The position numbers and the translations under genes are program-made. Below the pieces are notes generated by a model. It did no database searches and was not told where the DNA came from. It worked only from the letters and a program-made list of their open reading frames with translations. 37,953 bases of DNA, taken from a virus. Location of the stretch: positions 1-37,953 of IMG/VR virus record IMGVR_UViG_3300034072_002254; one strand, 5' to 3'. How positions within the stretch are numbered: the first letter of the stretch is position 1; every line of letters begins with the position of its first letter. Positions 1 through 37,953 of this stretch are shown one piece after another.

Positions 1-792
1 TTAGAACAACCCCGCAGGCTCCGCTTGAACGTCCCAGCTAAAGATAAGCACCTCCTTAGCATCACTACCTTTGCCCCCGCCAACGGTGTATTTGATGTCC
101 GTGGTCTCGATATGGAAACCAGCGAAGCAGCGGCGAATGTCCGGGTGGTCATTCAGACTGATGATTGCCTTGCCCTGCATTGCCCTGAGTATGTTGGCCA
201 TCTCCTCGTACTGTTCGAAACCAAACTCCACGCCGTAGCCTTCTGTCTGCCAATACGGTGGATCCATGTAGAAAAAGGTGTGGGGGCGATCATAGCGCTC
301 GATCACCTTCTGCCAGCTGGAGTGCTCTATGTAGGTGTTAGCAAGGCGCAAGTGGGCTGCGCTAAGAGCTTCCTCAATCCGCAATAGGTTTAACCCTGGG
401 GGCTGGGTTGTAGCCGTGCCGTACACCTGACCATCTACTTTGCCGCCAAACGCGGATTGCTGGAGGTAGTAAAACCGCGCAGCGCGCTGAATATCGGTCA
501 GCGTCTCGGGGCGAGTGTCTTGCAGCCACTTGAACACCTGGCGCGATGACAGTGCCCATTTGAACTGGCGCACAAACTCTTCCAAGTGGTTTTGAACTAC
601 GCGATAGAGATTCACCAAGTCTCCGTTGATATCGTTTAGCACCTCCACCTTGGCAGGGTTTGGCCGCAAGAAGAAAAGAGCGGCACCTCCCGCGAACACT
701 TCAACATAGCAATCATGCTGTGGAAACAGTGGGAATATCCGGTCAGCCAGCCTGCGCTTGCCGCCGATCCAAGGAATGATTGGGTTTGCCAT
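1..792 (-). CDS. DNA N6-adenine methyltransferase, D12/Dam class
   Basis: Predicted to transfer a methyl group from S-adenosylmethionine to adenine in DNA, probably protecting phage DNA. Visible motifs in the 263-residue product are PWIGGKRRL (7-15), the SAM-binding FAGGAALF (33-40), NDIN (53-56) and the catalytic DPPYW (177-181), in the order of the D12 class. The open frame continues upstream to 894, but I chose ATG at 792 because GGAGG lies 5 nt upstream and MANPIIPWIGGK is a typical family N-terminus. It overlaps the 3' end of com by 50 nt. In Mu the com gene similarly overlaps mom, whose product also modifies adenine. The SD is predicted to be buried in an mRNA hairpin (797-836). The gene ends at the window edge with its stop codon, so it is complete. 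Confidence 0.9.
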   Translation of the reverse strand: MANPIIPWIGGKRRLADRIFPLFPQHDCYVEVFAGGAALFFLRPNPAKVEVLNDINGDLVNLYRVVQNHLEEFVRQFKWALSSRQVFKWLQDTRPETLTDIQRAARFYYLQQSAFGGKVDGQVYGTATTQPPGLNLLRIEEALSAAHLRLANTYIEHSSWQKVIERYDRPHTFFYMDPPYWQTEGYGVEFGFEQYEEMANILRAMQGKAIISLNDHPDIRRCFAGFHIETTDIKYTVGGGKGSDAKEVLIFSWDVQAEPAGLF

Positions 793-949
793 TTTGGCCT
801 CCATTGGTCGCGCTCGGGGCGCTACTTGTTGGAGGCTCAATGGCCTTCTGATGATTAAGCGTCCCGCACCGGGGGCACTTGATTTGAATTTCACTAAAAC
901 GTGCCATCGCCAGTTTACGAGAACACTTACCGCACCTTACCTCTTCCAT
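743..949 (-). CDS. com: Com-like zinc-finger translational activator
   Basis: In Mu, Com binds mom mRNA and opens a structure that blocks its translation start. This 68-residue protein has the family layout: CxxC at Cys6/Cys9 and CPRC at Cys25/Cys28, followed by GTLNH. I chose ATG at 949, giving the typical start MEEVRCGKC; the frame continues 9 nt upstream to a TTG. No good SD is visible. The C-terminal 40 residues are polar and not conserved to my eye. The 3' end overlaps the methylase start by 50 nt. It is predicted to be transcribed from the palindrome-headed promoter at 1091-1135. The target here would be the methylase mRNA rather than a mom mRNA, which is inference from position and from the SD-hiding hairpin. 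Confidence 0.88.
   Translation of the reverse strand: MEEVRCGKCSRKLAMARFSEIQIKCPRCGTLNHQKAIEPPTSSAPSATNGGQNGKPNHSLDRRQAQAG
797..836 (-). promoter_or_regulatory. Predicted SD-sequestering hairpin before the methylase start
   Basis: In the leftward mRNA, GCCTCCA (836-830) is complementary over 7 bp to TGGAGGC (803-797), which contains the methylase SD. The enclosed bases form a smaller hairpin, GCGC-loop-GCGC (822-819 with 813-810). The start codon follows at 792. This is the arrangement known for Mu mom, where Com relieves the block. The pairing is seen in the sequence; the function is inferred. Confidence 0.6.
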
Positions 950-1090
950 TCTGGGCAAACCTTTTTCATTGCTGCTAAGATCGCCGCGCTCTCGCGAGAG
1001 TGGGTGGTCTTGGCCGGTTTGCAGCCCCTATCTGCGGACTGGTGGCCCAACCGAGTGTTGTCGCACCTGGTTGGGTCGCCGCTCTTTAAT
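950..1090 (-). other. Leader of com with inverted repeats; no clear gene
   Basis: This stretch between the predicted com promoter and com holds a CCCAACC/GGTTGGG hairpin (about 1050-1075) and a perfect 12-bp palindrome CTCTCGCGAGAG (989-1000). A minus frame stays open through it and stops at 937, overlapping the com start by 13 nt. It has no credible start with an SD, and its upstream part merely reads through the terminator hairpin. A 10-codon frame from ATG at 967 could be a leader peptide, but nothing supports it beyond the overlap. Confidence 0.4.
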
Positions 1091-1135
1091 AAGGTACCCA
1101 AATAAAAGAAAAGGCTCTTTTGACGAGCGTCAAAA
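1091..1135 (-). promoter_or_regulatory. Candidate late promoter for com-methylase (Pmom equivalent)
   Basis: An activator-type palindrome TTTTGAC-N4-GTCAAAA (1118-1135) is followed after 21 nt by the -10-like TACCTT (1096-1091). No -35 is seen, as expected for an activator-dependent promoter. The same palindrome, spacing and TAnnnT hexamer occur upstream of the protease and lysis genes. The palindrome centre would lie near -42.5, close to where Mu Mor binds at its target promoter. It is embedded in the terminator hairpin of the upstream tail operon. Confidence 0.55.
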
Positions 1136-1145
1136 GAGCCTTTTT
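1111..1145. terminator. Bidirectional intrinsic terminator after the tail operon
   Basis: A perfect 12-bp stem GGCTCTTTTGAC / GTCAAAAGAGCC with a 4-nt loop (1113-1140). It is followed by TTTTT on the plus strand and by a T-rich tract (TTTTCTTTTATTT) on the minus strand. It lies directly after the last tail gene (stop at 1161), so it should end the late tail transcript. The inner 18 bp also form the activator palindrome of the com promoter. Confidence 0.8.
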
Positions 1146-1160
1146 GCTTCACGCAAAGAA

Positions 1161-1394
1161 CTAAACTTCAACCACCGAACTAGTCAAGTTAGGTACTTCA
1201 TATCGCAACTCGCCGCCCTCGATCATCGCTTTTGCTCCCGGTTCGACACTTTCACCCTTGACCTTAATAGACACGCCATTGCGCGTAGTTACGGTGCTGG
1301 TGCCATCGCCATTATTACTGGTGACCGTCACCACCGCTCGGCCCTCGCCTTGAAGCAGTTTTTTGAATTTTACCCAAGGGTTGGCTGTACTCAT
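1161..1394 (-). CDS. Small protein at the end of the tail operon, unknown function
   Basis: A 77-residue product from ATG at 1394, overlapping the stop of the upstream tail-tip gene by 4 nt, so probably translationally coupled. The sequence is rich in T, V, G and S with predicted beta strands (VVTVTSNNGDGTSTVTT, then GVSIKVKGESV). There is no signal peptide or membrane segment. Small proteins of this type are common at the end of tail operons in Mu-like siphophages, so a tail-tip accessory or assembly role is plausible. The intrinsic terminator follows at once. Confidence 0.65.
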   Translation of the reverse strand: MSTANPWVKFKKLLQGEGRAVVTVTSNNGDGTSTVTTRNGVSIKVKGESVEPGAKAMIEGGELRYEVPNLTSSVVEV

Positions 1395-3277
1395 GCGCGG
1401 CGCTCCAATGTAACTGATTGATAGATTTCCGCACCCCCGGCTTTCTGGACGCTGATGCTGTTAGCTATGACCAAGCCCACGTAGTCGCTGTCGGGATTAT
1501 CGTGCGTCACACTGACAATCTGCCCTGGGCGCAGAACACCCGGCGCCGCACCTTGTTCCGGTATTAATACGCTGAGCGTTTCGACGACTTTATTCCCAGT
1601 TGCTGCCAGCTCATTGCGGCCCCGGCTGATTGCCGGTGCAGCTGCTGTGATTAAGTCATCCAGAACGTCAGGCATCGGATTCAGGCCGCCGGAACCAGCA
1701 CGCTGAACATCAACTGAGACGCCTTGACTGACACCACTGACGAAGCATGAATCGTAAGCGGGCGCTGGCTCATAACGAGCGGAACGGCTGCGCACCATGC
1801 CGATATAAATGGCCGCATCGGGGGTCACCGTGTCCCATTGCCAAGGTGAGGTTTTATAGCGCGGTTGGATTATCCAGCTATCGTCATCCAGCGATGGAAT
1901 CATCACGCCACCCGCTGCTGTCACTATTTGTGCAACGACTTGTGCGGGTGTCTTCTCTCGATAGCTAAGCGCACCGGCTGGAATGATCCAATCAGGTAAA
2001 TCACCATCGCCGGACGTTGGCCATACCAGAGTAAAACCCGTGTTTTCCAATTCCGCATTGGCGGCCTGCGCTGCCGTTGTTGCACTGCTGTTTGTGTATG
2101 ACCGAACGGGGGCAAACGGCGCGGCCATGTATTGGGTACGGCTCACACCTGAAATAGAGAATTTACTAGTCGGGAATTTTTCATCACTGGTATAGCGCTC
2201 AATACTAAACACCCACTCATGGGTATTAATTATCACGCGGATATCTTTCATTCCGGTCTCATCCGGGCGCACTAAATCCAGCGTGCCTTGGCCATAAACC
2301 GTACCGGTAAATTTCCAACTCAACGAGTCGATATCGACGGAAATATTTACGCCTTGAATATCGAGCGGAGTGCCGGTTGCAACGTCGGTAATTTGTAGTG
2401 TGTTCATAATGAGGTACACAATTTTTCGGGCTGGAGGGTCGATAGGATCGGGGGGAATTGGTGCGCCGGTATCTATGGGGTAAGGCAGATTCCAGTTATT
2501 CCATATGCTTGTACCTGCGCCCCAGGGAATAAGTCTGCTTGTGTCTCGCGGCGCGGCATTGCGGGCAGTGAGGGTTCTAGTGATGTCGTGCGGGACACTG
2601 GGGCGTGAGGGGCTACTGAAGCCTAAAGCCAGCCTGAGGTGATCCCTGTCGCTACCAGTAATTACACCACTTACACTTTCCAACCGAATATTGAGGGCTG
2701 TATCGAAATTGAGCGATGCCAAACGCTCACCACCATCGTCGTAAACCATCCCGGTTAGGTTCACACTGAACCATGACACCCGTTGCGCAGCATCGCGCTC
2801 TTGCGTGTTCATTATCCAGCTGCTTGTGTAATTTCCCCTATCAATACCAATTGCCACTCCCCAAGCGATTAATTGCGAGTTATCACTGATGGATGACTCT
2901 GACCAATTGGATATTTGAGCAGAAAACGCTGCTATACCGCTTGCCCATGCACCTACATTTAACCGATCAACGTGACCCGCATCGCCAAAAAACATGGTGC
3001 TATCAAGCGATGCATGAACAGCTGACTTCCAAAAGAACGCTGCTAGAAAATCAGAAGTGTGTGCCCTATTAATGTCGAGCGCGTGATCACTTTGGGCTTT
3101 GCTCGCTGCAGCCATCGGAGCGACATATTCAACTGACAAGCTCGGTGTCACCCAAGGCAATGGAGGATAAACGACCCCGATAAATGCCAACGAAATTGAG
3201 AGCGGATCTACAGGCACCACATGAGGTGACTGCAGATTTAAGTTGATATTATCCCAAGGCTCAATTACATAATTCAT
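1391..3277 (-). CDS. Tail-tip or baseplate-hub structural protein (probable)
   Basis: A 628-residue product, the last large gene of the tail operon. The C-terminal half (about 300-628) looks like a hub-type protein. It contains VNISVDIDSLSWKFTGTV, then VFSIERYTSDEKFPTSKFSISG, and near the C-terminus LRPGQIVSVTHDNPD. The N-terminal part (1-280) is less ordered and ends in a proline-rich linker (PIPPDPIDPP). There is no signal peptide. ATG at 3277 overlaps the upstream stop by 4 nt. The role is inferred from size, order after the tape measure and the hub-like C-terminal pattern. No peptidase motif was seen. Confidence 0.6.
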   Translation of the reverse strand: MNYVIEPWDNINLNLQSPHVVPVDPLSISLAFIGVVYPPLPWVTPSLSVEYVAPMAAASKAQSDHALDINRAHTSDFLAAFFWKSAVHASLDSTMFFGDAGHVDRLNVGAWASGIAAFSAQISNWSESSISDNSQLIAWGVAIGIDRGNYTSSWIMNTQERDAAQRVSWFSVNLTGMVYDDGGERLASLNFDTALNIRLESVSGVITGSDRDHLRLALGFSSPSRPSVPHDITRTLTARNAAPRDTSRLIPWGAGTSIWNNWNLPYPIDTGAPIPPDPIDPPARKIVYLIMNTLQITDVATGTPLDIQGVNISVDIDSLSWKFTGTVYGQGTLDLVRPDETGMKDIRVIINTHEWVFSIERYTSDEKFPTSKFSISGVSRTQYMAAPFAPVRSYTNSSATTAAQAANAELENTGFTLVWPTSGDGDLPDWIIPAGALSYREKTPAQVVAQIVTAAGGVMIPSLDDDSWIIQPRYKTSPWQWDTVTPDAAIYIGMVRSRSARYEPAPAYDSCFVSGVSQGVSVDVQRAGSGGLNPMPDVLDDLITAAAPAISRGRNELAATGNKVVETLSVLIPEQGAAPGVLRPGQIVSVTHDNPDSDYVGLVIANSISVQKAGGAEIYQSVTLERRA

Positions 3278-4017
3278 GGGCTAATAACATCTGCCTTGAG
3301 TGGCCCAGAGGCGACTGGCCGATAGTAGGGTTTTGGCGCAAATGTCACGCCGCCACTGATGACATTTGATGAGGTTGACCAAACAGGTTCAGTGGATCCG
3401 GTGGTGCCCGCGACAGTAACCTGATAGACATATCCGTTAGGTGTGGTCGGGTGCACAATATTGCCCAGGTTAATGGGCGTAGAGGGTACAAACGCGTTAC
3501 CGTATTCATCCATAGCAAGCGCAATAACCGCTCCCGTCCAGCCGGTATATTGAATTTCAAACGTACCGTCGCCGGCGCTTGTTCCACTAGCTAAAACTTC
3601 TCGGCCACCGGATTTATTGTCGCTAATAACCAACACATCTCGCGACGCTGGAACACCATCGACGGTGACAGTACCGGCGATGCGCGCCTCGCCACTACCA
3701 CCTACTGCAAGGCCTGTGTTATCCACCATATAAACCGTCAGTACGATGTCTGAGGCTAGATTTACATTAATGGCTATCAGTGCCTTGCTGTTATTTTGAG
3801 TTACCCCAACCAACGTGATGACGCTGGACAAAACCTCTATAGGTAATTTGACTGGGGCACCGCGCTTCAAAGCCACTTGTATGCCCGTTGGATTACCAGC
3901 TGAATAGTGCAAGAGCACCATGTTTTGGGGAGGCTCATTGCCAATCACCTCAACATAAAGCTCTGCCCATTGTATTGAGCTACTTTCTATCCACTGGGAG
4001 GGAGGCGATGTCCACAT
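3274..4017 (-). CDS. Tail protein with carboxypeptidase-regulatory-like domain
   Basis: A 247-residue product. The frame is open up to 4158, but ATG at 4017 forms a TGATG junction with the upstream stop and avoids a 142-nt overlap, so I prefer it. Residues around 115-190 (IAGTVTVDGVPASRDVLV through DGTFEIQYTG) resemble a beta-sandwich carboxypeptidase-regulatory-like module, common in phage tail and adhesion proteins. It is followed by VHPTTPNGYVYQVTVAGTTG, a pattern I associate with tail-tip or fibre proteins that decorate virions. Probably a tail-tip accessory protein. Confidence 0.6.
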   Translation of the reverse strand: MWTSPPSQWIESSSIQWAELYVEVIGNEPPQNMVLLHYSAGNPTGIQVALKRGAPVKLPIEVLSSVITLVGVTQNNSKALIAINVNLASDIVLTVYMVDNTGLAVGGSGEARIAGTVTVDGVPASRDVLVISDNKSGGREVLASGTSAGDGTFEIQYTGWTGAVIALAMDEYGNAFVPSTPINLGNIVHPTTPNGYVYQVTVAGTTGSTEPVWSTSSNVISGGVTFAPKPYYRPVASGPLKADVISP

Positions 4018-5084
4018 CACGCCCACCATTCTTGCTGCGTGGTTACAGCAGTGTTTGACGCAGCGATTCGCAGCGCCAAAACTAACCAACTCAGGCCATT
4101 TATATTGAACACCTCTAGGTTGGATGTTGTCGCGTATTCTGCAGAATAATACTGCCAAAAATCAGCTGTGCCTGGCGGAGCGAAACAACCAATGCCGGGG
4201 AATGTCGCAAATGTATACCTTGACTGACTTGTTGGCATGCCGGCTGGCGATGGTCTATCTGCCCCGTTGTAGACCGCAAATAAAGGTGCAACAAGTCGTA
4301 CGGAATCTTTTGTATTCCATAAAGAATTTCCTCCCTCAACAGTAAATCTGGCTACTTCAAACTCCGTATTGGTTGCTGGTATTAAGTTAAGAGGGGTTCG
4401 TAAACCAATAATCTTGTTCATATTGCCACCAGCGCCCGAAGAGGCGGACGAACTTGCCACTGATTGAGCGTCATACATTAAAAAGAAATTACCAAATTGA
4501 CTGGCTGGCCAGCCAAGTGACTTTAAGGCACCGAAAAAAAATTTTGGATGGTAAATTGTTGAAATATTGGTGTTGTCGCCCGGCTCAGCAAGTGGACTGT
4601 TCAGCGCGTAATGAAAACTAATCCAAGCTGATTTACTGTCTGCCACCACTGACCATTGCGCATTTAGCGTATCTACAAGCATCGACGAAAAAGTATTACC
4701 TACCACCTGCGTTGGTGATGCCGACGGTAACTTTGCATTCTGTCCGGCCCAGCCGTTAATGCCCGTGCTCACAGCGGTGTTCCATGCTGTGTCAAACAAT
4801 CTGCCTGTACCCGGCGTAGTAATTGCGTCCCAAATAAAAATACCAACGGACGTGGTGCCCCAGGTCACAAACTCTATTACACCATTGCCATTGGTTATCG
4901 CTAACCGAGGGGCATTTACGGTCGTATCTTCGTAGACAATAGTCCAACCGGCAGCGGTTTTACTGCCATAACCGGTGACTAGGCACGCTTTAATAATGTC
5001 CATGAACCATTTGGCGCCGTTATAGTTCGCGTTCGCTGGTTTTGCAGGAGCACCTGCATCGTTGTATCTGTATAGGGTGGCCAT
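4017..5084 (-). CDS. Tail protein, probably tip or fibre associated
   Basis: A 355-residue product, ATG at 5084 overlapping the preceding stop by 1 nt (TAATG). The N-terminus (MATLYRYNDAGAPAKP, then WFMDIIKACLVTGYGSK, AAGWT) has a pattern seen in tail proteins of Mu-like siphophages. The rest is rich in G, S, N, T and aromatic residues, suggesting beta structure. No enzyme motif, signal peptide or coiled coil is seen. Its place among the tail-tip genes supports a structural role in the distal tail; a receptor-binding role is possible but unproven. Confidence 0.55.
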   Translation of the reverse strand: MATLYRYNDAGAPAKPANANYNGAKWFMDIIKACLVTGYGSKTAAGWTIVYEDTTVNAPRLAITNGNGVIEFVTWGTTSVGIFIWDAITTPGTGRLFDTAWNTAVSTGINGWAGQNAKLPSASPTQVVGNTFSSMLVDTLNAQWSVVADSKSAWISFHYALNSPLAEPGDNTNISTIYHPKFFFGALKSLGWPASQFGNFFLMYDAQSVASSSASSGAGGNMNKIIGLRTPLNLIPATNTEFEVARFTVEGGNSLWNTKDSVRLVAPLFAVYNGADRPSPAGMPTSQSRYTFATFPGIGCFAPPGTADFWQYYSAEYATTSNLEVFNINGLSWLVLALRIAASNTAVTTQQEWWA

Positions 5085-6631
5085 TAGTTGTGATCTCCAC
5101 GCAATTCAATTTTCAAAGAGTCATCGTCCACAGTTGCTTGCCCCGGTAATACTGTGCGAATAAGCCACAAAGGCGCAGCTGCTGCATCGGTATCGAATCG
5201 CACCGTATTTCCAACCTGCCAGCCCGCGCCCCAGCCATTAGAATTAATGCTGAAATAAGGAGTTCCAGTTTGAGGGTTGGTAGGGCTGAAATTTGCGGCT
5301 GTACTACCCGATGCAACCAAACCACGCTTTTCAGAAAATAAGTTGAAGGCTGTTGTCGAGGTGAAAACAATTTTCCACCTATCGGGAACACTGCCGCGAT
5401 TATCAATGGCGATGGGATAAACGATCAGATTGTATTGGGCACCAGTAACTGTGCCAGTGCCGTTATAGCCAGGATCAGTTGTATAGCTCACCCAGTTTTT
5501 AACACGCCCACGCAAGTTCCCTAAATAAACCGCTGAAGCAACCCACGTCTCATCCGCCGGAAATGCGTGATACAGAGGTTGTGCAAGTTGGAGGGTGCCA
5601 TCGATCCGCGCCTCTGTGCAGAGCGCCATATCGTCAATGCGATGCACATAAAACAAATCACCTACGAGCGCATTGCTCTCAGCATCTTGTGCGACAAATG
5701 GTGTGGCCAGCGTTGCGATACCAGTCTCTTTGTTTAGAACGTATTGCGCTGGATCCAATCGGGTACCGACTGAATCTTCAAACCAGGCATCGTGTAAACG
5801 ATCACGCCCGGCATCGACAACTAACCCTGCCGCTGGAGCATTTACCAAATCTTTTTTGGTGTGCGTAATAACCAGAATGTCGGCATCACGCAGAATGGGA
5901 ACGCGGCCATCAGCAGGTAGTCTCACCGGGTCTAAACCGAGAATATCTGGATCCAGAGGCACTTGTTTGTAAGAGACCGCGTTATAAAAAACAGTGGAGC
6001 CAAGAACGGGCTTGGGAAACTGAATATCAGCAATACCCTTTTGCAAATCAACCGAGCCGATAACACCGTCACCTGACAACATGCCCTGGTTGTCAGCCTG
6101 CGCGTTGAATTGCTCCTCTGTCTCAATGTCAGTAGCGCGAACGTTAAATCCATTCGGACGCAGCGGGGCTGCATCGGTTCGGAAGCTGGTTGTTTTGATG
6201 ACACTCCAGTCATCACCTGTGACGCAAGCTATCGCGGTAATGGATGCTGTTATCGGACGATCTACGTAATTGTCGATTACACACTCGCTAGACTCGTAGT
6301 TGATAGAGCCGCTCAGGATTCCGGCACCCGTTGTTGTGTTGTAATTGCGCAATAAACCGCCTTGGCCATCGTCAAACCACAGTGAACCCGAGATATTTAA
6401 TACGACACTACCGGGCACTACTGGGCCAGTCTCTGTTAAATAGAATCGCCAGGGTGCCTGAATCAGATTTCTAACATCGGTTTGCGCTTGTGGGGTATCA
6501 GCAGCCAGTTGGTAATTAACAGTAACATCACGCGCACGTATTTCTTCATACACAGACGCGCTGGTAAACTTTGTCGCGTTAGTGCGTTGTAGCCCCACTT
6601 GGCTCATTGTGATGACAGCACCAGTTGCCAT
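5084..6631 (-). CDS. Tail structural protein with repeat modules
   Basis: A 515-residue product, ATG at 6631, 1 nt after the upstream stop. It carries modules like those of the upstream 652-residue protein: a segment beginning VVPGSVVLNISGS, with DDGQGG and a GSINYESSECVID turn, and a later LDPAQYVLNKETGIATL segment. This suggests the two tail proteins share ancestry. No enzyme motif is evident. Probably a distal tail or tip component. Confidence 0.55.
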   Translation of the reverse strand: MATGAVITMSQVGLQRTNATKFTSASVYEEIRARDVTVNYQLAADTPQAQTDVRNLIQAPWRFYLTETGPVVPGSVVLNISGSLWFDDGQGGLLRNYNTTTGAGILSGSINYESSECVIDNYVDRPITASITAIACVTGDDWSVIKTTSFRTDAAPLRPNGFNVRATDIETEEQFNAQADNQGMLSGDGVIGSVDLQKGIADIQFPKPVLGSTVFYNAVSYKQVPLDPDILGLDPVRLPADGRVPILRDADILVITHTKKDLVNAPAAGLVVDAGRDRLHDAWFEDSVGTRLDPAQYVLNKETGIATLATPFVAQDAESNALVGDLFYVHRIDDMALCTEARIDGTLQLAQPLYHAFPADETWVASAVYLGNLRGRVKNWVSYTTDPGYNGTGTVTGAQYNLIVYPIAIDNRGSVPDRWKIVFTSTTAFNLFSEKRGLVASGSTAANFSPTNPQTGTPYFSINSNGWGAGWQVGNTVRFDTDAAAAPLWLIRTVLPGQATVDDDSLKIELRGDHN

Positions 6632-6632
6632 A

Positions 6633-8591
6633 TTAATTACTCCTGATTTTCAAAAAAGCGGTTCCCACTATGGTGATTACACCGGTGGCATAGTTAACAA
6701 ATCCGATGGCTTCACTGGTAAGGCGTTGTGCAATGATGTTGCCGTTTCCGTTGTCGCGAACGGAATAAAGTTCATCAACAAAACTGGCCGATAGCTCAAC
6801 ACCATTTGAGTCACGGATTACCCTGCGAACAGATTTAATTAAGTCAAAGTTAATCGATCCTGGCTGAATGTTTGGCGCAGTGGTGAGGGTTATATCTGCG
6901 CGGTTAGTGTTCGCTGGAATCGCCACCACACTCGTCAAATTAGTCGTATTTTTATGTGTGTAATTTATCGTCCATCCATCGACGGGAGTGCTTGTGGCCG
7001 TTAAGCTGATTCGGCCTGCTGCGTAGTCAATAGTGCCTGTCGCATCACCCGAGATAATGCCTTCACCACCAACATCGCTAGCTGTTTTGGCGCCAGCGCC
7101 AGCTTCCCAGCTAATAGATACAGAACCAGGCACAACTTTTCCGTTAGATAGAGATAGGTTTACGGGTGAAGTGTCGCTATAGGTTTGGCCTAGTGCATTG
7201 CTGTACATGGCGCCCTCAGTCCAACGGAAAAAAATTACACTGCTTGCGTCCGGCTGCGCCTCCAAAGTAAGTACTACAGAACCTGTGATGTAATTAACCT
7301 GACCAGATCCATCACCAATTAATAAGCCTGTGCCATCGTCATTTAGCTCATACCATTTGCCTAAATACTGATAGGCGGCATTGAAGGTAGTGGGTGCTGG
7401 TGGCGGATCCAGCGTAAGCACGTAGTTAAAGTTTCTATTGGTATCGTCGATTTCAATCCGCCCCGTATTGGGCAGTTGCTGACGCAGTGCACCTGGTTTG
7501 TATGTCAGTGTCACGGTAGCGTTTACCTGAGAACCTGCCCAGGCAATCAGCCCACTTCGGTAGTTAATTACAGTCCCTTCTAATGTGCCCGTTGAACCTG
7601 CTGCAGTCACAAAGGCCGCACCTTTATCCGTGTACGCCGTGCCACCAACTGTCAATGACATTGAACCTGGAACGATTGCCGTAGGGAGCTGACTTGTTGC
7701 CCCTGAAGCAACATTGACAGAGATATTGATTGCGTCATTTGACGATGGAATCACTTGGCTCAGGAAGCCACCGGGACGCTGATCAATTACAGGGGTTTCA
7801 CTGGATGCGGTGGGAATAATTGGTGCAAATGTTTCAGCAACCCGAATGCTGGTAGCTCCTGCTAATGATGCATTTTTTAATGTACTAGTACCGTAATACT
7901 TCGCGGAGTTTGCTGGCTGGGTGCTGTACAAACGACTGGTATTGCTCGGAGCTGGCGATGGATCGTTTGCCGGGTAATCACGCTGCAATTCAGATGAAAG
8001 CTGCAAAACATACTGGGTCGCGTCAAACGTGCGTATATCCGCCCCGCTAACCGCATAGGTAAAACGCTCGTTGGTAGTAATAACGTTCACCACTTTTACA
8101 AATTGTTGCGTAGAAACATTATCTCCAGTGCGCAACATATAGGTCTCGCCAATTTCGGGTGCTCTGATGCTGTTTAATTTTGGGGCGTAAACAATTAATG
8201 AGCGCTGACCACTGAGCTGAGTGCCACGTAGATGCAATCCCGTAACCGGCCCCGGCACCACAAACGACTCTATACGAGACCGAGCAGCTGCGCGCTGGTC
8301 ATAAAAATCTTCCGTGGTGAACAACAATGCGCTCACATTGGGATCCTGCGGCTGCGCACTTAAAATTGCGTGGGCATCCAAGTACAAGTCAGCCGTTGCG
8401 GTATCTACTTTCAAAAATGCTTTACGCAGGCTCACATCACCGTAGGTGCGATCCACACGCGAAATATCTTCAAATAAATTATTAATGTCTCCATCAATAA
8501 CCGGTAAACCAGTCATTTGGCCGCCGCCATCGGATTCTTCCGTCAGCCGCTCTGACTGCATCAATTTAATATCGTTACTGGTAATTGCCAC
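6633..8591 (-). CDS. Large tail protein with internal beta-module repeats
   Basis: A 652-residue product starting at GTG 8591, with the SD GAGGAA just upstream. From about residue 290 onward it contains at least three related modules. Each begins near a PGS(M/V/I)-type strand, passes a D/G-rich turn, and ends in a GxxxY.sG(x)I/V pattern, for example GTVINYRSGLIAW, GQVNYITGSVVLTL and GTIDYAAGRISLTA, followed by an aromatic strand such as WTINYTHK. The N-terminal third lacks the repeat. Position right after the tape measure and the 130-residue gene points to a distal tail component. Confidence 0.6.
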   Translation of the reverse strand: MAITSNDIKLMQSERLTEESDGGGQMTGLPVIDGDINNLFEDISRVDRTYGDVSLRKAFLKVDTATADLYLDAHAILSAQPQDPNVSALLFTTEDFYDQRAAARSRIESFVVPGPVTGLHLRGTQLSGQRSLIVYAPKLNSIRAPEIGETYMLRTGDNVSTQQFVKVVNVITTNERFTYAVSGADIRTFDATQYVLQLSSELQRDYPANDPSPAPSNTSRLYSTQPANSAKYYGTSTLKNASLAGATSIRVAETFAPIIPTASSETPVIDQRPGGFLSQVIPSSNDAINISVNVASGATSQLPTAIVPGSMSLTVGGTAYTDKGAAFVTAAGSTGTLEGTVINYRSGLIAWAGSQVNATVTLTYKPGALRQQLPNTGRIEIDDTNRNFNYVLTLDPPPAPTTFNAAYQYLGKWYELNDDGTGLLIGDGSGQVNYITGSVVLTLEAQPDASSVIFFRWTEGAMYSNALGQTYSDTSPVNLSLSNGKVVPGSVSISWEAGAGAKTASDVGGEGIISGDATGTIDYAAGRISLTATSTPVDGWTINYTHKNTTNLTSVVAIPANTNRADITLTTAPNIQPGSINFDLIKSVRRVIRDSNGVELSASFVDELYSVRDNGNGNIIAQRLTSEAIGFVNYATGVITIVGTAFLKIRSN

Positions 8592-8593
8592 GG

Positions 8594-8986
8594 TTATTCT
8601 TCCTCAGCTGTTGGTTCAACGGTCAATAAGCGAATAGTTACTTTGTACTGCCAATTGGGGTCATTGGCGGCCAGAACGTAACCGTCTACGGGTTTTGCAT
8701 CCACGGCCACTCCGCGTGAACGATCAAACACCACGGTAAATTCGCGGCCATCTGCCAGTTCTAATTGCATGGGGGCGGTGGTAGCTTCCAGTGCAAACAA
8801 GGCATCTACTAAAAACCGGGGTAACCAGCTTTCACCTAAAGTGATGGGGCGGCCAAATTTTTTAACACCGCCTTGAACGATCAAACCACCAGTGAGACTA
8901 CGCTCTTGCGATTGTTCCACCTGGTTGTAACTGAATTCGTCCTGCCATAAAAAATTGTCGGTAATGTCTACGCCACCCAAAATCAT
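8594..8986 (-). CDS. Small tail protein following the tape measure
   Basis: A 130-residue product, ATG at 8986, overlapping the tape-measure stop by 4 nt. No signal peptide or membrane segment. It starts MILGGVDITDNFLWQDEF, has a central LELADGREFTVVFD strand pair and ends in an acidic tail (TAEEE). Proteins of this size next to the tape measure are often distal-tail or tape-measure-associated proteins; no specific family is recognised. Confidence 0.6.
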   Translation of the reverse strand: MILGGVDITDNFLWQDEFSYNQVEQSQERSLTGGLIVQGGVKKFGRPITLGESWLPRFLVDALFALEATTAPMQLELADGREFTVVFDRSRGVAVDAKPVDGYVLAANDPNWQYKVTIRLLTVEPTAEEE

Positions 8987-11900
8987 TGTGTTGACCTCAA
9001 TCCTGCTTCACTTAAAAAATTCAATAGGCTATTAACATCATCCGCCGAGCCAGACAGGCTTGCGGTTTTGCCACTGGGCAATGCAATTTCAATCCGCTGT
9101 ACGTTCGTTGGAGTTTGCTGAGACTGTGGTTGGGGTTGTTGCTGTTGGTTTTGTTGCTGCTGTTGTTGAGCAGCAGTAGCAGCTTCCTCTGCTTTGCGAG
9201 CCAATTCGTTAGCCTTGGCTTGTTCCTGAGCTTGTTTTTCTTCCTGTATTTTTTTCTTGTTCAAGTCGTAAATTTCTTGAGCCACACGTAGTGCTTGTTG
9301 AGCATTAGCAATTGCATCTTTGTCGCCTGTACCTTTGGCCTCTTCGAGTTTTGCATTCAAGTCTGCGATTCGCGCCTCATAGGCTAACTGAGCCACGCGT
9401 TCGGCATTGCCTTGCAGGTTTGCCAACTCGCTTTGCAAACTGTTGAGAGTGCCGAGTGTGGATGCGCGGAAATTGTCCATCTGTTGTTGTGCAGATTTGA
9501 TCTGGTTTTTCAGCGCGGAGAGGTCGGCTTGATTTAAAAGGCTGGTGGAACTGGCGGCGCCGCGTGCAGAGCTAATAAAGTCTCGGGCGGAAATAGCACC
9601 ATCTGCATAGGCTTGCTGCAATTTTTGCAATGCCAACTGTTGCTCTGCGTATTCTTTTTTGACGATCTCGGCATTGACCATCGTGTCGCGTAAGTAGCGA
9701 CTGATGCCGGTGAAGTCAGCACCGAGCGCAACCTTTTGCAAACGGTCAATTTCATTAGTGGCGTCACTGATTGATTGCTTCAGTTCAGCAAAATCACCGG
9801 TAATTGGAGCCGTGTTAGGCCGTACCCCTTGCAGCTTTTCAAATGCAGCTAACGCCGCTGGCCCCAGGGCTTCAATTTCGCCGCGCAGCTCTGCATAAAC
9901 ATCCTGCAACCATTTGGCAGCACCACCGACAGTCTGCATTTTTTGTGCAGCATCGTTGGATGCGACAGAGATCATCCCCCATGAGGCGGCGGCCTCTTTG
10001 TTTGCATCAGTTGCAGCTTTCTGAGCATTCGCATTTGTCAGAATGTTGTTGGCTTGTTGATTCAACTGTGCGTTTAGCCCGATCAATGCCTCTTGGGTGA
10101 TTACGCCGTCGGCAGCGAGCTGCTGCAGAGCAGATCTGGTCGCATCAATTTCCTGTTTTGTATCCAAGCTTTTGAGCGTCGCAAGCAGGCCAGCCTTTAG
10201 AATTTTATTGGTGTCTTCGCCTGCAACTGAGGTCTCATTCAGTTTCTGTGCGAGTTGTGTAAAGTTAGAAATGGCAGCAGCGCTGTCAGCATCAATACCA
10301 GTGAGTACTTCACCAACATCAACACCCAAACGCTGTGCAGCCGCGCGCATGTCGCCATCCATAAGTGCACTGAGCGCACTTAAACTTGCCTGGGCACCGC
10401 TGGCACTGCTTTGTACTTTTTTCAGTGCATCTTCTATAAACCCACCAAAGCTTGAATACTGCTCATTGCTCAGGCTTTTCAAAAATGCAGCTAAACCGTT
10501 TTGTAGTTGGTCTTTTGTGGCCGCACCTTCAAACGCAATATTTTGGATGGCAGTTGCAAGCGCTTGAATACCACCTTCGCCACTTGCAAGCGCTTCCGCA
10601 CCAATGGCCGCTATCGCTTCAGTGACATCGCCGCTCGTGCTTTTTACTTGGGAAAATTTGGCCAGCAGAGCATCGACCTGTGCTAGGTAATTTTGGCGCT
10701 CTTGCTGCGCCAGCTTCATCGCGTCAACATTTGCACGCTCGGCTTTTTCCGCTTCGGTGATCTGATCCGTAGCCAAACGCCATTTGCCGGTATAGCTATC
10801 GATGGCTACAGCACCGGCATCTTGTGCAGCGATAATTTCATCGAGTGATTTAACGGCCATACCAGTTTGCTGATTAAATTCAGCAATTCGATCTGTCGCT
10901 TCTGATTGGGCCTTGGCCTCTGCCGCTTGTGATTGAGCGACTCGGGCTTTGGCTTCGCGCAGCTGGTTATAGGCCGACACCGCTTTGGTGATCTGATCCA
11001 ACACAAAAACCCAAGGCAATGCGCGCATTGCATTTGCCAGCAAGCCTGTTTGGGTAGTTGCCGTTTTTTTGCTGTTGGTTAATTCGATAAAGTTGCGCGC
11101 AAGATTTTTAGTATCGTTCGCATACTCCACCAGTTTCATAGCGGCATAAGCTTTTGCCAGTAGCGCAACGGTACCGATGTTATCTTTTATCGCCAGCACT
11201 ACCGCTTTTGATGATTCAGCAACCGAAATAAAACCATCGCTAATACGCTGCGCCCACTCCTTCAGTTCGCCAGTAGCTTTCAGCTCCTGGATGTAATCAA
11301 TCAGTTGACGCAATTGATCCTTGGCATAATCCAACGCACCTGATTGAGCGATCTCATTTAAAAAGAGTTGCCATTCGTCGGTGAGGTTGGAAATATAGCC
11401 TGACAGCAGACTCATGTTCTGCGCAGCAGCACCTGCACTTTGCCTGCCCATTTCATCGATCAATGCTTTGATAGTGTCGCGACCAAGCAAACCGGCCTCG
11501 GACATTTTTTGCAGTTCTGCGGTATTTTTACCGGTGACTTTAGCGAGCAAATCCCATACAGGAACTCCGCGCTCCACCAGCTGCATAATCTCTTCACCCT
11601 GCAGCTTTTGTTTTGCCCAGGCTTGCCCCAATGCCAGGGAAATACCCTCTACCGCTTCATAGCCTTTGCCCAATTTTGCAGACTGATCCACGATGGCTTG
11701 CATAGAACCATCCAAAGGATCAAGCCCAAAGTTTTTTAGCCGCAGGAATGTGTCGGTTACTTCTTGCAGTTGGAGGGGCGTGTTTCTGGCAAAGTCTTTT
11801 ACCCATGCTGTGGCCTGTTCGCCAGCGGCTAACGACCCCATGGTTTGATTCATCTGCAGTGACAGGCGCTCGAATTGATCGCCGGTATTCAGCATGTCAC

Positions 11901-12438
11901 GCAATGCGTTTTTGATTGTGTTGATACTAACTGCAGCCGCGGCAAGTCCTAGCAGACGTTTAGTGAGCGCGCCAATGGACGTGCCTGCTTTAACGCTCGC
12001 AGCATCAACATTATTTAATTCTGAGTTGGTGCCTTTTAATTCCTGGCGCGCTGTTTCAATTGGCTTGCCCGCTGCGTCATAGCGTTGCGCTAATTTACTT
12101 GCAGCGGTACCGGCTTTATCTGCAGCAGCAGCGCTTGCGTTTGCAGAACTTGCAATGCCGTCAATCGCACTGTCTGCATTTTTCAGTGAAGTGGATGCAT
12201 CGCGCGCATTTTCGCTAACGCCATCTAGCGCTGAATTTAATTTACTGGTACCGGAGCTGGCACTGCTCGCATCACTACCAAGGTCTTTCGCTGCTTCGCC
12301 CAGGGAATCAACAGACTTGCTTGCATCAGCACTGGTGGTATCTAAGGCTTCAACGTCTTTGCGGAATTTAGATACAACATCGCCAGCCGCGTTTTTGGCT
12401 TTAATGATGAAGTTAAGAACTGAATCTTTTACGGCCAT
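8983..12438 (-). CDS. Tail tape measure protein
   Basis: An 1151-residue product that sets tail length and is threaded through the tail tube. The N-terminal 150 residues are an A/S/D-rich helical segment. Residues about 185-360 carry the tape-measure N-terminal domain (QFERLSLQMNQTMGSLAAG, LKNFGLDPLDGSMQAIVDQ, GLLGRDTIKALIDEMG). Long alanine- and glutamine-rich coiled coils fill the rest, and the C-terminus has a glutamine-rich run before a short conserved end. There is no peptidase or transglycosylase motif. The length suggests a tail of roughly 170 nm if the usual 1.5 Angstrom per residue holds. It follows a terminator hairpin at 12472-12495. Confidence 0.9.
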   Translation of the reverse strand: MAVKDSVLNFIIKAKNAAGDVVSKFRKDVEALDTTSADASKSVDSLGEAAKDLGSDASSASSGTSKLNSALDGVSENARDASTSLKNADSAIDGIASSANASAAAADKAGTAASKLAQRYDAAGKPIETARQELKGTNSELNNVDAASVKAGTSIGALTKRLLGLAAAAVSINTIKNALRDMLNTGDQFERLSLQMNQTMGSLAAGEQATAWVKDFARNTPLQLQEVTDTFLRLKNFGLDPLDGSMQAIVDQSAKLGKGYEAVEGISLALGQAWAKQKLQGEEIMQLVERGVPVWDLLAKVTGKNTAELQKMSEAGLLGRDTIKALIDEMGRQSAGAAAQNMSLLSGYISNLTDEWQLFLNEIAQSGALDYAKDQLRQLIDYIQELKATGELKEWAQRISDGFISVAESSKAVVLAIKDNIGTVALLAKAYAAMKLVEYANDTKNLARNFIELTNSKKTATTQTGLLANAMRALPWVFVLDQITKAVSAYNQLREAKARVAQSQAAEAKAQSEATDRIAEFNQQTGMAVKSLDEIIAAQDAGAVAIDSYTGKWRLATDQITEAEKAERANVDAMKLAQQERQNYLAQVDALLAKFSQVKSTSGDVTEAIAAIGAEALASGEGGIQALATAIQNIAFEGAATKDQLQNGLAAFLKSLSNEQYSSFGGFIEDALKKVQSSASGAQASLSALSALMDGDMRAAAQRLGVDVGEVLTGIDADSAAAISNFTQLAQKLNETSVAGEDTNKILKAGLLATLKSLDTKQEIDATRSALQQLAADGVITQEALIGLNAQLNQQANNILTNANAQKAATDANKEAAASWGMISVASNDAAQKMQTVGGAAKWLQDVYAELRGEIEALGPAALAAFEKLQGVRPNTAPITGDFAELKQSISDATNEIDRLQKVALGADFTGISRYLRDTMVNAEIVKKEYAEQQLALQKLQQAYADGAISARDFISSARGAASSTSLLNQADLSALKNQIKSAQQQMDNFRASTLGTLNSLQSELANLQGNAERVAQLAYEARIADLNAKLEEAKGTGDKDAIANAQQALRVAQEIYDLNKKKIQEEKQAQEQAKANELARKAEEAATAAQQQQQQNQQQQPQPQSQQTPTNVQRIEIALPSGKTASLSGSADDVNSLLNFLSEAGLRSTQ

Positions 12439-12471
12439 GCTGAATCCTGAATTAAAACTTTATGCACTAAC

Positions 12472-12495
12472 AAAAAAGGCACCCTGCGGTGCCTT
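12472..12495 (-). terminator. Intrinsic terminator between tail tube and tape measure genes
   Basis: In leftward RNA an 8-bp stem AAGGCACC/GGTGCCTT with loop GCAG runs straight into TTTTTT. It lies in the 95-nt gap (12439-12533) between the tail tube and tape measure genes. It probably acts as a partial terminator lowering expression of the distal tail genes relative to the abundant tube protein. Confidence 0.75.
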
Positions 12496-12533
12496 CTGTG
12501 ATCCGCCGCAGCAGATTGGAGTTGATCTGCGCA

Positions 12534-13292
12534 TTAGGTTGCCTGCGCAATACGCATGTATTTCGATAAGCCCGAACCGTTGACGGTATTGGAACTCAAC
12601 ACATCGAAGCTCAAGGGAATTTCACCAAATTCAGAGCCGAGGAAAGCGAGGCCGCTGGTAGGCGAAAACTTAATGCGGTGGTTTGTGATGGCGACTGGCT
12701 TACCAGATTGCGCATCATTCACACCATCGAAGTGGAGGCGGAACTCCTGACCGGAAGCAACTAAGGCTTCCATGATTGCACCGACTGCTTTGGTGTAAGA
12801 GACCTTCACACCGGTGTTGTTGATATCACCATCGCCATTTACGACAATACCGGTAGAGGTAATGGTGTAATCCTCATCAACGGTGAGCGCGGCATCAGCA
12901 GCCGTTTTAATGGTAATAGGCTGGCTATGGTCGATAGGAAAATCGAACGGGATTAACTCTCCATCGACTCCAGCGCATTCATGCACTTCGTCGTTAACGG
13001 TTCCGGCTACTACTGCAGTCACCGCACCACGCAGTGCAAGTGCAAGGTTTTTGGCCGTGAAGTCATGCAGAACCACACTACCAGTAAAGCTGCTGATTTT
13101 ACTTTGCACGTTCGCATTACCGCCGCCGGGTGTCATGTAATTTGGCAGCTCTTGTTTTTCTTCATCGAATGCATACTCAAGTTGGCTACAGTTACCAATA
13201 TTGAGTAAGCCGCCAGCACTGCCGATTAACTCCAAGTAAATGGCACCAACACCGATATAAGACATTTCTTGATGTTTAACTGAAAAAGCCAT
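12534..13292 (-). CDS. Major tail tube protein (probable)
   Basis: A 252-residue product, ATG at 13292 with a strong SD AGGAGG 6 nt upstream, fitting an abundant structural protein. Beta-rich throughout: SYIGVGAIYLELIGSAGGLL, a strand-rich middle (ITIKTAADAALTVDEDYTI) and a C-terminal AFLGSEFGEIPLSFDVL segment typical of tail-tube folds. It sits between the 143-residue tail-completion-like gene and the tape measure, the usual tube position. A strong terminator follows. No sheath gene is present, so the tail is likely non-contractile. Confidence 0.75.
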   Translation of the reverse strand: MAFSVKHQEMSYIGVGAIYLELIGSAGGLLNIGNCSQLEYAFDEEKQELPNYMTPGGGNANVQSKISSFTGSVVLHDFTAKNLALALRGAVTAVVAGTVNDEVHECAGVDGELIPFDFPIDHSQPITIKTAADAALTVDEDYTITSTGIVVNGDGDINNTGVKVSYTKAVGAIMEALVASGQEFRLHFDGVNDAQSGKPVAITNHRIKFSPTSGLAFLGSEFGEIPLSFDVLSSNTVNGSGLSKYMRIAQAT

Positions 13293-13336
13293 GTTGGCCT
13301 CCTGATGAGTTAATAAAAAATTTTGTGGTTAAACGT

Positions 13337-13768
13337 TTAATTGCCGACGGTGTAACTAGTGCTAAAAACATCGAGCCACAACAGATTGGTTTTGTCGTAA
13401 TCCAAAACATTTCCCTCTATCCAACGACACGCATCCAAACAGCCCTCTGGTTGCCACCCCATTAATGCTTTGCGCACACGCCCGATTACGGGGCCGATAT
13501 CTTGTAGAGCTGCCGCACCGGTGGTATCCCGGTAATTCCTACCAACTGAAATAACTCCGAATGTGACCTCAGCAATTGCTTTTTTAAGTCCTGCGGGTTT
13601 ATCCGCACTTTTGTTTCTCTCTTTTGAAGTCACAACGTACAAGGTGTTGTGCCTAAAGCTGCCAACTCGCTCTACAGCAGCGTACTCAGCTGCACCGAAT
13701 ACTTTTTCAAAATTAAATTGCGGATCACGCAACCGATCCTGAATTAACTCAGCGTTAAAAAAATCCAT
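13337..13768 (-). CDS. Tail completion or terminator-like protein (Mu gp37 position)
   Basis: A 143-residue product, ATG at 13768, just after the upstream stop at 13770. It has charged, mixed alpha/beta sequence with RVGSFRHNTLYVVTSKER and TFGVISVGRNYRD strands, resembling DUF1834/gp37-type tail-completion proteins rather than an enzyme. Mu-like phages place such a gene immediately after the gp36 homologue and before the tail tube. Function by position and size: caps or completes the tail. Confidence 0.6.
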   Translation of the reverse strand: MDFFNAELIQDRLRDPQFNFEKVFGAAEYAAVERVGSFRHNTLYVVTSKERNKSADKPAGLKKAIAEVTFGVISVGRNYRDTTGAAALQDIGPVIGRVRKALMGWQPEGCLDACRWIEGNVLDYDKTNLLWLDVFSTSYTVGN

Positions 13769-13769
13769 A

Positions 13770-14279
13770 TCAAAAATCCTTCAGTGCATCGCGCATGCGG
13801 CTGCTGCCTTTGCATACTTGCGGCATGCCAGCACCGGTTTCCACTACTTCATCATCCGCGCCCAGAGAAAGCTTTCCGCTCGCGGTTTGTTCAAGTAGGC
13901 GCAGCGCATCTTTGTAATCGCGCACAATAATGTCGTCGCTCTCGATGCTCCTCCGGTTTTTGTGCAAGTAGTAACGAGTGATCGCGCGACTCCATACAAC
14001 TACCAAACGCGGTACAGGAACCAGCGGGAGTGAATAACCTGCTTTGCGTAAGTAGCCGTCAATCACGCCGTCGGCATCGGCCACTGCATCCTCAATACGT
14101 GCCAGTGCTTCATCGGCGTGTGCTACTTGCTCTTCATCAAATGCACTACGGTCACCACCACTTAACGTCAGTGCCATTAATTCGTAAGGCACCATGTCTT
14201 TGGCTTCATCGCTCGCCACTTCAGCCAGCTCACGTGAGCCGGGGCGATCAAGCAACTGTTGGTGGGTGATGTAAGGCAT
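13770..14279 (-). CDS. Head-tail connector, DUF1320 / Mu gp36 family
   Basis: A 169-residue product from ATG at 14279; the open frame continues upstream to 14345 but the MPYITHQQLLDRPG start is the family norm. Helical features VAHADEALARIEDAVADADGVIDGYL and WSRAITRYYLHKNR match the gp36/DUF1320 pattern. It sits between the gp35-like and gp37-like genes as in Mu. The family acts at the head-tail interface. Confidence 0.8.
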   Translation of the reverse strand: MPYITHQQLLDRPGSRELAEVASDEAKDMVPYELMALTLSGGDRSAFDEEQVAHADEALARIEDAVADADGVIDGYLRKAGYSLPLVPVPRLVVVWSRAITRYYLHKNRRSIESDDIIVRDYKDALRLLEQTASGKLSLGADDEVVETGAGMPQVCKGSSRMRDALKDF

Positions 14280-14416
14280 GTTCAATCTCGAATAGGTGCT
14301 GCACCTGGGTTGTGCCAGTGCAGCGTTCTTTGTCGGGCTACCCAATCACTACTCACAACAACAGTGGTCAGGATTATCGAGCCGCCCTAGGAGCAACCCG
14401 ACACGCCCTCTCGGGG

Positions 14417-14749
14417 TTATTCTTCTTCCGGTACCGCAAACTCAATTGCAGTGATGGCTTCAATCAGTGCATCTTTTTTCATTTGATCTGCACCGGCGAC
14501 TTCCAAATCAATTGCAATTTTTTTCAGTGCAGCAGCGCTCAACTTATTCAGCTCTACTACACGGCCATCTTTAGTGACTACACCGGTGAGCGTTGCAGTG
14601 GGTTCACCATCGGCTTCTTTGATCGAACCATTGGCGAGTAGCGATTTAATTTTTTCTGCGTTCACACCATCTGGCAGCGGTTGTTCTGCTGAAATAATTT
14701 GTTTGCCGATGGCAATGGCGCAGAGTGCGATGTAATTTTTTTTGCTCAT
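14417..14749 (-). CDS. Mu gp35 / FluMu HI1506-like protein
   Basis: A 110-residue product, ATG at 14749. The N-terminal part (NYIALCAIAIGKQIISAEQPLPDGV) matches the FluMu N-terminal domain found in the gene after the major capsid gene of Mu-like phages. The C-terminal half has a SAP/Rho-type helical look (LNKLSAAALKKIAIDLEVAG). No catalytic motif. Its role is unknown; it may help head assembly. About 135 nt of noncoding sequence follows, with an imperfect CCCGA/TCGGG hairpin (about 14396-14417) that lacks a clear T-run. Confidence 0.75.
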   Translation of the reverse strand: MSKKNYIALCAIAIGKQIISAEQPLPDGVNAEKIKSLLANGSIKEADGEPTATLTGVVTKDGRVVELNKLSAAALKKIAIDLEVAGADQMKKDALIEAITAIEFAVPEEE

Positions 14750-14820
14750 GGGGATTACCTGCTGAGTGTCAGAATGGTTTTGTTAGAGGTTCCCGTCCTT
14801 GGGTGTCATGGCTGACTCGA

Positions 14821-15765
14821 TTAGCCGCTGAACGCAGCACCGGCACCAATAAACAGGTAGCCCGCATCTGCACCGGCAATGACAGGTGAATACTCGTTGT
14901 TGACGGGATACATCCAAGACTTGTTGCTGTTTTTATACCAAGGTTGCTCAACGGCAGGGTTGCCTGTCAGGGTGTAGGTGTAACCGAACGACGGCAGCGC
15001 GTTATTCATGCTGCCAATTTCGGTGTAAGCAAGCACCGCATCCGCACCCCACGCCGCCACAGAGGTGCCGCTGCTGTTGATGTATTTAGTGCGGCCCACA
15101 GCGATTTCTTCGATGTCGAGTTTTGCCGCAAGCATCGCAGGAGTGATGATGAGATCTTCAACTTCACCGCGTGTGAATAAACCAAGCGTATGCGGGTTGA
15201 GAATAAGTGCGCGCCAAGCAGCACCAGACAACACGAACTTGTTTGGTTCAAAACCTGTCTCATCCGCGACTTGTTCCATGCCGAGTTTGATGCCAGTCAC
15301 AGGGCTAACATCAGGGTTATTCCAGCTGGATGCAGTTAAATCAATTTTATTTCCCGATGCATAACGGCTTGCATCCCGCGCCAATGTCGCCTGCTCAATT
15401 TCTTGCGAGCGACGAATCACGCTCATTGCGTTATTAACAGCACCTGTACCCAAATCAATACCAGGAATTGCATCCGCATCTCGCAAGTGTTCACGAGGAA
15501 CTTTACCGTTCACACTGTCTTGCACCAGCGCATAAGGTTTACCCGCATAGCCAAAATCAATTTCAGCAACATCTCCACCGGGTGCGCGGCGCAAGTTATA
15601 TTTCCGCCAGCTGTCTTTGTTGAACTCGATAACCTGACCGCCGGATGCGGTGACCGGTACAACGGGGAATAACAAATTGCCCACAAAACGTGGGTCTTTA
15701 TAGCCACGCGCCACGGTAGATAAAATCGGATCGACTACCCGCACTTGCTTGTTGTTCATTGACAT
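14821..15765 (-). CDS. Major capsid protein
   Basis: A 314-residue product that builds the icosahedral shell. I chose ATG 15765 because GAGGG lies 7 nt upstream, ideal spacing; an ATG at 15771 is 1 nt from that SD and less likely. Features include RGYKDPRFVGNLLFPVVPV, FNKDSWRKYNLRRAPGGDV and the mid-protein VSPVTGIKLGMEQVADETGF, the pattern of capsid proteins in transposable siphophages. The gene follows the DUF2190-like protein, and the gp35 homologue comes next. Confidence 0.85.
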   Translation of the reverse strand: MSMNNKQVRVVDPILSTVARGYKDPRFVGNLLFPVVPVTASGGQVIEFNKDSWRKYNLRRAPGGDVAEIDFGYAGKPYALVQDSVNGKVPREHLRDADAIPGIDLGTGAVNNAMSVIRRSQEIEQATLARDASRYASGNKIDLTASSWNNPDVSPVTGIKLGMEQVADETGFEPNKFVLSGAAWRALILNPHTLGLFTRGEVEDLIITPAMLAAKLDIEEIAVGRTKYINSSGTSVAAWGADAVLAYTEIGSMNNALPSFGYTYTLTGNPAVEQPWYKNSNKSWMYPVNNEYSPVIAGADAGYLFIGAGAAFSG

Positions 15766-15827
15766 TTTCATGCCCTCATAAAATGTGATTTAAATTCGCA
15801 ATACTGAAAACTGAAAAGCGTTATCGG

Positions 15828-16172
15828 TTATGGCGCTGGTTGCTTGTCGATGAGGATCTCTACTGGCTGATCCGCACCGGCACCGAACAACAAAATGCCC
15901 ATGCTCACACCGGTGGTATGGGCAACCACTTTGCCACCGGTACCTACTTGCACACGTGCGCCGGCGGTCAGTGCCGCTCCGGCAATGGCGGTAGTAGTGC
16001 CCAACACATCCACGGCAAAATCTTCACCTACGGCGGCATCGTGAGTGGCAAAGCCCACTGCATCCGCTCCGGCAGCGGCAATCGCACCCGCAGCGGTTAC
16101 AGCTAAAAATTTTCCAATCACCGCAGTGGCATTTCGGGTGATGGTAAGAACAGGTTTTTTCTGCGTACTCAT
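15828..16172 (-). CDS. Capsid decoration-type protein, DUF2190-like
   Basis: A 114-residue product, ATG at 16172 with SD GAGGG 8 nt upstream. It is A/G/V/T-rich (VIGKFLAVTAAGAIAAAGADAVGFATHD) with the beta-sandwich character of DUF2190-type proteins, which decorate or stabilise the shell. Position between protease/scaffold and major capsid is the classical place for this protein. Confidence 0.75.
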   Translation of the reverse strand: MSTQKKPVLTITRNATAVIGKFLAVTAAGAIAAAGADAVGFATHDAAVGEDFAVDVLGTTTAIAGAALTAGARVQVGTGGKVVAHTTGVSMGILLFGAGADQPVEILIDKQPAP

Positions 16173-16233
16173 GGTGGTGCCCTCAAAATATTAACGAATA
16201 GAATCTGCTCGCCTCTGGGCAAAGCAGTACTGG

Positions 16234-16746
16234 CTATGCGCGAACTACCTGAGCAGCTTGGGCATAACTGATGTTGTGTTTTTCCGCGTGTGCCTGGATC
16301 TTGTTGTGCAGCTCCAGTTGTTTTGCATCCACACTGAATCCGTTAGGTGCTGCAAAACTGGAAGTCTCTTGGGAACCGTCTTCCTCACGCGCTGAGTGCT
16401 CCGCAAAATCCACTCGCGGTGGCAGCTTGCTCAAAAAATCACGCAGTACATCGGCAGTGGGTTGGGTAACAGTTTTGCCATCACCATCGGCAAAACTCAC
16501 CTCTTGGTCAGCAGGTAATGCAGCCAACACCGCAACGATTCCGGTTTTCTCTACCGGCAACAGCTTTCCACTTTTAATCAGCCCTTCAGCGAACGAATCA
16601 ATTTCATCCTCACGAGCTTTCTTTTCTTTTTCAGCCAGCGCTCTTTCACGGGCATCGAGGTCTTTTTGCTTATCCGCAAAACTGGCTTGGTCTTGTTCCA
16701 GTTTTTGTTTTTGTTTATCGAGTTCGGCTTGGTCTGGTGTGCCCAT
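16234..16746 (-). CDS. Nested scaffold protein, Mu gpZ-like internal start
   Basis: An in-frame internal ATG at 16746 has SD AGGAG exactly 6 nt upstream (16757-16753). It would give a 170-residue protein starting MGTPDQAELDKQKQK, consisting of the coiled-coil region and the C-terminus without the protease domain. In Mu, gene Z is an in-frame internal product of I and acts as the head scaffold. The SD is seen in the sequence; expression is inferred. Confidence 0.7.
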   Translation of the reverse strand: MGTPDQAELDKQKQKLEQDQASFADKQKDLDARERALAEKEKKAREDEIDSFAEGLIKSGKLLPVEKTGIVAVLAALPADQEVSFADGDGKTVTQPTADVLRDFLSKLPPRVDFAEHSAREEDGSQETSSFAAPNGFSVDAKQLELHNKIQAHAEKHNISYAQAAQVVRA

Positions 16747-17217
16747 GGTTGGCTCCTGTGAGTCGGCAAAATTAATGGTGATGAGATCGGCATCGTCTGC
16801 ATCAGCAAACGACGGTTGTTTTAAACCGGGAACTGCAGGGGGAACGGCACCCAAAAAACCAATGTGGCGTAAGTAGTAAACGCCAGGTACTGGGTTACGT
16901 GGATTGGTTGGTGACCAGAAGGATGCGCTGATGCTGTCGTAACGCTCGTTATTCACCGCATCTGCAAATGCAGGGTCAACATTCGCAGGTTCAGCGAGCA
17001 CTACGTTGTTGCTGCTGAGCGAAAGTGAAACAGCATGGCCATAAGCTGGATCGTCAATACGCGGGTGACCAATAACGAGTGGCGCTTTGTGTTTTGCAAT
17101 ATCGTAAGCGGCAACTGTCGCGGCAACATCCGATGCACTGAAGGTAAGCTTCGCACCTTCCACTGAAACGAAAGTACCTGGGCGGAAAATTTCCAGAAGT
17201 TTTTTGGCTGCTGCCAT
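16234..17217 (-). CDS. Head maturation protease, Mu gpI-like, with scaffold domain
   Basis: A 327-residue product, ATG at 17217. The N-terminal half (1-150) has the Mu I protease pattern: APLVIGHPRIDDPAYGHAVSL, ERYDSISASFW, YYLRHIGFLGAVPPAVPGL. The second half is a long charged coiled coil (LDKQKQKLEQDQASFADKQK onwards), the scaffold part. In Mu this gene encodes protease and, by internal initiation, scaffold Z; the same appears here (16746 start). The SD GAGAG sits in an inverted repeat that may hide it. Confidence 0.85.
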   Translation of the reverse strand: MAAAKKLLEIFRPGTFVSVEGAKLTFSASDVAATVAAYDIAKHKAPLVIGHPRIDDPAYGHAVSLSLSSNNVVLAEPANVDPAFADAVNNERYDSISASFWSPTNPRNPVPGVYYLRHIGFLGAVPPAVPGLKQPSFADADDADLITINFADSQEPTMGTPDQAELDKQKQKLEQDQASFADKQKDLDARERALAEKEKKAREDEIDSFAEGLIKSGKLLPVEKTGIVAVLAALPADQEVSFADGDGKTVTQPTADVLRDFLSKLPPRVDFAEHSAREEDGSQETSSFAAPNGFSVDAKQLELHNKIQAHAEKHNISYAQAAQVVRA

Positions 17218-17223
17218 GAGGTT

Positions 17224-17255
17224 TGCTCTCAACCGTTTTTAATGTATTGAGAGCA
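17224..17255 (-). promoter_or_regulatory. Inverted repeat covering the protease SD
   Basis: TGCTCTCAA and TTGAGAGCA form a perfect 9-bp stem with a 14-nt spacer immediately upstream of the protease start at 17217. In the leftward mRNA the 3' arm contains GAGAG, the likely SD. Folding would lower initiation, so translation may be controlled. Function is inferred. Confidence 0.5.
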
Positions 17256-17302
17256 GATTACGCAGGGGTTTCGGTTTTGTATTTTGACGCCGGTCAAAAC
17301 CT
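17255..17302 (-). promoter_or_regulatory. Candidate late promoter for head genes (PI equivalent)
   Basis: The palindrome TTTTGAC-N4-GTCAAAA (17282-17299; left flank extends to GTA) is followed after 21 nt on the minus strand by the -10-like TAATCT (17260-17255). The same spacing is seen at the com and lysis promoters. Transcription would start near 17248, just before the inverted repeat ahead of the protease gene. In Mu the C-dependent PI promoter lies at the same place, upstream of I. Confidence 0.6.
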
Positions 17303-17468
17303 TTTAGGTGGGTATTGCGCGAATGAATGCAGGGGGAAGCAAACAACGCATGACTTTACGCGCGGGAAGCCCCCTGAATCGTTTTATAAAACGGGGGCTA
17401 GGCAAATCTGGTGCATCCGTGCCGGTTTTGCCTGTGGCGCAACACAGGCGATTTGAAGCGGCATTCTT
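17303..17468. other. Non-coding gap with several inverted repeats
   Basis: Between the G-like and protease genes. It holds a perfect 14-bp palindrome CGTTTTATAAAACG (17380-17393) inside a 7-bp AGCCCCC/GGGGGCT stem (17368-17399), and a GCCTGTG/CACAGGC hairpin (17430-17449) just past the G-like stop codon. None is followed by a T-run on the minus strand, so none is a convincing intrinsic terminator. No gene is seen here. Confidence 0.5.
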
Positions 17469-17966
17469 TTACTGCTCCAAATGTTCACTTAACAGCTGCA
17501 AAATCTCTTCGGTATCAGCATCACTCACACCGATCAATGGTCGCGCTTTTAATCCGGGGTGATTCACTTTCTTAACCACGGTACCGCCGAATGCCAACGC
17601 CTTTTTGGTTTTAGGTTTAATGGTGTAGGGCTTGGTACCAAAATGATGGTGTGCAGCATAGGGCACATTGGTTCCAAAATTTAATTCGTTGTTGCCAATT
17701 TGATAGCGAAAACTTTTTTCCAAATACCCATTCAGAACCAATATGCGATTTTTGTTCCTGGCTTTGTCCCGCTGATAGCTTGGGCTAAGTGGTGCCCAGG
17801 GTGTGCCGTCTGGAGCAACCTGATCTTTAAAGCGCTGATTGTGCGCAATTATCAAATACTCACCGATATCCTGTAGCGCTGGATTCAGGTCACCCAACTT
17901 TTCCTGCAGCTTATTTAATAAATCCTGCGCAGCAGAGTTGTCATATTCAAGGGTTGCACCTGTCAT
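17469..17966 (-). CDS. Virion morphogenesis protein, Mu gpG (gp31)-like
   Basis: A 165-residue product, ATG at 17966 with AGGAC upstream. The pattern ALQDIGEYLIIAHNQRF, then APDGTPWAPLSPSYQR, LVLNGYLEKSF and YAAHHHFGTKPYTIKPKT is characteristic of the phage virion morphogenesis (Mu G) family. It acts in tail or head-tail completion. Order F then G then I is as in Mu. Confidence 0.9.
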   Translation of the reverse strand: MTGATLEYDNSAAQDLLNKLQEKLGDLNPALQDIGEYLIIAHNQRFKDQVAPDGTPWAPLSPSYQRDKARNKNRILVLNGYLEKSFRYQIGNNELNFGTNVPYAAHHHFGTKPYTIKPKTKKALAFGGTVVKKVNHPGLKARPLIGVSDADTEEILQLLSEHLEQ

Positions 17967-18039
17967 CGTTGAGTCCTACACTAGTGTTAACTGCTCAGGG
18001 GCCGGCCACCGGTAATTTGACCACCAACCTGAGTGGACG

Positions 18040-18064
18040 ACGCGGGTACCGGCCCGCGTTTTTT
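18040..18064 (+). terminator. Rightward hairpin with T-run, antisense to the head operon
   Basis: On the plus strand ACGCGGG (18040-18046) and CCCGCGT (18053-18059) form a 7-bp stem followed by TTTTTT (18059-18064). It lies just past the stop of the F-like gene, in the 96-nt gap before the G-like gene. It would terminate rightward (antisense) transcription; on the minus strand there is no T-run. Confidence 0.45.
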
Positions 18065-19304
18065 ATTCCTCTCGCCGGTACAGGCGCACCCCAATTCGCA
18101 AATCGTCTAAATCGCCAAACTCATTTACAAACGCTGTTACACCTGACCAGCCATCGTCACCCATTTCAAATACGGCGAGAGTGGGCACATCTGAGCCTGG
18201 TAATTGCAAGCGGGTCACATAGCGGCGGCGCACAACGGTTTTCTTCTGTGCGAAATGCCATTCCAACCTTACCCAAATTTCGTCTGGCTCTTTCAGTGCA
18301 GAGGCGAGTAGTTTCATGTACTGCCCACGTCCATTTTTATCGGCTTTGATTTCGCCCGTGCGGCTGGTGGTAAACATAGCCTTGCCAATCACCAAACGCT
18401 CGCCTATCACATCCGCGAACACCGCTGGCTCATCCAGGGTTGCACCGAACTCGGTTAAAAATTCCGTGGCGTATTGTTCGGGTGTTAAGTCGGTTGGCAG
18501 CAGTGCATCGGTATTTAATTTGCGCGGGGCTGGCAATTCGCTGCGGGGACGCGTGTTAGGCAAACCGTTACTGCCTGCGCTACCTTTCACCGGCGGGAAC
18601 GGCACCTCGGGCGGTATAGCGCTTTCCAACCGTGATTTGCCTGGCACATGTTCAAAGCCCGGATCAATACCCTTGGGTACACGCACCCTGGTTGGGCCAT
18701 TCGGGCTACGTTGACCAATCTCTCGCGTTTCCCATTCCACTTCTGGGGCTTCACCAATTTGTAAACCCATGCGTTTGATGTCGCGTTCATTAAGCGCTTG
18801 CACACGACAGTCACAACCCCAGCCATTGGTTGGATAGTGGGTTTGCCACCAAGGGTCGTCATACCGCAGCACTAAATTATTCCAACTTAAATGGTCATGC
18901 CGTGGGTTTTCACTGCCACTGTGAACGTAGCGCCAGAATGGGCGGCGCGCACTCACTTCCTGCATTTGCTGATAGCGGCCAGCCATGTAGCTGCTGTTTA
19001 AATTGGTTTCATAAATTACACGGCTGCGCCAATTGCGCCCACCGTTGTAACTCCAACCGTGCTTTGCAACGATGCTGTCAAAATCCTTGCGGAAGTCCTC
19101 GAGCGTTCCGCCTTCGGCAATCACTTTTTCCACTGCAGAGCGAAAGTCAGAAACAATGGCGTTGCGGTTTGCACCGGCCACCACAAATGCCCAATCATTC
19201 TGCTTACTGTAAATGTCAGTCCAGCTTTGCGTAGGCAAATTCAGCTTGCGACGAAAGAATTCAATTTGTTCCGCAAAGGGTAAGCTGACCGCCTCAATTG
19301 CCAC
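18063..19304 (-). CDS. Mu F-like head morphogenesis protein with C-terminal PBECR2-type domain
   Basis: A 413-residue product from GTG at 19304, overlapping the portal stop by 11 nt. Residues 1-210 are the Mu F (gp30) minor head domain: VIYETNLNSSYMAGRYQQM, HSGSENPRHDHLSW and the cysteine pair in GWGCDCRV. After a proline-rich linker (230-265), residues about 270-413 (LTPEQYATEFLTEFGA, FADVIGERLVIGKAMF, DEIWVRLEWHFAQKKTVVRRRYV) resemble the PBECR2 member of the barnase/EndoU/colicin E5/RelE-like nuclease group often fused to F proteins. Nuclease activity is not shown by the sequence alone. Confidence 0.85.
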   Translation of the reverse strand: MAIEAVSLPFAEQIEFFRRKLNLPTQSWTDIYSKQNDWAFVVAGANRNAIVSDFRSAVEKVIAEGGTLEDFRKDFDSIVAKHGWSYNGGRNWRSRVIYETNLNSSYMAGRYQQMQEVSARRPFWRYVHSGSENPRHDHLSWNNLVLRYDDPWWQTHYPTNGWGCDCRVQALNERDIKRMGLQIGEAPEVEWETREIGQRSPNGPTRVRVPKGIDPGFEHVPGKSRLESAIPPEVPFPPVKGSAGSNGLPNTRPRSELPAPRKLNTDALLPTDLTPEQYATEFLTEFGATLDEPAVFADVIGERLVIGKAMFTTSRTGEIKADKNGRGQYMKLLASALKEPDEIWVRLEWHFAQKKTVVRRRYVTRLQLPGSDVPTLAVFEMGDDGWSGVTAFVNEFGDLDDLRIGVRLYRREE

Positions 19305-21066
19305 GGCTCACCTCATCCATAATGTCGCTGCGGCCATTTAATTCGGCAAGGCGCAGCACATCGGCCATCACCGCTGAATACTCAGCAATACTCATGTCAG
19401 GCAGCAGCTCGGCAAGGCCATCGCGAATTGCTTCCAAACTTTCGGCATTCATTACCAGATCGCGGATGCGGTTAATCCATACGTCAGTAACAGATTGAAG
19501 CTTGTCGTCTGCCTGATCTGTAAGTGTTGTTGCGCGCTCGGTATCTGGATCGGCAAATTCGGCTTTGCCTGGCAATGGTTCTGGTACCGGCTTCGGCTCC
19601 GTAACAACATCACCCAACAACCGTTCGATTTGCTCTTTTGAAATTGCAGGGAAGCCAACTTCAATGAGTGCGTAAGCGCGTGCGCGATCCAGTTGGCCTT
19701 GCTGCACCAGGGCAATCACATCAGACAGTGATTTGATTTGTGCCCCATTAAGCGCGGTTTGCTGCGGCGATTCCAGCATGCTGGTATCTAACGGCTGTTC
19801 TGTCGTTTCAGGTGCATCGGTTGCGTTTGGAGGTGGTTGTTTACCATCGCCCCCCGGTGGCGTAGTGTTGTTTTGCTTTTCCCAACCTTCACCATATTGC
19901 TCGTGAATGTATTCGAGCGTTGGTTTAAAACCCATTTGATAAATTTTGGTATCGCGATCTGCACGCGCTGCCAAATCTTCGTCGGGATCTGTCACGCGGT
20001 AAACATGTGGCGGTTTCGCTCCGGGGAAGTTGTACTCGGTCAACCAGGTAACAACCGTTTCGTTAAAGCTCTCGCATACCAAATCTGCATCAGCACGAAT
20101 CAAGTCTGCACGCACATCGCCTTGCAGATCGTCGTCGCCCAAACGCCCAGGAGTGCCCTGAGTGCTTGCGGTTTGCCCTAGTATAATTTTTGCGATGGCG
20201 GCATCCATGTATTCGCACAGCTTCACATAGTCCGCCGTGCCGCTGCGTGCGGCCTCAAGAAATTCTATTTCCATTCCTTGGGGAATGGTGATGCCTGTGT
20301 CTGTTGCGATGGCTTCCAGCGCATCCAGCAGCTTGCGGCGCTCTTCATTCGTGGCGTTGGTTGGGTGTTTGCCCACTGTAGTCGGCTGGCCAAAGCGCTC
20401 CAAAAAGATCATCCAGTATTGAATGCCCGCGCGTTTGAAAAACACAGGCCAGTAAAGCCAATGCGCTAAACCTAAACCGTAGGGTTCGTCGTCATGATCT
20501 GCACCAGTGCAGAAGCTCCAGAATTTGCGATCAGGCAGCAGCTCGCCTTCCGGGTTGGAAAAGGTTTTCAAACGCAAGTTACCAAAACCATCAAAGCCGA
20601 AACGCACGCGGTCACGCACTTTAAGTTTATCGACGATGATATTTGCACCATCGCGCCCCCACATAATTTCTGCAGCGGCATAGCCGTAGTAAACACCGAA
20701 CAGCATTTTGTCAGTGGCATTATCAAACGCCATCGCCTTGATTTGCTCACTCATAAAGTCAGCGGCTTTTTTGTCTGCACGGCTTGTACCGCCTGCATCC
20801 ACTTGCAGCTCTTTTGCGATCACTGCCAAACGGCGCTGAGCGAAGCATGATGCAACTTGATCATCGCGCAGCACTTCCTTGTAGATTTTGTAATCACCAC
20901 CACCGCGCAATTGCAGTACTGAGTCAGTGGGTTGCTGCAACATAAATGGGTCTACGTAGCCGCGCGTAATATCGCGTCCATCGCGTGTGGTCGCTACTTC
21001 GCGCATCTCCGGGCGCGATGAACTCTTGGGTACCAAAATGCCTTCTTTTGTTTGTTCGTAGTTCAC
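19294..21066 (-). CDS. Portal protein, DUF935 / Mu gp29 family
   Basis: A 590-residue product. It starts at GTG 21066, one base into the terminase stop (TAGTG), with SD GGAGG 9 nt upstream. It has the DUF935 pattern: DSVLQLRGGGDYKIYKEVLRDD, FGVYYGYAAAEIMW, FKRAGIQYWMIFLERFGQPT, and ILGQTASTQGTPGRLGDDD. The C-terminus carries an acidic, helical extension. It forms the dodecameric vertex ring through which DNA enters. Confident. Confidence 0.93.
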   Translation of the reverse strand: MNYEQTKEGILVPKSSSRPEMREVATTRDGRDITRGYVDPFMLQQPTDSVLQLRGGGDYKIYKEVLRDDQVASCFAQRRLAVIAKELQVDAGGTSRADKKAADFMSEQIKAMAFDNATDKMLFGVYYGYAAAEIMWGRDGANIIVDKLKVRDRVRFGFDGFGNLRLKTFSNPEGELLPDRKFWSFCTGADHDDEPYGLGLAHWLYWPVFFKRAGIQYWMIFLERFGQPTTVGKHPTNATNEERRKLLDALEAIATDTGITIPQGMEIEFLEAARSGTADYVKLCEYMDAAIAKIILGQTASTQGTPGRLGDDDLQGDVRADLIRADADLVCESFNETVVTWLTEYNFPGAKPPHVYRVTDPDEDLAARADRDTKIYQMGFKPTLEYIHEQYGEGWEKQNNTTPPGGDGKQPPPNATDAPETTEQPLDTSMLESPQQTALNGAQIKSLSDVIALVQQGQLDRARAYALIEVGFPAISKEQIERLLGDVVTEPKPVPEPLPGKAEFADPDTERATTLTDQADDKLQSVTDVWINRIRDLVMNAESLEAIRDGLAELLPDMSIAEYSAVMADVLRLAELNGRSDIMDEVSRGN

Positions 21067-22502
21067 TAGCGGAACCCTCCAGTATTGGTGCGGCGAGTGC
21101 TGCCGGTGCTGCGGTACCCATCGGTATCGCCACTTGCGCGTTGTTTGTTGGTGGATTGATAGTCAATTACAACACCGGGTTGTGATGCCGCATGTACCGC
21201 CAAACCCAACGCCCAAAAGTGGTCGGCGTGGCCATCGGGTGTGCGTTCAGCAGTAAAGCGAATGTTGCCCGCTGCAGTGGTTTGTTTTGTCACTTGGCGC
21301 AAGTCAGCGCGGATTGCAGGCTCATGCGGAATACGCAGTGTGCGATCTTCCATGCGGCCTTTAATTGGATAGGCCAGCGCTTCCTTCACGCGCGGCGTAA
21401 AGGTCACGCATTCGATTTTGTGCTCACCGAATTTATCAACGGCATCATCACCCCAGCCAATACCCAAACCGGTGTAGTCAATACAAACCCGCTCACAGCG
21501 TTCAAACCAGGGCCACAGTATTTTTTCCTGATCGGATTTGCGCATGTTTTTGAGCCGCACAATGTGGCGGGTGTAAAGCACATCACCCAGCAGCTCCACA
21601 ATCCAGAGCACGGTCAAATCGCTCTTGCGGCCAATGTCTACGCCTGCAAACAAGCGGCTGCCTTCGATTTGCTCCCACTCAACACCAGCTGCATACTCGG
21701 CAGAGGCAATTAAATCGTATTCCAGAAAGGCGACATCGTCGTCAGCGGGATTGCACATGTACTCTTGCTGAAAGCTTTCTTCATCGGCACAACCACTGCG
21801 TACAAAGTCAAAATAGGCCGCCTCATCCATTGCTTGGCGTTCGTCATCCGCTGGAAGCATTTGCTGCAGCTTGTATAGAAAGCCTTGATCAAGAGCGTCT
21901 TGCAATGTGACGCGGTGCAGGCTGATGTTTTTCGGGTTGCCGTTTTCACGCGCTTCACGAATCAACTGATTAAAAAAATTATTGCTGCCACGGTGCGTGC
22001 TGATCACTTCCATATTGCCGCCCCAGGTGATGCCAGGGTACGCAATGCTCCATAGCTTGCGTGGATCCGGGTGCAAGGCGAATTCATCCAACACGCGGCC
22101 ACCGCGTTTACCGGCCTGCGCGTCTGGGTTACTACTCATTGAGTGAATGCGTTTGCTGCTGGTGAATTCCAACACATAGGCGCTGATGCGGTTCTTTTCA
22201 TCCAACATGACTTCGCCCAAATCTTTGGCGGCCATGTTCATAATTTTTGCCCAGTGCTTACAGTCCTCGATAAATAAACGCGCTTGCAAGTCATCGCGGC
22301 TGCTTACCCATTGGTCGTGTCGCGCACCTTGTAGTGATGTGCGTTCGTTACAAGCGTAAGCCGTTGACCAACTGAGGCCGATCTGACGGGATTTTTCCAT
22401 CAGCTTTAAGCGCGAGTCATCCTTAATCCAGCGGGACTGGAATGGTAAAAAGATTGCGCCCGGATTCGCAGGGATATTTTTGGCGTTACCTTTGAGTGTC
22501 AT
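21066..22502 (-). CDS. Terminase large subunit, Mu gp28-like
   Basis: A 478-residue product, ATG at 22502 overlapping the small-subunit stop (ATGA). ATPase motifs: Walker A-like KSRQIGLSWS (38-47) and Walker B VLDEF. The C-terminal nuclease domain begins LFAGVDIGRKSDLTVLW with the first catalytic aspartate, and ends near DGHADHFWALGLA with later acidic residues. It packages phage DNA by headful from Mu-type integrated copies. Highly confident. Confidence 0.95.
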   Translation of the reverse strand: MTLKGNAKNIPANPGAIFLPFQSRWIKDDSRLKLMEKSRQIGLSWSTAYACNERTSLQGARHDQWVSSRDDLQARLFIEDCKHWAKIMNMAAKDLGEVMLDEKNRISAYVLEFTSSKRIHSMSSNPDAQAGKRGGRVLDEFALHPDPRKLWSIAYPGITWGGNMEVISTHRGSNNFFNQLIREARENGNPKNISLHRVTLQDALDQGFLYKLQQMLPADDERQAMDEAAYFDFVRSGCADEESFQQEYMCNPADDDVAFLEYDLIASAEYAAGVEWEQIEGSRLFAGVDIGRKSDLTVLWIVELLGDVLYTRHIVRLKNMRKSDQEKILWPWFERCERVCIDYTGLGIGWGDDAVDKFGEHKIECVTFTPRVKEALAYPIKGRMEDRTLRIPHEPAIRADLRQVTKQTTAAGNIRFTAERTPDGHADHFWALGLAVHAASQPGVVIDYQSTNKQRASGDTDGYRSTGSTRRTNTGGFR

Positions 22503-23017
22503 CAGTTAATACCCAGTGCATCGCGAATGGCTTGTTTGGTTTCTTCGGTTACACCGCCTTTGGTAGGCATGGCCTCTAACTTCGCTTTTTGCTCTTCCAG
22601 CAATTTCTTCCGCGCATTTTGTTCAATGGCAAATTTTTTCTGAGCGATGGTTGCCTTTGCCAGCTCCGCAATTGCTTTAGCAGCTTTAGGTAAATCCACT
22701 TTGCCTTCTTCGGCCAATAGCAGACTGAATAGGCGCTCTTGCACCAAACGCATCAGTGCATCGCTCACAGCACCTTCATCATCCGGCGTGGCTTCTACAA
22801 TCGCTTTGGCTTGTTCGCTCGCCATTTTCAGTGCAGCAAGGCGCTGCTCAAAATCCTGACCGTAGCGATGAAGTGAGCTTTTACTAATATCAAAACCGCG
22901 ATCCTTCAGCTCAGCTGCCAGCGTCTGGTACTCACTGAAGTTGCTTTCAATTAACGCACGATCCAACCAGGCTTTTACTTCTGGCGGCATTAGTTTGACT
23001 TTGCTGCGGGTACCCAT
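22502..23017 (-). CDS. Terminase small-subunit-like protein, DUF3486 / Mu gp27
   Basis: A 171-residue product. The open frame continues to 23080, but ATG at 23017 gives MGTRSKVKLMPPEVKAWLDR, the DUF3486 N-terminus. An HTH-like segment (YQTLAAELKDRGFDISKSSL) is followed by a helical, charged C-terminal half with a coiled-coil look. Adjacent to terminase large subunit as in Mu. Confidence 0.88.
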   Translation of the reverse strand: MGTRSKVKLMPPEVKAWLDRALIESNFSEYQTLAAELKDRGFDISKSSLHRYGQDFEQRLAALKMASEQAKAIVEATPDDEGAVSDALMRLVQERLFSLLLAEEGKVDLPKAAKAIAELAKATIAQKKFAIEQNARKKLLEEQKAKLEAMPTKGGVTEETKQAIRDALGIN

Positions 23018-23021
23018 GGCG

Positions 23022-23330
23022 TCACCAGTATTTAGCTGGGCGAGCAATGCCAGGTTCAACGTCAACGGTGTACTCAGCAATGTCTACACCGTAGCGGGTT
23101 AAATCAGCAGACCATTGGCCGCTGGGTGATTTTTCCAAATCAACCAAGTCGCGGTCTTTTAAGTACTCCAACTCACGGCGCACCTCCAGTGGGGTCGCAT
23201 CGGTATACACCGCTTGAATGGTGGTGAGCACAATATTTTCGTGTGCACCCACCGGGCGAGCATTTTGCAGTGTGAGCAAAATCATCCAGCGGATGGTTTC
23301 GCGGCGAATTTTTGCGGGATCAACGTTCAT
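23022..23330 (-). CDS. Mu gp26-like small helix-turn-helix protein
   Basis: A 102-residue product, ATG at 23330, overlapping the neighbouring genes on both sides. The sequence (ETIRWMILLTLQNARPVGAH, ATPLEVRRELEYLKDRDLVDL, then a W-containing wing) fits a winged helix similar to Mu gp26. Order gp25, gp26, gp27, gp28 is as in Mu. Function in Mu is not established. Confidence 0.8.
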   Translation of the reverse strand: MNVDPAKIRRETIRWMILLTLQNARPVGAHENIVLTTIQAVYTDATPLEVRRELEYLKDRDLVDLEKSPSGQWSADLTRYGVDIAEYTVDVEPGIARPAKYW

Positions 23331-23637
23331 TTTTGGCGACCTCTTTCAACTGCCAGTTTTCAATTTTTAACGCCAGCGAATCGATTTTGGTTTCAATCAC
23401 TGTTTGGTTGCGTATGTAGTCTTCGCGTCTTACATACTGGTTTGGCAGTTCTGCCTGAAACCGCAAAAAATCTTTTTCCAGTCGCACCCATTCCTGCGCG
23501 TCCTTTTCAATGGCATTCAGCTTTCCCTCTATGCGGCGCTCGAACTGTTTAAACACCAAGGAAAGCAGCCCCCAAATTGCGCCAATCAGCGCAAGCATTA
23601 ACGTAATGCCTATTCCAATTAATTCGCCCGGACTCAT
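23320..23637 (-). CDS. DUF2730 / Mu gp25-like membrane-anchored coiled-coil protein
   Basis: A 105-residue product with an N-terminal transmembrane segment (about residues 5-29, LIGIGITLMLALIGAIWGLL) and a charged coiled-coil region that continues to the C-terminus. It matches the DUF2730 family of Mu-like phages. ATG at 23637, right after the Rz1-like stop at 23641, in the same late operon. Role unknown. Confidence 0.8.
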   Translation of the reverse strand: MSPGELIGIGITLMLALIGAIWGLLSLVFKQFERRIEGKLNAIEKDAQEWVRLEKDFLRFQAELPNQYVRREDYIRNQTVIETKIDSLALKIENWQLKEVAKNER

Positions 23638-23640
23638 GTG

Positions 23641-23892
23641 TTACTCACTTTGTTTTTTGATTAGTTCCCAATACTTACCCGCACACTCACCGTATTGGTC
23701 GTACATTTTTTTCAGCGCTGCCATCGTAGCATCGCAGCCGTTATCGAGCGGGCGGGCCACCGGTGCGCAAGGCACCAGCAAAACCGCTGCTTGCGGTTTG
23801 GTCGGCGCGGTCTGCCGCTTGGTGGAGCTGCTGCATGATGTTGTCATCAAACACGCAGTTAAAACGCAGGTGAGCAGTAGCAGCGAGCGCAT
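23641..23892 (-). CDS. Rz1-like outer-membrane spanin lipoprotein
   Basis: It overlaps the Rz-like gene out of frame, the hallmark of Rz/Rz1 pairs. I take ATG at 23892 (MRSLLLLTCVLTACLMTTSC); the frame is open up to 23937 with other ATGs. The signal peptide has two possible lipobox cysteines, LTAC and MTTSC. The mature part is proline-containing and short (about 65 residues) as usual. It would link with Rz across the periplasm to fuse the membranes at lysis. Confidence 0.75.
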   Translation of the reverse strand: MRSLLLLTCVLTACLMTTSCSSSTKRQTAPTKPQAAVLLVPCAPVARPLDNGCDATMAALKKMYDQYGECAGKYWELIKKQSE

Positions 23893-24139
23893 TGGTAAAT
23901 ACCTGTGTTGATTGGGCATCCGCTTTTTTGCGGTCATTAATGGTTTGGGATAGTTGCAGATTTAACTTGCCCGCCTGCTTGGTTTGTTCTGCCAAACCAT
24001 CGAGTGATTTATTGAGTGATGCAATTTCATCGCCCAGGTTTTTCTGCGTTGTATTCGCAACGCCCATCACGTAACCCAGATATCCGGTAACGCCGTATGT
24101 GATTGCAGCGATTGCTATTGCTAGTAGGTGCTTTCTCAT
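23741..24139 (-). CDS. Rz-like inner-membrane spanin
   Basis: A 132-residue product with an N-terminal transmembrane anchor (residues 5-27) followed by a coiled-coil periplasmic region (EIASLNKSLDGLAEQTKQAG, LNLQLSQTINDRKKA). ATG 24139 overlaps the transglycosylase stop (ATGA). Together with the overlapping lipoprotein frame it forms a two-component spanin. Confidence 0.8.
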   Translation of the reverse strand: MRKHLLAIAIAAITYGVTGYLGYVMGVANTTQKNLGDEIASLNKSLDGLAEQTKQAGKLNLQLSQTINDRKKADAQSTQVFTNALAATAHLRFNCVFDDNIMQQLHQAADRADQTASSGFAGALRTGGPPAR

Positions 24140-24843
24140 CAGAATTTAAACCCCATGCAAACCCCATTACCCCAACCGGCGCTTACATAAAGCGGTTCCC
24201 AGCGGGAAAGAATCGCCCTTGGGTAATGGCGATTCTCTTTAAAATTCGCGGCGGATCTGCCCGCGTTGAATTTTTCAATTGAGTAAAACCAAGCCAGCTC
24301 ATCAGCCCCAGAAGCTAATGCCAGCCTGCGGTCACGGTTTACCCAACCTTGGCCGCCGTTATAGGCAGAGAGGATCATTGCCCAGTGGTCGCACTGGGAA
24401 CGGGCTTGGTTTCGCTTGTGCAGGTACAGGTCGTATTGCACCAGGGCGCGCATGGCCCAGCCGGGGTTGTAGGGTTGCGGGTTTGCTAAATGTTTTGGGT
24501 AAGCCGCTGCGATCCACTCAGTAGTGGTCGGCATAAATTGCGCGAGACCTTCAGCACCTACTGGTGAGCGTGCATCAATTCGCCAGCGGCTTTCCTGATG
24601 CACTTGCGCAGCAAATGTTGCGATGGGTGCATCAAGCCCCCACACCGCATATGCGCTGCGCACAAGTACGGCGCGATGTTGTTTGGCAGCGCTGGGGATT
24701 GCTTCAGCCTTGACAGGTGTGCAGCTAACTATCATCAACACAACTACTGTGCCGACAATTAAGCCCTCAAAAATGGCGCACAGTAGGCTGTAAAAAAACA
24801 TTTCTCTGCGCGAGTAATTCCGCAAATCGAATTCTTTACGCAT
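24139..24843 (-). CDS. Lytic transglycosylase endolysin, SLT family
   Basis: A 234-residue product that cleaves peptidoglycan. SLT motifs: catalytic Glu84 in HQESRW (82-87), GLAQFMPTT (99-107), AYNGG (160-164). An N-terminal hydrophobic segment (about 17-40) precedes residue Cys41 in IVSC; it could be a signal-anchor-release segment or a lipobox, and I cannot decide. ATG at 24843, just after the holin-like stop. Confidence 0.88.
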   Translation of the reverse strand: MRKEFDLRNYSRREMFFYSLLCAIFEGLIVGTVVVLMIVSCTPVKAEAIPSAAKQHRAVLVRSAYAVWGLDAPIATFAAQVHQESRWRIDARSPVGAEGLAQFMPTTTEWIAAAYPKHLANPQPYNPGWAMRALVQYDLYLHKRNQARSQCDHWAMILSAYNGGQGWVNRDRRLALASGADELAWFYSIEKFNAGRSAANFKENRHYPRAILSRWEPLYVSAGWGNGVCMGFKF

Positions 24844-24845
24844 GA

Positions 24846-25277
24846 TTAAAGCCCCAGCGTTACGCCAAGAATGGTGCAGCCAACAATAATGGCGCGGCGG
24901 AGCATTGCAGCAGCAAACACGCGGTTGTATTGCTCAACCACTTCAAAATCCGCTTCGTTTTCATTTTCCTCGCTACCCTTCTGCCAAAACTTTTTCAGGT
25001 AGCCGTCTGGCCGTGCGTAGGGGAACAGCGCGCGGTCAATCCAATAACCGGCAATGGCAGCGGAAATAACCAGCGCGAATTTGTAGTAAGCCACCTCGGC
25101 TTGCTGGGGCGAGGTGAAATACAAGCCAGCGAACAACAAGGCGCTGAATAAAATCCAACTGAACAGCCGTGGCCAAGCCGCTTCAGCAATGGATTTGCCC
25201 GGAAAGAATTGCAGCGCCACCCATGCCAGCAACGCAAACGCTGCCACCACCATGATTAATAACCAGACTTTTTCCAT
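24846..25277 (-). CDS. Putative holin (small membrane protein)
   Basis: A 143-residue product with about four hydrophobic segments: residues 5-25, 38-54, 66-83 and a C-terminal segment near 125-143. A charged cytoplasmic-type loop (GYLKKFWQKGSEENENEADF) lies between the third and fourth. ATG 25277 has SD GAGGA 7 nt upstream. First gene of the lysis cassette, directly upstream of the transglycosylase, so a holin role is likely by position. It would be driven by the palindrome-headed promoter at 25331-25378. Confidence 0.7.
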   Translation of the reverse strand: MEKVWLLIMVVAAFALLAWVALQFFPGKSIAEAAWPRLFSWILFSALLFAGLYFTSPQQAEVAYYKFALVISAAIAGYWIDRALFPYARPDGYLKKFWQKGSEENENEADFEVVEQYNRVFAAAMLRRAIIVGCTILGVTLGL

Positions 25278-25330
25278 CGCTTTTTCCTCAGTTCGCTGTG
25301 ATTAATGAGTTGATTCACTACAGGAACTTC

Positions 25331-25378
25331 AGAGTAAGGAGCGGCGGCGTTTTTGTATTTTGACAAGCGTCAAAATAC
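25331..25378 (-). promoter_or_regulatory. Candidate late promoter for the lysis genes (Plys equivalent)
   Basis: A perfect 24-bp palindrome GTATTTTGAC-AAGC-GTCAAAATAC (25355-25378) is followed on the minus strand, 21 nt past its 18-bp core, by the -10-like TACTCT (25336-25331). Both the core and the 21-nt distance match the sites before the protease and com genes, and the first bases after the core (TACAAAA) match the protease site. The holin-like start is 54 nt downstream of the -10. Mu Plys lies in the equivalent place. Confidence 0.65.
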
Positions 25379-25430
25379 GCAAGCACCTCGCGCGCGCGAA
25401 GATGGCGGCGTTAAAGCGGAGGGCATAACA

Positions 25431-25544
25431 ATGATTGAAGTGATTTACGCAAAACGCGCCAGCTGGGAAAGCCGCATTAAATTATGGCAATGGCACCAGC
25501 GTTTAAAACCAGAATTGACTCGCGCCACTATGCTGGAGTTTTAA
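25431..25544 (+). CDS. Small rightward ORF, 37 residues, unknown
   Basis: MIEVIYAKRASWESRIKLWQ... with SD GGAGG 8 nt before ATG. Basic and tryptophan-rich. It is transcribed against both neighbours (rexB and the lysis genes) and is followed 2 nt later by a second small gene. Family not recognised. The good SD and tandem coupling support it being real. Confidence 0.5.
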   Translation: MIEVIYAKRASWESRIKLWQWHQRLKPELTRATMLEF

Positions 25545-25546
25545 TT

Positions 25547-25696
25547 ATGAAATGGGGAATTTTATTCAGATGGCAAAGCTTTTGGATTGGTGCGCACTGG
25601 TCGCCGTATAACCGGCGACTGTGCGTTAATTTGGTTCCGTGTGTGACGGTGTGGGTTACGGCAAGGGAGGGAGCAATACCGCAATGTGATCATTAA
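25547..25696 (+). CDS. Small rightward ORF, 49 residues, phage-type conserved look
   Basis: ATG 25547 follows the previous stop by 2 nt with GGAG 8 nt upstream. The core FWIGAHWSPYNRRLCVNLVP is aromatic-rich with two cysteines and resembles short proteins found near lysis or early genes in other phages, from memory. It converges on rexB, the two stops overlapping by 4 nt. Function unknown. Confidence 0.55.
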   Translation: MKWGILFRWQSFWIGAHWSPYNRRLCVNLVPCVTVWVTAREGAIPQCDH

Positions 25697-26157
25697 TTAT
25701 TAGACGATGATCGGCACAAATTTATAATTATGACAGTGAGAAGGAAAATCTGAGTGAGATTGTTCACCGTTGATCCTACGGCAACCAACATGCCAACCCC
25801 TCCGTTTTGGCCGGCGAGGCTTAACAAAGCCGCAGAAAATGTGACCATTAAGCAAAATATGGTTACGTAATAAATATAGAAAAACTGATCTAAAAAGCCT
25901 TTCTCCTTGTACCGCTTAAAAGATTTTGACTGAGAAATTGAAAAAAGCACAGTAATTACAGCAGCCAGAAAGCCAAGCATAGTAAAAGCAAATGTTGCCA
26001 ATATTACAGCTACATTTGCCTTCTGCAGATGTAGAGTCATTGAGTATTCTGGGTAAGCGTTAATTAGGCTCTTGTAAACCCATAATAATATTGGCCCAGG
26101 TAGCATTGTCAGACAGGCGAACAAGAGCATCAAAATCAGCTTCCTGGAGGTTTTCAC
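25693..26157 (-). CDS. rexB: RexB-like membrane ion-channel protein (exclusion system)
   Basis: A 154-residue protein with four hydrophobic segments, like lambda RexB (144 residues, four membrane spans, depolarises the cell). After the second segment comes a basic stretch (SQSKSFKRYKEKG), matching the place of the basic SRTRRLAKIREYG loop I recall in lambda RexB. The ORF starts at GTG 26157 with GAGGGAG upstream, overlapping rexA by 98 nt; ATG 26130 with AGGAAG 9 nt upstream would give 145 residues and is an alternative. Direct partner of the RexA-like gene. Confidence 0.75.
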   Translation of the reverse strand: MKTSRKLILMLLFACLTMLPGPILLWVYKSLINAYPEYSMTLHLQKANVAVILATFAFTMLGFLAAVITVLFSISQSKSFKRYKEKGFLDQFFYIYYVTIFCLMVTFSAALLSLAGQNGGVGMLVAVGSTVNNLTQIFLLTVIIINLCRSSSNN

Positions 26158-27001
26158 GATTTATATACTCCCTCAATTTTGAGTGTAGATGACGATTGCT
26201 ATTAAATTTTTCGTTTAGCAGCCCTGTAATTCTGGTTTGATTACTTTTATCTACAGAGTCTGAGATGTGCCCCTTTCCTACAAGATAAAAATCGCTGATT
26301 TGTGAATCTAACTCTTCTTTTGCCCTGATTGTCATTTTGATAATGCCGTCATCAGCTGTAGTATTTATTAATTTAGAAACCGCTTCACGAATGTTTTTCC
26401 GCGCCTTTGGTCTTATGGTTACTTCAAATCCATCAATATCTGCTGTTTCGTCTTGAGTTAAACCAAGTGCACCAATGAAATCTTGAGCAACATTATTTTC
26501 TTTTTCAACTGAAATAGTTGCTTTGCCAATAAAGGGCATCTGTAATGCATCTGCGCGGGTAGCTTGATGCAATATTGCCTCCGCAGAGAAACGCCAGTCC
26601 GTAACTCCTAAGCTACCAAGTAGATCATTAACATACCTGATGAAAATGTTCGCTTTGGGGGCCATTAGAGTTGAGCCAAAACCAAAACAGTCATCCTTAA
26701 TCAAAAGGTATGATGCAAACCCCAATGCCTCGCCATTTTCAAGTAAATCATTTACTTCTGCTACTGACAGATTATTAGTGTTGATTGTGCGTATCAGCTC
26801 GCTATTACGCGTTATCAAAAATAAGAAAACATTACTGTTTTCATACATCAAGTAAAGATGTTCATCTTGATGGAGAAATTGGTTTTTAAATTCTACATTA
26901 TCGAGCCTGCAATAGTTTTTAAGCAGTCTTGGTAGATCCAGTCGCTTTCTTTCCATTGTTTCATCGTTTTTCAAGCAATAGCCAAAGTAGCTTACTTTCA
27001 T
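26060..27001 (-). CDS. rexA: RexA-like intracellular sensor (exclusion system)
   Basis: A 313-residue product (lambda RexA is 279). From memory, conserved blocks align well: LGFASYLLIKDD (93-104) with LGFPSFLFVEGD; MPFIGKATISVE (135-146) with MHFIGRTTVKVE; FEVTIRPKARKNI (172-184) with the LDIVIKPKFKRDI region; and RAKEELDSQISDFYL followed by a GKGH/EKGH block. An extra C-terminal part of about 50 residues is absent from lambda. ATG 27001 is taken; a TTG lies two codons upstream and no strong SD is visible. In lambda, RexA senses phage DNA-protein complexes and activates RexB. AT-richer than its neighbours. Confidence 0.85.
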   Translation of the reverse strand: MKVSYFGYCLKNDETMERKRLDLPRLLKNYCRLDNVEFKNQFLHQDEHLYLMYENSNVFLFLITRNSELIRTINTNNLSVAEVNDLLENGEALGFASYLLIKDDCFGFGSTLMAPKANIFIRYVNDLLGSLGVTDWRFSAEAILHQATRADALQMPFIGKATISVEKENNVAQDFIGALGLTQDETADIDGFEVTIRPKARKNIREAVSKLINTTADDGIIKMTIRAKEELDSQISDFYLVGKGHISDSVDKSNQTRITGLLNEKFNSNRHLHSKLREYINRENLQEADFDALVRLSDNATWANIIMGLQEPN

Positions 27002-27081
27002 TATCAAATAGTCTCTATGTTCGTTGTTCAGTAGTCTGTAAGTTAGTCACATTGTGATTTTCAACATGGCGCTAAAATAGA

Positions 27082-27807
27082 TCATTCAGGCATCGTGAGC
27101 TTTTCACCATCAGAAAAAATGATAACCTCGGGTTCGAAACGACTTGTATATTTGCCTTTTTCCAGGCGAGCAATAGCTTTATGAGCATCCAAAAACTGGT
27201 TGTAATCTCTTGATCCAATCCAAGTAGTGCTAGCACCGGCCTTTAGTCCGTCATCGTAGCCGAATGCAACGTGACCAATTTTGTTATCAAAAATATCTAC
27301 AAAATTGACCACTCCTTTAATTCCAACTATGTCTTTCACTCCTTTGTTTTCAATAGCGATTTCAAAAACCTGCATCTCGCTGTAATCAACCTTCTTTAAA
27401 TATGTGTTGAGCACTGTGACGGTCACAGTTCCATCTATACGCTGTTTTATCGCAGCTTTTTCCTGTTCAATTTTTTCTCTTAATGCTTTTTCTTCAGCGG
27501 CTTTCTGTTCTTTTAGAAGCTTTTCTGCTGCTGCCTTTTTCTCAGTCTCTTCCTGCCAGTTCTTTTGGTTTTGAATCGCATCGGCAACAGTAGTGCCGGG
27601 TAGCATAGGCTCACCACCAAAAGCCTCTCCCATTTTCGAGCGCATCAGATATGCACCCAGTAATTTTTTTTCTTCATCGCTTAGCTTTTCAATGATTGGC
27701 TTTAATTCGGTGTCCCATTTAGCTGGATCGCTAGGGACGATAGATTGTTTGGGATCGCTGCAAGCACTGAGGAATACAACACAACATAAGGCAATAATCA
27801 GTTTCAT
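27082..27807 (-). CDS. Lipoprotein carried near rexAB, unknown function
   Basis: A 241-residue product with a clear lipoprotein signal peptide (MKLIIALCCVVFLSAC, lipobox LSAC), ATG 27807 and GGAG 8 nt upstream. Residues about 75-125 are a highly charged K/E-rich coiled coil; 130-240 form a beta-rich domain (FEIAIENKGVKDIVGIKGVV, VAFGYDDGLKAG). Located between the small 113-residue gene and rexA in the repressor-led leftward unit, so probably expressed in the lysogen; a cell-surface or exclusion role is possible but not shown. Confidence 0.75.
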   Translation of the reverse strand: MKLIIALCCVVFLSACSDPKQSIVPSDPAKWDTELKPIIEKLSDEEKKLLGAYLMRSKMGEAFGGEPMLPGTTVADAIQNQKNWQEETEKKAAAEKLLKEQKAAEEKALREKIEQEKAAIKQRIDGTVTVTVLNTYLKKVDYSEMQVFEIAIENKGVKDIVGIKGVVNFVDIFDNKIGHVAFGYDDGLKAGASTTWIGSRDYNQFLDAHKAIARLEKGKYTSRFEPEVIIFSDGEKLTMPE

Positions 27808-27863
27808 CTTAAATACTCCATCTGTTTTTATTAATTCATATAAATTGGTGATGCTTTATGTGA

Positions 27864-28205
27864 TCACCAAAACTTCCACCAAGCCTGCTTTTTTTCCGCT
27901 GGAGGGGCTTGCTCAGCGGGCTTAACCAGTACCACCACTTCCTGGGTTACCGCTATGAGTTTTTTAAGTTGCCAAACTTTTAAGCCCTTGAAGTGCGTAG
28001 AACCGTATTGAATTTGGCTGATCCGTTGGACAGGCTCCAGCAAGTTATTTGCCTTTGCCAATGTGAGCAGCTCGGCCACCAGCCGGATAACTTCCGGGTC
28101 TGGCTGTGCAGGTGCCGGCGCTGCATGAATATTAATGATATTGCCTCCTGCAACTTGTCCTACCGATCCTTGGAACTCTTGGGCTATACCTTTACCTCTT
28201 TCCAC
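27864..28205 (-). CDS. Small protein sharing a GSVGQ motif with the repressor
   Basis: A 113-residue product, GTG at 28205 with SD AAGGAG 5 nt upstream, 15 nt after the repressor stop. Near its N-terminus is FQGSVGQVAGGNIINIH, matching the repressor's FHGSVGQAIEGGAVFN. The rest is helical (LVAELLTLAKANNLLEPV, THFKGLKVWQLKKLIAVT) with a proline/lysine-rich tail ending AWWKFW. The shared motif suggests an interaction or a common oligomerisation element. Family not recognised. Confidence 0.7.
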   Translation of the reverse strand: MERGKGIAQEFQGSVGQVAGGNIINIHAAPAPAQPDPEVIRLVAELLTLAKANNLLEPVQRISQIQYGSTHFKGLKVWQLKKLIAVTQEVVVLVKPAEQAPPAEKKQAWWKFW

Positions 28206-28220
28206 AAAAGCTCCTTAACG

Positions 28221-28649
28221 CTACTTCTTATCACTCAGGTCAAACTTGACCCCTTTATTGAATACCGCTCCGCCTTCAATAGCCTGACCTACTGATCCAT
28301 GAAATACCTGTTTTGCCGCAGGCGGCGTACCGCCATAAACCATCGCCAAGGTGCGTCGCTTGGTTTCTGCATCCATTTGGCGAAAGCCCTTTAAAAGCAG
28401 CTCCTCCTCTCCCGCAATCGTTGCTTCAGCGCGCTTGCCTGTAATTACAAAAAGAACATCCACACCTACGCGCTCGATTGCCGCCAAGTAGCTTAAATCA
28501 GGGGATCTTTCACCACTTTCATAGTTCGCCTGCGCGCGCCGTGAAACACCGCCGATGGCGCCAAACGCATCCTGAGTAAACCCGAGGCGTTCGCGCTCCT
28601 CTTTTAACCGCTCAAAAATATGCACAAGCGTACCTTTATTAGTTGACAT
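28221..28649 (-). CDS. Phage repressor, XRE-type helix-turn-helix
   Basis: Maintains lysogeny by binding early-promoter operators. The HTH lies near the N-terminus (ERLGFTQDAFGAIGGVSRRA, NYESGERSPDLSYL); a short C-terminal part ends QVFHGSVGQAIEGGAVFN. I take ATG 28649 (MSTNKGTLVHIF), which overlaps the -35 of the early promoter; a TTG at 28667 and a GTG near 28632 with AAAGG are alternatives, and none has a strong SD. First gene of the leftward unit. A weak leftward promoter TTGTTG-17-GATATT is possible across 28680-28715. Confidence 0.88.
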   Translation of the reverse strand: MSTNKGTLVHIFERLKEERERLGFTQDAFGAIGGVSRRAQANYESGERSPDLSYLAAIERVGVDVLFVITGKRAEATIAGEEELLLKGFRQMDAETKRRTLAMVYGGTPPAAKQVFHGSVGQAIEGGAVFNKGVKFDLSDKK

Positions 28650-28671
28650 GTGCACATTCGTGCACAATAAT
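28643..28671 (+). promoter_or_regulatory. Early rightward promoter with operators in its spacer
   Basis: Perfect -35 TTGACA (28643-28648), 17-nt spacer, -10 AATAAT (28666-28671), 5/6 match. Two GTGCAC palindromes (28650-28655 and 28660-28665), 10 bp apart, fill the spacer and are candidate repressor operators. TGCACAA recurs 40 bp to the left (28621-28627) as a possible third site. Drives the transposition and regulatory genes. Confidence 0.8.
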
Positions 28672-28730
28672 CACCACAACAAAACACAAATATCTCTTAA
28701 ACATCTTTCAGCAACAAAGGAGCCACCGCC

Positions 28731-28934
28731 ATGGCGAAGTTACTGACTGGCGAACAGGTTAAAGCCCGTTTTCGTGCCGCCGGTAAAACTGTTACCCAAT
28801 GGGCCGAGGAAAACGGCTACACCCGTGGTGCCGTTTACCGCGTGCTCAATGGCTTCGATAAAGCCCATTACGGCAAGGCGCACGAAATTGCCGTTGCCCT
28901 GGGCATGAAGTCTGACGAATCACAAGCCGCCTAA
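28731..28934 (+). CDS. BcepMu gp16-type DNA-binding protein
   Basis: A 67-residue protein starting at ATG 28731 with SD AAGGAG 8-9 nt upstream, first gene of the early operon. The HTH (KTVTQWAEENGYTRGAVYRV, then LNGFDKAHYGKAHEIAVALG) matches the gp16/phage-associated family typical of BcepMu-like phages. It probably has the place of Ner, which turns down early and repressor promoters. Confidence 0.85.
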   Translation: MAKLLTGEQVKARFRAAGKTVTQWAEENGYTRGAVYRVLNGFDKAHYGKAHEIAVALGMKSDESQAA

Positions 28935-28945
28935 GGATAGCAGCC

Positions 28946-29350
28946 ATGTCGCCCTTCACTCTATTTTTTGCCCGCTTGGTTGAATTGCTTGGCGCCGAAA
29001 ACGCCACGCAGCTTGTGCGCGAGTTTGCCGGACAAACCCTGCGGTTTCCTATTACAGACCATTACGACACTACTGCTCGCAATGATTTTGGCTTCCCTGC
29101 CGTTGCTCCAATTCTTGGCGCCGGTTACGAGCGCTCTCCATCAGCGAGCACAACTCGTTCACTGCAGAACGGGCTTCTTCATTCAACGGCTCAGGAAAAT
29201 GCTTCTTACGCAGCTCAGCTTCCAGGTGCGGGCCATGCACAAGGCCGCCCATCTCAAGTATCGCAACTGTGTGCAACACCACCTGAGTCAACGCATTCAG
29301 CTGGGCCTGTAGAGATTGAATCTCAAGCGCCGGATCTATCTGGGTCATAA
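28946..29350 (+). CDS. Mor-N-like ORF with degenerate C-terminus
   Basis: The start at ATG 28946 has AAGGA 8 nt upstream. Residues 1-50 look real: LVELLGAENATQLVREFAGQ then LRFPI resembles the Mor N-terminal dimerisation domain (compare TAKVVANFGGQQLYIPKDY in the Mor gene at 37597). After about residue 50 the frame is antisense to the minus gene at 29070-29348 and loses its protein-like composition. Probably a truncated or disrupted Mor-like protein; the true functional end is unclear. Confidence 0.5.
   Translation: MSPFTLFFARLVELLGAENATQLVREFAGQTLRFPITDHYDTTARNDFGFPAVAPILGAGYERSPSASTTRSLQNGLLHSTAQENASYAAQLPGAGHAQGRPSQVSQLCATPPESTHSAGPVEIESQAPDLSGS
29070..29348 (-). CDS. Antisense coiled-coil protein in the early region
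   Basis: A 92-residue protein starting at ATG 29348, with GGAG 7 nt upstream (an in-frame ATG at 29354 is too close to it). The N-terminal half (IQSLQAQLNALTQVVLHTVA) and C-terminal half (RSAVNELCSLMESARNRRQE) look helical and coiled-coil forming. It runs opposite to the early operon and overlaps the Mor-N-like ORF, an unusual arrangement. A -10-like GATAAT lies upstream on the minus strand (about 29380) with no clear -35. Function unknown. Confidence 0.65.
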   Translation of the reverse strand: MTQIDPALEIQSLQAQLNALTQVVLHTVAILEMGGLVHGPHLEAELRKKHFPEPLNEEARSAVNELCSLMESARNRRQELEQRQGSQNHCEQ

Positions 29351-29468
29351 CCATGCTCCGTTTAGTGAATTTAACACAGCCCATTATCCAGACCAAAAGC
29401 GCACTGCATAGCTGCAAAAACGGTTTTTGTTTGGAAGCGGAAAAAGCCTTGTGCGGAGCGGTATTCCA

Positions 29469-29951
29469 ATGACTCGCCGCAATTGGAAACGCACCCAGCC
29501 CAACAGCCTTCGCCACGCGCTGGAACTGTGCAAGGACTACGCGAAGGAAAAGCACAACCTGAGTGTTGAGCGCATTGCTGAGCGTATGGGCGAGGCCGAT
29601 CACTGGACGCTGTACAAGTGGATGCAGACCGGTCGCATCCCTGCGGTGGCGATACCCGCTTATGAAGCCGCCTGTGGAATTGATTTTGTAACGCGCTGGC
29701 TCGCTGGCACCAGCGGCAAGTTGTTAATCGCAGTACCCAGTGGCCGCAAGTTGAAAGTGAATGATGTTTCAACACTGCAAGAAAGTTTGCACAGCACCGT
29801 GAGTGCATTGATTGATTTTTACAACGGCAAGGCCGAGCAAGAAGCAACGCTGGCCGCTGTTACTAACGCCCTTGAAAGCCTTGCCTGGCACCGGGGGAAC
29901 GTGGAGCAACACAACCAGCCTCAGCTGGATTTAGGAGATAGCGATGCATAA
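29469..29951 (+). CDS. Early regulatory-type protein, HTH-like N-terminus
   Basis: A 160-residue protein from ATG 29469 with GGAG about 10 nt upstream. The basic N-terminus (MTRRNWKRTQPNSLRHALEL) precedes an HTH-like region (LSVERIAERMGEADHWTLYKWM), suggesting DNA binding. The C-terminal part is helical. Upstream lies a 15-bp palindrome CAAAAACGGTTTTTG (29415-29429) that could be an operator. No family assigned. Confidence 0.75.
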   Translation: MTRRNWKRTQPNSLRHALELCKDYAKEKHNLSVERIAERMGEADHWTLYKWMQTGRIPAVAIPAYEAACGIDFVTRWLAGTSGKLLIAVPSGRKLKVNDVSTLQESLHSTVSALIDFYNGKAEQEATLAAVTNALESLAWHRGNVEQHNQPQLDLGDSDA

Positions 29952-30204
29952 CAAACCACACCGTTTCACTGATGTTAAGGGCATGCCTTGGACGCTGACT
30001 GCGTTGGCCATGACCGGAACCCAGTTCGCGCTTGAATCAGACGTTTCAAGTGTTTGCGTAGTAGCACGCAAAGCAGCAGTCACCGTGGATGAAACCAACG
30101 CACAGCACCCATTCGTACTGGAACTGGATGACAACGCGAGCGTGACTATCGATACACCGACTATGGAAAAGCTGGACGAATTTTTACAGGCGGTGGCGGC
30201 ATGA
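29944..30204 (+). CDS. Small early protein, unknown function
   Basis: An 86-residue product, ATG 29944 within the end of the previous gene (8-nt overlap) with AGGAGA upstream. Mixed beta/alpha (WTLTALAMTGTQFALESD, then ASVTIDTPTMEKLDEFLQA). It overlaps the next gene by ATGA. Position in the early operon is its only hint. Confidence 0.7.
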   Translation: MHNKPHRFTDVKGMPWTLTALAMTGTQFALESDVSSVCVVARKAAVTVDETNAQHPFVLELDDNASVTIDTPTMEKLDEFLQAVAA

Positions 30205-30515
30205 GCAGCGACAAAGGCCGCACCACAGACACTGGGGCAAAAATTTTGAAAGTGCTGATTGCACTAAGGGGGCACTCATTAACCGGATTAAGCAATGGCC
30301 AATTGGCCAAGGCGCTGGAGGAAAGCCCCAGCACCATCAACCGCTACTTGAACACGCTCATCGAAGCGGGACTTGTAGAAAGGAAACCCAGTGGCCTTTT
30401 TACACACAGCGTAATGATGCTGCAAATCGCAACAGCACACGCCAATGAAATGAGCCGCGCACGCGCAAAGATTGATGAACTCGACCAGCGAGTAATCGCC
30501 GGTTCATACCGCTAA
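30201..30515 (+). CDS. Winged-helix DNA-binding protein, IclR-type N-terminus
   Basis: A 104-residue protein with a winged HTH: GAKILKVLIALRGHSLTGLS, NGQLAKALEESPSTINRYLN, then the wing IEAGLVERKPSGLFTHSV. It matches the DNA-binding part of IclR regulators without the ligand domain. ATG 30201 overlaps the upstream stop (ATGA). Probably regulates early transcription or acts with the transposition complex. Confidence 0.8.
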   Translation: MSSDKGRTTDTGAKILKVLIALRGHSLTGLSNGQLAKALEESPSTINRYLNTLIEAGLVERKPSGLFTHSVMMLQIATAHANEMSRARAKIDELDQRVIAGSYR

Positions 30516-30537
30516 CCACCAACCAGGAGCACCTTAA

Positions 30538-31392
30538 ATGGCCCGCACTAAAAAAGAAAACGATAGCGTTGTGATTGAAAACGGTGATGCATCACCAGCA
30601 CTCACGCAGCTCTCAGAAACCGGCACCCAAATGAGCGAGCACTCGCAGCAAATTATGAATACCTACGGTGAGGGCTTGCCCTATGACCGCAGCCGCGTAG
30701 TGCATGAGACTCGCTTTTATATGGCCCAAAGCGCTGAGGCAATGCTGGAAGCTGGTAAGCGCTTGGTGATTTTAAAAGAGCATGAGCCGCACGGTGATTT
30801 TGAAAACATAGTGCGCGAACAACTTGCCCTGCCTGAGCGCACAGCCCAGCGCATGATGCAAAGCGCAATTAAATACCTTTCACCAAAGCTTCAATCAAAA
30901 GCGCCAGCGCTGGCGCTTTTGGGCAAAACCAAACTTTTCGAATTAATGACGGAAGACGATGACGCTCTGGCAGAACTGGCAGATGGCGGCACTGTTGCCG
31001 GCATGTCGCTCGATGATATCGACCGTATGAGTTCACGTGAACTGCGCAAAGCACTGCGCGAAGCAAAAGAAAGTTTGGAAGCAAAAGACGAAGTTGCAGC
31101 CAAAAACCAAAAGCGCATCACTCAACTACAAGAAAAAGCGGTGCTGCTGCAAAAGCTTCCTGCTGATGAAAAAGCAAAACAACTCTGCTCTGAAATTGCC
31201 GCACAGCAAGCCGGTATTGATGAAGAAATACGCACGAATTTCTTTAACGCCCTGCAAACACTGGTAAACCACGGTGGGGGCGATCATCTGGCATTTATCA
31301 AAGCACAAATTCAAATGTTGGATGACGCGGTGAAATTGCTGCGCGATGAATTTGGTGGTGCAGGCTTGGCATGGGAACAGGAAGCCAATTAA
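30538..31392 (+). CDS. DUF3102-like protein
   Basis: A 284-residue product, ATG 30538 with AGGAG 8 nt upstream. The N-terminal region resembles DUF3102: HETRFYMAQSAEAMLEAGKR, LVILKEHEPHGDF, LALPERTAQRMMQSAIKY. A long charged coiled coil follows (RKALREAKESLEAKDEVAAK). The stop overlaps the transposase start. Common in phages of this type; a role in replication or DNA binding is assumed, not shown. Confidence 0.78.
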   Translation: MARTKKENDSVVIENGDASPALTQLSETGTQMSEHSQQIMNTYGEGLPYDRSRVVHETRFYMAQSAEAMLEAGKRLVILKEHEPHGDFENIVREQLALPERTAQRMMQSAIKYLSPKLQSKAPALALLGKTKLFELMTEDDDALAELADGGTVAGMSLDDIDRMSSRELRKALREAKESLEAKDEVAAKNQKRITQLQEKAVLLQKLPADEKAKQLCSEIAAQQAGIDEEIRTNFFNALQTLVNHGGGDHLAFIKAQIQMLDDAVKLLRDEFGGAGLAWEQEAN

Positions 31393-33158
31393 TGAACCCA
31401 GCACTGATAGAGGCTCTACAGTCCGTTGCCCGCGCTGCCGAGGCAGCGGGGCATGGGCAAAAGAATGCCGTTTATCAGCAAGCGGCGCAACACATGGGCA
31501 TGTCGCTCGCGACACTGCATCGCAAATTAAAAGAGGTGACTTTTGTGAAAACCCGTAAGCAACGCAGCGATGCAGGCACCAGCCAACTCACCTTTGAAGA
31601 AGCAAAAATTATTAGCGGCTACCTCATGGAAAGCCACCGCAAAAATGAAAAGCGTTTGGCGAGCGTGAAAACCGCGCTGGAAGTGTTACGCGCTAATAAT
31701 TTAGTTCGCGCTGAAGGTGTAGACAAAAACACCGGCGAAATGCGCCCGCTGAGTGTGGATGCCGTTACGCGCGCGCTCTACAAATTTCGCTTGCACCCGG
31801 AGCAATTAAACCGCCCCACACCAAAAATGACTATGGCCAGTTTGCACCCAAATCATGTGTGGCAAATAGACCCTTCGCTTTGCGTTTTGTATTACCTGCC
31901 TAGCAAAAAAGGCGAAGCATTGCAAGTAATGAGCGAGAAAGAATTCTACAAAAATAAGCCAGAAAATATTGTGCGCGTAGAAAAAGAACGCGTGTGGCGT
32001 TACGTGATTACCGACCACGCCAGCGGCTGGATTTTTGTGCACTACGTTCCCGGTGCAGAAACCGGAAAAAATTTGGTGGACAGCTTTATTACTGCAACGC
32101 AAAAGCGCCACCCAAAAGACCCTGTGCATGGCATTCCATTTATGGTGATGGTTGACCCAGGCAGCGCGAACACCGGCGCCGTATTTAAAAACCTGTGCGA
32201 AGCACTAAACATTATTTTGCAGGTAAACCAACCAGGTCAGCCATGGGCGAAGGGCCAAGTAGAAAAGGCCAACGACATTGTTGAATGCGAGTTTGAGCAT
32301 CGCATAAAACTGATGACGAACCCACCAACGTGCTTGGAAGAACTGAATATTGCCAGCGCGAATTGGATGCGTTGGTTTAACTCAACTCAAATTCACACGC
32401 GCCACAACCAAACGCGTTATTCCGCATGGGCGCGCATTACTGAAGAGCAATTAATTATTGCACCACCTGCCAACGTGTTACGCGAGCTGAGCTATTCAGC
32501 ACCTGAACCACGCACTGTATCGGCGTTGCTCACTATTGAATTCAAAGGCAAGGAATACAGCGTTAAAGATGTGCCAGGTGTTGAAGTGAAAGAAAAAGTT
32601 TTGGTCACGATAAATCCGTGGCGCGATGACGGCAGCATTCAATTGATTACGCTGAATGCGCATGGCCAAAAAATCATTCATGTATTGGAGCCAGTTAAAA
32701 AAGATGACTTCGGCTTCCCGATGGATGCGCCGGTACTTGGCACTGAATACAAGCGTCATGCGGACTCTGCAATCGACACTAACCGCAAAGCCATTGAGCG
32801 CTTGGTGATGGATGCCGCAACCGATGAAGAGGCCAAACAAAACCGCAAAGGTAAAAAAGTCCCATTCGCTGGCCGCATCGACCCGATGAAAAACATCACC
32901 GACACTACACTGCCGGATTACATACCCAAGCGCGGTACCGAGAGCGATTTAATCGCACCACAGGTGCAAAGCATTGTGCTCACTCACGCTGCCGCCGCGA
33001 AAAAACTCATCGCGAAATTAGGTGATGCCTGGAAAGGCTCCGAACATTTCGCGTGGTTAAAACAACGATACATCGATGGGGTTCCTGAAGACGAATTGGA
33101 CGGAATCGTCCAACAACTGCAGCAAGTGCAAGCCGCGCCGCTGCGTTTAATTAAATAG
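31392..33158 (+). CDS. DDE transposase, Mu A / TnsB-like (BcepMu type)
   Basis: A 588-residue protein that cuts and joins phage ends, starting at ATG 31392 (overlapping the previous TAA, SD AGGAAG). The catalytic residues are D160 (VWQID), D255 (VMVDPGSANTG) and E291 (AKGQVEKANDIVE), with 35 residues between D255 and E291, the retroviral-integrase-type DD(35)E spacing. The N-terminus has an HTH-like region (YQQAAQHMGMSLATLHRKLK); the C-terminal part (FKGKEYSVKDVPGVEVKEKV) fits the Mu transposase C-terminal beta domain. Confidence 0.95.
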   Translation: MNPALIEALQSVARAAEAAGHGQKNAVYQQAAQHMGMSLATLHRKLKEVTFVKTRKQRSDAGTSQLTFEEAKIISGYLMESHRKNEKRLASVKTALEVLRANNLVRAEGVDKNTGEMRPLSVDAVTRALYKFRLHPEQLNRPTPKMTMASLHPNHVWQIDPSLCVLYYLPSKKGEALQVMSEKEFYKNKPENIVRVEKERVWRYVITDHASGWIFVHYVPGAETGKNLVDSFITATQKRHPKDPVHGIPFMVMVDPGSANTGAVFKNLCEALNIILQVNQPGQPWAKGQVEKANDIVECEFEHRIKLMTNPPTCLEELNIASANWMRWFNSTQIHTRHNQTRYSAWARITEEQLIIAPPANVLRELSYSAPEPRTVSALLTIEFKGKEYSVKDVPGVEVKEKVLVTINPWRDDGSIQLITLNAHGQKIIHVLEPVKKDDFGFPMDAPVLGTEYKRHADSAIDTNRKAIERLVMDAATDEEAKQNRKGKKVPFAGRIDPMKNITDTTLPDYIPKRGTESDLIAPQVQSIVLTHAAAAKKLIAKLGDAWKGSEHFAWLKQRYIDGVPEDELDGIVQQLQQVQAAPLRLIK

Positions 33159-33213
33159 CCAATTGGCTGCCAGGGCATAGCGTAATTGCCCGACAATTTT
33201 CGGAGTTACAAAC

Positions 33214-34392
33214 ATGCTTGTTCTAAAAAAGACACTGAATGAATTGGGGTTGCTACAAACCAACCTCGCAATAGCCTGCGATATGAGCAATGCCACCATT
33301 GCACAGCTGCTCAACCACGGCCTGTGGCCAAAAACAGAAGAAAAGGCAAAGGAATTGCGCGAAAAAATCATGAATTTTCTCAAGCAGTACAACGCAGATA
33401 ACGATTCGGTTTTTGATGTTATTGAAGCGGAACCGATGAAGCATTTGCAAGCAATGCCAAAAGCGCTAACCACTAAAGATATTAAAAAACAGTCCGAGGA
33501 GGACGACCATATGCTGTTACGCAAACAGTCTTTAACCCCTAAAGCCAAACAACAATTTGGCCTAATGCGTGACCCGTTTACGGATTTGCGCAGCGCCGAT
33601 GATATGTGGGTAAGCCCTGACATTCGCTACGTTCGTGAGTGCATAGCTCACACCGCGAAACACGGTGGATTTACAGCGGTGATTGGTGAAAGTGGAAGCG
33701 GTAAATCTTCTATTGCGATTGATTTGGAACAGCGCATTGAAGATGAAGGTCTGCCGATTATTTTGGTTAAGCCTTATGTGTTAGCAGCTGAAGAAACGGA
33801 AACCAAAGGCACCGTTTTGAAGTCCGCCCATATTGCAGAAGCCATTCTGCGCAAGCTGACGCCGAATGCACCTATGCGTATTTCACCTATGGCGCGTTTT
33901 ACTCAAGTCCACAACGCGCTCATTAACAGCCACAAGAGTGGTTACAGCATTTGCATCCTGCTCGAAGAAGCGCACTCCATGCCAACCACCACGCTGCGCC
34001 ACTTCAAACGCCTGCTGGAATTACGCATTGGTTTTACGCCTTTGGTCAGTGCAGTGTTGATTGGTCAGCCTGAATTAAAAATAAAACTGGATGAACGCAA
34101 TGCGGAGGTGCGTGAAATTGTTCAGCGCTGTGAAGTGATCACGCTCAACCCTATGCGCCCTGAATTGGTTGAAGATTTTTTGCGTCATCGCTTTGCGCGC
34201 GCGGGTGCAAAGGTGGAAAACGTGATCGACCAAACCGGTATTAACCGCATTGCTGAGCGCTTGGTGTCGCGCGCAGGTGAAAGCCAGTTGTATCCACTCG
34301 CCATCGGTAATTTTGTGCTCGCCGCCATGAACATCGCAGCAAACATTGGTGTGCCGGTAATTGATGCATCAATCATTGATGAGGTGATGTGA
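33214..34392 (+). CDS. AAA+ transposition ATPase, Mu B / TnsC-like
   Basis: A 392-residue protein, ATG 33214 with GGAG 8 nt upstream. Walker A GESGSGKSS (158-166) and Walker B ILLEEAH (248-254). The N-terminus is an HTH domain (TNLAIACDMSNATIAQLLNH). It is of the ExeA/TnsC type found next to BcepMu transposases; it selects and delivers target DNA to the transposase. Directly downstream of the transposase gene. Confidence 0.93.
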   Translation: MLVLKKTLNELGLLQTNLAIACDMSNATIAQLLNHGLWPKTEEKAKELREKIMNFLKQYNADNDSVFDVIEAEPMKHLQAMPKALTTKDIKKQSEEDDHMLLRKQSLTPKAKQQFGLMRDPFTDLRSADDMWVSPDIRYVRECIAHTAKHGGFTAVIGESGSGKSSIAIDLEQRIEDEGLPIILVKPYVLAAEETETKGTVLKSAHIAEAILRKLTPNAPMRISPMARFTQVHNALINSHKSGYSICILLEEAHSMPTTTLRHFKRLLELRIGFTPLVSAVLIGQPELKIKLDERNAEVREIVQRCEVITLNPMRPELVEDFLRHRFARAGAKVENVIDQTGINRIAERLVSRAGESQLYPLAIGNFVLAAMNIAANIGVPVIDASIIDEVM

Positions 34393-34682
34393 TGAGCCAG
34401 GAAATGTTCTGCCCGCACGCAGAGCGCCTCATGGCAGCGGCCAGCTGTGTGCAAATGCTAAGTGAAGCTGGGCACAAACTTATTTCGGTCAATGTGACCG
34501 ATAAAGATGCGGTGATATCCATTAACTACACACCAAAAACCAAATCGCTTGATGGTAAATCGGCTGGCGTGATTTGTATTAAAGGTGCTTATTTTTTTGT
34601 TTATCAGAAAGCCATTGCCGGTGTTTTGGTTCGCTGGTTGGAGCCATACCACGATGCGCAAATTATCCGGAGGCTGCACTAA
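34392..34682 (+). CDS. Small early protein after the transposition ATPase, unknown
   Basis: A 96-residue product from ATG 34392 (TGATG with the ATPase stop, GAGGTG upstream). Helical N-terminus with cysteines (HAERLMAAASCVQMLSEAG), then beta strands (ISVNVTDKDAVISINYTPKT). No family recognised. Overlaps the following start by one base. Confidence 0.72.
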   Translation: MSQEMFCPHAERLMAAASCVQMLSEAGHKLISVNVTDKDAVISINYTPKTKSLDGKSAGVICIKGAYFFVYQKAIAGVLVRWLEPYHDAQIIRRLH

Positions 34683-34873
34683 TGGATGTTCAACGCTATC
34701 AGAAGCAAGACCTCTCTGCCGCCATGAATTTGATGAATATCCACATGGCCAAGTTGACCAAAGCGGTTGAAGCAAGCAGCTACCCTGAAGCATGCAGCGC
34801 GCTGCGTGCGATTCAGGATGAATGCAATAACGCGAGCAAAGTGGCCTCGCACTTGAATGATCAACGGAGGTAG
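34682..34873 (+). CDS. Small helical early protein, unknown
   Basis: A 63-residue helical protein (LSAAMNLMNIHMAKLTKAVE, CSALRAIQDECNNASKVASH). ATG 34682 overlaps the previous stop with GGAGG about 9 nt upstream. Two nucleotides separate it from the DUF3164 gene. Not recognised. Confidence 0.68.
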   Translation: MDVQRYQKQDLSAAMNLMNIHMAKLTKAVEASSYPEACSALRAIQDECNNASKVASHLNDQRR

Positions 34874-34875
34874 GT

Positions 34876-35493
34876 ATGACACAGGTACCAGAAGGCTATA
34901 AAGAAGATGGATCGGGCGCGCTGCGCCCGGTCTCCACCATCAAACAAATTGATTTGCTGCGCGATGAATTAGTGCAAAAGATTGTTACGCGCGCGGCAGA
35001 TTTGAATGCACAACTGAAGGCATTCAAGCAAGAAGCATTGGCTGAAATTACCGCATTTATTGAGCTGAGCGCCGCTGAGCATGATGTAAAGCTGGGCGGG
35101 CAAAAAGGCAATGTGACGCTCACCAGTTTTGATGGCCAATTCAAAGTGCTACGCGCCAACCATGATTCTATTTCGTTCAATGAGCAGATCCACGCGGCAA
35201 AAGAATTGATCGACGAATGCCTGCGTGATTGGACGGGGCGCCCTGGCATTCCGCAAGGCTTAGTTGCCATCGTCAACACCGCGTTTAAACGCAATGCGAA
35301 TGGCGACATCAGCGTGAGCCGCATTATGGATCTGCGCACCTATGACATCGCCGATGAACGCTGGAAAAAAGCCATGAATATCATCGCCGATAGCATCCGC
35401 GTACTGGGCACCATCACTTACTTACGCATTCAAAAACGCGTTGACCGCAGCGATAAGTATTTGAATGTCCCTCTTGATATTGCGGGGGTGTGA
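34876..35493 (+). CDS. DUF3164 protein
   Basis: A 205-residue protein matching DUF3164 of Mu-like phages: AALNAQL-type helix near the start (DELVQKIVTRAADLNAQLKA), LTSFDGQFKVLRANHDSI, and VRVLGTITYLRIQKR-like C-terminus. ATG 34876 with GGAGG upstream. Lies in the replication/early block; function in the family is not defined, possibly linked to host takeover or DNA replication. Confidence 0.88.
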   Translation: MTQVPEGYKEDGSGALRPVSTIKQIDLLRDELVQKIVTRAADLNAQLKAFKQEALAEITAFIELSAAEHDVKLGGQKGNVTLTSFDGQFKVLRANHDSISFNEQIHAAKELIDECLRDWTGRPGIPQGLVAIVNTAFKRNANGDISVSRIMDLRTYDIADERWKKAMNIIADSIRVLGTITYLRIQKRVDRSDKYLNVPLDIAGV

Positions 35494-35720
35494 GCGTGAG
35501 TGACGATGTTGATGTAGCAAACAAATTAGCTGATGACGCAGTTGCCCGCGCCTTGGCTAATCGCGTCCAAACTGTTGTAACTGTTCGCCCAATTGATTGC
35601 TCAGAGTGCGGTGATCCAATCGAACCAAAACGCCGCGAAGTGGTTGCCGGTACCGAACATTGTTCAGAGTGTGCAAAGTATTTTGCAGAGCGTGATCGGT
35701 TTAATAACGGGGGGCGTTGA
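35490..35720 (+). CDS. TraR/DksA-like zinc-finger protein
   Basis: A 76-residue protein with four cysteines, Cys37-x2-Cys40 and Cys58-x2-Cys61 (CSECGDPIEP, HCSEC), and an N-terminal acidic helix like TraR, which binds RNA polymerase through the secondary channel. GTG 35490 overlaps the upstream stop; GTG 35496 is an alternative. It may shift host transcription toward the phage. Confidence 0.82.
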   Translation: MSVSDDVDVANKLADDAVARALANRVQTVVTVRPIDCSECGDPIEPKRREVVAGTEHCSECAKYFAERDRFNNGGR

Positions 35721-35721
35721 G

Positions 35722-36402
35722 ATGGCCGACGATAAAATTTTAGACAAAATTAAAAAATGCTTGGCATTGGCTAAATCATCCAATGCCAATGAAGCGCAAA
35801 TTGCATTGCGTCAAGCGCGCAAGCTAATGGAACAACACAACATTGAGTTTGCCGATGTGCAAGCATCGGTGGTAACTGAATCCTCCAGACTGATTAGTGC
35901 GAAACCTCCCACTTGGGCGTGGAAGCTTGCCCATGTTTCTGCTGGTGCCTTTGGCTGTGATTTTATTGGCGTAGAGACTTGGAAGGGGGTGCAGTTTCGC
36001 TTTATCGGTATTGATAGTTTCCCTGAATTATCAAGCTATGCGTTTGATGTGCTGTCTCGCCAATTAAAAAAAGCGCGTAGTGAGTATGTAGGTTCGTTGA
36101 AGCGCTGCAAGCTATCAACCAAACGCCGCCGTGGTGATGAATTTGCAGATGCCTGGGTTAATTCGGTTTATCAATTGATTGCTGATTTCGCCGGCGCCGA
36201 TGAAGAGGTTGTATTGCAAATTGAAGCATACAAAACCAAAACCTATCCAGATTTAATGACTACGCCGATGAAAACACGCAAGAGAAATGCGCGTGATGTA
36301 GAGGCACGTTACGCAGGCCATCGCGCGGGAAAATCCGCGTCACTGCATAAGGCTATGGGTGCTGATCAACGAACTGCAATTGGTCACTCTGGAGCTAATT
36401 AA
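35722..36402 (+). CDS. DUF2786 protein
   Basis: A 226-residue protein starting ATG 35722. The N-terminal DUF2786 domain (KIKKCLALAKSSNANEAQIA, LRQARKLMEQHNIEFADV) is clear; the middle (KLAHVSAGAFGCDFIG, VQFRFIGID) fits the usual second domain, and the basic C-terminus follows. Common in Mu-like phages near DUF3164; no established function. Confidence 0.87.
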   Translation: MADDKILDKIKKCLALAKSSNANEAQIALRQARKLMEQHNIEFADVQASVVTESSRLISAKPPTWAWKLAHVSAGAFGCDFIGVETWKGVQFRFIGIDSFPELSSYAFDVLSRQLKKARSEYVGSLKRCKLSTKRRRGDEFADAWVNSVYQLIADFAGADEEVVLQIEAYKTKTYPDLMTTPMKTRKRNARDVEARYAGHRAGKSASLHKAMGADQRTAIGHSGAN

Positions 36403-36404
36403 TA

Positions 36405-36941
36405 ATGCCGCCACTAACAGCAATCACCTTTGATTGGCGCCCAGGCGAGGCAACTTACCATCACCTGGCACAACTCAGCATCCCTCGCTCATTTATAGAG
36501 GATCAGGTGGCCGAGTTTGTTTTGTACTGGCAAGAGCGCGGCCAGCAAAACCATAGTTGGAACGCAAAGTTTGCCAAGCACGTGCTGCACGAGTGGCGCT
36601 TGCATGAAGTCAATCAGGCAAAGCAGCAAGCAGTAAAGCCGCTAACTGCGATGACCAGCGACTGGAAACCCAGCAATAAAGCGACCGATTTTTTGCTGAA
36701 GGCAGGTATGAGTACTGCGTTTATCGAGGAATGCACCGCGTCATTTGTTTTGTACTGGCAAGAGACGGGAGCATTGCACAACACCTGGAATAGTAAGTTT
36801 GTTGGGCACTGCCAGTATCACTGGAATCAGCAGAATAAAGCCGCCGCCATCGCCCTATACCGCGCGACTAACGCCAATGATGCAACCCGTGGTAGCTCGC
36901 TAACGAATCAACTAACTGACAGATCCTGGGCGAACAAATAG
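36405..36941 (+). CDS. Tandem DnaT-like DNA-binding domain protein
   Basis: A 178-residue protein with two copies of a DnaT-like domain: W11 to W64 and W87 to W140. Each has the pattern W(R/K)P, then FIE(D/E), FVLYWQE (38-44 and 114-120), a central SW/TWN (W52 and W128), and KF..H....W. DnaT is the primosome factor that helps load DnaB. A phage that replicates by transposition needs PriA-dependent restart, so this may help recruit the replisome. ATG 36405, GGAG upstream. Confidence 0.85.
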   Translation: MPPLTAITFDWRPGEATYHHLAQLSIPRSFIEDQVAEFVLYWQERGQQNHSWNAKFAKHVLHEWRLHEVNQAKQQAVKPLTAMTSDWKPSNKATDFLLKAGMSTAFIEECTASFVLYWQETGALHNTWNSKFVGHCQYHWNQQNKAAAIALYRATNANDATRGSSLTNQLTDRSWANK

Positions 36942-36948
36942 GTGGTTT

Positions 36949-37167
36949 ATGCATAGCGCAAAGATTGATCGCAGTAAGCGGTTACAGCGGGTTGATGCAC
37001 TGCTGGCCGATGGCAAGGAATACAGCACAATGGATATCGTGCATACGGCGCAGGTGTGTGCAGTGAATAGCATCATCGCCGAGCTGCGCGCCAATGGCCG
37101 TGCTATCGCCTGCCGCCGTGACAAACACATCTGGTATTACCGGAGGACTGATTGTGCAAAAGCCTAA
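36949..37167 (+). CDS. Small HTH-type protein
   Basis: A 72-residue protein, ATG 36949 with AGGTGG upstream. HTH-like: STMDIVHTAQVCAVNSIIAE then LRANGRAIACRRDKHIWYY, the look of a winged helix. Overlaps the GemA-like start by 14 nt. Confidence 0.7.
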   Translation: MHSAKIDRSKRLQRVDALLADGKEYSTMDIVHTAQVCAVNSIIAELRANGRAIACRRDKHIWYYRRTDCAKA

Positions 37168-37588
37168 TATTGAAGCGCGCCGCAAGCAGCTTATTAAATT
37201 GATCCACGTTGGTCGCCGTGAGCTGGGTATGCAAGACGATGATTACCGCGCGATGCTGGCGAATATTCCGCAATTGGAAGGGGCTACCAGCTCCGCGAAG
37301 TTACCAATTCCAAAACTCAAGCTGGTTTTGGAAACCCTAAAAGCCAAAGGGTTTAAGGTTGTTCCAAAAGGTAGAACCCCGCAACGCAAACTGGCTGACG
37401 ACCCGCAAAGTAAGCTGATTAGGCACCTCTGGCTAAGCCTGCATAGCGCTGGCAAGGTGCGTGATTCATCTGAGAAGGCGCTGAATAGCTATGTGGCTCG
37501 TTTAACCAAGGTTGATCAGTTGCAATGGCTTGATCGCAAGCAGGCGGCCACAGTTATTGAATCGCTAAAGTCTTGGCTGGAGAGGTAG
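37154..37588 (+). CDS. gemA: GemA-like regulator, DUF1018 / Mu gp16
   Basis: A 144-residue product starting at GTG 37154 with CGGAGG 7 nt upstream; the open frame extends further but lacks an SD. Features typical of DUF1018: RKQLIKLIHVGRRELGMQDD, DDYRAMLANI, and QSKLIRHLWLSLHSAGKVRD. In Mu, GemA affects host gene expression and DNA supercoiling. Located just before the Mor-family gene, as in Mu-like phages. Confidence 0.88.
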   Translation: MQKPNIEARRKQLIKLIHVGRRELGMQDDDYRAMLANIPQLEGATSSAKLPIPKLKLVLETLKAKGFKVVPKGRTPQRKLADDPQSKLIRHLWLSLHSAGKVRDSSEKALNSYVARLTKVDQLQWLDRKQAATVIESLKSWLER

Positions 37589-37596
37589 TTATATAA

Positions 37597-37953
37597 ATGA
37601 AGAACTCAGCTATGGAGCTTCGCCGCGATGCGTTCTTGGATGACCTGTCTGGTCAGGTCGCTATCGTGTTGCGGGAGCTAAATATAGATGAGGCAAAGGC
37701 CGAGATCGCAGCGGCGGAAGTGACAGCAAAGGTTGTCGCCAACTTTGGCGGGCAGCAGCTGTATATCCCAAAAGATTACACCCACAAATCTCAGGAGCGC
37801 GCCCTGGCAATCTATGAGGCTTGCAACGGTAGGAATCACTCGGAAGTCGCCCGGCAGTTCGATATCTCCGAGCGCTCCGTGTACCGGATCTATAAGCGCA
37901 TCCATGCCCAAATAATCGCCCGTAACCAGTGCGATATGTTCAATTCTCACTAG
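37597..37953 (+). CDS. mor: Mor/C-family late transcription activator
   Basis: A 118-residue protein (Mu Mor 129, C 140). The N-terminal dimerisation part has VTAKVVANFGGQQLYIPKDY; the C-terminal HTH has NHSEVARQFDISERSVYRIY (about residues 85-105). Only one Mor/C gene is seen, at the end of the early operon, so it probably turns on the late genes itself. The palindromes TTTTGAC-N4-GTCAAAA ahead of three late units are its likely targets. GAGAGG lies about 11 nt before ATG 37597; an ATG five codons in is also possible. Confidence 0.9.
   Translation: MKNSAMELRRDAFLDDLSGQVAIVLRELNIDEAKAEIAAAEVTAKVVANFGGQQLYIPKDYTHKSQERALAIYEACNGRNHSEVARQFDISERSVYRIYKRIHAQIIARNQCDMFNSH

Follow-up and report, generated by a model that had tools for sequence, protein, structure and literature searches.

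Three palindromes in the genome of a B3-like transposable phage are very probably the operators of a single Mor-type activator that switches on separate late units. The stretch of DNA analyzed (the window) is a linear viral record of 37,953 bases. The assignment to Mor is based on homology, promoter geometry, and the covariation of operator and activator among related phages. Early genes of the phage lie on the plus strand, from approximately 28.7 kb up to the mor gene at 37597-37953. Late genes lie on the minus strand and run from the lysis genes (25277) through the head and tail genes to a methylase at position 1. The same divergent arrangement of early and late genes is found in B3.

An earlier note on this DNA had placed the palindromes upstream of the com-methylase, protease/head, and lysis genes, and our gene identifications agree. 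The lysis operon begins with a holin (24846-25277, minus strand; PF13272, phrog_1528) followed by an SLT transglycosylase endolysin (24139-24843, minus strand). The head maturation protease (16234-17232, minus strand; phrog_976) is the equivalent of Mu gene I. The com-mom position is occupied by a Com zinc-ribbon protein (743-949, minus strand; PF10122) and a D12-class adenine DNA methyltransferase (1-894, minus strand; PF02086) with a likely start near 792 and 83% identity to the B3 enzyme.

Three further features of the record were noted. A RexA homologue (26060-27007, minus strand; PF15969, E 1.4e-60) adjoins a small and probably membrane-spanning ORF (25693-26157, minus strand), a pairing that resembles the lambda RexAB exclusion system but occurs in a transposable phage. 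A long tail-region gene appears to be split in two, with adjacent minus-strand ORFs at 5084-6631 and 6633-8591 corresponding to the C-terminal and N-terminal parts of a 1,200-residue family (phrog_6128). Lastly, a repressor-like protein (28221-28667, minus strand) and its neighbour (27864-28205, minus strand) share a GSVGQ...GG motif.

The palindrome TTTTGAC-N4-GTCAAAA has exactly three matches in the window, as the earlier note had reported. Site 3, the predicted operator of the lysis promoter, lies at 25358-25375 (TTTTGACAAGCGTCAAAA) and has 10-bp perfect arms. Site 2, the predicted operator of the protease/head promoter, lies at 17282-17299 (TTTTGACGCCGGTCAAAA, plus strand), and site 1, the predicted operator upstream of the com-methylase genes, at 1118-1135 (TTTTGACGAGCGTCAAAA, plus strand). 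With up to three mismatches allowed, each further match carries exactly three; such matches number 9, whereas shuffled sequences gave a mean of 2.96, and none of 100 shuffles reached 9. On the minus strand, precisely 21 nt beyond each palindrome, is the TAnnnT hexamer that had been proposed: TACTCT (25331-25336) for the lysis promoter, where relatives show the same spacing, TAATCT (17255-17260) for the protease promoter, and TACCTT (1091-1096) for the com-methylase promoter. We take these as predicted -10 elements. A promoter scan of the window gave no -35 hexamer at any of the three sites, so a standard sigma-70 promoter carrying a -35 element was discarded as a description of them. A dispersed repeat was also discarded, since there are just three copies and all have promoter spacing.

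The centre of each dyad lies 30 nt before the -10 hexamer, which would put it at about -42.5 if the hexamer sits at -12 to -7. This agrees with the position suggested in the earlier note, although its likeness to the Mu Pm promoter is inexact: the dyad bound by Mu Mor at Pm has its centre at -43.5 and replaces the -35 element (PMC4390567, PMC4287176). A promoter matrix, built in each case leaving out the genome under test, gave 30.1 for site 3, 30.2 for site 2, and 16.3 for site 1, which ranks third in the window. Nothing on the opposite strand scored above 13.2, a value that came from site 3 read in reverse. Site 3 also folds stably (z -4.6), and its minus-strand tail has no T run.

The same promoter design is found in related phages. 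A Mor-only search of viral contigs returned a single relative (G001), and the terminase was therefore chosen as the anchor. The terminase-anchored relatives and whole records together made up a set of 22 oriented genomes, B3 and the window among them. Some of the relatives' sites had been picked out by eye, upstream of genes already known, prior to building the matrix; the unbiased test is a search for paired matching dyads, each with nAnnnT at +21. Such pairs occurred on the late strand of 9 of the 22 genomes, on the other strand of none, and at 0.03 per genome in shuffled sequence. As the earlier note had anticipated, the spacing is kept: the hexamer's A2 and T6 sit precisely at +21 in 31 of the 35 non-redundant sites, from genomes that are not fully independent of one another, and no other tested offset accounts for more than 4. 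Common to the relatives are an 18-bp dyad, a 21-nt spacer, nAnnnT, and the lack of a -35 element. Many have an imperfect dyad, TTTTGnCCCCGTTCAAA(A/T)(T/G)AC, which is why a criterion of identical 6-bp halves missed most relatives. In most genomes the two highest matrix scores are the lysis and protease sites, whose positions recur throughout the relatives. The matrix is weaker on outliers; the top five for B3 held only its protease site, and G009 scored weakly.

B3 and five other genomes (G007, G009, G010, G017, and G022) have a third site, located upstream of the tape-measure gene, as checked through the downstream ORFs. The window has no operator at this position. It has a terminator there (12474-12497, minus strand), at a place where several relatives combine a terminator with a predicted Mor operator. 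Overall, a terminator lies just upstream of, or merges with, 9 of 37 operators, mostly at the tape-measure site, compared with 2 of 2,100 random positions, a contrast owed in part to intergenic location, since coding sequence was among the random positions. The terminator's T run continues into the TTTT of the operator in G010 and G017. Four sites, at the lysis, protease, tape-measure, and com-methylase genes, are present in two genomes found through their methylase (G036 and G037). The proposal that the window sites are equivalents of Mu Plys, PI, and Pmom thus gains support from the recurring lysis and protease positions and from the com-methylase site in these two relatives. A scan of genome contigs for the operator and spacer gave, among the matches listed, scattered single matches that we read as background and no new set of phages.

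The predicted activator is Mor, encoded by the last gene of the early operon (37597-37953, plus strand; PF08765). The only Mor-family match in the record spans 37624-37938 within this ORF (E 9.3e-29). The protein matches the structure of Mu Mor (PDB 1rr7, E 1.4e-6) and can be aligned to the solved structures of Mu Mor and C. In a comparison of 12 genomes, the distance between operators rises with the distance between Mor proteins (Mantel r 0.50, p 0.014). The protease also shows a correlation with operator distance (r 0.45, p 0.004), which means that the signal is not peculiar to Mor, and the largest partial correlation with operator distance is that of Mor (0.32). TerL (-0.17) and TnpB (0.01) show no correlation. 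A natural swap is seen in G018, whose protease is 84% identical to that of B3 and whose Mor is 19% identical; its operators are like the ones in genomes whose Mor is similar. Within this modest sample (n = 12), operator specificity appears to follow the activator. The earlier note had named the single Mor/C protein at 37597 as the natural regulator, a choice favoured by its being the sole such protein found and by the parallel divergence of operators and Mor. One genome, G012, has late operators and gave no Mor match; at the left end of its record (L189) a transposase-like sequence, recognized by eye, occupies the expected mor position after gemA, so G012 may be a damaged prophage.

Other DNA-binding proteins were weighed for this role. 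A winged-helix protein (30201-30515) and a CII-like protein (29427-29951) are both early, and the former is kept in nearly all operator-bearing genomes. Binding of the palindromes by either is nonetheless highly improbable: winged-helix divergence does not follow operator divergence (r -0.18), the window and B3 winged-helix proteins share 60% of their sequence yet the operators differ, the CII-like protein was undetected in several operator-bearing genomes, and it is Mor-family proteins that are known as dyad-binding activators for promoters of this geometry. A perfect dyad could bind any dimeric protein, and the window encodes a repressor-like helix-turn-helix protein (28221-28667, minus strand), so the palindromes might instead be repressor sites or sites for packaging or replication. 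We consider this extremely improbable, as they keep out of the early control region and lie on the late strand at a fixed spacing to a -10 element with no -35.

Site 1 differs from the other two in being embedded in a larger structure. Its operator makes up the loop and the upper part of the stem in a 16-bp perfect hairpin with a T-rich tail (1109-1144), an extension that the earlier note had missed and that has no counterpart at site 2. The hairpin lies 16 nt past the last tail gene, and its stem contains 6 G-C pairs. As minus-strand RNA it folds at -24 kcal/mol (z -5.2) and is followed by CTTTTATTTG; the plus strand folds at -25.3 kcal/mol (z -5.1). A hairpin of this stability and G-C content, trailed by a T run and placed beyond an operon's last gene, has the properties of an intrinsic terminator, here at the end of the tail operon. 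Site 1 could on these grounds be merely a terminator, operator-like by chance or descent and not a promoter, leaving sites 2 and 3 as the only Mor operators. Its matrix score is just 16.3, the weakest of the three, and the conserved (T/G)AC that follows the dyad is missing. A search of other viral contigs did not find the hairpin core, and neither the site nor com-methylase is present in G001, the closest relative. Right-end cargo varies among close relatives, with com-methylase at 1-950 of the window and an unrelated 222-residue ORF in G001 (L146, 1-770).

We nevertheless regard the terminator-only reading of site 1 as unlikely. All 14 operator letters are exact and the -10 hexamer lies at exactly +21. 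Only ten perfect hairpins with 7-bp arms and a 4-nt loop occur in the window, which makes a chance TTTTGAC arm at site 1 improbable. In addition, several tape-measure operators adjoin or overlap a terminator, and the four-site sets of G036 and G037 each include a Mor-type site upstream of the com-methylase genes, which supports site 1 as a genuine promoter. With the operator inside the terminator stem, the tail unit would stop and the com-methylase unit would start at a single element.

The symmetry of site 3 raises the possibility of a divergent promoter. A predicted mirror -10 hexamer, GAAGAT, lies 22 nt past the operator on the plus strand (25398-25403). Facing away from the lysis genes are a 37-codon ORF with no family match (25431-25544, plus strand) and a conserved 49-codon ORF (25547-25696, plus strand; phrog_21976) that is a probable divergent late gene. 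Homologues of the latter (45-49 codons) lie beside the lysis operator in G001, G007, G009, G010, and G013 and were not seen there in the other genomes compared. The mirror nAnnnT at +21/22 is also found in G001, G007, G010, and G013, and overall it is present in 5 of 6 genomes with the adjacent small gene compared with 1 of 9 without. In G009 the mirror hexamer falls at +23 in the register used; in B3 it falls at +22, but the small gene is lacking. From this pattern, the site 3 operator may also fire a small plus-strand unit. Divergent from the lysis operator of G009 (L155, 13705-14494) we also observed, by eye, a 263-residue ORF resembling a sigma-70-type factor.

The predicted sites can be compared with those of Mu and B3. 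As at Mu Pm, the predicted window promoters would have a dyad some 42-43 bp upstream of the start, a -10 element, no -35, and a Mor-family dimer as activator. The Pm site is 16 bp long and consists of a pair of 5-bp repeats set 6 bp apart (PMC4390567, PMC4287176), whereas the window dyads have 7-bp arms (TTTTCG-N6 in B3) and sit one base nearer the -10. Pm serves only middle transcription, with C needed for the late promoters, whereas the window sites would drive late units directly. Mu has four C-dependent promoters, lys, I, P, and mom (PMC4461284), and the targets predicted here are similar: lysis, protease/head, and com-mom, plus the tail in relatives, where the site precedes the tape-measure gene. 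The four sites of G036 and G037 parallel Mu Plys, PI, PP, and Pmom. Unlike in Mu, no second Mor/C-family gene was found in the window record, and Mor presumably replaces C; nearly all of the B3-like records searched likewise yielded a Mor and no second family member. Pseudomonas phage B3 (Beetrevirus) has TTTTCG-N6-CGAAAA three times, at the holin, protease, and tape-measure genes, with the spacing seen in the window. It differs from the window in its TTTTCG half-site and in its Mor (18% identical), and its methylase lies before the tape-measure gene without a site of its own. The dyad placement without a -35, the location at late operons, and a Mor/C protein encoded by the same phage are all found here, and assignment of the predicted sites to a variant of the known Mor/C-activated promoter class is largely supported.

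We propose that Mor would be produced at the end of early transcription and that a Mor dimer on the 18-bp dyad, centred approximately 42 bp upstream of the start, would stand in for the -35 element. Mor would thereby aid host RNA polymerase, presumably the sigma-70 form, at the weak -10 (nAnnnT) located 21 nt beyond the dyad. This would activate the lysis (site 3), protease/head (site 2), and com-methylase (site 1) units. At site 1, the upstream unit would end and the new unit begin at one element, the operator being set within the terminator of the tail transcript, and at site 3 the symmetric operator would probably drive the small divergent plus-strand unit as well. More broadly, one Mor and up to four operators could account for the whole late programme of B3-like phages, with a bidirectional lysis operator and with com-methylase and tape-measure operators that merge with or abut terminators. 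We hold this joint reading in roughly even balance.

The literature searched, which excluded the B3 genome description, contained nothing relevant on B3 late promoters or Mor operators, and it yielded no earlier proposal of terminator-operator elements or of a divergent Mor promoter. The design described here supplies a consensus for late-gene operators and promoters in B3-like transposable phages, such that their late promoters would be predictable from sequence alone. It also provides natural Mor-operator pairs for the study of Mor/C specificity, namely the TTTTGAC of the window, the TTTTCG of B3, and the swap in G018, and it suggests that terminator and operator can be combined in one compact element and that a divergent promoter may exist.
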